Source: Tetrahymena thermophila SB210 (Eukaryota; Ciliophora; Oligohymenophorea; Hymenostomatida; Tetrahymenidae). Taken from it: 64,000 nucleotides of DNA. Made by a program: the position numbers and the translations under genes. The notes beneath the pieces were generated by a model, which was given only the letters and a program-made list of their open reading frames with translations, did no database searches and was not told the DNA's origin. Shown piece by piece: positions 1 to 64,000 of the stretch. The stretch lies in assembly GCF_000189635.1 (NCBI RefSeq), contig NW_002476350.1, positions 187,255-251,254 on the forward strand, written 5' to 3'. Each line of letters opens with the position of its first letter. Position 1 is the first letter of the stretch.

Positions 1-1122
1 CTTTATGACCAGGAGCATCAAGGAAAGTGATATTTTTATTCTTTGTTTAAATTACTTTGTAACCAATATCAATTGTAATACCTCTTTAGCGCTCTGCTTC
101 AAATTCATCGTTAACCCATGCAAATTTGAAAGATTCTTTTCCTATATTTTTTGATTCTTTTTCATTTTTATGAGCTAATTTCTAGTCAATAACTTTCTTT
201 AAGTGACACAAATGTCCTACTAATGTGCTTTTTCCTGAATCTACATGACCAACTATGACTAAATTCATATTTTTTACATTTTCCTGTTCAATTTTTATTT
301 ATTAATATTGAAATTTTAATATTTTTCATCAAAATATTAATGATAATAAGCTTTTTATCAAAGCATCAAAAAAAGAATGCCAATATGCTGCCTTTTTTAA
401 AACAGAAGATAGCAACTTTAAATTCCAAGATTAAAGCAGATTCGCATACAAAATAATTTATTTTAATTACTTCTTTTTTATCTGCTTCGATGTCATATTC
501 AACGCTAGGATATGCTTAGTTAAATTTCACTACATCTCTTTCTATTTTTATATATTCTCCTGCTTTACTCTTATCAGAAGGAGCTGTAGTTGCTCCGCTC
601 GTAGAAGCTGCTGTTACAGAAGAACTTGCTTACTTTGTAAGTTAAGCAGCTTGATCGTTATTAGATTTACCTTATTAGTTTTAATTCTACTGTTTTTTAA
701 CTAGCACATTTCCTCCTGTTGGTTATTTTTTCTCTTCTGTAACTTTATTCTACTTCTATTCTCTTTTTTTCTTGAGATCATCTAATGCATCGTAAACATC
801 ATCTTCCACCCAATTATGCTTATCTAAAATTCTAACAACTTCCTTCTTTGTGAACTAATTCTTATAATGGAAAATGATATCTTCAATGATTTCCTCATCC
901 TCTTTTGATAAATATTACAAAAAATTAATTTTGAATCTTAATCAAATATCATAAATTATTGAGGAGTTAATAGAATAATTCTAATTTTTATTTCTCCTTT
1001 TTTGCAGCCTAAAACTAATCTAAAATTCATATACCTGAATTGAATTATTCGTCATCTTCTGAATGGTAATGGTCATCTATACCTTCAGCCGCTATTTGTT
1101 TCATCTTAGTATTTCTAGACAT
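1..1122 (-). CDS. HBS1-like translational GTPase, N-terminal half (partial at window edge)
   Basis: Ribosome-rescue GTPase of the HBS1/eRF3/EF-1alpha family, which in other eukaryotes works with Dom34/Pelota on stalled ribosomes. Three exons are visible. Exon 1 starts at 1122 (MSRNTKMKQ). Exon 2 spans roughly 936-450 and encodes an acidic segment containing EEIIEDIIFHYK, then a Gln/Ser/Lys-rich linker. Exon 3 runs from 283 to the edge. Exon 3 holds the G1 loop VGHVDSGKST, the switch region (AWVNDEFEAERQRGIT) and G3 DAPGHK. AWV.DE.EAER.RGIT is closer to HBS1 than to eRF3, which has different residues there. The 3' two thirds lie outside the window. The exon 1/2 junction is uncertain because the phases of the best donor and acceptor do not agree; the intron 450-283 junctions are clean. 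Numerous in-frame TAA/TAG codons are read as Gln. Confidence 0.85.
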
Positions 1123-2340
1123 TTTGAATAAATTTTGCTATCAATTTAGTAAGAAAAATAAATCTGATCCTTTATTTAATAAAAATTTGATATCTTTTTA
1201 ATATTTTTGCATAAAAATAAGATGAAATAATTAACTAATAAATCAATCAGAAAAGACTATTTATATTCATCATTTGTTAAAAAATAATATAATAAATTCT
1301 TCTTTTATTTACATAAAGAAACTGGCTACCTACCTTCGATCAAAACCAATATAAAATAGACACTTAAGTAGAAAAAATATATCAAAACTTTGTGTATAAT
1401 ATGTGCCATTAAATATTTTTAAACATCATATCTTAATTAATTATTGATAAAATAAAATATCAAGAAAAACTTTAAATGAATATTTGCAATTTGTATTATT
1501 AAAAGATGAATTTTTTATTAAATCTAATATTATCTGTTATTTTAAATGAATTAAAGTAATTAAGTAATAAAAATAATTCTGTTTTTTTTAAGTAAAAAAA
1601 TTTTTTCTTATTCATATAAATTTTATAGATTGGTTAGTGATGGATATCTCAAAAAAAAAAAAAGAAAAATTATTTTTCAAAATTAAATGATTTTTTTCAT
1701 AACAAAAAACATCAAATAATTATTTTGAAAGTCTTTTCACATAAAGAGTAGAGTACATTCTTAAATAGAAAAAAACCAAAAATATTAAAAAATGAAATAT
1801 TTGAATACAAAAAATAAAAAATAGCATATTTATCTAAAATTTATTTTTTTTGTTGTTTAAATTTAAAGATATTTTATTAAAGATAATGAATTTAGATTAT
1901 GAATTTAATTAAATTTTGTTACAGCCTTTTTTCTGAAAATTATGATAAAAAGAAAATAAATTTAAATTTAAATTTTCGAAACTTATTATTTAATTTAATT
2001 TGACTGAATATTTTTGTTTAATAAATATCTAAATTAAAAATTAATTTGAATTTCTCTGCTAATTATTTATTTTTTTTAATTTTGCTTTTCTTTTCTTTTG
2101 TTTTATTTTATTTTTTATTTTATATGTTCTTTTTTAATCTAATATCTCATCTGTTTAATCTTGTTTTTCTGTTTTTATTTTAATTGGTTATTTTTTATTA
2201 ATTTGTTTATTTTTATTTATCTGCTTATTTATTTATTTATTTATTTATTTAATTCTTTTATTTTATTTTATTTTTATTTATTTTTATTTATTTATTTTCT
2301 TTTTATTTATTTTAATCTTTCTTGATAGTCCACCACTTTA
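1123..2340. other. AT-rich intergenic region with low-complexity TTTA tracts
   Basis: No coding signal recognised. Composition is almost entirely A/T, with homopolymer runs and a long pyrimidine-rich TTTA/TTTTA stretch at about 2205-2310. It separates the HBS1-like gene from the next open frame. Confidence 0.6.
2205..2310. repeat. (TTTA)n / (TTTTA)n low-complexity tract
   Basis: Simple sequence made of repeated TTTA and TTTTA units with few interruptions. No coding role is seen. Similar short ATTT arrays occur elsewhere, for example near 62,864-62,897. Confidence 0.8.
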
Positions 2341-2370
2341 AAATATCTTTTTCTTCTGTGTGTCTCCATG

Positions 2371-2682
2371 TCATGTCTCAGTTCCTAGTAAAAAATACTT
2401 TTTATATATTGATGCGAAAGTAATAGACATCATCTGGGCTGTCTTGCAAATTATGGATAATTTGTTTTGTTTTAGACGGTGAATGTAGACATTTTGAAAA
2501 AACAACCGCTAATTAATTATATTAATTAATTGCGATAATTTGCTTTAATCTTCATGAAAATGAATATTTATGCCTGAGTAGTTTTGGGCCGGATTTAAAA
2601 ACTTAGGGAGATCTAACCCTTTATTTATTGTATTAAAAACTTTGGTAACCTCTTTCATCCCCACAACGAAGAGGTTAGACAT
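2371..2682 (-). CDS. Small putative protein, about 103 aa, in a GC-enriched island (may instead be a non-coding RNA locus)
   Basis: An uninterrupted frame under the ciliate code starts with MSNLFVVGMKEV and ends at a TGA (reverse complement of 2371-2373). The stretch 2340-2745 is clearly richer in G/C than its flanks, which is unusual for intergenic DNA here. No domain is recognised. Against coding: only TGA stops translation, so a frame of about 100 codons is not rare by chance. The same DNA also shows RNA-like structure: an AACCTCTT/AAGAGGTT inverted repeat near 2647-2677 and the palindrome CAAATTATGGATAATTTG near 2447-2464. A T-rich run follows at about 2747-2766 on the plus strand. I cannot choose between a small protein gene and a plus-strand structured RNA of about 300 nt. 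Confidence 0.35.
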
Positions 2683-3651
2683 AAATATACATTTTCGTAT
2701 GAATTGTTAAAAATATTCACCTTGCCACCGATTCTTATTTCCTTTCTTTTTTGATTTTTTTTTTTAATTAAATTATTATAAGCTTTTTTCTGAACAGAGA
2801 GTACTTTTTTTCCTCTTGAAATAAATTAAATTTAAAAATAGTTAAGAGGTAAAAAGAAAGTAATTCAAAATTTCAAAAATTCTTCTTAAATTATAAAAAA
2901 AAGAAATTTAATGAATGAAATTCTATTATAAATTAAAAAAAACATTTTTTTATATTACAATATAATAAATTACTTTTATTGTTAGAAGAAGAAGAAGAAA
3001 AAAAAAAGTATTTTTTTATTTGAATTTTTGAGAAAATAAAAGTTAAAAAAATGTAAAATCGAGTATAAGTTGATTAAAAGAGGTAAAATTTGCATCGTTT
3101 TTTAATTAAAAATAAAAGTCATTAATATCGTTTACAATCAAAGAAAGCATTTACTTTATATAATTCTCAATTACACTTCTTAAAGGTAACGAAATTAGTT
3201 GATAATATTACATATTTACTAATATATAATTAAAAATTATTACCTTAAAAACAAATTATATATCACAAGTATAAATATGAGGTGTTTCTTAATAATTTAA
3301 TATAAATCTTAATCTCGTTTACATTTTATAAATGTTGCAATGTAAATATAAGAAATATAATAATAATAGTTTTTACTATTTCTTTTATTGAAGAAACTAT
3401 CTCCAAAAATGAATATTTTATATTTGTCTAGTCCTATTAAAAACAAGAAAAAAAAAATTATAAAATAGCTTTATAAAATTTATTTATTCTGAATAGTCAT
3501 AATAAAGTAAGTAAGATACTTACTCTATTTATAACAATCTAATATATTTTAAAAAATCCTATTTGTTAGTTTTTAAATCAACCATTAATCTTATTAATGA
3601 ATTAAATATACTGTAAAATAGATAAGCTAGATTAGGATACCTTTTTAAAAA

Positions 3652-4245
3652 TCATCGAATTTTTCTAAAAATAGTATATTCAATTATTTTTTTGATGTTG
3701 CTCTAAATTATAAAGGCCTAGCTTAAGATAGAGCAATTTACTAAAGGTATTGCTTTAAATCTTTTAAAGAGGTTCCATAAATTAAGATAATGAAACTTAA
3801 TATCTTTAAGTTATAATAATTTCACTTTAAAAATAGGGCAAATAAATAGGTAAAATATTTTAAAATCCAATTTTAAAGGTTTTTATGATTTCCATTTGAA
3901 TTTATTATTTTATTAAAATCTTGATTAATCTTTTTTTCTAATTAAAGGTAAAATTTAATTTGATAAAAATGTATTAAGTTATTATAAATTCTTATTCATA
4001 AAAAAAATTATCTGCTGTTTAGTTAGTATCTATCCTTTTACTCCAAACTAAACCTTTATTATTTCAATAGTTAAAATATAAAGCAAGCACTTAGTTAATG
4101 TTTCAATTTTAGAATCTTCCTCCCTTTAAATATTTATGATTTTTAATTTTATTAAATTGTTTTCAGCTTCATGAATATAGTCTAACAAAAAGTTCTGTAC
4201 TAAGCTCTTAAAGATTGTTATAAAGTTAAAAGAACTATCTGGCAT
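3652..4245 (-). CDS. Putative protein, about 197 aa, or remnant of a larger gene
   Basis: A minus-strand frame is open for about 720 nt (roughly 4384 down to 3652) under the ciliate code. The first in-frame Met (MPDSSFNFITIF) is at 4245 and the TGA is at 3652-3654. It is Leu/Ile/Lys/Gln-rich (for example NFLLDYIHEAENNL and LIKLKIINIQREED) with no recognised domain. A possible GTA donor inside it (GTAAAAGG, about 4042) means the true gene may be spliced. It may equally be a decayed copy of a ciliate gene family member. The length exceeds typical chance frames in this DNA, but composition is close to background. Confidence 0.35.
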
Positions 4246-4399
4246 ATCTGGTTGTTATTTTGAGTAATATAAAGATTTGATACAGATGTGTCTTTAAAAT
4301 TTTTTAGTGACCCACTGACTATTTAAGTCTTTTTTAATTTATTGTCTGTGAGAGCTGTGAATATATTAATAATTTCATTTTTCGAGCAAAGCACAATTT

Positions 4400-5315
4400 A
4401 ACTTGGAAAATCTTTTTGTTAGATTTATTTTACAAAAATATTTTCTCTATCTGAAGTATAAAAAAAAAATTCAGAACACTAATGTTTCTCCAGCTTTTAC
4501 CATTTTATTTATTTTTAAATAATTTATAGTAATTCAGACATCATTAGGATTTACTGTTGTCAAGGTTATTAATTTTATAAAATTTAGATTAAAAAATACG
4601 ACTGCAATTAACATATTATTAATAAAACAAAATTCTGATCAAACCTTAATATTTCTTTTGATAACGGGTAAGTAAAATATAAGTAACACCATAAATTATT
4701 TTAGTAACTTTTAATAAAACTTTCTAAATATTTAATTTACTTGCATCATAGTGCTTTTGTATTATTTAAAAAAAAAAATATTCTAAATGTTTATTATAGA
4801 GTGGCTTTTTAAGAAATAATATTTAGAATAATATGAATCCATCCATCATAAGATTACAGAAATAATTAATTGTTTATAAAGTATATTTATTTATTTGTTT
4901 ATAAATTAATTAATTATAATAATTAAAATAGTTGATTTTTGTTTTTTGATTACTTATAATTGATAATATTCATATGTTGGTAGTAGGATTTTAATCATAA
5001 ATTAATTCATTTTATATAAAATTCTGAGTGGCTGGCATATTAATTGTGAGTAAATTAAATTAAATTGAAATTTATATTTTTCTCTAAGTTTGAAATTTCT
5101 GTCAATTACTCCATTGAAATATTGAAATAGAATCTAAACAAATAACACAAACAGTTGATTTTTTTAAAAATTAATAATTCTTTAATAAAATTTTAATGGC
5201 CTCAGTAATTTGCAATTCAAAAATTTCCAAATAAATACAAATACAAAAACCAAATTGATTGTGAAAAATCATATAAATAATTTAATAAACAAAAATTAAA
5301 TAAAAAATATTTAAA
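4400..5315. other. AT-rich intergenic region
   Basis: Nothing recognisable. It holds runs of A/T and short TTAATTAA-like palindromes upstream of the P5B ATPase start, and probably the promoter of that gene, but no defined element was identified. Confidence 0.5.
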
Positions 5316-8300
5316 ATGATTAGACATCCTACTATTCTAAAATCTTAGGTCGAAGGTGATCTAACTATTAAATAAGTTGAATTTCTCAGACTAAAAAGGC
5401 TTACTTTTTATTTAGTTACTATTTTTTCATTTGGTATATCCTCGATTGTGTGCTATTTCAATATCAATTTGAAAAAATATTTCTTCTATTCAACGCAAAA
5501 TTGTATTGAAACTTCAACTCACGTACTAGTTCAAACAACAAACGACAAGTTTTAAATTGAGAAATTAAATAGCTAAATAAAGGACAGAACATTATAAACA
5601 TATTTTTTAAATAGAAAAATAAAATACTTTTATGATCAAAGTGAGCATTCATTCTAAGCTCTTTAGTTAGAAATCGAGGGTAAAAAGATATCTGAAATCG
5701 CCAAGAGCTCGCCATAAGACCCTCAAGAAATCGAATAAAAGTAATTAATTAATTAATTTACTATTTTTTATGATTATTTCATTCAAAGAAGAATTGTAGG
5801 AAAAATAAGTTTTAAATAATGGAAAAGATATTTTTTTTGGCAAATATAAAATGAAGAATGAATTTAATTTTTTTTAACATTAGGATATAGCTTTTTGGAA
5901 AAAGCTTTATAGAAATTAAAGTTCCTTCATACTTTGAATATATGGGTTCATAGATGTTTCAACCTATGAATTTTATTTTCTATTTTGGATAGCTTGTTTT
6001 ACTGCTTTAGCTTTTTTACTCCTTCTTTGCCATAGCTTTAAGTGCATAAATTATCATTATGTCTATTATTTATATTTTTGTTAGAAAGACTAAATAGTAA
6101 CTTAAAGAAGCTTGTATGCATGATTTATAAGTTTAAGTTCAAAGGTCAAATGGTATTCAAACTGTTTCTTCAACCGAGTTGGTACCAGGAGATATAATTA
6201 TCATAAACCAAAACATAACTCTTCCTTTTGATTGCATTCTTTTAGAGGGATAGATGTAAGTTAACGAAGCAAATATAACAGGTAAATTAAAAAAATTAAA
6301 ACAAAGTTTTACAAATTAATTAACATTCTTCTTGTTCTTTTTCTTCAAAATTTAGAAAATTTTAATTTTGGTTTTATTTATGTTAAAGATATCTTTTAAT
6401 TTAATATTAAATAAAATAGGTGAAAGTATTCCTGTGATAAAGAGCCCACTACCTTCAAATTCTGACTTAACATTCAAGTAAATTTTATTCCATATAATTA
6501 ATTACACTTAATTAATATCACTTTTTATAGGTATGAAAATTAAAAATCTTAGGTATTACTTGAAGGAACTTCAATTATAAAATTAGAAATGGATTCAGCT
6601 AAAGCTCTAGTAGTTAGAACAAGCCTAAGTAGTTTTAAAGGATAAATTATTAGAGCCTTGCTTTATCCTAAGCCTTTTGATAAGCGCTTTGTTTTACAAG
6701 GCGCTAAGTTTAGCTTACTGATGGTACTATTCTGTTCTATTGCTTTCTTCTGTGTCCTTTACTAATACTACAATATTAATCTTTCTAATTGGTAAATAAC
6801 GCTTAGATATCGTAATTAAATTTTGTTTGCATTTTTTTGGATTTTTATATTTATTTATTTAATTGAAATCTAATATATAATAAATAGTTGACATGATTCA
6901 GTTTTGCGTACCACCAGCAGTTCCTATTATCATTAATGCTATGATATTTTTTGGTTTAATGAGGTTAAAAACTAAAAATATATTGGGATCAGATCCTATG
7001 AAGTAAATATAGGCAGGACGTATCTAGGTAAATAAATAAATACCTTGTTATCAATAGTTAAAAGTTTTATTTTTTTAAAATTATTAAGACAATTTGCTTT
7101 GACAAAACAGGAACGCTTACTGAAAATTTTGTGGAAATAATCGGGTATTCTCTTCCTTAGCATGAAAATTTAACAATCGTGGGTAAAGATGAGAATTCTC
7201 ATTCAAACGAAATTATTGATAAAATACTTGGGATTTGCCACTAAGCTTCTGCTTCGGATGACCAAGAAACAATTGTAGGAGATCCGATTGATATTTAAAT
7301 GGTTTAGTTCAGTGGATGGACCATAGGTCATGACTAAGAAAAAAAGCTACCTTTTGCATCAAAAAAGGATAATAAACTCTACTCTCTATTAGTTAATGAA
7401 TTTCATTCGGAATTTCAGTCTATGAGTGTGGTGAGTTAAGATACATAGAAAAATAAATATTATCTTTTTATTAAAGGCTCTCCTGAAGTCATTATATCTA
7501 GATGCCACTCTTAAGAATAAAAGGAAGCCTATCTTCAGAAACTACATTAATTTGCTGTTAAAGGTTATAGAGTTTTAGGTTTAGGATATAAGGAACTTTC
7601 TTTCGATAATTTGGAGAATTTTATCAAAATGCAGCGCTCAGACTAGGAAAAAGATATTTGCTTTTCAGGATTTTTGATATTCAAGAATAATCTTAAAAAG
7701 GACACAAAGTAGGTTATTGAAGAGCTTAAATAAGCTGAATTAAAAATCAAGATAATATCTGGAGATAATCCTATTACTACGATAAAGATAGCAGAAGAGT
7801 GTTCAATTTTAAAAGACACAAATAGCATAATTTTATTAGATCATGCTAAATAATAATCTGAATTTTTAAATATTTATGAAATAAATGAAGAAGGTCATAA
7901 AACCGAGATTACATTTCAAGGAAACTAAGAATAAATAGTAATTAATTAATTGAATAAATCATATTCTTTTAAAATTTAATCATTATTATTATTTTTTAAA
8001 CAAAGCTACAACAATAAATTAGTTTTTGTGTGGATTCTATTAAGCAAAATAAAAGTTTTTGTATGACAGGTAGTGCATAAAGCTTTTTCTAAGATCGTCT
8101 TTAAATTCCTAAAGAGCATGCATAAGGTGCAATTCAGCAATAATCAAATTAAAAGCTAGAATCTTTTTACAAATTATTGATTCTGCATTCTTAAATATTT
8201 GCAAGAACATCTCCTGAATAGAAGGCTTTGGTTGTAAAATAAGTTAAAGAATTGGGATAAAATGTTTGTATGGTTGGAGATGGTGCAAATGACTGCTCTG

Positions 8301-9223
8301 CAATAAGAGAAGCTGATATAGGTATTTCTTTTTCTGATGCAGATGGACAGTTTTCTGCCCCATACATTTCTAAATATCCTTCAATAGGTAATTTAAATTA
8401 TTTTATTTAAAAAGTAATTGTTAAATCTTTTTTTAAAAATATTTAATAAGAATGTGTTAAATAAATACTTTTGGAAGGTAGGGCTGTTCTCTAAACTAGC
8501 AGAGAAATATTTAAAGGATACATTTAAATTGGTATATTAAGATTTATGTGTTTTTTGGCTTTAAGTTACTTTTATAGTGGTCTTGGAGATTTTTAGATGA
8601 CTTGGTAAGGCTATATCTTTGGATACACCATGAATTATATTTTATATGGCTTGAGTAAGCCTGTCAAAAACCTCTAGAAAATAACTATTGATGATGACTT
8701 TTTTGGAATCCACACCCTTATTTCCATGGTTTTTTCATTATTGGTGTTTAGTTGCCAGTTTGTTGTTATTTTAAATATACTTTAAGATAGTCCTAATTAC
8801 ATACCTACTACATAACTTTAAAGTAATGGGCATTTAGCTATAATAGGGCAGGAAAATACTCTCATGTTCATAGCTGTCTTAGTGAATTATCTTTACATTT
8901 ATTTATCTAATTATAGAAGCTCACCTATCAAGCAACCTATTTTTAAAAATTACTTATTTTTCATCTCAGTCTTACTGTAAGCTTTATACGCTAACATCAT
9001 AATATTTACAGATAAAATTAACGTATCATCTATGAACTTAAAGCCTATATATGATAATGATGCAGAAATCAAGATTTTCTTTAGTCTCCATGGATTTGGA
9101 ATGATAATTTACTTATTCGATTTCATATTCACTAAAAATCTATTCTCTAAAGCCTATCAAAAGAAGTATCAAAACAAATAATAACAAATAACATTTAATT
9201 TGTATTAAAAATTATAAATCTGA
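5316..9223 (+). CDS. P5B-type ATPase (ATP13A-like cation/polyamine transporter), 1101 aa
   Basis: P-type ATPase of the P5 subfamily; P5B members such as ATP13A2 sit in endolysosomal membranes and export polyamines. Start MIRHPTILKSQ at 5316. Seven introns (5741-5883, 6282-6419, 6478-6530, 6812-6887, 7028-7088, 7938-8005, 8388-8450) leave 3306 nt, exactly 1102 codons ending in TGA. Features in order: an N-terminal hydrophobic segment; actuator loop with LVPGDI and VNEANITGES; the TM4 motif PPAVP; phosphorylation site DKTGTLT (Asp439); GDPID and KGSPE in the nucleotide-binding region; SGDNPITT; and hinge VGDGANDC. Six hydrophobic segments follow. PPAVP lies close to the P5B signature PPALP and unlike the P5A signature PPELP. 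All catalytic residues are present, so the enzyme looks functional. The transported ion or polyamine is inferred from the family, not shown. Confidence 0.93.
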
Positions 9224-9702
9224 TAATAAAATGGAATATTTTCGTATTTTTTTGATAAATGTTGAGCTAAAAAGTAAATTTAATGTATTATTTAAAATTA
9301 ATTATTGGAAAAATAGCTTATTTATTTTAATAAAGATTTTAATTAAAAAATAAAAAATTAACTAATTTTTTAAAAATTTATTTTTGACTTTCAATTAAAA
9401 GCAAATTAAAATTTATTAAAAAAATATTTTTAATTATTATTTTGATTGAAAAAAGTAGCAATTACTTTTGTTGACATTTTTTGTTTTTATTTTTCTTGTA
9501 TTTTAAAATAAAATTCTATGATATTTAGACTTCAATGGGTATTGATATATTGATAATAAATACTCATTACTCATAACTAATAGCTTTTCAATTTAATAAT
9601 TAATATTATAGCAGTATTAATTTAATTTAATGTGATTATATTCAATTTATTGAAAGTGTATTAACTAATTATTACTAAAAAACCACTTTACTTGTTTAGC
9701 AT
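9224..9702. other. AT-rich intergenic region
   Basis: A short gap between the P5B ATPase stop and the next start. Nothing recognised beyond A/T runs. Confidence 0.5.
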
Positions 9703-11952
9703 ATGTAGGATTATTATGAATAAAATGATGAAACAACATAGTTTTTTGAATAAGAGAAACAAAAAAGCAACTAGAATTCTCCTAAGATAATTTATCGGTA
9801 TTAAATTCACTTCAAAATATGTCAATTAAATATTTTTTTATCATTTAGGCGCAGATTCAGCTCTAATAATGCATAATTATGTGATTTTATAGAAATATGT
9901 AATAATGAAGATGGAAAAATATTTAATGATATGAATTTGAAAGAGGGATATATTAAAATTAAAAATGCTCAGGTGAACAATAGAATTTATGCTAAATCTG
10001 TAACAAAAAGGAGAACTCCAATCAGTTTTAAAGTGCGAGGTAGCTCTTGCCAAAAATAGAGGGAAGAGGATTAGCAAAATTTACAATTAAATCAGAATTA
10101 TGCTTATATGAAGTAAGATAAAGATAATTATTTGTAAGCTGAGATAAACAATTAGAATGGCTAGAAACAAGAACTCTGCAATATACAAACTAATGGGGCT
10201 TCTAAAAAGCTAGCAGTTTCTCCGATTCAGTTTGATTAAGAGGAATAGAAAGATTATAAAACGAATTTTTCAAACAGATTCAAAGCACACTCACCCAATA
10301 AAGCTATTGCAAATTCTTTTGTTTTTAAAAGTATTTATTCCTTACATTCCAAATAAAATATTAACTAACTAACTAACTACTCATATTCTTAATATAACTA
10401 AAATATTTAAATTATTATCTTAGTTCAGCATGATTAAGTTAAGAATTAAGCTCGTGCTAATTTGGAAACGTCTTTCAAGTCAAACACTGAAACTTTAAGA
10501 TAGAATCGTGTCAAAAATAAAGTCATCGACTCATCATTTTTAACTGGGAAAAGAGAAGGAAATTTAGGATATAACTCAACTGCAACTACTACAAGTTTCG
10601 CTAATGGACGCATAAAGAATTCAGCCACTCCAATTATAGATGTGAACGATGTTAATGCTATAGATCAAAAAGCGATACAAAGTATTAATCCTAAGACTCT
10701 TCCTTTTTTAAGTAGCGATAGAGGTATAAATTAGAATAATCATTTTCATTTCGGTGAATTTAAAATCAGCACTTCTAAGGCAACTGAGCTATTTTAAAAC
10801 AATATTCTGCCAAAAACCCAAAAATAGTCTGGAAATAACAGTAATAACAACTAGATATCCTAGAGCGTAACGGCTACTATAACTTACAATAGTAAAGATA
10901 ATAACTAAGGAAACACCAATAAACTAAGCAATCTCAACAGAACAAAAAATAATACAATATGCACAAATCAAAATATTATCTACAAACACAATAGATATTC
11001 CTCAAATACTCCGTCTAAAAGAGTAAAAGGAGTATTAATCAATTCCGTTCTAAGTGAAAATTAATCAAACAAGGAGACTTTACAAGCAAGTAATAGGAAT
11101 AGCCAGATTCGTAAACGATAGCAAATAATATAAAAATAAAATAATATTCTTGCAAATAGTATTTAGCATATTTATTCTAATTTAGAAGAAAATGCTGGTT
11201 AATTATCAAAGAATCGGAGAATAAACAATACAACTAATTTTGATTCAACTAATTTTTAAACAAATGAAAATTCAGAAAAAGCAAAGTAAAATCAAGCAAG
11301 TAACCCCATTCAGTAAGCAATTAACAAATAATAATTTAACAAGATTTTTGTGAATTTTTCAAAGCTGAGGAGAGAAGGATAGGATCTAGGCAAGGGATTT
11401 CTAGGATCCATTTTAACAAATGCTCCAAAACACCCAATATATAATCAAATTAGCCAGAGGCAAAAGAATAGTTTGAATGTAGAAAGTAGAATTATTAAAA
11501 AAGAAAAAGATCCTAACTAGAATTAACATTGCAACGAAGATGATTTGTAATATCCTAAAAATAGCAATAAAGCATTAGAGATGGTTGAATCTCTGGTATA
11601 AAAAATAAATTCTTAATTAAATGATCTCTAAGTTAATTTAAGTATCATGAAATCCTCAAATAAAATTTTGCTTGATGCAATTGAATAAAAGGAGAGCACT
11701 GAGATATTTCATCAAATTGAAAAATATACTGATACTACTACTGCTACTTCTTCTTCTTCCTCTAAATAAATATCAAAAATACAAATTAATAAATTAATTC
11801 CCCTAATGAAACAATGCTTCGATTCTACATATGATTTAAGTGACCCTTCAACAATTGCATTCTTGCAAACGGATAACGAAGATTCTGAGCAAGAAGACAA
11901 AAACAGCTCACGTGAAACAAAAAATGAAATAAAATAAAATTATAATAAATGA
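9703..11952 (+). CDS. Gln/Asn/Ser-rich hypothetical protein, 701 aa
   Basis: Not recognised. The start is ATG at 9703 (MQDYYEQNDETTQFFEQ). Two introns (9798-9848, 10331-10423) leave 2106 nt, exactly 702 codons ending in TGA at 11950-11952. The protein is soluble, very polar and rich in Asn, Gln, Ser and Lys, without signal peptide or membrane segment. A short heptad-like region near the C-terminus (residues about 580-640, ALEMVESLVQKINSQL...) could form a coiled coil. A serine run and an acidic tail (NEDSEQEDKNS) follow. It lies between the P5B ATPase and the HADH gene on the same strand, with several hundred bases between them, so no operon-like link is implied. Probably a ciliate-specific, largely disordered protein. 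Confidence 0.8.
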
Positions 11953-12713
11953 GGAGAAACAATTAATAATGTAGAATATTTTGCTCACTTTGTAAAAGTC
12001 TCTACCAATAAAATCCTGAAGAAGTATATTAGATTTATTCTAGAGATGCGAATAAAATAAAATTAAATAGTACTCTTATGTAGCAGATTAATATCAAAAA
12101 AATTGCATCATCAAAATTGAAGCTAGAAATAGTTAGTAAATATTTAAGAGTAGCAAAATATTTCTGACGATGTTAAATTAATAATATAAATTGTACATAA
12201 AAAATACATGCATTATTTGAATTTGAAACTATATAACTAAATAACTCATTCCTATTATTAATAATGATAACAAGATTCTGAATATATTATAAAATTATAT
12301 TATTTTTACTAAATTAATCTTTGTACTTAGTTTTATAAATTTATTGTAAATGAAAACAGCTATGTTGGCTCATTTAATTTTGAATCCTTCAGCTATATTT
12401 TGGAACTTTCCTTATTTCTTTCTTTTTTTATTTCTTAACTTTTTACATTAATTTTCTTTTAATTCAATTTTTCAAGTAAGTATAGATATGCAATTACTTG
12501 AAATTCTATTCAATTTGTTTAGAATTCTTAGTTTTAATAAACAGTCCATCAGGAAACAAATAAAAACCAATAACACGCACTTTTGGACTCTTTAAGAAAA
12601 TATCTTTTTAAATATCTCTCACCTTATATCCGATATAAATAATAAATTAAATAAAAACATTAAAAATCTTCAAAATCATAAAAAGTACATATTTATTTTA
12701 TAACGTTAAAAAA
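11953..12713. other. Intergenic region upstream of HADH gene
   Basis: No gene recognised. It probably carries the 3' UTR of the Gln/Asn-rich gene and the promoter of the HADH gene. Only A/T tracts are visible. Confidence 0.5.
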
Positions 12714-13894
12714 ATGCTCTTCACTAAAAGTATAGCTAAGTTCTCCTCAGCAGCTAATGTAACAAACAAATTCCTTCATTTATAAAACATAAATCTGCTT
12801 TTAGAATAGAAAAATAATTCAGAATTAGATAATTCAAACAATTCGTGATTATAATAATTTGTTAATAAATTAAACAGGTTAAAAACTTCGCAGTCGTTGG
12901 TGCTGGTCAAATGGGTACTGGTATTGCAATCGTTGCCAACAAGATTGGTGGTTTGAATGTCAAGATTGTTGACTCCACTGAAAAGGCTCTCTCTGGCAGC
13001 AGAAAGTTCACTGAAAGCTGGTGTGACAAGGAAATTGCTAAAAATCGTATGACCAGCGAAGAAAAGCACTAAATGCTCTCTCGTTTCTCTTACTTCACAA
13101 AGCTTGAAGATTTAAACGATGCTGACTTTGTTGTCGAAGTAATTCCACATAATTAATGGTTTTAATATTAAACTTATCACTTCATATATTATTATAATTT
13201 TAGGCTGTCACAGAAAAGTTTGAAGTCAAGAAAAATATCTTCACCACTTTGGATCAAATTACCAAGCCTGATACTATTTTGGCTTCCAACACCTCCTCCA
13301 TTTCTTTGACCAAAATTGCTGCAACCACCAAGCGTCCTGAAAAGGTTATTGGTATGCACTTCATGAACCCCGTCCCAGTCATGAAGCTCATTGAAATCAT
13401 TAAAGGTCTTCAAACTTCCGATGAAACTCTTTAAACCACCTTAGAGTAAGTTAGATCTTTATCTTTTTAAATGTTAAAATATTTTTTGATAAAGCTTATC
13501 TCATAAATTGGGTAAGACCACTGTTTTGGCTAATGATATTCCGGGTTTCATCCTTAACAGAACTTTAATGCCATACATCAACGAAGCTGTTTATGCTTTG
13601 TTTGAAGGTGTAGCTACTGTTGCTGATATTGATTAGGCCATGAAGCTTGGTACTAACGTTCCTATGGGTCCCCTCACTTTGGCTGATTTCATCGGTTTGG
13701 ACACGTAAAATAAAATTATTTTTTTCAATTATTTTTCAAGATTTTTTCATATTTTAAATAGCTGTTTATTGATCATGTAAGTCTTACATACTGAATTGGG
13801 TGATTCTAAGTACAGACCTTGCCCCTTGCTCGTTAACTACGTTAATGCTGGCTACTTAGGAAAGAAGAGTGGTAGAGGTTTCTACAAATACTGA
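12714..13894 (+). CDS. 3-hydroxyacyl-CoA dehydrogenase, mitochondrial, 296 aa
   Basis: NAD-dependent oxidation of L-3-hydroxyacyl-CoA in fatty-acid beta-oxidation. Four introns (12759-12877, 13139-13203, 13446-13494, 13705-13761) leave 891 nt, 297 codons with TGA. The first 15 residues ([15 protein letters not shown]) are basic and hydroxylated with no acidic residue, like a mitochondrial presequence. Then come the NAD-binding glycine motif [19 protein letters not shown], the catalytic histidine in [24 protein letters not shown] at the start of the C-terminal domain, and the typical end [11 protein letters not shown]. Length matches single-domain bacterial and mitochondrial HADH, not the multifunctional type. 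Codon usage has more C/G at third positions (GTC, CTC, TTC, AAG) than neighbouring genes, which suggests high expression. Confidence 0.95.
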
Positions 13895-14822
13895 TCTATT
13901 TTAATATTTATTAACAAATATATATATGCCTTTTTATTCTAAGCGACAAACAACATTATTACGAGAAATAAATTTAATATTTGCTAAAACTTCGAAAGAA
14001 GTGAATTAATTCATTTATTGTAAATTAGAATATTTATGGTGTATGTATCAATGTATTCATTTTATTACTAAAATATTTTTTCACTACCAATCAAATTTCA
14101 CTTAAATTAATTAATTAATTAAATATATACTTGAATTAAATTATATAAATATAAATATATATTTGAGTGTGTTTTAATTTTGTAGTTTTTAATAAAAGCT
14201 ATATTTTTTTTTTTGACCAAAATAATAAAAGTGACTGCTATAAATTAAAAATTTTAATTAAAAATGCCATAAGATTTTTCTTAGAATTATGGAGAGTAAA
14301 TTATTTTGATTTCTTAAGAATAATTTAATCAAATAATTGATATTACTCTAATTTCTTTTAAAAGATCGTAAAATATTAATTTAATAAAAAATTATGATAG
14401 TATGATTTTTTAGAATCTAATCAATTAAAGTTTTTATCTATTCCTAATTTTAAATTATTATTGTAAGTGGGCAAATTGTAATATATGGTTGAGGTGTAGT
14501 TAATCAAGTAGTCAAAATCTACTCTATAGGAAAAAAAAGTAGTTAATAAATATATTTCTATGTAATTATAGTATAAGGTGAATTTGCATTAGATTTACTC
14601 TCATCCATCCAAATATATAATAAATATCATATAACCATAGATTGCAAAATTTATATTGTGATCCTAGATTATTTGAAAAAATCTTGAAAAAAGTGTAAGG
14701 ATGTATTTTTTGGTTGCTTTTAATTTGCTTATGGAATCCGTAATATTGAATTAATAATTTTTTAGATATAGATTTAATTAAATCTTAACAAAAAGATTAA
14801 ATTGGTATCAAATAAATAGTTA
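13895..14822. other. Intergenic region with possible first exon of the cyclic-nucleotide-binding gene
   Basis: Mostly A/T. An ATG in a good AAAAATG context at about 14,264 opens MPQDFSQNYGE, and its frame stays open for about 105 codons. A GTAAAT donor directly after that peptide makes a short first exon spliced to the downstream gene plausible. No conserved motif supports coding beyond it. Confidence 0.3.
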
Positions 14823-17800
14823 ATGGATGCATATGTAAATAAGATAAATGGTGGAAGAGGTACTGTCTTCCACTAAGGCATCAAAGCTTCAATAAGATAA
14901 ACGATGAGTAAGGACATATCTAACCTATCTCTTGAGTAAAAGAAGCAAGTAAATTGCTTTAAATATTGTAAAAATATTATTCTTTTCTTTAAATAACTTT
15001 TTTCTATTTAGAACATGTATGTATGTGGTGCAGATAAAAGTTATTAAAGGAAAATAGTTTTTTTCATTTAAAAAACAATCATAAACATTTTTGAATATTA
15101 AGTTAACAGCAAATATTCTTTAGTTGGATCTAAAAGATAGAAAAGAGGATGAAATTAATGTGTTGAAGCAGCTAACTGAACATTTAGATTTTTTTATAAA
15201 GATTAACTCTAAGAAAATTAACTAAGAGACAAAATTACATGAAAAATGCTGCAGAAGATTAAAATATGAGAGCTACTAGAAAGGAGAAACTGTTATTGAA
15301 TATGGTAATCAATTAGCTAATTTCTATGCATTTTATTTATTTTATTTTAATATATATTTTTAGGTGCAAAAGCTGATAAATTTTTTATCATACTAAGTGG
15401 ACAAGTATCCATCTTTCTTATAAAATCTTAAGAAGCTTTAGATATTGAAGAACATTAATTAAAGACTGGTAAGAAACTTAATGCTTGGAATGGAGGTCTG
15501 CTTAACATTAACGATGAGGAAGAATAAGATGAGATAAACTCTCCATCAAGCAGTGTGGCATCGAGCAATAACAATAATAGGAGGGAATCATATTAAATGG
15601 CTAATTCTCCTTTATAAAGAAAGTATTCACAAAGATTATCAATAGTCAGAGATAGTCCTAAAATGAATGGCTAATAAGAAGATAAAAACTTATTACAAAT
15701 TAATAATATAAGCTAATTAGATAACAATAATAATGATGATTCACCTATGTAATTAGAAAAGATAACAGAGAAATCTAAATTCTCAAATTATAGCCCGCCT
15801 CTGAATAGAGATAAAATTTAAAACGCAAGCTTTAGAATTAAATTAAATTTTGATGATTAGATTTAAGAACTTGTGCACGAGGAAAACACGAACAAATTGG
15901 ATTCTAAAACGGGGGAATAAGAAGAATAAATTTAGTAAAATAATAATTATCAATAAAATAGCGAAAATGATTAAATAGACAATAATGGTGAGTAGAATAT
16001 TTAGAAGATTAACACATAGCTCTAAAAGAGACAAATGAATCAACTTTTTCTGAAAGTTGATGCGAGTAACCAAAATAAATTTAGAAGTTCAAGCGAAATA
16101 GTAGCAAACAATATTTTAAATCACAGTAATTCTAGTCCTTAATCTTTGACTTATTCTCGTACTATTTCAAGAATGACTATGCTTTAGTAGGCAATCAAAA
16201 ATAATGCTGAAGTTGGTTCCATTTTCAAGAAAAAAATTAACAGTGAAAGTATTACAGAAATGAGATAAAGATTAAATTAAATGAGTGCCTCATAAGATCT
16301 AATTTCTCCTTCATCTTCTTCCCATACAATCAGCAATCTTGGAACACCTTCTAAATTATCTTCTTCTTACCAAAAAAGTAGCTAGCTGTAAAATAGAAAC
16401 GATATTTTCACATTTTTAGAAGATGAAAAATTATAGCAAATAAAATCACAAGTTAATTAGAGTGGTAAAAATATTACAAAAAAAACAAGGCTTGGAAAAT
16501 TAATAGATTTTTATAAAAATTACGATCTTTTTGGTAGTCTTTAATTATCTGAAATTTAAAATGCTGAAAAATATTTTACAGATTCAGGAATTTTCAAGTA
16601 TGAATATCGTGATATTATGAAAGCAGGAAACACCTTTGGTGAGCTAGGTATTTTAGAAGGTAAACCAAGAAGTGCGTTAATTATATGCTCAGAAGACAGT
16701 GAGTTTGCTATCATGGAAAAAGAAGATTACAGCGAATTGTTAGCTGAGAGAGACAGAAAGAAATTACTCAAAAAATTCGAATTCCTAAAATAAAAAATGT
16801 TTCCAGAGCTGACAAATGATGGAATAAAAAAAATATTTTACTCTTTTCAAAAAAGGATCATTTAAAAAAATGAAGTTTTATTTCAAGAGGGTGACAAAGC
16901 AAATGGAATTTTTATAATAAAGCACGGAGAAGTTAATCTTTCATAGAGATAAAAAGTAGAATAACAAATACCTAATTAAAGAGATATTTTAGCTAGCGAA
17001 TCTTGTTTAAACACAGCCACTGATTCTCCAGCTCCCATTTATCAAAAGAAAAAATCTCTTCTTTATAAACCATAAAAATTTACTCAAAAAACAGTAATAA
17101 ATTTATATTTTATTAAAATAAAATATTTTAGCAAGCAAATATTCCTTGAAAATTATATATATATATAAATTGATAATATTAAAAATATTTTAATTTTTTA
17201 CTTTAAAAAAATAGTTTGCCGTTATAAGTAGTGGAGAATATTTTGGAGAAGAAGACCTGTTAATTAAAGAAAATAAATAAATTAGGACATTTACAGCTAC
17301 TTGTTCATCTCTTACAGGATCAGTTTACTATATTGAAGCAAATGTAGATTTTTTGATAATGATATTAATAAATTAAAAATATTTTGAATAACTAATTAAT
17401 TTAATAGGTTTTTTTAAAGTTCATCAAATAAAAACCAACTTCTTTTCTTGTGATACAAAAAAGATTAAACTAAAAGCTGCAATGGAGAACAGAATAAAAA
17501 GAAAAATGGAATGAACAGAAGAAAAAGTTCAGTTTTATTGATAGTTTTTAGTAAATCGAAGAAGCTAAAATTAAGCAGATAATTAGAAAAAACGTTCCTA
17601 AGAGAAGTTCTATGATTGAATTAAAAAGTTAATCTTCTTCAACTGTATTTGATACTCCATCAACAACAACACCATCGAGAAGGACTACAACAATCAGTTT
17701 AAGATAGCCCAATTCATCCTCTTTTACTTTATCAAACATTGAAGGATCTTTAACTTAAATACCAATTGTAAACAGAGATTTACAAACTCTCTAAACTCCC

Positions 17801-19573
17801 CAAGCTAAAATAAGTACAAATAATGCTGTCTGTAGTATTAACATGGATAAAATCTGGGAAGGTAACTTACATCTTTTTTTAATATATAAATTTATTTATT
17901 TATTTACTAAATATTATTAGAAAAATCAAATGACGGATCACCTAAAAATTCTCATCTCAATTCTGAAAATCTTATTGGTGATAAAGCTAAATCTTATATT
18001 TAAAATTACCCTTAAAATAAAATGTATTGAATTTTTTTTTTAAATTAATTCTTACATTTAAAAATTTATTTATTTATTTATTTATGCTTTTAGGGTCACT
18101 GAAGAATCTTAGAGAATTTAAAATTCGCCTTTTTACAAATAACAAAGAAATTCAGAAATAAATTTACAATGTATCAGGTCAAAAACTCCTAAATTGTCAG
18201 CTATTCACTCCAGCATATTAGAAAATACCTTTTCTCCTCTTAATAAATTATCTAAATAAACTAGCAGTGAGATCAAAAGTTAATTATAAACACATGTTTA
18301 AGATATCGAAGGCCTTAGAAAGTCGGTGAATTTATCTAAAAATAATTGGTAAAGTGTGAAAAAGACTAGATAAACTTATTCAAATTATGAAATAAATAAC
18401 TCATAGGATCTAAAAATTAAATTGAATTTCTAAAGACAGGCTTCTATACAATTAAAAACTTAGTATTAAAGCTCTTAAAGCTCATTAGCCTAATTTTAAT
18501 CAACATCAAATTTATAAACATCTGACTAACTTTATTCATAAACGTTTTTATAAAGATAAACAACTTCAAATTCTAATTCTGAAAGTCCTATTAAAAAGAG
18601 TATCAGCGATAACTAACTAAAACTTCTTGGCTTCTCTTAAGTAGCTAGTAATAGTACAAATAATAATTAGCTATATTTGTATTCATAAGGAGTAGATATA
18701 AATAAAGAATAAAAGAAACTCCCACAAATATCAAGTCCTCAATTTAAGACTGATCACTAATTATAAATGGAGAATCAAGAATAAAAAAAATTAGCAATAG
18801 AAAAAAAGAAACTTGATATCATTAAAAAAACATAATTTTTTGAATATAAATAGCAGTTGCAAAAAAAAGAAGCTTTATATGACAGTCATAACATTTAAGA
18901 CCTTTCTGATAAAAAAGGCTTTTAAAATAATGGACTTCACATTGAAATAATTTAACCAAGTTCTTTATCTATAAGAAGCAACTCATAAACAAGCTCACCT
19001 TAAAGAAAAAAAGTTATCAGTTTGATAAGAAATAATGGTTTTGTAAAAAATATTATCAAAAAAGTTTAAGGAAAATCTGATCAAATAGATTCTATCTTAA
19101 GGATAGATGAGCTTTAACAATCCAGCCTAAGAGATTAGGATTAAATCAAAACAGAATTAAGCAACAAATTTTAAGAAAGATCTTTGATTACTGAGTTAGA
19201 TGAAAAAAAGAAAAACCTACAAAGATATCAGTTGATAAGTCCTTTGTCAAAATAAGATAAAATAATTTATCCAACAACTCATCTTGAGCAATTTTAAATT
19301 AAGAAATAATTTTAATAAGAAAATTCAATAGAAAATAAGATATAAAACTCTAATCAATCTGTATAAAAAAGCTAATCTTTACCAAAAAGTAATGGATAAT
19401 TTTAAAAAATAGAATTTTACTAAAAACTTAAGTAAAATCTTTTATAAAATCAATAAAAAACAATTTAAATTAAATTATAATAATAACAATAGCAATAATA
19501 AAATAACGAATCTCCAAATAATTTTATTGTATAAAACTATTCAAAATTAAACTAAATTTAGCATATAAATTGA
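14823..19573 (+). CDS. Large protein with two cyclic-nucleotide-binding domains (start uncertain)
   Basis: Member of the expanded ciliate family of CNB-domain proteins; may bind cAMP or cGMP. I take ATG at 14823 (MDAYVNKINGG), but the true start may be an upstream exon near 14,264. CNB 1 begins QKGETVIEYGAKADKFF and IILSGQVSIFL. It is interrupted by roughly 400 residues of Asn/Ser/Gln-rich sequence and resumes at the phosphate-binding cassette FGELGILEGKPRSALI, with the cassette Glu and Arg both present. CNB 2 carries NEVLFQEGDKANGIFIIKHGEV and a second cassette FGEEDLL...IRTFTATC. The last third is Ser/Gln-rich with coiled-coil-prone Lys/Gln stretches. Introns recognised include about 14946-15121 (may hide a mini-exon), 15305-15363, 17092-17212, 17352-17408 and two between 17,860 and 18,093. 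TGA at 19571-19573. No kinase or channel part is seen, so it is neither a PKA catalytic subunit nor an ion channel. Confidence 0.8.
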
Positions 19574-20760
19574 TAATAATTAATTACTATTTTAATTAAA
19601 AACATAATATATATTTATTGAATCTTCACTATAAAAATATATCTATAAATTCATTTATAAAACTATGTTTGAATTTAACTAAAATATTCTTAATGAGTTA
19701 TCTCAAATTATTTAAAATAAATGTTAATATTTTAATAAATTGAGTAAAATTAAATATTAAATTAATTAATAACAATTATTGTTTATAAATATTTATTTAA
19801 AATATATAATAGGTCATTATATTTATTCAAAATAAATAAATAAATCTTTACTATCAAACAAATATTTCAAATATAATTTTTTTTTTGAATTCCAATTTAA
19901 ATATTCTTAAGAAGATAATCTAAAATTACTTATTCAAATTTAAATTTTTATTTGTTATTGTATAAATCTATTCAAAATTAAACTAAATTTAGCACATAAA
20001 TTGAAAATAATTAATTACTATTTTAATTAAAAACATAATATATATTTATTGAATCTTCAAATATAAAAATATATGTATAAATTCATTTATAAAACTATGT
20101 TTGAATTTAACTAATATATTCTTAAAGAGTTAATAAATTAAGTAAAATTAAATATTAAATTAATTAATAATAATTATTGTTTATAAATATATAATAGGTC
20201 ATTATATTTTTTAAAATAAATAAATGATCTTTACTATCAAACAACTATTTCAAAAATATTTTTTTTTTTGAATTCCAATTAAAATATTCTTAAGAAGATA
20301 ATCTAAAAATTACATATTGAAATTTAAATATTTCTTTTTTATTGTATAAATCTACTCAGATAAGTTAAACTTAGCTTATAATCGATATTAATTATAATAT
20401 ACAAATTTAATTAAAATAATGTTTATTTAAAACAAATAATATATTCTTCAATAAAGGACTATAAAAAATATAAAAATTTATAAGCATATACTATCATAGT
20501 AAGCCAATATATTTTTGAGAAAATAATCTCAAATTATTTGTAAAAAAATTATTTTTAACTTAATAAATATAATAAAATTAATTTAAATTTAGTTTATAAA
20601 TTGATAGTAATTAATTAACTAATCTTTGAAAATTTCAATCAAAATTTAATGTTTATAGAAAATAATTCAATTTTCACAATTAAATTATAAAAAATATATC
20701 ATTTTAAAACATGTTTTTGATTTTTAACCAAAATATTCTAAATAAAATTTCAAAAATTAT
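19521..20760. repeat. Decaying tandem repeat, four copies, spilling from the 3' end of the CNB gene
   Basis: A block beginning ATTGTATAAA(A/T)CTATTCAAAATTAAAC occurs at about 19,526 and again at about 19,957, nearly identical for over 150 bp. A diverged third copy starts near 20,341 (ATTGTATAAATCTACTCAG) and a weak fourth near 20,570. Successive spacings are about 431, 384 and 230 bp, so later copies have shrunk. Copy 1 includes the last codons and TGA of the CNB gene; the other copies are non-coding. Confidence 0.75.
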
Positions 20761-23013
20761 TTTATTAAGATAAATTCTTCTAAAAATACAATAATAACTT
20801 TCTAGTAAATTTAATAAAATACTAATTTTATAACTTAAAAGTTAGAAATATATAATTGATCATGAAACATTAAGAGTTTTTATATTTTGTGATATGTTCA
20901 AACAACTTAGAAACTTACTAATCTTCTAGGCTTACTTAGTAAGTATTTGATTCTTAGTATTTCGAATTCATTTAACTTTTTTAAACTAATTTTTTATTTA
21001 AAAATAACTAAAAATATTTTTTTAATTTTACTTAAGAGAAACTTTGATGAAATTTAAATATTTCTTCTTAGAACATTCCTTAAAGATAAAGTCAAAGCCT
21101 TCATAATTAATACTATTATATCTTTAAATTAGTTTTTTTATTTTTCTTATCAAAAGGTTAAATATTTTTTACCTCAAATCTAAATCTAAAAATTTTAGAA
21201 AATCAAATTTTTAAATTGTTTAACTAAACAGCTCAGCAATTAAATTTCCTAAACTATTATTGCTAAAAATATATATTATTAATAGTACTTTTTTTACAAT
21301 ATTACGCTAAATGGAGAGTTAAAAATGAGATATTTCTGCACAATGATAATTTTTCAAAAAAATCTGCAGCATTATTCAAGTCATTCTAGCTTTAATTTTT
21401 ATTTAATTGTATTACTTTTTTTAGTCAAATAAATAAAAATTAACTACTTCAGAAATAATTCGAGTCTTTTTAAAGATTCACATTTACTCAAGCAAGATCC
21501 TAGAAAATTTAGATCTTTAGTCTATAAAACGTTTCCACTAAACAAACATTTATTAATTAATAAAAAAATGGTTAAAATTTCATTTTAAATAAAATTGTGA
21601 TACTTCAACCATATTTAAGCAATTTAAAGATTCATAGTTTGTATTTCTCCTATTGAATTATAATTGTAATTGTATCCTATTTGATTTTTACTATTTAAAA
21701 TTAAGTAAAAGTAATTTTTTAAATAATTTTACCTAATCTAATATCTTAGTTTTTACAAATGTGAGCATTTAGCAATTTATGAAACTATATTAACTGCCCC
21801 TTATGTTTTTATACTATTGCAACTGTATTATTTAAAAATTAAATATAAAATAAAATATTTAATATAATAATTTACTTCAAATTAAGCAATAGGTTATTTA
21901 ATTAGGAGCATTTTCCTATGCCTCTTCCAACTTCGATAGCACAGTCAGTATCTAACTAGCAAAAGCTGACAGTAAAAGTAAAAATAAAAAATAAAAATTA
22001 ATTAGTTAATTATAAATTTAACCTTAAGTTTAGAGAAAGATCCAAAAGATTAATGCAAGATGATATTATATTCTTTAAGTTCTAAGCAGCAGGAAAGTTT
22101 ACATTGCAATAGCTAAATAAATAAAAAATAGTTATATTAAATTTGAAATAAAATTTAATTACCTTTTGTCAACTTTAATAACTTTAGCCAAATGATAATT
22201 TCCTTAATTTAACTATGTTAGTTAATATGTTATAATTTTACATCAAATTTTTAAGTCATTAGATCAATAAAATTTATCCTCAAAGTAAAAATCAAATAAA
22301 ATTATTTTCATTTAAGATTATTAACTAATAACTATTTGAATATTTGAATAAGGTAAAGATTTAAAATTACTTAGTAAGTATAAAAAACTTATTCATTCTC
22401 GTCAAGATCTAATTAATTTTCTTTATCTTTTAAAGAAAATTTACTTTATTTTTGCTATTTTTGTTTGAAAATAATTATTACCTTAATTGAGGTTTTTTAG
22501 TTTTACCTACTCCATTTTATGAATTTTCTTTTTTAGTACTTTTTGCAAAATAAATACAAAAATAACTTAAATTATTTGTTACAAAATAAAATAAAAAAAT
22601 TACAATAAACCTTATAATTAAATTTGATTTATATTAAATTAAAGAATTTATTAAATAGCTTTTTATTTTTTTAAAATACATTTTTAATTAAATTAATTTT
22701 TTATTTATTTGGTCTACTTTTGATGTGCTATTTATTTTTGTTATATATTATTTTTGATTATTTGCTAAGATGAATTCATTTTTAATGAAAGCAAATTGTT
22801 AAATTTATTTACAAAAAACATTAAGTTCTTATGAAATAATATAGATTAGCTTTAAACCAACAACTTTTAATAATTGGTTAAGTTTAATAAATAAAGTGGC
22901 ATAAGAGTTTTATTTTTATTTACTTTATAAACAGAATACTCTTAAAATAAGCGATTATTTGTTTATTAGTAAAGTAAGTAAGTAGATAATTTAGCATTAG
23001 AGGGTATTTTAAG
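20761..23013. other. Long AT-rich intergenic region with a possible degenerate gene fragment
   Basis: No intact gene. On the minus strand at about 21,900-22,230 short translated stretches (CINLLDLSLNLR and KLEEAQENAP) resemble the C.NL..L.LNL units of ciliate leucine-rich-repeat proteins, but frames break repeatedly. The signal is weak. Confidence 0.3.
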
Positions 23014-25072
23014 ATGGCATGGAAATATCCTAATAATAAAGATTAAATAAAGAAGTATAGAGAATCAATTTCTTACTTACCATTTACTTTAAGGGAAGAT
23101 ACTCATTGTTCTCCGTTTTACAACTTTGAGAAAAAATAAACTAATATTCCTAATATAAAACCATTAGAATTTCAAGCGGATGAGCTATTTAAAAAGGAAA
23201 GTTACAGATTATAGTTGGTAGCTGAATCAAATAATATAGAAAGCAGCTAGTTATAAAGTATGCTATCTGGCAAAAGCTTATCCTCTGATTCTGAAGGTAG
23301 AATACTATTATTTAAATGATCTTATATTAAATTGACAATTCTACTTTATGAAAATTGTAATTAATTTACAGATTAATCATAAAGTAGGATAAACTTATTC
23401 CAATTAATAAATCAATTTTTGAATGTATTTTGTTATCTTAATTTTTCAGAGGAATTAAAGAGCGAAGAATTGTTGGAGATGAGAGAAAAAGCTAAGGAGA
23501 AAGGTAGGAGAAAGGCTGAGATATTTTAAAGTTTTCAATTTGGATTACAATTAGAAGATATGTTTAACAATAATTTAAGTTCTTTGGCTAAAAATATAAA
23601 CGAAAATCAGAGATCTCCTTAAAAAACAGATTTTAACTTTAACAATATAAGAAGTGGGTTATTAGATGAGATAGATAAAGTGAAAGGAATGATAGATAAT
23701 CATAAAAATTTTGATGATGGTTACAAGTCAGGTGACAATTTTATTAATACAGATTAGGGTAATGAAGAAAATTAAGATAAAGACAAAAGAAATAAAAAAT
23801 AGTTAAAAATTTCGAAGTAGAATAAGAATAAAAATGCTTCCAAAGATCAAAAGGAGCTATTAGATTTATCTATTCAAGGTTTATCGCCAACAAAAATAAA
23901 AGATGCTAAAAGTGAATTGAATAATTAAATTGTAAACTAGAAAGATGAAAAATCAAACTTACCAAATCAGTAGGATGAAGACAATATAAGCAGTGAGAAC
24001 TTAAATGATTATTTAAATCACAATATCATATAAAGAGGAGTCAATAGAAAAAAAGGGCTAAGATAGATTTTTATTTTATACAAAAAATTTAAAGGAAATT
24101 TCTATAGCATACAAATTGAAATATTCTACATTCCGATTTATTTAAGTATTACTGACAATTTAGAGTTAGTCCAGGATTTCTTTTTATGGAAAGACTACTT
24201 ATCGAAATGGATGAAGTTAAGAGGAAAAATTATTGAAAATATTTTCACATCTAATGGCTTTAGGATTATGAACTTAAACTAAATTAAGCCAGTTGAAAAT
24301 ATTCTAATTATACAAGGTAAATTTTAATATAAATTAACATATTATTTAAATATCTAAAAATTAAAATATAGACTAAGATTGTTCACTTGAATTCTGGCAC
24401 GATTTTTAGATCTATCATAATATTTCGTTAACCACAAATGAATAAAGATATTTTGCAGATTATCTAAATAATCTTCAGACGAGAGAAGAAATTTATAAAT
24501 CTTTAATAAGTCCTTCTCTGTTATAAAAAATATTAAGAACATACGCTGCTGAAAAAACTCCAAATACAAGTTTAATAAATACTTCTACTACTTAAAAGTT
24601 AAATTAAAGCAAAGGCTTCTTGCCTTAAATAAATTAAAAAATGCAATTACAATAAGTGCAATAAGACTAAATAAATGAAGGTTAGCTTCAAAATTAAAAC
24701 ACTAGCTCAAAAAAATAGATGAATTAATCTAGGATGCTGAGTAGAAATTCTTAATCTACAAAAGAGTTAACCTAAATATAAAAAGAGAAAATAGATTTAG
24801 TTGATCTATACTCTCAATATTAAAATATAATGATTTCTAGTTTAGGTAAAAAAATAAAAGAACCAAATAAAGTTTAATCCATTTCTCAAGGAGCAATACT
24901 AAGACAATTTAATGGAGTTAAAATGAAAATCTTATAGCAAAGCTTTCCTTATCTAGCAAAATAAAAATAAATAGAAGAAAGACTTAAAAATTCTCCATAC
25001 AAATTTCCAATATTTTAAGCCTAAAATAACCAGGATAATTTATCTAATAATGCTGATAATGCTAAAATATGA
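23014..25072 (+). CDS. Gln/Lys/Asn-rich hypothetical protein, 616 aa
   Basis: Not recognised. The start is ATG at 23014 (MAWKYPNNKDQIKKYRESI). Two introns (23297-23449, 24317-24371) leave 1851 nt, exactly 617 codons with TGA at 25070-25072. The N-terminal part contains a charged helix (EELKSEELLEMREKAKEKG). A central segment of about 100 residues is more hydrophobic and aromatic (FILYKKFKGNFYSIQIEIFYIPIYLSITDN, then FFLWKDYLSKWMKLRGKI) and is the only part that looks globular. The C-terminal half is Gln/Asn/Ser-rich and probably disordered. No signal peptide or clear membrane segment. Probably ciliate-specific. A structure-based search of the central segment is the best route to a function. 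Confidence 0.8.
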
Positions 25073-25942
25073 TTAAAATAAATAATATTTTTAACATAAT
25101 ATAAAATATAAAAATAATAATTATCTTTTCATTTATTAAAAATATTCATATTTATTTATTAACTTACTTAATTACTTCCATTTTCACAAAAATATTCAGC
25201 ATTTATACCAAAAAAATTAATGAGATATTTTTTTTTATATATTAATATGATTGTTTAAAACTAATTTAGTCAATATTTAGGCAAATCTTTGGATTTATTT
25301 TTCAAAAAATCAATAATTCAATCGCTACTGATAAATGATTATAAACGTAATTTCATAAATATGAAATATTTTGAAGACAATATAACAGTAATTAAAATGA
25401 TTATTGTAATTTATATATTAAAAAGAATCAATTAAAATTTTAAAAACCTATTTTTATTTTTAAAAAAGTTTTTTTTTAATTTAAAAGTAAGTATTTCAAT
25501 AAGTTAATATTAAAAAAATGCATTTTATACTAATTAGATTTTTAATCTTATTTCACTATTGAATACTAAAACAAAAGAATTAATACACTAATTAAAGTTT
25601 TTATCTTCTACTTGTTATGCTATTCTAATTTATTCTCACTTTAAGGAAGATATTATTTTTGAAGAAAGAATTTATTTTTACATACAACTATTTTTTCTCA
25701 TAAGAAATTTCAATAAAATTTATAGTTTTAATCAGAATATCTGACTATTTTTAAATTGCCATCTGATCTTTCCTAACTATTGGTCTTTAATATTATCAAT
25801 CGAAAGATTTTATTTCAAAAGATCTTAAATAAAAATCTGATTTAAGAGTTTGTAGCAGAAACTAATAAAAAAAATTTATTATAAATAACAAATTTAGAAA
25901 ATAAATATCAAAGCATAATTTAAAAGCTTAAAAATCTAGCAA
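25073..25942. other. AT-rich intergenic region
   Basis: Nothing recognised between the hypothetical gene and the PLAA-like gene; presumed to hold the PLAA promoter. Confidence 0.5.
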
Positions 25943-28900
25943 ATGGACGTAGAAAACAGTCAATACTTTTTGAGTTAATAATTTGCAGTTCACACTTAAG
26001 GTGCTCGTTGCGTTGATGTGAATAATAATGTGTTAATTAGCGGTTCAACAGATAAAACTGTCAAAATTTATTCTTTTATAGATAATAAATATGAAATGAT
26101 ATCCGATGTTAATTTCTTTGATGACTATGTCTACTCTGTCAAGGTTAATCTCAAAGGAGATGGTAATTTATTGATAATTCTCCTAAAGAATTTATAAAAA
26201 TGTCATAGAATTTAAGTTTTAAGGAAATTTTAAATTATATTATAGGATTTTTCGTAGGTTCTAAAGATACTCACATTTACGTTTTAGATATAACTGGCAG
26301 TCCTTCTACAACTTTATCTGGCCATACAGGACCAGTAAATTAATATATTCTGAATACTTTTGATCAAAGAAAGCTACTATTTTCGAATATGCAAAATAAT
26401 CGAATTTATTAGTTGATATTAGGATTAAAAATTATTTATTTTCTTTTAAACATAGCAACAAATATATAATAAATTTAAATATTAATTCTAAAATATAGAT
26501 TTTTTATATGATTTTGTTAAAAATAGGTTTGTAGTTTTTCCCAAATAGACAACGATACTTTAGTTAGCGGAAGTTGGGATGGAACTGCAAGAATTTGGGA
26601 TCTTAGAGAAGGCAAAGAAGTTAGAAAGTTTGAAGGTCACTCCCATGCAGTTACTGTATTGGGTGTTATGCATTTAGACTTATTAGTTACAGGTTCTTAA
26701 GATAAGAATCTTAACTTTTTCAGAATCAGCACAGGTGAAAAGATTAGAACAGTTAAAGAAGCTCATACTGATATTATTAGACAAATAGCTTTTATTGAAG
26801 ATGTTGGTTTTTTGAGTGCTTCAAATGATGAATTATTAAAATTATGGACATTTGATGGTGATTTGATGTAATAATTAACTGGACACACTGCTTTCGTATT
26901 TACATGCGCTTGTTTAAGTTTTGGAAAATATGTTTCTGGAAGTGATGACTAATCTATCAAAATATGGAATGATTCAACTAACATCCAATCTATTTTGCAT
27001 CCAGGTACTGTTTGGAGTGTAACAGTTAATAATAGAAACCATGACATTATCACTGCTTGCTCTGATGGTTCAGTTAGAGTTTTTACAACTGATCCTTCAA
27101 GAAAAGCACCAGCTATAGAAATTGAAGATTTTGAGAAAAATGCTACTGTTTCTAATGCCAAAGGTCCCTAAGGACTTCCTCCCGATGAGTTAGCAAAGCT
27201 TCCTGATGTAAGCTAATTAAATTAATTCCAAGGAAAGAAAGAAGGCGAGCTTAAAATTTTCAAAAACGGAGGAGTTCCTGAAGCATATTCATGGAAATAA
27301 GCAGAATAAAGATGGGAAAAAATTGGTGAAGTTTTGTCAAGTAAAATACTTGATTTTATTGTTTTTTTCTCAATATTTTTTTAAAAAAAGCTATTCCTAA
27401 AAAAACTTATCACGGAGATGAATTTTTCGCCGCAGGAGATTATGATTATATTTTTGATGTAGAAGATGATAGCGGATTCACAAAGAGCATTCCTTTTAAT
27501 GAAGGTGATAATCCTATGGAAGCAGCAGAAAAATATTGTGCAAGAGAAGGTATTTTTATTTGAATCATATCAAATTATATTAGATCAAATTTTCAAGAAC
27601 TGATTCCTTAGTGTAGTGGTTATCACGTCAGTCTAACACACTGAAGGTCCCGAGTTCAAACCTCGGAGGAATCATTTTTTTATTTTATTAAAAATTTATA
27701 TGCAATTTTAAAATTAAGTCAATTAGAAAAAGCTATTTAAATAAAAATTATATTCATTAATTAAAACCTTTTTCTTAATTAATTTTTAGATTAGAAAAAT
27801 AAATAAAATATTTAAACATAAAAAATAAATTTAAATTAAAAAAAAATATGATTTTAGCCTAATGTTTTTTAAAAAATTTTTAAAACTTAAGCAAAATAAT
27901 TCAATGAGAAAATTCAAATTAATCTAAAATTTAATTTATTTAGATAATAAAAAGAATGCATTTAATATTTAAATCTATTTTGATGTTAATATTTTTTAAA
28001 AATAAAACTATTTCTTCAAAAAAAAGAAATATTTTCTTAAAAAATGTTTTATTGAATTTTTTTCAAATTATTTGATTATTTTAATTTATTTATTATTTAA
28101 ATAATAGGAATAAGTAGAGCAAATATTGAGCAAATTAGATAATTCTTAATGAAAAATACTAAATATCATTAAAATTAGGGCAATTAAAAAAAACCATAGT
28201 AAAATATTTATGCATAGCAATAGGTTTAGTAATAGAATAAGTCTAGCATTTACTTCCCTCTCAATCAATTTTAATATTATGAATAAAAGAATTTGGAGGG
28301 ATTAAAAAAGAAGGTGCTTGAATTTAACGAAGCATTAAAGGCTGAAAACCATCCTCTTCACTTGGTGGAAAAGCAAGTAATTTATTTCAACACAATGATT
28401 GACATGCTTGAAAAGACAAATATGTATCATACTTCTCGTCTCAACTACAATGAAATGGAAGTATTTACAGTCAAGCTGATTAACTGGCCAAAGTAATATA
28501 TGCTTCCTATATTTGACTTATTCCGTATATTCGCTCTTCACCCTTAATCTGATGCTCTCTTTAGTGGTGTAGACTCTGGGCTTCATTATTTTACAGTTAT
28601 TTGCGGAGGTTTGATGTCTGAAGAAAATAACGATGTCACCAAAAATGTTATCTTAAAGATTCTTGTCAACTTATTTAACCAAACTTCAGGACGTTATGGA
28701 ATCTACAAGCACCATAAGTTTATAATTGAGTGTATTCAGAGATTAAGAGATAACTAGAATGCTAATTTGCAAACTACATTAGCTACTCTTATGTTTAACA
28801 TCTCTGCTGAATACATCAACAACTAGAATCACTCTGTTGACGCTGTTACTGCTTATGTTAATGAAATAATTTTCTTGATCTAAAAAGAAAAAAATGCTGA

Positions 28901-29057
28901 AAATCTATTAAAGTATTTAATTGCTTGTGGTAATTTTGCTTTAAAATCTGCCAACACAGCTAAACCACTTATTAAAATTGGTTTATCTTTTTACTAACCT
29001 TAGATCAATGATGCTAAAATAAATGAATGCTTAAACGATTTAAAGAGCATTCTATGA
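25943..29057 (+). CDS. PLAA/Doa1/Ufd3-like ubiquitin-binding WD40 protein, 743 aa
   Basis: Cofactor of the Cdc48/p97 segregase in ubiquitin homeostasis, by family. Four introns (26163-26245, 26335-26526, 27341-27390, 27550-28107) leave 2232 nt, exactly 744 codons with TGA. Three domains in family order. First, a WD40 propeller over about residues 1-310, with repeats such as LVSGSWDGTARIWDL, VSGSDDQSIKIW and GSVRVF. Second, a PFU ubiquitin-binding domain (about 340-450) with GELKIFKNGGVPEAYSW, RWEKIGEV and YDYIFDVEDDSG. Third, after a short Gln-rich linker, a helical PUL domain to the C-terminus that binds Cdc48 (begins FPLNQFQYYEQKNLEG; ends NECLNDLKSIL). Length sits between yeast Doa1 and human PLAA. 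The 558-bp last intron, between PFU and PUL coding parts, contains a tRNA gene on the same strand. Confidence 0.94.
27602..27674 (+). tRNA. tRNA-Val (anticodon AAC)
   Basis: A 73-nt cloverleaf. The acceptor stem GATTCCT pairs with AGGAATC, and the discriminator is A. The D arm has GTG...CAC and the AGTGGTTAT loop. The anticodon stem TCAGT pairs with ACTGA around loop CTAACAC, giving anticodon AAC. The T arm is CCGAG-TTCAAAC-CTCGG. A run of seven T follows immediately, a pol III terminator. No tRNA intron is needed. It lies wholly inside the last intron of the PLAA-like gene in the same orientation. Confidence 0.95.
27675..27681 (+). terminator. Pol III terminator of tRNA-Val
   Basis: A run of seven T directly after the discriminator base of the tRNA, the usual RNA polymerase III stop signal. 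Confidence 0.7.
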
Positions 29058-30135
29058 TTAAATTAATAAATATTATTTATATTTGACATTTTATTGAATC
29101 GTATTTCATATTTATTATTCTCACCAATAACTAACACAAAATTAATATAAGATCTTCTTTATATAACTGACTTATTTTCATTTATATCTTATTTAGCTAA
29201 TTAGCGAAAAATTCTCCTATTTATTTTTCTTAATTTGCTTTATAAAAGTTTAAAATATTTTTATTTTTAAGAATAAAAAACCAAGCTTTTATAAAAAATT
29301 TTATTCAATAACTTTTGTTTTAATATAAAATCTTGTATTGGAAAGGAAAAACATCTAAATTGTTTAGTAAAACATTGCAAACAGTTTTAAAAAAATTTTA
29401 TTTTAGACTAGAGAGTTAGTTTTAAAATTATCAACATCTGTCTAACTATATTAATTAAATGTTTAAAATTAAAAAATTTTTTTATTTATTACAATAAATT
29501 TTTTAAATATTTGATCTTGTAGAAAATATGTTATCAATAAGTTTAATAATAATATGTGTTCAAAGAGAAAATCACTTTTTTTTAATGATAATCCTATAAG
29601 AAATGTTTTTTACGTTTAAGAAATTGATTTTTAAAATTTAGATATTTTTATTTAATAATTAAAAATATTTATTTTTTAAAATTGTGATCTAAAATTATAA
29701 AAAAATATATTTTTTGTAGATTTTGAAAGTAAATATAAAGTTTATTTAATTTTAATTTTATATAAATTATTTCAAAAATCTATATCATTTTTTTTTCTAA
29801 CATAGTTGACAAATATAAATACTAATTTTTATTTTACATTGTAAAATGAATTGATTATTCTTGTAAAAAATGGGAGGAAAATAATTTTAAACTTTACTTT
29901 TCATATAAAAAGATTCTATTATTTTACAATTTAAAAACAAAATAAAATATTGACATTAATAAGTTAGGTCTAATTTTATCTATTTTTTACTATTAATTTA
30001 CAGTAAATTTTAATTTTTAATTTATAATTCCTGCATAAATAGTAATTTCTTAGTATAATTGAATGTAAAGACTTTAACAAAAGACTTACTATCAAGTTTG
30101 TTTATTTAAAATTATTTGATTTTAATTAAGTAAAT
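29058..30135. other. AT-rich intergenic region between PLAA-like gene and channel array
   Basis: Convergent gap (plus gene on the left, minus gene on the right). It holds both 3' ends and no recognised feature. Confidence 0.5.
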
Positions 30136-33100
30136 TCATATTTATTTTTTAACTTAGTAGAATTATGGTACACTCTGGTGATGATCAATTCTTCTCATAC
30201 TGTTAAATAACTCTTCTTAGGATAAAATTTAATTTTCAACCATTTAATTCTAGCTATCTTTGCTACCTTAAATTATAGAATCACCATGATTATTTTTAAC
30301 CAAATCCTAAGATTATTTTTATTAATTTTAAATCTGATTTTATTATTTCTAATCTTCGTTTTTATTTATAAATTTCATTTGATTTGAATTATCTTGTGTG
30401 CAAGAGGATTCATTTTTCTTAGAATCTTTAAATGATTAATATCTGCTCTTTATTTGGTTTTTAAATTACTAAATAATTTTAGAAGTGCTTTCATTCTTTT
30501 AGACTTCTTAAATTTATTTTTATATTGCAAGACTCTCAGTCAATTTACTAAATATTTCTTCCTTTTTTGCTTTATTCATTTTTAAAATGGTCAGTTCAGT
30601 TTTCCAATCAAAATACCTGCTATACTTTGGATTAAGCTAATTTATTTATAAAATATTAAAAATTACATATTTAATATAACTAAATTACCATAATGTCATA
30701 GCTTAAGCTTCCACTGACAGGTTTTTCTGAATAATCTAAATCTAAGTTTTCATCAAGTTTGTTTTTGATAACTTAATCAATATCTTTTTTCTTATTTATA
30801 AATCTTTATTTTCTAATATCAGAAACTTCTTTTTCTATATAATATTCTTAAAGCAATGAAAGCTCTTGCAACTATCTTATTGAGTAAACTAAAATAAAAT
30901 GATTTAAATAGTTTGAAAAAAAAACTATCTTACTTTGATATATAGATTGGGAGTCAAATGGTTAATTCTTGATTTGTGAATCTTCATTTAATTTAACTTT
31001 ACGTTAAATTTTATATTTACTGATATAGCTCAGGTACTTTAAGAATCTTTTAATTCTTCTTCTTAAATAGTAGCAAGAAAATAAAACTGCATAAGTGATG
31101 GTGCTTATTTTCATAAAATATGAACCTTATGATTAAAAGTTTTAAGGTGCAAAAGTAGGTATCCGATTAATTTTATTTTACTAATTAAATTAAGAGTAAT
31201 TCAAATCTGTGTTTTACAGATATACTTCAAAAAATATTCTTTTGTTCACATAAGTCATTACCAAAAATAGAAGGCTTGTTAGAATTGCATAAAAATTGAA
31301 AGCCATGAAAGCATTAGATATTTTACTGTTGTACTAATAAGATTCTTTCCTGCAATGCCTAAATACTTTATTTAATTTTTTTAATAATTATTAGCTAAAA
31401 ATAGGATTTACTGTAATATTTTTCAAAGTATATGTGAAATGTCAAGAACAAAAAAGTGATAAAATAGAAAAACGGCATTCCAAATCCAAAGAACATAGAT
31501 ACACATAAATATTCAAAAACATCAGAGTAAGAATTAGCAATTTCAAACTCAGGACCTTAATGCATATTTATGTAATCAAAATTTGTTTTTTAAAAAGTCT
31601 CTGTTTTTTTCTTTTTGCATTTATGATCTATGAGTAATCGAATCCTATTTTTTAAAATAAATATAAATTAATTTTGCTTAAAAATAAACTTAAGATGATT
31701 GATTACATTTTAAATAACAGAAATAATTATTTTAAAAAAATAAAAATCATTTTTAAAAAATTTAATTAAAAAAGTGAATAAATAAATAAATAATTTACTT
31801 TCTGTAAATTAAATAGATGATATTGTAAATAATGTAAAGGGCTATTTTTATGAGATAGTGAATGCAAAAGAACATTCCTACATTCCTAAACCACTCAGGT
31901 GAAAAATCAATATAGTTTCCAAAATTACTGTTGCTTTAACTATTCTCTCCATTTAAAGAGAATTTATTTACAACGTAGTACATTCCAATCTAATTAAAAA
32001 AATGTTTAATTAAAATAATTTGCTTAAATTAATCTTACGTTTGTTCCTATTTTAAATAAAGATAATAGCTAAAAAAGAGAAATATCTTTAGATATTCTAT
32101 CTGATACTTTATAACTTTTGACACACAACTTAATTAATTTAGTTGATAACACGCATGATATATTGACTATCAGCATTATTAAGAAAGGATATAATTTTTT
32201 TAATTATGTCGCCTTGTAAATTTGTAAACAGGTTTCATTATTTGAAAACTCATTGTTTGAACAAAAACAATACACTTAATTTGGATCTAGAGGTTACTAA
32301 AGTAGTACACTTTCATTATCTGACCTGTGTCCAAAGCAATTTAAAGTAGGAGAAAAAATATTGAATATTTGCCTTAAAACATCTCCATACTTTATTAGTA
32401 AAATTGCTATTTATAATTCAATATATTAGTAAAATTAATCCTTAAAGAATCAATCTTACTTATTAAGCTCAAAATAAGAGGTATCAAGAGAGTAACTATT
32501 AAGCATAATGTTGACATAAGTTATCCAACAAAGAGATTTTACCAAATTAATACATCTGGACTTGCAGATTTGAGTATGAACAAAACATTCTACTTCAAGT
32601 GAAATTTTGAAAATTAAAATTTTTTTGAGCAGCATTATATAAAAAGATATAGAAATTATTTTAAGTAATACCCAACCATGGTTTCTTACATAATAAAAAT
32701 TGCTCTATCTCGCTAATGCTTTGCCTCAAATGTTACAAAAGCTTTAGATGAATGTGAATATTTATTAAATTCGATTTTACTAATTTATTCTTTAAGTTTC
32801 TCGATATTTGATTTCTTTTTAATAATATCCATTAAGTCATTATAGCATTCTTTCTTTGTTTTAGGATTGTTAACAAAATCAAATATTTTTCTTAGCTAAT
32901 CTATTTATATTTTATAGATTCCATTTCCTAATCCCAACTTATCAGGATCATATTTGTTTATAAATCTAATCACTTTATTTTTCATACTTTCTTAATACTT
33001 TTTAAGAACTAAGTCTCTTTAAATAAAACATTCAGGAAGAGCCATTTTGACATCAATTATTTTAATTTCTTTTTATGAGTTTTCTTAAGTGTATTCGTTC

Positions 33101-35046
33101 AAAGTCTATTGATTTATGTAGTTTATATTTAATTAATTTCTTGTCAATTTGTGTAATATTTTGTGACTTTCAATTTACGCAATAAATTTTGATCAAAATT
33201 AATTTTAAGTAAAATTTTTCTAATTGAAATTTTAGAAGTGTAAGTAAGCTGACTTAAAACTAATTAAGATAATTTTAATTCATTGAATAAGAAAATTAAT
33301 TTCAAATTACTCTTTAGAGATGCAACCAAAGTAGTTCTTGAGTCCAATTAAAGTGCATCTTAGGTATGCTTTAAATTTCTAGTGTATACTTTTAAACCAG
33401 TGTAATTTTCTTTTTTATTCTATTCTTAATCCTCTTATTGATAAACAACTGGCTGTTATTTAATAATATTTAAATTTTTGAAACTATAATTAATTAATTA
33501 ATACTGAATGAAGAATAACAAACAAAGTATTATTCCAAAAGTCTATAAAAGAATAACAGCAACAGATGCTTGATAGTTAGATGTAGGGATACCAAAAATA
33601 TCCACATTTTAATTTCTACAAGGAGCAGAAATGAACATATTTTACTGTTTAAGATTATTCACACAACTATCATTAAGATCAAACATATTTAAAACCTCAA
33701 TTGAGCTTATTTAGCAAGCATTTTTATTTTAGCATCTACTGTAAATGTTTTTAAATGTTGTTTAAGTATTTATATCACTTTTCAAGCAGTCAACTTCAAC
33801 TTTTTCTAATTATATGAACTCACAACCGTAAAAGCTTGAAGTATCTTAAGGACTTGCTATAATAAATAATATTTATTGGTAAATTAAGAAATATATTTCC
33901 GAATTAAAATACATACTTAATCCTATTTGAGCAAATTAAAAGTCTAAAACTCCTTGTGAGCATTTTAAATCTATTGTCTAATCTAATGATTTATTCACAA
34001 TCAGCATGTCACATTGCCAAAATTCTTAATAATTTTTATAGATGAAAAGCTTAAAGTTAACAATTATATACTAATTTAATAGTTTTACTGTAGCCAATAC
34101 CTGCTATTGTAGGGTAAAGTAAGAACACTTAGAAGTCATTTATGTATTCGTATTTTTAGTCTTTACTAACTTTAATTTTTGGAAAAGTATTTTTGAGATT
34201 AAATATTTTTGAAAAATTTAAAGTAAATAAAATTACTTTTTGCACAAATATAAAATGAAGGTAAACCCAAGATAAATAATATAAAAAATAAGCACAAGAA
34301 GCTTTTGATTTGATTGAGATACAATAGACTTGAAAGTGAAAGCTAATCTGTATCGTTATTTTTTGATCTCCAGCAAAAAAAGTTAGTTTCTATTTTAGCT
34401 GAGCAAATCGATTCTAAAAGTCTATACCTTCTTTATTTATTTAACTTTGGGTCGTTTTTTAAGTAATGCTTCTATTTAATCTATTTATTACATTCATTTA
34501 AGTCAACTTTCAATTGCTACTAAGATAAATCTACATCTAGCTATAAAAATAATTAGGTTCTAATCAGCTAAATTCTAAAAATCATACATCTAATTACTAA
34601 AATGCTTCTCCCTAGTAAGTCATACTTCTCAGTTTAAATTGGTCAAGGGATTAAACTCTTTATATCTCATGAAGTATATCCCTGTGTGTTTACAAACTTT
34701 TAGAAGTTAAATTTACATGTAAATAAAAATAATTAATTATTTACTTCTCCTTCTCAGGTTATAGCTAAAAATTCAAATCATTTCCATATTATATTGCACC
34801 TTTTAGAGTATCATTTTCTTAAAGATTTCTGCTTTGAGATTTACACTTTTCTTCCTCTAAATGTATTTCAATCTTATCAGATTCCTGTACAGTAAATTAC
34901 TTGTGCGTATTCCCTATTTATTTAAAGTAAATATATGTGTTGTATGCTAATAAAAATAATAATGAGAGAATACTTATTTCAGAATAGCATGACTCTTAAT
35001 CTTCTTCATCTATACATTTTTGTCTTAGTTTAACTAAAATAGCCAT
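30136..35046 (-). CDS. OSCA/TMEM63/CSC1-like multi-pass channel, array copy 1
   Basis: Probable mechano- or osmosensitive cation channel of the OSCA/TMEM63 group; function inferred. A dozen or so exons. Start MAILVKLRQKCIDEED at 35046. In order: a Gln-rich cytosolic N-terminus; CWRSKNNDTDQLSL; a first hydrophobic helix (FLCLFFILFILGLPSFYICA); a Cys-rich segment with at least ten cysteines (WQCDMLIV, SFYGCEFIQLEKVEVDC, ISAPCRNQNVDIFG) that is probably extracellular; a second helix; a cytosolic loop containing KAFVTFEAKHQRDRA; and the family motif ASPDVLIWQNL. Several helices follow, then NYIDFSPEWFRNVG, then GPEFEIANSYSDVF with FGFGMPFFY, and further helices. The Gln-rich cytosolic tail ends RRIDHHQSVPQF plus a few residues before TGA. 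Rough size 1,200 residues. I traced most exons and saw no broken frame. Closest in detail to copy 5. Confidence 0.75.
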
Positions 35047-36115
35047 TCACTGACTGTATTCACTTTGACTTTTAATTAATTAATTAAATATCTATTTATT
35101 AATTGAATTATTAGTTAATTAATTAATCAATTAATATATTCTTAAATAAAATATATACTTTATTTAATTTCGAAATACATTATTAAATAATCAGGTAGGT
35201 ATATTTATTTCCTTGCAATATTCTAGCTAATTCGATATCATTAGTATTCATTAAAATATAATTTACTGCTATCTGATTTTTAAAGTAATTCTTCACTAAT
35301 TTCATTTATATTATTGTCATATGAACTATGATAAAATATTCCACAATTTATTTCTATATTTATCTATTTTAAAAACACAAACAAATCTATTTTGCATACA
35401 GATACATTTAAATAATTTTTATTCTAATTATTATATATGGATTTTCAATAATAACTAATTACTATTCTTTTTATATTTCAATTTTTTTAATAATTTATTT
35501 AGGAAGCTTTTCTATAAATATGCAATTTTTTATAAATTATTTGAAAAAAATATGATAAAGAAACTAATAAAATAATAAATATCAAATTTAATACTGTGGT
35601 TTCTCAAAACCTATAACTTACTTTTAATCATCAAAAATTTACTATATTTGAAATTAAAAATGAAGATTTAAAAAATTACTGAAGATGAGATAAGTGGTTA
35701 CAATAGATAGATAAATAAATAAATATTAAATTCAAAATCATTTTACTTTTTATACAAAATTCTCATTTATTTTCATATATATTTGTTTCCTCGCTGCTGC
35801 TTTGATTTTTCTGCTTTAATAGGTTTAGATACTTTATAAATTAATATTATGCGTACTAAAATTATGGACCTTTATTTTGTGGAATTTTTTCATTTATAAT
35901 ATGTGAATTTGCTATAAAGGTTGATAAAAAAATTAAAAAATAGAAAGTGTAAAATTAGCTTAAAATCATAAAAATTAAATGAAATATCACCATCTGTATG
36001 TATGTACCTACATAGTTCGTGATATTATAATTACAGGATTAGCAATATTAATGAAGATATTTGTAGTTAATTTGTGAAAGATATTAATATATTTATAATT
36101 TTTTATTAAATAAAA
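35047..36115. other. Intergenic spacer between array copies 1 and 2
   Basis: AT-rich spacer. No lysozyme remnant and no recognised feature; a somewhat less A/T stretch near 35,780-35,920 has no convincing reading. Confidence 0.45.
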
Positions 36116-39100
36116 TCAATTAAGTTTATTTAAATTTATCTAATTAATATTAAGCAAACTCATATTTTTAATAGTATTTTAATCGAATTATAGGACAGTA
36201 TGGTGATGATCAATTTTTTTTATACTTTTAAACAGATTTTCATAAGACAAAATTTCATTATCAATAATTTCATTTTGGATGTCTTTAATAGCTTAAATTG
36301 TTAAGTCATCTTCATTATAATTTTTAACTTGATTCTATTATTTTTCTTATTACTATGTTTCATTTTATTACTTTTCATCTTCACTTTTACTTACTAAGTA
36401 TATTCTATTTTAATTATTTTCTGTTTAATTGGTTATTTCACTTTTTTTAGAGTCTTTAAAAGATTAAAATCTATTATTTATTTGTCTTTTTAATTACTAA
36501 ATAATTTTACAAGCACTTTAATTATTTTAGACTACTTAAATTTATTTTTTTACAGCAACACTTTGAGTTAATTAACTACAAATTTCTTCTTTCCTTGCTT
36601 TATTCACTTTAAAAATAATCAAGTCAGTTTTCCAATCGAAATACCTGCTATAATTTTGATTCAACTAATTTATTAATTTAATTTAATTTATAAAAATAAA
36701 ATTTATAATAAAATTAAATTACCATAATATCATAGTTTAAACATCCACTCACAGGTTTTTCTGAATAATCTAAATCTAAGTTTTCACCAAGTTTAATTTC
36801 TTTTACTAAATCAATTTCTTTTTTCTTATCTATAAATCTTTACTTTCTAATATCAGAAACCTCTTTTTCAATATAATATTCTTAAAGTAATGAAAGTTCT
36901 TGTAACTATCTTATTGAATAAACTAAAATAAAATTAAATTATTTAAATAGCCTGATGATTAATTGATTTAGTTACATTAATAGAGAGGTTTATAATTAAA
37001 AGGTAGTTTTTTTATTTGAGAGTCATCATTAGATTTAGCCTTTCGTTTAGCATCATATTTGCTAATGTAGCTTAGGTATTGAAAGAAAGTTTTTATTTTT
37101 TCTCTAAAATAAAAGCAAAAAAATAAAATTGTATAAGTGTAGGTGCTTATTTTTATAAAATATGAGCCTTATGATTAGAAGCCTTAATCGTTAAAAACAG
37201 GAATCTGATTAGTTTAATCTTATGATTTAAATTAAGAGTTATCCAAATCAGTATTTTCTAAATATATCTCATAAAATATTCTTTTATTGAGATACGTCAA
37301 AGTTAAAAATAGAAGGCCAGTTAAAATAGCATAAAATTAAAACACCATAAAATTTTCAGATATTTAACTGTTGTATTAATATGATTCTTTCCTGCAATGC
37401 CTAAATACTAATATTAAATTATTTTTATAATTAATTATAACTCAAAAAAAGAATTTACTGTAATATTTTTCAAAGCCTATGTGAAACACCAAGAACAGAA
37501 ATGTAATGAAATAGAAAAATGGCATTCCAAATCCTAAAATCATTGATACAAATATATATTCGAAAACTTCAGAGTAAGAACAAGCAATTTAAAATTCAGG
37601 TCCTTAATGCAGGTGTATATAATCAAAATTTGTTTTTTAATATGTTTGAGCTTTTTTCTTTTAGCACTTATGATCTATCAGCAATCTAATCCTATTTATT
37701 TTTCAAAATAAAAAGAAAGAAATTAATTTATTAATTATTAAAATTTAAAGCAAAAAATAATTAATAATTTTTAAAATAAATAAATAAAAATGTTTTAGAA
37801 TTTAAAAAATTAGATAAAAAACCTACTTTCGATAGATTAATGAGGTCATATTTTAAATAATATAAAGGGATATTCTGATAAGATAGTGGATACAAAAGAA
37901 CATTCCTACATTCCTGTACCATTCAGGTGAAAAATCTACATAATTGCCAAAACCATTTTTATCTTAATTATTATTTTTATTTGCTGGTAATTTATTTACA
38001 AAGTAATATATTCCCAACTATTTATAAAATAAAAAAACTTTTTAAATATTAATTAATAATTTGCTTAAATTTTACATTTGTTAGTATTTTAATAAAAACT
38101 AATAACTAAAACAGGACATTATCTTTATTAATTTTATTCTATAGATTTGATTTTTTGACACACAATTTTACTAATTTGACCACTAAAATGTGCGCTATAT
38201 TGACTATCAATATTATAAAAAAAGGATATAACTTTTTTAATTAAGTCACTTAGTATATTTAGAAACAGTTTTAATCATCTGAAAATGCATTGTTTGAACA
38301 AAAACAATACACCTAGTTTAGATCTAAAGGCTATTAAAATAATACATTTTAATTAGCAGACCTGTATTAATAGCAATTTATTGTTGGAGAAATCATTTTA
38401 AAAAATATTCTAAGATTATCCGCATATCTTATTATTATAACAGCTATTTATTTATGATAGAATATATAATTGTTAAATAATTTTCTTTGAATTAAAAAAT
38501 ATTACCAAATAAGAGGAAAATAAATGGTACCAAGAAATAAACAAATAAACGTAATAATTAAGTGAATAATCCAACAAAAAGGTTTTTCCAAATTAATACA
38601 TCCGGACTTACAGGTTTGCTTATTATCAAGACATTCTATTTCAAATGAAATTTAGAAAATTAAAACTTTTTTGAGCAGCATTATATGAAAAAATATAGAA
38701 ACGACTTTAAGACATATCCCACCATTGTTTCTTGTATTATAAAAAATGCTCTATCGCGCTAGTTCTTAGTTTCAAATGTTACGAAAGCTTTTGATGGATG
38801 TGAATATTTATCAAATTCTATTTTACTAATTTATTCTTTAAGTTTCTCAATTTTTTATTTTTTATCAATGATATCCATTAAATCTTTATAACATTTTTTC
38901 TTTGTTTTAGGATTGCTAATAATATCAAATATTTTTCTCAATAAATCTATCTATATTTTATTGATTCCTTACCCTAATTTCAAGCTATCAGGATCGTATT
39001 CATTTATGAATCTAATAACTTTATTTTCTATCCTCTCTGTGTATTTTTTAAGAATTAAGTCTCTTTAAATTAAGCATTCAGGAAGAGCCATTTAGATGTC

Positions 39101-41001
39101 TATTATTTTAATTTCTTTTTCTTATTTTTTTTATGTATATTCATTCAAACCCTATTTTTTTAATATTTTTAATTCATTTTTTCTAATTGAGTATTGTCAA
39201 TTTCTATTTAAGACAGACAATAAATTTTGATAAAAAATTAATTATATGTATAATTTTTCTTAAATTACTCTCTATAGATGCAACCAGAGTAGTTCTTGAG
39301 TCCAATTAAAGTGCATCTTAGGTATATTTTAGATTTCTAGAGTAAACTTTTAAACCATTGTAATTTTCTTTTTGATTCTATTCTTAATCCTCTTATTGAT
39401 AAACAACTGGCTGTTATTTAATAATAATTCGAAATTTTAGAGTAGAATTGAATAAATAGTAAATACTGAATGAAGAAGAGCAAACATAGTATTATTCCAA
39501 AAGTCTGTAAAAGAATAACTGCAACAGATGCTTAATAGTTAGATGTAGGAATACCAAAAATATCCACATTTTAATTTCTACAAGGAACAGAGATGAACAT
39601 ATTTTGTTATTAAATATTGTTATCACATTATGCATCAACTTTAAAGAAGGTTAAAATCTCATCCGAGTTTATCTAGCAAATGTTTTTATACTAGCATCTA
39701 CTATAAATATTTTTAAATGATGTTTAATTATTTACATCACTTTTCAAGCAGTCAACTTAAACTTTTTACAATTCGATAAATTCACAACCATAAATACTCT
39801 AAGTATCTTATGGAATTGCTTTTATAATATTTATTTATTTGTAAATATGAAATATATTTCAGAAATAGAATACATACTTAATCCTATTTGAACATATTAA
39901 AAGTCTAAAACTCCTTAAGAGCATTTTAAATCTATTGTCTAATCTAATGTTTTATTCATGATAAACATATCACATTACCAAAACTCTTTTTATTTTATAT
40001 CAAAAGTAGAAGTTAAAAATTTTATAAAAAACTATCAGTTTTACTGTAACCAATACCAGCTATTGTTGGATAAAGAAAGGGCGATTAGAAATCATTAATA
40101 TATTCATAATTTAGATCTTTACTAACTTTAGTTATTAGAAAATTATTTTTGAGAATAAATAATTTAAAAAATTTTCCAATAAAATAAATTAATTACTTTT
40201 TGCACAAATATAAAATGAAGGTAAACTCAAAATAAAAAGTAGAAAAAATAAGCATAAGAAGCTTTTGATTTGATTAAGATACAATAGACTTGAAAGTGAA
40301 AGCTAATCAGTATCGTTATTTTTTGATCTCCAGCAAAAAAAATTAGTTTCTATTTTAGTTGAACATATGGATTCTAAAAGTCTATATCTTCTTTATTTAT
40401 TTAACTTTAGGTCGCTCTTTAAGTAGTGCTTCTATTTAATCTATTTATTACATTCTTTTATATCAACTTTCAATTGCTACTATGATAAATGTATATCTAT
40501 CTTTAAAAATAATTTAGCTCCAATTTGCTAACTTCTAAAAATCATACATCTAATTACTAAAATGCATCTCCTTAGTCATTAATGTTTTTCAGCTTATCTT
40601 GATATAGTGATTAAGCTCTATGTATCCCATTAAGTATATCTCTTTAATTTTGCAGACTTTTTAAAAGTTAATTTTACTTTAAAATGTAAATGATTTACTA
40701 TTTACTTCTCCTTTTCAGGTTATAGCTAAAAATTCAAACAATTTTCTTATTTTATATTGCTACTGAGACTAACATTTTATTAGTGATTTATGCCATTAGA
40801 CTTAAATTATTAACTCTCTAAATGTATTTCAATCTAATCAGATTCCTATATAATCAATTACTTGTGCTTATTACCTATTTGTTAAAATAAAATGTTTTGT
40901 ATGATAAGTTACTTAATAAAATACTTACTTAATTCAGAACAGCATGATACTTAATCTTCTACATCTATACATTTTGGCTTTAACTTAACAAAAAAAGCCA
41001 T
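36116..41001 (-). CDS. OSCA/TMEM63/CSC1-like multi-pass channel, array copy 2
   Basis: Paralogue of copy 1 with the same exon order. Start MAFFVKLKPKCIDVED at 41001. Stop is TGA at 36116-36118. The exon encoding the second segment (KSLQNQRDILNGI...QQLD) ends at a GTATGATTTT donor shared by all copies, which fixed the frame in copy 1. The last exon reads through without a break (begins NYSRYFDWKTDLIIF) to the conserved tail KKIDHHHTVLQF, then about 15 further residues. The WYP-like DFSPEW equivalent, the GPEF segment (38-37 kb) and the Cys-rich segment are present. It belongs to the inner group with copies 3 and 4: all three share details that differ from copies 1 and 5, for example in the exon near 37,540. 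A decayed lysozyme gene lies just upstream of it. Confidence 0.75.
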
Positions 41002-41821
41002 TAATTATCTCTTACTTTTTAACTATTTGTTATTTAATTAATCAATTAATTACTTCTTAAATAATATCCTTTATTTATTTATTTTAGAAAAAAAAAAATT
41101 AAAAAACAATGAGGCATACTTCCTTGTATTATTTTAGCAAAAATAGTATTTATTAAAAAGTTAATTACTTCTATCTGATTTTTTATGTAATTTACCATTA
41201 AATTAATTTATAATATTGTTTGTTTTTGTAAGTTTGATAAAATATTCCACAATCAATTTTGTAGTATTTATTATTTGTTATATTAAATTTATTTTAATTT
41301 TTAAGTGGAAATAAATAAATAAACTATACAAAATGATACATTTAAATAATTTCTGTTTTGTAGTCTTTACTAATTGTTATTTATTTCATTTTAGAAATGA
41401 AAAAATATAAAGAGAAAGTAAACAATTATTTATCGTAGTTCCTTAAAAACTGTAACTATCAAACTAGAAATGAGTTAAAAGTTGCAAAAAAAAATTTAGT
41501 TTAATTTTTTTACACATAACAAATCTTGAGCTTAGAAAGTTTGGAGAGATTTGATTTATTTTGGATTTTAATTAATTAAATTCAATTTTTTACAACAATA
41601 GAATAATTTTAAAACTGTTGAGTAAGTTTTAAATAAATTGTTTGTTCTTTTTTTATACAAATTAATTTAAAATTTTAAAAATCTATTAAAATCTAATTGG
41701 GTTAATTTATTTTTTTGACACAAGAAATTAATTATTATTAAATTGCATTTTTATTTTGTGTTTAATGATAAAAATGATTTTAAATAATTAGAATTTACAT
41801 ATAAAATAATTTTATATTGTA
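41002..41821. other. Spacer upstream of array copy 2, shared with copy 4
   Basis: AT-rich. From about 41,400 to 41,820 it resembles the DNA upstream of copy 4 (about 54,360-54,908), including TTTAATTTTTTTACACATAA. This shared stretch leads directly into the lysozyme remnant here and into the intact lysozyme gene there. Confidence 0.6.
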
Positions 41822-42038
41822 GAACTATATTATTACAGGATTTGCTAATCCACCAAAAGGAGTAAAATTATTAAAGTTTGTTTGATTATCCCATCTACAT
41901 TAGCAATCAAGTATTAGAAGAAGCTTTATAAGCTTTAATTTTCTAGGCAAGATAATTATAATATTATCTAGCAATAGAATATGTTTCAATAACTATAAAA
42001 TCGTAGCCTGCTAAATTTATACATCCAAAGCAATTAAC
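41822..42038 (-). pseudogene. Decayed GH25 lysozyme remnant
   Basis: Three blocks match the intact GH25 gene at 54,909-55,613 in order, with two internal stretches deleted. Block 1 (about 41,822-41,910) matches the part encoding the WDNQTNF/PFGGFANP region. Block 2 (about 41,910-41,935) matches the region encoding SFFQYLIAN. Block 3 (about 41,935-42,038) matches the region encoding NCFGCTKQSGYDFVVIEIYSS. The parts coding for the catalytic DIEN motif and the signal peptide are missing. Similarity stops at about 42,038, where the copy 3/4 duplication boundary begins. Confidence 0.85.
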
Positions 42039-42041
42039 TTC

Positions 42042-45000
42042 ACGTTTGTTTTATATATTGATAAGTAATATATATTATATATTTTTTATTTAGTAAGCAA
42101 TAATTTTAATTAAAATATATTAATAAAGAGTTTATTTAAAACTTGATGTAAATTATTTTTAATAATTTTAACAAAATTAATTCTTACATTTTATACTTAT
42201 TTACAAAATTGATTGTTTATAATTTTAATAAATCAGAGATAAATTTTAATTTGCTTTACTCACATAAAAGATTTTGTTATAGTGATTACTATAATTATTG
42301 AGAATTTAAAAATAAATAAGAAAATTATATTTATTAATTTATTTATCTGGATAGTAAAGTTTTATTTTTTTAAGTAAATTTGAAAAATTTATTAATTAAG
42401 ATATTTATTTATAATTTTCATTTTTTACAATCAATTAGGTTTATTTACATTTAATTCATTAGCCTAAAGCAAAGTCAAATTTTTTTAAAAAAATTAATAG
42501 AATTATGGGACAGTATTGTGATGATCGATTCTTTTTATACTATTAACTAGATCTTCTGAAGATAATATTTAAATATCAATTATTTCATTTTGGATATCTT
42601 TAATACCTTAAAATGTTAAATCCCCATTATGATTTTTAATCTAATTCTATTATTTTTCTTATTATTGCTTATCATTTTCACTCTTACTAACTAATTTTAT
42701 TTGATTTAAATTATCTTCTGTATAATTGGTTGTTTCATTTTTTTTAGAATCTTTAAAAGATTAATATCTACTATTTATTTGTCTTTTGAATTACTAAATA
42801 ACTCGAAAAGCGCTCTATTTATTCTAGACTCCTTAAATTTATTTTTTTACTGCAACACTTTGAGTTAATTTACTACATATTTCTTCTTTTTTTACTTTAT
42901 TCATTTTAAAAATAATCAAGTCAGTTTTCCAATCGAAATACCTGCTATAATTTGGGTTGACCTAAGTTAATCATTAAAATTATAAAATAAAATTTATATT
43001 ATAATTAAATTACCATAATATCATAACTTAAACATCCACTCACAGGTTTTTCTGAATAATCTAAATCTAAGTTTTCATCAAGTTTGCTTTTTATTACTTA
43101 GTCAATTTCTTTTTTCTTATTTATAAATCTTTATTTTCTTATATCAGAAACCTCTTTTTCAATATAATATTCTTAAAGTTATGAAAGCTCTTGCAACTAT
43201 CTTATTGAATAAACTAAAATAAAATAAAATTATTGAAATAGCATGATGATTTATTGATTAATTTAGTTACGTTGATAGAGAGGTTTATAGTTAAAAGGTA
43301 ATTTTTTTATTTAAGAGTCATTATTGAAAGCCTTACGCTTAGCATCATATTTGCTAATGTAGCTTAGGTATTAATACATACTTATAATTTTTTCTCTAAA
43401 ATAAAAGCATAGAAATAAAATTAAATAAGTGTAAGTGCTTATTTTTATAAAATATGAGCCTTCTGGTTAGAAGTTCTAAGGGTTAAAAATAGGAATTGCA
43501 TTATCTTAATCTTATTAGTCATTAACTTAAGAGTTATTAGCATCAGTATTTTCTAAATATATCTCATAAAATATTCTTTTATTGAGAAATGTCAAAGATA
43601 AAAATAGAAGGCTAGCTAAAATAGCATAAAATTAATACACCATGAAATTTTAAGAGATTTAACTATTGTACTAATATGATTCTTTCCTACAATGCCTAAA
43701 TACTAATATTAAAAGGTTTTTATAATTAATTATAACTCAAAAAAATGTACTGTAATATTTTTCAAAGTATATGTGAAACACCAAGAAAAGAAATGTAATG
43801 AAATAGAAAAACGGTATTCCAAATCCTAATACCATTGTAACGAATATATATTCGAAAACTTCAGAGTAAGAGCAAGCAATTTAAAATTCAGGTCCTTAAT
43901 GGAGGTGTATATAATCAAAATTTGTTTTTTAATAAGTCTGAGCTTTTTTCTTTTTGCACTTATGATCTATGTGCAATCTAATCCTATTTTTCAAAATAAA
44001 AACAATGAATTATTGATGATATTTAAAATAAATAAAAAGATTTTACAATTAAAAATAAATAAATTACTTTCTATAAATTATTTAGGTAATGTTTTAAATA
44101 ATATAAAGACATATTTTTATAAGATAGTGAATACAAAAGAACATTCCAACATTCCTGTACCACTCAGGTGAAAAATCTACATAATTACCAAAACTATTAT
44201 TTTAAGTTTTACCTTAGTTTAATGGTAATTTATTTATCAAGTAATACAATACTACCTATTTAAAAAAACTATTAAATTAAAATAATTTGCTTAAATTTTA
44301 CATTATTTAGTATTTTGATAAAAACTAATAACTAAAACAGCAGAACATCTTTTTCAATTTTATTCTATAGCTTTAATTTTTTGACACAATATTTAGTTAA
44401 TTTGACTAATAAGACCTGCGCTATGTTTAATATAAGCATTATAAAAAAAGGATATAACTTTTTCAATTAAGCCATTTAGAAAATTTATAAACAAATTTAT
44501 TCATCTGAAAATGCATTGGTTGAACAAAAACAATACACTTAGTCTAAATCTTAAGGATCTTAAGATAATACACTTTAATTAACTGATCTGTATTCATAGC
44601 AATTTACTGTTGGAGAAATCATATTAAACACTTTTCTAAGATTATCTCCTTATTTGATTATTAAAATCACTATTTATATTTTAACAATATATTTATGAAA
44701 TTAATTTTTGTTGTATCAATTAATATTACTGAATATGATGAAAATTAATAGTACCAAGGTATATATTAGGGAATGTAATGATTAACTGATTATTCCAACA
44801 AAGAGGTTTTTCCAAATTAATACATCTGGACTTACAGGTTTAACTATTATCAAGACATTCTATTTCAAATGAAATTTAGAAAATTAAAACTTTTTGGAGC
44901 AGCATTATATAAAAAAATATAGAAATTATTTTATATATGCTCCAACCATTGTTTCTTATATTATAAAAAATGCTCTATCGCGCTAGTTCTTAGTTTCAAA

Positions 45001-47818
45001 TGTTACAAAAGCTTTTGATGGATGTGAATATTTATCAAATTCTATTTTACTAATTTGTTCTTTAAGTTTCTCAATTTTTTATTTGCTATTCACAATATCC
45101 ATTAAATCTTTATAACATTTTTTCTTAGTTTTAGGATTGCTAACAAAATCAAATATTTTTCTCAGCTAATCTATTTATATTCTATTGATTCCTTACCCTA
45201 ATTTGAAGCTATCTGGATCATATTAGTTTATGAATCTAATAACTTTATTTTATATTTTTTCTATTTATTATTTAAGAATTAAGTCTCTTTAAATTAAGCA
45301 TTCAGGAAGAGCCATTTAGATGTCTATTATTTTAATTTCTTGCTCTTATTTTTATTAAGTATATTCATTCAAACCCTATTATGTTAATATTTTTAATTCG
45401 TTTATTAATAATTTTGTAATTAAAATATTATCAATTTTTATTAAAGAAAATAAATAAATTTTGATAAAAATTAATTTTTTGTAAAATATTTCTTAAATTA
45501 CTCTTTATAAATGCAACCAGAGTAGTTCTTGAGTCCAATTAAAATGCATTTTAGGAATATTTTAAACTTCTAGAGAATGCTTTTAAACCAATGCAATTTT
45601 ATTTTTTATTCTTTTCCTAATCGTCTTATTGATAAAACACTGACTGTTATTTAATAATATTTAGATATAATAATAAAATAAATAATTAATACTGTAAGAA
45701 GAATAACAAAAAAAGTATTATTCCAAAAGTCTGTAATAGAATAATTGTAATTGATGCGTGGTAATTAGATATTGGAATTCCAAAAATATCCACATTTTAA
45801 TTTCTACAAGGAACAGAGATAAACATATTTTGTTATTAAATATTATTATCGCAATCTGTATCATCTTTAAAGAAGGTTAAAATCTCAATCGAGCTTATCT
45901 AGCAAGCATTTTTATACTAGCATCTATTATAAATGTTATTATAGGATGTTGAATTATTTATATCAATTTTCAAGCAGTCTACTTAAACTTTTTACAATTC
46001 GATAAATTCACAACCTTAAATACTCTAGGTGTCATCAGGATTTGCTTTAATAATAAATAGTTATATGTAAATATCGAATTTATTTCAGAAATAGAATACA
46101 TACTTAATCCTATTTGAGCAAACTTAAAATCTAAAATACCTTAAGAGCACTTTAAATCAATTGTCTAATCTGATGTTTTATTAGCAATAAACATGTCACA
46201 TTACCAAAATTCTTTTTATTTTTTATGAACAATAAAAGTTAAAAATTTTATAAAAACTTAATAGCTTTACTGTAACCGATACCTGCTATTGTTGGGTAAA
46301 GAAAGAACGATTAGAAATCATTAATATATTCATAATGTAGGTCTTTACTAACTTTAATTATCAGAAAATTATTTTTGAGAATCAGTAATTTTAACAATTT
46401 TCAAATAAAATAAATTACTTTTTGCACAAATATAAAATGTTGGTAAACTCAAAATAAAAAGTATAAAAAATAAGCATAGTAAGCTTTTTATTTGGTTGAG
46501 ATACAATAGACTTTAAAGTGAAAGCTAATCAGTATCGTTATTTTTTGATCTCCAGCAAAAGAAATTAGTTTCTATTTTAGCTGAACAAATAGACTCTAAA
46601 AGTCTATATCTTCTTTATTTATTTAACTTTGGGTCGTTCTTTAAGTAGTAATTATATTTGATCTATTTATTACATTCTTATATATCAACCTTCAATTGCT
46701 ACTAAGATAAATCAATATCTAGCTTTAAAAATAAATTTGTTCTAATTTGCTAAATTCTAAAAATCATACATCTAATTACTCAGACACATCCCCCTAGTCA
46801 TTAATGTTTTTCAGCTTATCTTGATATTAATGTGATTAAACTCTATGTATCCCATTAATCACCTCTCCTTAATTTTGCAAGCTTTTTAAAAGTTAATATT
46901 TCTTTAAAATATTAATTTTCTACTAATTAATTACTTCTCCTTTTCAGATTGAATCTAAGAGTTCAAATAGTTTTCTTATTTTATGCTGCCTTTGAAAGTA
47001 TCATTTTATTGCTGATTTATGCCATTAGACTTTAATGATTTACTCTCTAATTGTATGTCAATCTAATCAGAATCCTATATAGTTAATTACTTGTGCGTAT
47101 TTCCTATTTGTTTAAAATAAATGTATTACATTGTATGATAAGAAAATTAATTCATCATATACTTAATTCAGAACAGCATGAATCTTAATCTTCTAAATCA
47201 ATACATTTTTGTTTTAACTTAACTAAAAGAGCCATTAATTAATTATCTCTTATTTTTTAGTAATTTATTATTTAATTAGTTAATTAATCAATCAATTAAT
47301 CATTCTTAACTAATGTCCTTAATTTAATTTAGAAAAAAAAGTAAAAAAACAATAAAGTTTAATTCTTTGTTTTATTTTAGCAAAAAAGATAATATTTAAT
47401 AAAAAGTAAATTACTTCTATTTAATTCTTAAAGTAATTTACCATTTAATTCATTTGTATAAAGTTATTTGTAAGTATGATTAAATATTCCACAATTTTGT
47501 TGTATTATTTATTTTTTTTACATTAAATTTATTTTAATTTTTAAAAGCAAATAGATAAATTTTACAAAAAGATATTTTTAAATAATTTTCCATTTGATTT
47601 GGAAAAATTAAATTATTACTTTTGATTTCATATTAGAATTTTATTTTTTATTTATTCAATCATTTTTAGTTTAGCCTATATTTATAAATATTACATTTTA
47701 CAAAATTATTTGACAAAAATATAAAAGAGAAACTAAAAATAAAATAAAAAATTACTTACTGTAGAACCTCATATACTTACTGTAACCTACAAACTAAAAA
47801 TAGTTAAAAGTTACAAAA
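42042..47818. repeat. Segmental duplication, unit 1 (contains array copy 3)
   Basis: The sequence starting TTTGTTTTATATATTGATAAG at about 42,042 recurs at about 48,709. The two stay highly similar to about 47,818 and 54,465 respectively, an offset of about 6.65 kb, including non-coding flanks and introns. This marks a recent duplication. Confidence 0.8.
42431..47235 (-). CDS. OSCA/TMEM63/CSC1-like multi-pass channel, array copy 3
   Basis: Nearly identical in layout to copy 4. Start MALLVKLKQKCIDLED at 47235 and end KRIDHHNTVPQF followed by about 18 residues, with TGA at 42431-42433. The last exon, the cytosolic-tail exons and the GPEF and DFS-type exons are present with the same splice junctions as copy 1. 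Intron sequences are also conserved with copy 4, so the duplication is young. The open frame on the opposite strand at 43,899-44,171 is antisense to this gene's exons and is not counted as a gene. I did not check every codon, so a point lesion cannot be excluded. Confidence 0.72.
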
Positions 47819-48708
47819 TTAAAATAATTTCTTAATAAAATCAAGCTTATTTGAAAATTCACAAACTAATCTAAGAATAAGAGGTATAAGAGAATATCTG
47901 TTCTATATCTATTAATATCCCTGAATTTTAAATGCTCAGCTTAATCTAATAATTAATGAGAATTTAAAATTTTTCTAAAATAGTAAAATCTTTTATAGAA
48001 GAAATTAATTATTTATTTATTTTATTATAGTTTTTATTGTACTTTAATTTAGCTATAAAATAACTTTTTTAATGGAGATATAAATATTAAAAATGTTAAA
48101 TAACATATTTAGGAATAATATCTCTAATAATTGGTAAAATCATAAAATACCTTCGACATCATTATCATAGCAAGCAATTAAATGGTATGTTAAATTAATT
48201 TATAAATTGAAAAAGTTAGGATTTATGAAAGAGAAATAAAATTAAAGAAATAACATTAATATTCGTTAATACTAAGAAAACCAGAATGATTTTAAAAAAT
48301 TTAAGAATACTTGCTGAACAGAAAAAAGAATAAACTCGTTTGATATATAATATTTTCTTCCAAATAAAGGATAGATATTAGAAAATTATTACTAATTAAA
48401 ATAACACAAACTAGGTAAAATATTCCTTATTAATTAATAAATTAATTTGTCTCTTTAAAGATAGTAGGCATAATTTTAAGATTGATAATTTTGATTTATT
48501 AAAAGTAGAAACCATATTCAATGAATCAAAATAAAAAAAAGAAATTATTTATCCTAGCAGATCATTCAATAAAAAGAAGAATATTATGAAATGAGAAACC
48601 CTACATATGATTTATGAAAAATCATAAAAAATTCAAAATTGAATTAAAGGAATGAAAAACTACATAAAAAAAAACAAATAATAGTTTTTTAGAATTTATT
48701 TTAGTTTG
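47819..48708. other. Unique insert between array copies 3 and 4, with small open frames
   Basis: About 890 bp without counterpart at the other array junctions. On the plus strand, ATG 48,093 opens 74 codons (MLNNIFRNNISNNWQNHK) to TGA 48,317. A second frame, from ATG 48,286, has a GTAAAA donor at 48,415 and an AAAG acceptor at 48,460; spliced, it gives about 85 residues to TGA 48,589. No domain is recognised and composition is near background, so these may be chance frames. Confidence 0.3.
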
Positions 48709-51700
48709 TTTTATATATTGATAAGTATGAAATAATATATTTTATATATTTATTTATCTTGTAAGCAGTCAATTAAATTTAAATATATAAATAAAGAGTT
48801 TTTTGAAAACTAAATACAAATTATTTTTAACAATTTTAACAAAATTAATTCTTACATTTTATTCTTATTTACATTGATTATCATTTAAAAAAATTAGAGA
48901 TAAAATTTAATTTACTTTACTCACACAAAAGATTTTGTTATGGTGATTATTAAAATTATCTGAGAATTTAAAAATAAATTAGAAAATTATATTTATTAAT
49001 GTATTTATCAGGATAGTAAAGTTATTATATTTTTTTGTAGTAAAATTGAAAAAGTTATTAATTAAGATATTTATTTATAATTTTCATTTTGTATAATCAA
49101 TTAGGTTTATTTACATTTAATTCATTAGCCTAAAGCAAAGTCATATTTTTTTAAAAAGTTTAATAGAATTATGGAACAGTATGGTGATGATCGATTCTTT
49201 TTATACTATTAACTAGATCTTCTTGAGATAAAATTTAAATATCAATTATTTCATTTTGGATATCTTTAATACCTTAAAATGTTAAATCGCCACTATAATT
49301 ATTAATCTAACTCTATTATTTTTCTTATTATTATATTTCATTTTATTAATTTTCATCTTCACTTTTACTAACTAATTTTATTCGATTTAAATTATCTTCT
49401 GTGTAATTGGTTGTTTCATTTTTTTTAGAATCTTTAAAAGATTAATATCTACTATTTATTTGTCTTTTGAATTACTAAATAACACTAAAATCGTTCTATT
49501 TATTTTAGACTACTTAAATTTATTTTTTTACAGCACCACTTTGAGTTAATTTACTACATATTTCTTCTTTTTTTGCTTTATTCATTTTAAAAATAATCAA
49601 TTCAGTTTTCCAATCGAAATACCTGCTATAATTTGGGTTGACCTAAGTTAATAATTAAATTTATAAAATAAAATAAAATTTATATTATAATTAAATTACC
49701 ATAATATCATAACTTAAACATCCACTCACAGGTTTTTCGGAATAATCTAAATCTAAGCTTTCTTCAAGTTTGCTTTTTATTACTTAGTCAATTTCTTTTT
49801 TCTTATTTATAAATCTTTATTTTCTTATATCAGAAACCTCTTTTTCAATATAATATTCTTAAAGTTATGAAAGCTCTTGCAACTATCTTATTGAATAAAC
49901 TAAAATAAAATAAAATTATTGAAATAGCATGATGATTTATTGATTAATTTAGTTACGTTGATAGAGAGGTTTATAGTTAAAAGGTAATTTTTTTATTTGA
50001 GAGTCATTATTGAAAGCCTTGCGCTTAGCATCATATTTGCTAATGTAGCTTAGGTATTCATACATACTTATAATTCTTTCTCTAAAATAAAAGCATAGAA
50101 ATAAAATTATATAAGTGTATGTGCTTATTTATATAAAATATGAGCCTTCTGATTAGAGGCTCTAAGGGTTAAAAATAGGAATTGCATTATCTTAATCTTA
50201 TTAGTCATTAACTTAAGAGTTATTAGCTTCAGTATTTTCTAAATATATCTCATAAAATATTCTTTTATTGAGAAATGTCAAAGATAAAAATAGAAGGCTA
50301 GCTAATATAGCATAAAATTAATACACCATGAAATTTTAAGAGATTTAACTGTTGTACTAATATGATTCTTTCCTGCAATGCCTAAATACTGATATTAAAT
50401 GGTTTTTATATTAATAAACTCAATAAAAAATGTACTTTAATATTTTTCAAAGTATATGTGAAACACCAAGAAAAGAAATGTAATGAAATAGAAAAATGGT
50501 ATTCCAAATCCTAATACCATTGTAACGAATATATATTCGAAAACTTCAGAGTAAGAGCAAGCAATTTAAAATTCAGGTCCTTAATGGAGGTGTATATAAT
50601 CAAAATTTGTTTTTTAATAAGTCTGAGCTTTTTTCTTTTTGCACTTATGATCTATGTGCAATCTAATCCTATTTTACAAAATAATAAGAATGAAAGAAAT
50701 AAATTATTTAAATTTAAAGCATAATATTATTGATGGTATTTAAAATAAATAAAAGCATTTAAAATTAAAAATAAATAAATTACTTTCGATAAATTATTTA
50801 GGTAATGTTTTAAATAAAATAAAAGGATATTTTTATAAGATAGTGAATGCAAAAGAACATTCCAACATTCCTGTACCACTCAGGTGAAAAATTTACATAA
50901 TTACCATAACCGTTATTTTAAATTTTATCTTTCTATAAAGGAGTTTTATTTATAAAGTAATACAATGCTACCTATTTAAAAAAATCTATTAAATTAAAAT
51001 AATTTGCTTAAATTTTACATTATTTAGAATTTTGATAAAAACTAATAACCAAAACAGAAGAACATCTTTTTCAATTTTATTTTATAGCTTGAATTTTTTG
51101 ACACAGTATTTAATGTATTAGATCAATAAAATTTGCACTATATTGACTATCAGCATTATAATAAAAGGTAAATACTTTTTCAATTAAGTCACTTAATATA
51201 TTTATAAACAATTTTCATCATCTGAAAATGCATTGTTTGAACAAAAACAATACACTTAGTTTAAATCTTAAGGATCTTAAAATAATACACTTTAATTAAC
51301 TGATCTGTATTCATAGCAATTTATTGTTGGAGAAATCATATTAAACACTTTTTTAAGATTATCTCCATATCTGATTATAGAAAATGCTTTTTATATTTTA
51401 ATAATATATTTATGAAATTAATCTTTGTTGTATCAATTAATATTACTGAATATGATGAAAATTAATAGTACCAAGAAATATATTAGGGAATGTAATAATG
51501 AAGTGATTATTCCAAAAAAGAGGTTTTTCCAAATTAATACATCTGGACTTACAGGTTTAACTATTATCAAGACATTCTATTTCAAATGAAATTTAGAAAA
51601 TTAAAACTTTTTGGAGCAGAATTATATAAAAAAATATAGAAATTATTTTATATATGCTCCAACTATTGTTTCTTATATTATAAAAAATGCTCTATCGCGC

Positions 51701-54465
51701 TAGTTCTTAGTTTCAAATGTTACAAAAGCTTTCGATGGATGTGAATATTTATCTAATTCTATTTTATTAATTTGTTCTTTAAGTTTCTCAATTTTTTATT
51801 TGCTATTCACAATATCCATTAAATCTTTATAACATTTTTTCTTTGTTTTAGGATTGTTAACAAAATCAAATATTTTTCTCAACTAATCTATTTATATTCT
51901 ATTGATTCCTTACCCTAATTTCAAGTTATCCATATCATATTAATTTATGAATCTAATAATTTTATTTTCTATTTTTTCTGTTTATTTTTTAAGAATTAAG
52001 TCTCTCTAAATTAAACATTCAGGAAGAACCATTTAGATGTCTATTATTTTAATTTATTATTCTTATTTTTATTAAGTGTATTCATTTAAACCCTTTTATT
52101 TTAATATTTTTAATTTGTTTCTTGATAATTGTGTATTAAATAAAATATTATCAATTTCTATTAAACGCAATAAATAAATTTTGAGTAAAAATTTTATTTA
52201 ATTACTCTTTAGAGATGCAACCAGAGCAGTTCTTGAGTCCAATTAAAATGCATTTTAGGTATATTTTAAACTTCTAGAGTATACTTTTAAACTACTGTAA
52301 TTTTATTTTTTGTTCTTTTCCTAATCCTCTTATTGATAAAGCACTGGCTGTTATTTAATAATATTTAGATATGACAATAAATTAAATAATTAATACTGAA
52401 AGAAGAATAGCAAATAAAGTATTATTCCAAATGTCTGTAGAAGAATAATTGTAACAGATGCATGATAATTAGATATAGGAATACCAAAAATATCAACATT
52501 TTAATTTCTACAAGGAACAGAGATGAACATATTTTGTTATTAAATATTATTATCGCAATCTGCATCATCTTTAAAGAAGGTTAAAATCTCATTCGAGCTT
52601 ATCTAGCAAGCATTTTTATACTAGCATCTATTATAAATGTTATTATAGGATGTAGAATTATTTATATCACTTTTCAAACAATCTACTTAAACTTTTTACA
52701 ATTCGATAAATTCACATCCTTAAATACTCTAGGTGTCATCAGGATTAGCTTTAATAATAAATATTTATTTGTAAATATCGAATATATTACAAAAATATAA
52801 TACATACTTAATCCTATTTGAGCAAACTGTAAGTCTAAAATACCTTAAGAGCACTTTAAATCAATTGTCTAATCTGATGTTTTATTAGCAATAAACATGT
52901 CACATTACCAAAACTCTTTTTATTTAAATCAAAAGTAGAAGATAAATATTGTATAAGAATTTAATAGTTTTACTGTAACCGATACCTGCTATTGTTGGGT
53001 AAAGAAAGAACGATTAGAAATCATTAATATATTCATAATGTAGGTCTTTACTAACTTTAATTATAAGAAAATTATTTTTGAGAATCAGTAATTTTATCAA
53101 TATTGAAATAAAATAAATTACTTTTTGCACAAATATAAAATGTTGGTAAACTCAAAATAAAAAGTATGAAAAATAAGCATAGTAAGTTTTTTATTTGGTT
53201 GAGATACAATAGACTTTAAAGTGAAAGCTAATCAGTATCGTTATTTTTTGATCTCCAGCAAAAGAAATTAGTTTCTATTTTAGCTGAACAAATAGACTCT
53301 AAAAGTTTATATCTTCTTTATTTATTTAACTTTGGGTCGCTCTTTAAGTAGTGCTTCTATTTAATCTATTTATTACATTCTTATATGTCAACCTTCAATT
53401 GCTACTTTGATAAGTCAATATCTAGCTTTAAAAATCATTTAATTCTAATTTGCTAAATTCTAAAAATCATACATCTAATTACTAAGACATATCTCCCTAG
53501 TCATTAATGTTTTTCTGATTATCTTGATATTAAAGTGATTAAACTCTATGCGTCCCATTAAGCATATCATTTTAATTTTGCATACTTTTTAAAAGTTAAT
53601 ATTTCTTTAAAATATAAATTTTCTATGAATTACTTCTCTTTTTCAGATTGAATCTAAGAGTTCAAATAACTTTCTTATTTTACCATTCCATTGAAAGTGT
53701 TATTTTATTGATGATTTATGCCATTAGAATTAAATGATTAACTATCTAATTGTATTTCAATCTAATCAGAATCCTATATAGTTAATTACTTGTGGGTATT
53801 TCCTATTTGTTTAAAATAAATGTTTTGCATTATATGATAAGAAAATTAATTCATCATATACTTAATTCAGAACAGCATGAATCTTAATCTTCTAAATCAA
53901 TACATTTTTGTTTTAACTTAACTAAAATAGCCATTAATTAATTATCTCTTAATTTTTAGTTATTTATTATTTAATTAGTTAATCAATCAATTAATAAATC
54001 TAAAATAATGTCCTTAATTTAATTTAGGAACAAAAAATTAAAAAACAAGCAAGCAAGCGTACTTCTTTGTATTATTTTAGCAAAAAAGATAATATTTAAT
54101 AAAAGTAAATTACTTCTATTTAATTTTTTAAAGTAATTTACCATTTAATTCATAAATATTAAGTTATTTGTAAGTATGATTAAATATTCCACTATTTTGT
54201 TGTATTATTTATTTTTTTTTATATTAAATTTATTTTAATTATTATATGCAAATAGATTAATTTTACAAAAAGATATTTTTAAATAATTTTCCATCTAATT
54301 TGGAAGGGTTACCCATTGCTATTGTTGAGCATATTATATAAATATTACATTTTTTATAAAATTATTTAGACAAAAATATAAAAGAGAAGCTAAAAATAAA
54401 GTAAAAAATTACTTATCGTAGAACCTTATACACTGTAAGTAAAAAACTAAAAATTAGTCAAAAGT
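48709..54465. repeat. Segmental duplication, unit 2 (contains array copy 4)
   Basis: Partner of the segment at 42,042-47,818. Beyond 54,465 the sequence continues into DNA shared with the upstream flank of copy 2 and then the intact lysozyme gene, whereas the partner continues into unique sequence. Confidence 0.8.
49097..53934 (-). CDS. OSCA/TMEM63/CSC1-like multi-pass channel, array copy 4
   Basis: Recent duplicate of copy 3. Start MAILVKLKQKCIDLED at 53934 and end KRIDHHHTVPQF plus a short tail, with TGA at 49097-49099. The family motif reads VSPDVLIWKNLFFG in the exon near 51,550 and follows CSKKFQFSKFHLKQNVLIIVK. The Cys-rich segment and all hydrophobic exons correspond to those of copies 1 and 2. 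Upstream, after about 970 bp of spacer, lies the lysozyme gene on the same strand. The same cautions on exon edges apply as for copy 3. Confidence 0.74.
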
Positions 54466-54908
54466 TACAAAAATTTGAAAGTTTAATTTTTTTACACATA
54501 ATGTAACCTTGAGTTTCACAAGTTTAATTTTGGATTTTAATTGAGTGATTTCAACTTTTTACCATAATAATGCTTAAAATATTAAGAGGTAGTTAGTTTA
54601 AAATTTCTTTTTTTTAATAATTAAATTTTAAATTACAAAAATTTATTATAATTAATTTAAAATTATTAATTTATAGTTAAAAAATAAAGTAATTAATTAA
54701 TATTTTATAGATAGCTGCTATAATTAATAAAATCTTTCTATAAATATAAATTTTTATATTTTTATTTTCGAATTTCATATTTATTTTTAGATCATAGAAC
54801 TTACTTATTATTTTGCATTTTTGTTTTGTGTTTAATTATAAAAACCGTTTTAAATAATTAGAATTTATATATAAAATAATTTTATTTATAATATTTATAA
54901 TTGATATT

Positions 54909-55613
54909 TCATAACTTTAGGAAAGCCCTACTTGAAAAGTTACTAAAATAATTGTTTTATGTGTCTGGCCTCCAATCAACATCTGTGTTAGTGCAGCATA
55001 TTTGTACATCATTGTAGAACTACTTCATTACAGGATTTGCGAATCCACCAAAAGGAGTAAAGTCATTAAAATTAGTTTGATTATCCCATCTAGGATACCA
55101 GAGCTGCAAATCTGAAAAAACAGTAGTATTGCACATAATAGGCCAATAGTGCTAGGAAGCATACAACCCAATTCTATCTTTACTAATGTAATTTTCAGTA
55201 GTATTTATCATAGCTTATAAGAATTCAATGTTTTGTGTGCAATTTGCAAAAAACAAATTTTCATTCTCAATATCAAGCCAAACATTATTAAATAATGACA
55301 TAGTTTCATTAGCGATCAAGTATTAGAAGAAACTATTTATTTGTTCAGCAGGATCTCTAGTTGTGTCAGGGAAAATATACAGATCGACTTCTAAGGAAGC
55401 GTTATAAGCTGATTTAATATTCTAAGCAAGATAATTGTTAAATTATTTAGCAGATGAATATATTTCAATAACCACAAAATCGTAGCCAGATTACTTTGTA
55501 CATCCAAAGCAATTTACTTCTCCTTCCCACACACTTATGTCATATCCAAGCTTAGCATTTACTACTAAAAGCAAAACGAAAATAAAAAATCCCTTTTACA
55601 AATAATTACTCAT
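54909..55613 (-). CDS. Secreted GH25-type lysozyme, 234 aa, intronless
   Basis: Peptidoglycan-cleaving muramidase of glycoside hydrolase family 25; a bacterivorous ciliate could use it in phagosomes or secrete it. A single open frame of 235 codons from ATG 55613 to TGA 54909. Residues 1-20 (KGFFIFVLLLVVNA) form a signal peptide. Then GYDISVWEGEVNCFGC carries the first active-site Asp (Asp25). NVWLDIENEN carries the D.E pair (Asp114, Glu116). IGLYASQHYW, LWYPRWDN and FTPFGGFANPVMKQF are typical of the second half of the GH25 barrel. Six cysteines, all after the signal peptide, could form disulphides. It is intronless and sits between multi-exon channel genes. A deleted copy exists at 41,822-42,038. 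Confidence 0.88.
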
Positions 55614-56881
55614 CAGCCTAATTTTTTGAATTTAATTATTACAAAATGAATATATTATTTAGATAAGAATCTCAATTAAGAGTAACTAACTAATCTCTTT
55701 AATTTAGATTTTATTTATTAAGGAAAACTCGAAAGCCAATTTATAAAATTCTGAAAGACTCTAAAAATAAATATATTTGTTTATTTGTTTTATATGCTTA
55801 AAAAAATTTGATCTTTTTATATGAAACCAAATAAATAAAAAAATAAACCCTTACAAATATTAACTTACTTTTATAAATTTCCAATTTGTTATTTCTAAAT
55901 TATCTTAACCATAGATTCAATCGATTGAGTATCTTTGAAAAATTAATTAGTAACATAAAAACAATTTTGAATAATGAAATAGTTGACTTTATCAAATCAA
56001 AAAATAATAACTTTTAATGAATTTAAAAAAATAAATAAAACTATTTTAATTTTTTTACTTTCGATATTTATTAAAAAAAAAATAATATTTTACAATTAAT
56101 TTATTTAAAATAATGAATGATTGTAAATATATCTATTTAAGCTATTAAATATATTCAAAATTAATTAATTTTGTTTTTTTGATTACTTTTTAAAATCGAT
56201 TCTTTATAAATATTTATTATACTAGATTGCTTATGTGTTAGTTTACATTTTCTCTCTCTAATTAATAAAACTTGGCTTTTTATATTTTTTTTTCTTTCAT
56301 GGGAAATAATAAATTAAAAAAAGCTAATATTATTTATTTTATTTTGAAAATCATTTTTAAAATATTCATATATAATATTAACGCACATATAAAAGATTTT
56401 GATTATTAAATAATTTACTGAATATGCGTATAAACAATTACTTTATAAAACATGAGAACTATTGAATATCAAATTTTTACAATCATTTAAAAATTAATTT
56501 AATTATTCTTAATTTGATTATGGTAATTATTTTATTAATAATAGTAATTAAAGATTTTTTTTTTGAAAGATAGATTAACACTATAATTTATTATATTTTA
56601 ATTATTAATAATCTATACCACGATATTTGCTAACAAATTATTATTTGAAAATCAATTTTTAATTTTACACTCATTTAAAAATTAAATTTATTGAAGCTTA
56701 AAAATAAATTATTATTTACTTGCTTTCTTATTTTGATTGTGATATTTATTTGAAAAAATAAAAAAATAAAGATTTATTTTTTAAAGATTAGTGGTAATTA
56801 TAATTTACTATTGGTTAATTTAATTATTATGGTATTTGTTAAAATAATAATTATTTTTATTCTTATTTCTTTGAATAGTAA
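55614..56881. other. AT-rich spacer between lysozyme gene and array copy 5
   Basis: No gene recognised; very A/T-rich with short TTATTA runs. Confidence 0.5.
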
Positions 56882-59800
56882 TCATATTTGTTCATTTGTT
56901 TAGATTTATCTCACATTTAATTAATTTACATTCGTATTTCTAACTTAATAGAACTATGGCAAAGTTTAATGATGATCGACTCTACTTGAATAAAGCTGTT
57001 CTTAAGATAAAATTTAATCTTCTAGAATTATATTCTAACTATCTTTGCTAATTTAAATTATCGAGTCGCTTTTAGCACTTTTTGCAATATTCATCTATTC
57101 TTATTTCTATTCGATTTAATTTTATTATTTCTAATCTTCAATTTTAAAAACAAATTTGATTTGATTTGAATTATCTTGTGTGTAAGTTGTTTCATTTTTC
57201 TTTAAATCTTTAAACGACTAATACCTGCTCTTTATTTGCTTTTTGTATTACTAAATAAGCTTACATGCGCTTTCTTTATTTTAGATTCCTTAAATCTATT
57301 TTTTTATTGCTAGACTTTCAGTTAATTTACTAAATATTTCTTCCTTTTTTGCTTTGTTCATTTTAAAAATACTTAGTTCAGTTTTCCAATCAAAATACCT
57401 GCTACAATTTTGGTTGAGCTAATTTAATAATTAAATTAGTAAAATAAAATAATCTATTTAATTAAGTTACTATAATATCATAATTTAAGCTTCCACTTAC
57501 AGGCTTTTCTGAATAATCTAAATCTAAATTTTCATCAAGTTTCTGTTTTATTACTTAGTCAATATCTTTTTTCTTATTAATAAATCTTTATTTTCTGATA
57601 TCAGAAACTTCTCTTTCTGTATAATAGTCTTGAAGCAATGAAAGCTCTTTTAACTATCTTATTGAATAAACTAAAAAAAATTATTTTAATAGTTTAAAAG
57701 TTTAAAGATCAATTTCTTACGTTAATAAAGAGATTTGTAGTCAAAAGGGTATTTCTAGATTCGATAATCACAATTTTGAACCTTGCGTTTAATCTTATAC
57801 TTACTGATATAGCTGAGATATTTAAAGAAGCTTTTAATTTTTTATCTAAAATAATAGCATACAAATAAAATTGCATAAGTGTATGTGCTTATTTTCATAA
57901 AGTATGAGCCTTTTGATTAGAAGTTTTAAGGGGTAAAAGTAGGAAGTTGGTTCACTTTATTTTATTCATTAAATTATGAGTTATACAGATCTGTGTTTTG
58001 CAAATATATTTCAAAAAATATTCTCTTATTCACATATGTCATTGCCAAAAATAGAAAGCTTGTAAGAATGGCATAAAAATAAAACGACATGAAAGCATTA
58101 GAGATTTTACTGTTGTACTGATAGGATTCTTTTCTACAATGCCTAAAAACTTTATTAAATTATGTTAACAAAATTAAAAGTAAAAATTATTTATTTAATT
58201 AACTAATTAATTTCTTACTGTAATATTTCTCAAAGCACAAGTGTAAAATCAAAAACAAAAAAGTGATGAAATAGAAAAATGGCATTCCAAATCCAAAAAA
58301 CATAGATACACATAAATATTCTAAAACTTGAGAGTAAGAATTAGCAATTTCGAATTCAGGCCCTTAATGCATTTTTATGTAGTCAAAGTTAGTTTTTTAG
58401 AAGGTAATATTTTTTTTCTTTTTGCATTTACGGTCTATGAGTAGTCTAACTCTATTATTTATTTATTTAATGTTAAAATAGAAATAGATTTATAAAAATA
58501 ATGTAAATCATATTTGAATATTTTATATTTTATAAATTTAGCTTTGAAATTATAGATTAGAAGTTAATTAATTTATTTGTTTGTTTGTAAATAATCTATT
58601 ATAAAGAAAGGAAGAAAATTAAAAAGAAATATTTACTTTCTATAAACTAAATAAACGATATTCTCAATAAGATAAAGCGCTATTTTAATAAGGTAATATA
58701 TAACAAAGAACATTCCAACATTTCTGTACCATTCAGGCGAAAAATCAATATAATTTCCAAAAGTTGCTTGAATTTAATCGTTATTTTTAAAAGGAAATTT
58801 GTTCAATATGTAATAAATTCCAATCTAATTTATAAAATTATTTTAGTCAATATATTAATTATAAAGCTTAAATTTACGTTTATTCCAATTTTAAACAATG
58901 AGAGAATCTAAAACAGGACAATTTCTTTAGAAATTTTATCAGAAACTGTGTATTTATTCACAAAGTATTTCGCTAATTTAACTGAAAGTATACACAAAAT
59001 ATTGACTATAAGCATTATAAAATAAGGGAATAATCTTTTTAATTTTGCTGCTTCGTATATCATTGAGCAGCTATCTACCTCTGGAATAGAGTTGTTTGAG
59101 CAAAAACATAGTACTTGGTTCGGATCTTAGGGATGTTTATTGAGTATGCTTTTATCATCAAATCTGTATTCATAACAATTAATTGTAGGAGAAAGCAAAA
59201 GAAATAATGTTCTGATAAAATCTCCAAAGTTTATTAGAAAAAATCCTGTTTTTTATTTAAAACTTTAAAAATTAATTAACTTTTCAATTAATAGTTCTTA
59301 CCCAAAGCACATAGGATAATAGGTATTATAAGATACATCACTAACTAAAAAGTTGATAAAAACTCTCCAACAAATACATTTTACCAAATTAGTATATCTG
59401 GGCTTACAGTCTTTTATACTAATAAAACATTTTACCTCAAATGAAACTTAGAAAATTAATACTTTTTTGAAAAGCATTATATAAATATATATAGAAATTA
59501 TTTTATAAAATATCCAACTAACGTTTCCTACATAATTAAAATTGCCCTATCTCGCTAGTGCTTTGTCTCAAATGTTACAAAAGCTTTCGAAGAGTGCTTA
59601 TATTTATTGTATTCAATTTTATTTATTTATTCTTTAATTTTCTCTATCTTAGATTTTTTTTCAATAATGTTTAGTAGATCTTTATAGCATTTCTGTTTAA
59701 TTTTTGGGTCTAATACCGAATCAAATATTTTTCTTAGTTAATCAATTTATATTATTTTGATTCCATTACCATAATCTGAGTTATTCGGATCATAACTATT

Positions 59801-61910
59801 TATAAATCTTATTACTTTGTTTTTCATACTTTCATAGTGTTTCTTCATAATTAAGTCTCTTTTAATTATACATTCAGGAAGAGCCATTTAAATATCAATT
59901 ATTTTAATTTCTCTTTAGGATTTGTTTTCATTGTATTCATCTAGATTCTATTAATTAATTAATTAATTAATTGATTAATAATTTAATAAAAACATTTAAT
60001 TATTTTCTTTTTAAACAGAGTAACAAATTATACTTATAAATCTTACTAATAAATTTTGATCAAATTTGATTTAAATTAATTGTTAAGATTTATTATTGTT
60101 TTAATGTAAGCAAAAAAAAAATATCAAATTAATTAAAATCCATAATCAATAGAAACAATAAAACAAACAAATTAGATATTTAATTTACTTTTTAAAGGTG
60201 TAACCAGAGTAGTTCTTAAGTCCAGTTAAAGTGCATTTTAGGTATATTTTCAATCTCTATTGAGAATTTTTAAATCATTGTAATTTTGTTTTTTATTCTT
60301 TTCTTAATTTTATTATTGACATACAATTGGCTGTTTTTATAAAAATAAATTTAGATATTTCAATGCACTAAAAAATAAAAAATATACTGAATGAAGAAAA
60401 TCAAGCAAATTATGATTCCAATTGTTTATAAAAGAACAACTGCAATAGATGCTTGATAGTTAGTTGTAGGAATTCCAAAAATATCTACATTTTAATTTCT
60501 GCATGGAACTGAAATGAAAATGTTTTATGACTAAACACTAGAATCACAGCCATTTTTAACATCAAACAAGTTTAAAAGTTCATTTGAGTTTATTTTACAT
60601 GTACTTTTATTCTAACATCTACTATAAATGTTTTTAAAAGAAACCAAAGTGCTTAAATCACTTTTTAAGCATCCAATTTCAATTTTCTATAATTCAATAA
60701 ATTCACAGCCATAAAAACTCGGAGTATCTTAAAGACTAGCTAATATTTAATATAATTTTGATTTTAAATAAATAAATTAAAAAAGATTTTAAAAATTACT
60801 TAATCCTATTTGAGCAAATTAAAAATCTAAAGTACCATATGGGCATTTTAAATCAGCAGTTTAACTTAAAGTCTTATTCCCTGTAATCATGTCACATTAC
60901 CAAAATTCTTGATGTTTTATTGATAAAAATGAATAAGTAAAGTATTTAATATAAATTTGATAATTTACTATAGCCAATTCCTGCTATTGTAGGGTAAAGT
61001 AAGAAGGCTTAAAAGTCATTTATGTATTCATAGTTTAGGCCTTTACTAACTTATTGTTTAACCAAAAAGGGATTTTCAAAATTATAATTTTAATTTTCTG
61101 TAAATTAATTTACTTCTCGAACAAATATAAAATGAAGGCAAGCCTAAAATAAACAGTAGAAAAAATAAACATATGAAACTCTTTATTTGATTGAGGTACA
61201 ATAAACTTGAAAGGGAAAGCTAATCTGTGTCGTTATTTTTAGATCTCCAGCAAAAAAAATTTGTTTCTATTTTAGTTTAATAAATTGACTCAAAAAGCTT
61301 ATATCTTCTTTATTTATTTAACTTTGGATCATTTCTCAAGTAGTATTTCTGTTTTATCTGTTTATTACATTCTTATATATCAACTTTCAATTGTTGCTGT
61401 GATAAATCTATATTTAACTTTAAAAAATAATTAACAAATGCGCATATATATGCCAAAAAATTCTACATCTAATTATTAATAAATATCTCCCTATTCAGTA
61501 GTTCTCTGCAAGTTATTTTCATTGAGTGATTAAATTCTTTGTATTTCATCAAATATATCTTTTTGTGTTTGCTATCTTTAGAAAGTAAAAATTAAATTGA
61601 AAGTAAATGTTTTAATACTTACTACTATGAATTATTATCAAGTTCTATATTCAGAACATTTCCTTATTATAAAGTATCTATACATTTGTCATTTTATTTA
61701 GGATTTCTTCCTTCAGATTTGAGTTATACACAATCAAGATGTATTTCTATATGATCAGAATTCAATTCAGATTTTTAATCTTTTATTAAAATAAGTTTAT
61801 TTTTTAGAAGGATAGTTATTGAAATAAATGTACTTACTGCTTTCAGATTAATAAGAATTTTGATCCTCTTCATCTATATATTTTTATTTTAGCTTTACTA
61901 AAGCAGTCAT
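56882..61910 (-). CDS. OSCA/TMEM63/CSC1-like multi-pass channel, array copy 5
   Basis: The most upstream copy in the direction of transcription. Start MTALVKLKQKYIDEED at 61910 and end SSRVDHHQTLPQF plus about 18 residues, with TGA at 56882-56884. Exon order and splice sites follow copy 1. The exon near 58,300, which encodes the GPEF segment, shares wording with copy 1 that copies 2-4 lack, so 1 and 5 are probably the older outer pair. The conserved C-terminal (I/V)DHH.T.PQF motif is kept in all five copies, although the preceding Gln-rich tail varies freely. That suggests a functional tail signal. Confidence 0.74.
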
Positions 61911-62862
61911 AAAGTATGATATTTTATTAAACCACTTAATGTATATTTAATATGTTATTATCTATTTGATATTAAAATAAGATTATGTATGTATAATCAG
62001 AATAATTAATCAAATTTTTTGTTATAATCTAGTAAATTTTAATTAGTATTGGCAAAAGTACAGTAATAGTCATACGATGTAGAATTCTGTTTTTGATATA
62101 AAAGTAAATTTGTATGAATTACATTAATATTATTTATTTGTAATATTTTAATTTCTAAAATAAATAAATACTTCATAAAAAAATAAATAGATTCACTCAA
62201 TCAATCAATATACTTCTATTATATTATTTTTGTTTGAATTATTTTTCTTATTAATTTAAGCAAGCAATTTTAAATAAATATGAGACACTGTTTAAGAATT
62301 AAATGAAGTAAAATTAGATCAAATATTTTAAGTTAAAAAAAAACAATTTGAATTAATTAAGTAAACCAAAATAAATCTATACAACCATTGATAAGTTTTT
62401 GAGCCAGTTTTGTTTGTTAATAATATATACCAAGAGTATATTATATTTTATTTATTATTTTTTTATTAAATAGGGGATATTAAAATTATATATGCAAATT
62501 TAGAAAAGAAACTTGCAAAATATTAAAAAATTGACTCAAATTTAAAGATATAAGGTAAATGATTAATCAAAAATATTTTTCTCATTAAATAAAAATGTAT
62601 CATCAAACAAAAACACTATAATTTAAATTATTTAATTTTATCAAAAAACATTGAAATAAAATTTAAAATTTATATTTTAAATAATTAACTCTTTTTGTAT
62701 TTTATTATAATCTTTAAGTAAATACTATCAAGCAATTATATTAAATTTAAATTAAAATTAATATTTCTTTAACAGATTTCTTTTTAAAAAAACTTTTGGA
62801 TTTATAATTTTTAAAAATTTGAAAATGGAATTTAATAAAATGATTGATTTTTTAGTTAAATC

Positions 62863-62900
<38 letters not shown>

Positions 62901-63231
62901 TTCTAATTTTTTGTGTATTTTTTTAATGATTAATATTAAAATAATATAAGATATATTTTAAAATTATTTGTTATTTAAGTTATGAAATAATAGTTTATAT
63001 TTAAATTTTTAGCATTAGGTCTTATTTTATTTAACCTATCTGATAAGTAGAATTATAACTTACTCTGTTAAAAAATTTATCAATTAATTGAGTTATCAAC
63101 AAACTAATTACTGAAGATGTTTTTGTGCTTCCTTTGATTTAAAAAAAATATATGAAATCCTTACTTTTATATATGAAATTTAAAGAAAGAATTTCTTTTT
63201 AATAATAGTAGAAGCAAATAAATAAATAATA
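61911..63231. other. Divergent intergenic region
   Basis: Lies between the start of array copy 5 (minus) and the start of the next gene (plus), so it must hold two promoters. Only A/T tracts and an ATTT array at about 62,864-62,897 are visible. Confidence 0.5.
62864..62897. repeat. (ATTT)n microsatellite
   Basis: Eight or so perfect ATTT units in the divergent promoter region. Confidence 0.85.
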
Positions 63232-64000
63232 ATGCTTTTTAAATTATTTTTAATTTTGTTTGAAATTCTAGTAAAGGTGTAGAGCCAGACAATTAGCTTT
63301 GTGTTTTCTAGCCTTCCTATGAAGACAATAGATTTTAGTGGTGATAATGGGATAGGAACTAATTTTAAAATTGCCTTACATGCTAATCTAATATTTGCAT
63401 CTTTAGGTGAAAGAGGATGTATGGTAGTTGATGGATAAAATTACACTAAAATATATGAATATAAAAGCAATTAATTTCTAAGCGCTATTGGAGTGACATC
63501 AGATGCAAAATATGTTTTTTTAAGCTAAAATAACTCTCTTGCAATGTTTGAATTTGTTAATAAAAAAGAATTTGTATTTTAATCATCCGCATCATTTAAT
63601 AATTGTGTTATTTTAGATATTATTGTCAGCTCTAATAATAGATTTGCATTTATTGCAGGCGAAAAAGGTATTTTAGCTGTTTATAATATTGCTGATCCAT
63701 CAAGGATTTTTAGGGTTGCTGAGTTGTAAACTGCTGCAACATTGATAAATCGAATAAATTTTTCAAAAGATGAAAAATTCTTGTTTTTAGGAAATAATGA
63801 GCTTGGTTTTAATTTAATAAAACTAGATTTTAATTAATTAAATGGGTAGGAAAACTCAGTTATTTTAAAACTAGTTGGTAATGCAATACCTTACTGGAAA
63901 ATATTTCAATGCATTCCAACATAAGACTTGAAGTATGTTTATTGCACTGATTACTGGTATGGAGTTTACATTGCAACATTAGATGATATTATTAACTAAC
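63232..64000 (+). CDS. Secreted beta-propeller-like repeat protein (partial at window edge)
   Basis: A frame open from ATG 63232 to the window end (256 codons), with in-frame TAA/TAG read as Gln. The N-terminus (MLFKLFLILFEILVKVQSQ) is a clear signal peptide. The mature part shows units of about 45 residues that follow the pattern hydrophobic strand, G..G, V.D: for example ANLIFASLGERGCMVVDG, YVFLSQNNSLAMFEF, RFAFIAGEKGILAVYNIADPS and FLFLGNNELGFNLIKL. This resembles LVIVD-type or lactonase-like beta-propellers, in which each unit is one blade. Such proteins are large and secreted or surface-bound in ciliates. No enzyme motif is seen; the rest lies beyond the window. Confidence 0.7.

Follow-up and report, generated by a model that had tools for sequence, protein, structure and literature searches.

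An array of tandem ciliate genes for putative OSCA/TMEM63-related membrane proteins with a candidate SUEL/rhamnose-binding-lectin-like domain in the first loop

What does a run of large, similar genes on one Tetrahymena contig encode, and what is the cysteine-rich segment that each gene carries between its first two predicted helices? The window, the whole stretch of DNA that was analysed, is 64,000 nucleotides long (G000:C187:187255-251254) and comes from an assembly that was searched over 101.0 Mb in 445 contigs. Its GC content is 19-26% and long open frames appear under the ciliate code only. A telomerase reverse transcriptase stretch of the assembly agrees with chain 6d6v_A (Tetrahymena thermophila) at all of 232 residues, save for a 21-residue insert that is presumably an unspliced intron, which places the source in this species or very near it. 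Tblastn and splice-aware modeling showed that positions 61910-30136 are occupied by five paralogues, A to E, all on the minus strand. Their gene models are predictions based on splice scoring and cross-copy comparison.

56882..61910, minus strand: copy A, 1308 aa, 14 introns (predicted model)
49097..53934, minus strand: copy B, 1317 aa, 14 introns (predicted model)
42431..47235, minus strand: copy C, 1312 aa, 14 introns (predicted model)
36116..41001, minus strand: copy D, 1318 aa, 14 introns (predicted model)
30136..35046, minus strand: copy E, 1302 aa, 14 introns (predicted model)

In the consensus models each gene, translated with the ciliate code, is an unbroken frame of 1302-1318 aa from ATG to TGA, and its 14 GT-AG introns match those of the other copies in position and phase. 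Protein identity is lowest between A and B (62%) and highest between B and C (90%), and whole-gene dN/dS lies between 0.20 and 0.40; the region around the TM3-TM4 loop (residues 631-860) is faster-evolving (dN/dS 0.22-0.71). Shared introns, five intact frames, this level of identity and a dN/dS below 1 make chance or decayed reading frames, or pseudogenes, very unlikely. A to E are real paralogous genes. The sequence-only reading had described five intact-looking paralogues of one orientation spread over about 32 kb. Strand and intactness held for A-E, with no frameshift in any of them, and the motifs it had listed are present in all five, in the forms SPD(V/I)LIW.N, (D/N)FSPEW and GPEF. The size of the array did not hold. 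When parts of copy E were searched against the assembly, five more divergent copies, F to J, appeared on the minus strand of the same contig beyond the window (about C187:256-287 kb), so that the array has at least ten copies, copy counts from this search being lower bounds. The models of F-J and of the loci C31, C60, C65, C67, C138, C220 and C341 were scripted with hand-set splice weights and have unreliable ends; that of C31 was ended at 1058 aa, the remainder resembling a neighboring gene.

The DNA of B and C is 91% identical over 5.9 kb and the similarity reaches into the spacers. Two of the spacers contain sequences related to GH25 lysozymes.

54960..55613, minus strand: in the spacer between A and B, a gene resembling GH25 lysozymes (Pfam E 5.6e-13)
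41816..42041, minus strand: decayed GH25 copy, in pieces, between C and D

From these two spacers it appears that a channel gene and a GH25 gene may once have been duplicated together as one unit, and the GH25 gene between A and B probably belonged to an earlier duplication unit. Elsewhere in the window, a single open frame at 12227-13306 (plus strand) shows the odd pairing of a 3HCDH_N domain with a partly overlapping Pyr_redox_2 match just under the cutoff. WD40 repeats and a PFU domain, a PLAA-like combination, lie at 26512-27674 (plus strand), directly followed by a tRNA gene (27602-27674), and direct repeats of about 0.3-0.5 kb that are 68-82% identical occupy 19522-20599.

The kinship of the membrane core is remote. 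A Pfam scan with full-length copy E returned 0 families at E<=10 (RSN1_7TM, PHM7_cyt and Anoctamin all absent), and with the copy E core neither the OSCA models nor Anoctamin matched. The sole matches of a five-copy profile in the PDB were two myosin coiled-coil rows, with no OSCA/TMEM63 entry, and phmmer searches of the PDB with paralogues C65 and C220 gave 0 matches at E<=1. Alignment of a ten-copy profile by hhalign reached C31 at Prob 100, C220, C341 and C138 at 99.9, and the canonical ciliate OSCA loci C60 and C67 at 99.0 with a score of 160.8. In the controls for this last alignment, 25 hydropathy-keeping shuffles scored no higher than 47.5 and its reversal scored 23.1. C60 and C67 match PHM7_cyt, the cytosolic domain of OSCA, above the Pfam cutoff. 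In the PDB, a profile built from E, I, C31, C220 and C341 matched 13 chains, of which 11 were OSCA/TMEM63 (best E 2.8e-4). An eight-row profile that added F, C60 and C67 matched TMEM63A/B at 1.6e-8, ERD4 at 0.005 and Anoctamin-6 at 0.008; the entries named "Calcium permeable stress-gated cation channel 1" and "CSC1-like protein 2" are presumably TMEM63A/B. A profile of E, F, I and C31 only placed TMEM63B at E 2.9, at ranks 4-6 of 8. The OSCA/TMEM63 link is detectable only via intermediate ciliate paralogues, the best E being 2.9 without C220 and C341.

In Pfam, C220 has a stronger match to Anoctamin (9.5e-8) than to PHM7_cyt (0.0053) or RSN1_7TM (0.0062). The locus itself (C220:337500-346000, L057), with its better Anoctamin than OSCA match and weak PHM7_cyt, is a possible intermediate between TMEM16 and OSCA. 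The chain from the array copies to C31, on to C220, C341 and C138 and then to C60 and C67, together with the PDB matches and the Anoctamin match of C220, indicates that the core belongs to the TMEM16/TMC/OSCA superfamily as a divergent branch related to OSCA/TMEM63, and is not a Pfam-defined member. The earlier label "OSCA/TMEM63-like" thus stands at the level of the branch, through profiles that include intermediate paralogues, and does not follow from the window proteins alone, as the empty Pfam scan of copy E and the five-copy profile show.

By hydropathy alone, one TM is predicted ahead of the loop domain and about ten TMs in total. OSCA/TMEM63 proteins have 11 TMs, including TM0, and an extracellular N-terminus. 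In copy E the linker that follows TM2 lies in one exon.

32460..33105, minus strand: exon of copy E that encodes the cytosolic linker between TM2 and TM3 (AFVTF, SPDVLIWQNL) and the beginning of TM3

The structure model of this cytosolic exon (pLDDT 57.6, pTM 0.38) was too poor for use, and OSCA was absent among the best 50 of its 160 structure matches. The TM3-TM4 loop has three more cysteines (CxC...C), which are invariant across A-E, I, C31 (L056), C220 (L057) and C341 (L060), and thus occur even in relatives that lack the domain described next.

The cysteine-rich segment was found where it had been reported, between the first two helices, in the TM1-TM2 loop of all five window copies. It had been credited with ten or more cysteines; there are exactly eight in each of A-E.

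60468..60908, minus strand: SUEL-like eight-Cys domain of A, two exons with a 60-base intron within
52477..52916, minus strand: SUEL-like eight-Cys domain of B, two exons
45773..46212, minus strand: SUEL-like eight-Cys domain of C, two exons
39547..39986, minus strand: SUEL-like eight-Cys domain of D, two exons
33585..34025, minus strand: SUEL-like eight-Cys domain of E, two exons with a 60-base intron within

The domain is 127 residues long, and its eight cysteines are invariant and in SUEL order in ten of ten array copies. Their spacing is 16-25-11-17-5-16-14 in A-E and 17-25-11-11-5-15/17-14 in F-J. In domain 2 of CSL3 it is 8-19-13-12-5-12-12, the C5-x5-C6 step being common to CSL3 and the array domains. 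A scan with PF02140 (SUEL_Lectin) took in A, B, D and E-J but not C, and gave weak matches in five of these nine domains (B, E, F, H and I; E 0.0034-0.29); C31 was also missed, making five of ten with that locus. The best of these (E 0.0034, 18.2 bits) lies under the gathering score of 31.4, and in copy B two chance-level Pfam matches outscore the SUEL_Lectin match. A PF02140 search of the genome found 0 matches and the control genomes likewise gave 0, so this is not evidence of absence. An 11-domain profile had eight matches in the PDB, headed by the rhamnose-binding lectins CSL2 (0.012) and CSL3 (0.12), with the lectin 5h4s last (2.2). Against a nine-row SUEL profile, hhalign scored 34.6 (Prob 82) for the ten array copies, 32.0 with C31 added, and 29.5 (Prob 59) with C31 and C138. 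In the controls for this last set, 150 Cys-keeping shuffles reached at most 17.5, 150 full shuffles 15.9 and the reversal 13.9.

According to excerpts of one study, SUEL/RBL domains have the disulfides 1-3, 2-8, 4-7 and 5-6 (PMC3269628). The loop domains at C31 and C138 lack exactly the fourth and seventh cysteines, a known bonded pair. Since a random pair would be bonded in 4 of 28 cases, this joint loss lends modest support to the SUEL pairing. The domain is under purifying selection (dN/dS 0.10-0.25), with no signal of positive selection. It has two or three sequons per copy, the loop is net negative and a basic stretch comes after TM2, features that fit a domain outside the cell; the stretch before TM1 is neutral and uninformative.

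For structure prediction the domain of copy E was read through its 60-base intron and aligned with that of A and the exon pieces of B-D. The ectodomain model had a mean pLDDT of 64.6 and a pTM of 0.60. Foldseek returned 29 rows, none at E<=0.001, with Plasmodium P113 (6z2l, E 0.21) in row 1 and a RIPR entry in row 5; an animal lectin was absent from the 29 rows. VIA-align compared 98 chains, and 11 of the 15 entries among the matches listed have the SUEL/RBL fold (nine SUEL-type, P113 and RIPR, with 6z2l in row 7). All Z values were 5.0 or less, which is not convincing taken alone. The rice beta-galactosidase entry 5iaz, counted among the nine, is presumably a SUEL-type domain, in line with one weak match. 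Plasmodium P113 and RIPR contain RBL-fold domains in the published extracts (PMC7482062, PMC10794152). The cysteine order, the hhalign score against Cys-keeping shuffles, the weak Pfam and PDB matches and the low-Z structure matches suggest that the segment best fits the SUEL/rhamnose-binding-lectin fold, as in the latrophilin lectin domain and P113. The proposal that it forms a separate extracellular module of ligand-binding type is supported to this extent, as a predicted SUEL/RBL-like domain.

The sugar-binding motifs of SUEL/RBL lectins are YGR and DPC-x-GTYKY (PMC3269628, PMC10817417). None of the 11 aligned domain rows has YGR or the GTYKY portion of the DPC motif, so rhamnose binding is not expected. 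P113 is also without the GTY motif, from which its authors judged it unlikely to be a lectin (PMC7482062). A protein or other ligand thus appears likelier than rhamnose for the loop domain.

A similar loop domain occurs at C31 and C138, which with the ten array copies makes 12 known carriers; the eight-Cys domain was not seen in the models of C220, C341, C60 and C67. In a 16-row core tree a branch with support 93/92, found in 94% of 200 bootstrap trees, separates the 12 carriers from the other rows. This arrangement is consistent with a single gain of the domain. The long branches of C138, C60 and C67 make deep placement unsure. An OSCA/TMEM63-type core joined to a SUEL-like ectodomain was not described among the matches listed in the open-licence literature searched (titles and abstract openings).

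The explanation that best accounts for the whole, and that we hold to be probable, if only just, is an OSCA/TMEM63-type core with a SUEL/RBL-fold ectodomain in the TM1-TM2 loop, acting as a tension or osmotic cation channel with an outward binding domain. Each gene would encode TM1, TM2, the cytosolic linker and TM3 to about TM10, with the disulfide-rich domain placed in the extracellular TM1-TM2 loop. From its kinship, the core is most likely a cation channel gated by tension or osmotically, in the surface or a vacuole membrane, and it perhaps scrambles lipids, as relatives can. Latrophilin lectin domains bind protein partners and provide a model for the ciliate ectodomain. The outward lectin-fold domain would similarly bind a partner on the cell coat, on prey or on a mate, either a protein or a glycoconjugate, and this binding could tether the channel or bias its gating. 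Duplication would then have diversified both cores and ectodomains. The ectodomain is best read as an external tether or ligand-binding module on the channel, and the channels may detect or hold on to some external target. A bolder version, which we offer tentatively and rather doubt, is a family of contact- or chemo-mechanosensors: channel-receptors in which the outer lectin-fold domain, acquired a single time in the ciliate lineage and now multiplied in ten or more tandem genes, would link external protein or glycan contact to a mechanically gated OSCA/TMEM63-type channel.

Other readings were weighed against these. The proteins might be TMEM16-like scramblases or Ca2+-activated channels that are not mechanosensitive, with the loop domain a structural cap. 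The Anoctamin match of C220, the appearance of Anoctamin-6 with the eight-row profile, the single TM before the loop and the total of about ten TMs point this way, but OSCA/TMEM63 ranks above the anoctamins in both PDB searches with intermediate paralogues and the PHM7_cyt-type TM2-TM3 linker ties the core to OSCA, which leaves this reading distinctly unlikely. It is somewhat less improbable that the eight-Cys segment has no kinship with SUEL domains, being a disulfide-rich ciliate domain whose cysteine pattern only imitates theirs. Shuffles that keep the cysteine columns, however, reach 17.5 as against 29.5 for the real alignment, and lectins top the PDB profile and VIA lists. Ordinary paralogue expansion, with the domain a passive glycosylated shield that has no ligand and the copy number a matter of dosage or tandem-repeat dynamics, seems improbable to a like degree. 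It agrees with the youth of the tandem copies, as seen in the near identity of B and C, and with the want of positive selection in the domain, but the eight cysteines and the domain sequence are kept in ten copies, and without two of the cysteines at two other loci, under purifying selection.

OSCA/TMEM63 channels are generally regarded as gated by membrane tension. A conserved outer domain with a predicted lectin fold would offer a chance to test ligand or tether input to an OSCA/TMEM63-type core, and gene removal is routine in Tetrahymena. The P113 and RIPR structures, as far as the published extracts go, suggest that alveolates reuse the RBL fold for protein contacts (PMC7482062, PMC10794152); in that case the ciliate channels may represent an earlier use of it.

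The ciliate proteins share features with several known systems. With OSCA/TMEM63 (CSC1) they have in common a long cytosolic TM2-TM3 linker, the AFVTF and P-D/x-x-x-W-x-N segments, a GPxF...P helix region and profile matches to TMEM63B, ERD4/OSCA and TMEM63A. They differ in their length of about 1300 aa with long tails, the one TM predicted ahead of the extracellular loop, the eight-Cys ectodomain, the cysteine-bearing TM3-TM4 loop and the absence of a direct Pfam match. Like the anoctamins/TMEM16 of the same superfamily they appear to have about ten TMs, and one paralogue, C220, matches Pfam Anoctamin; unlike them they have the OSCA-type linker, and in the intermediate-paralogue searches OSCA/TMEM63 outranks the anoctamins. 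The loop domain differs from SUEL/RBL lectins in lacking YGR and GTYKY and in its longer C1-C2 and C2-C3 spacings, and resembles the domains of CSL3 and latrophilin in its eight ordered cysteines, the C5-x5-C6 step and the profile and VIA matches. Plasmodium P113 and RIPR, unlike the putative ciliate channels, are not channels. They are alveolate proteins whose RBL-fold domains resemble the ciliate loop domain by low-scoring structure matches, and P113, in the extract of its description, likewise dispenses with the GTY sugar loop.
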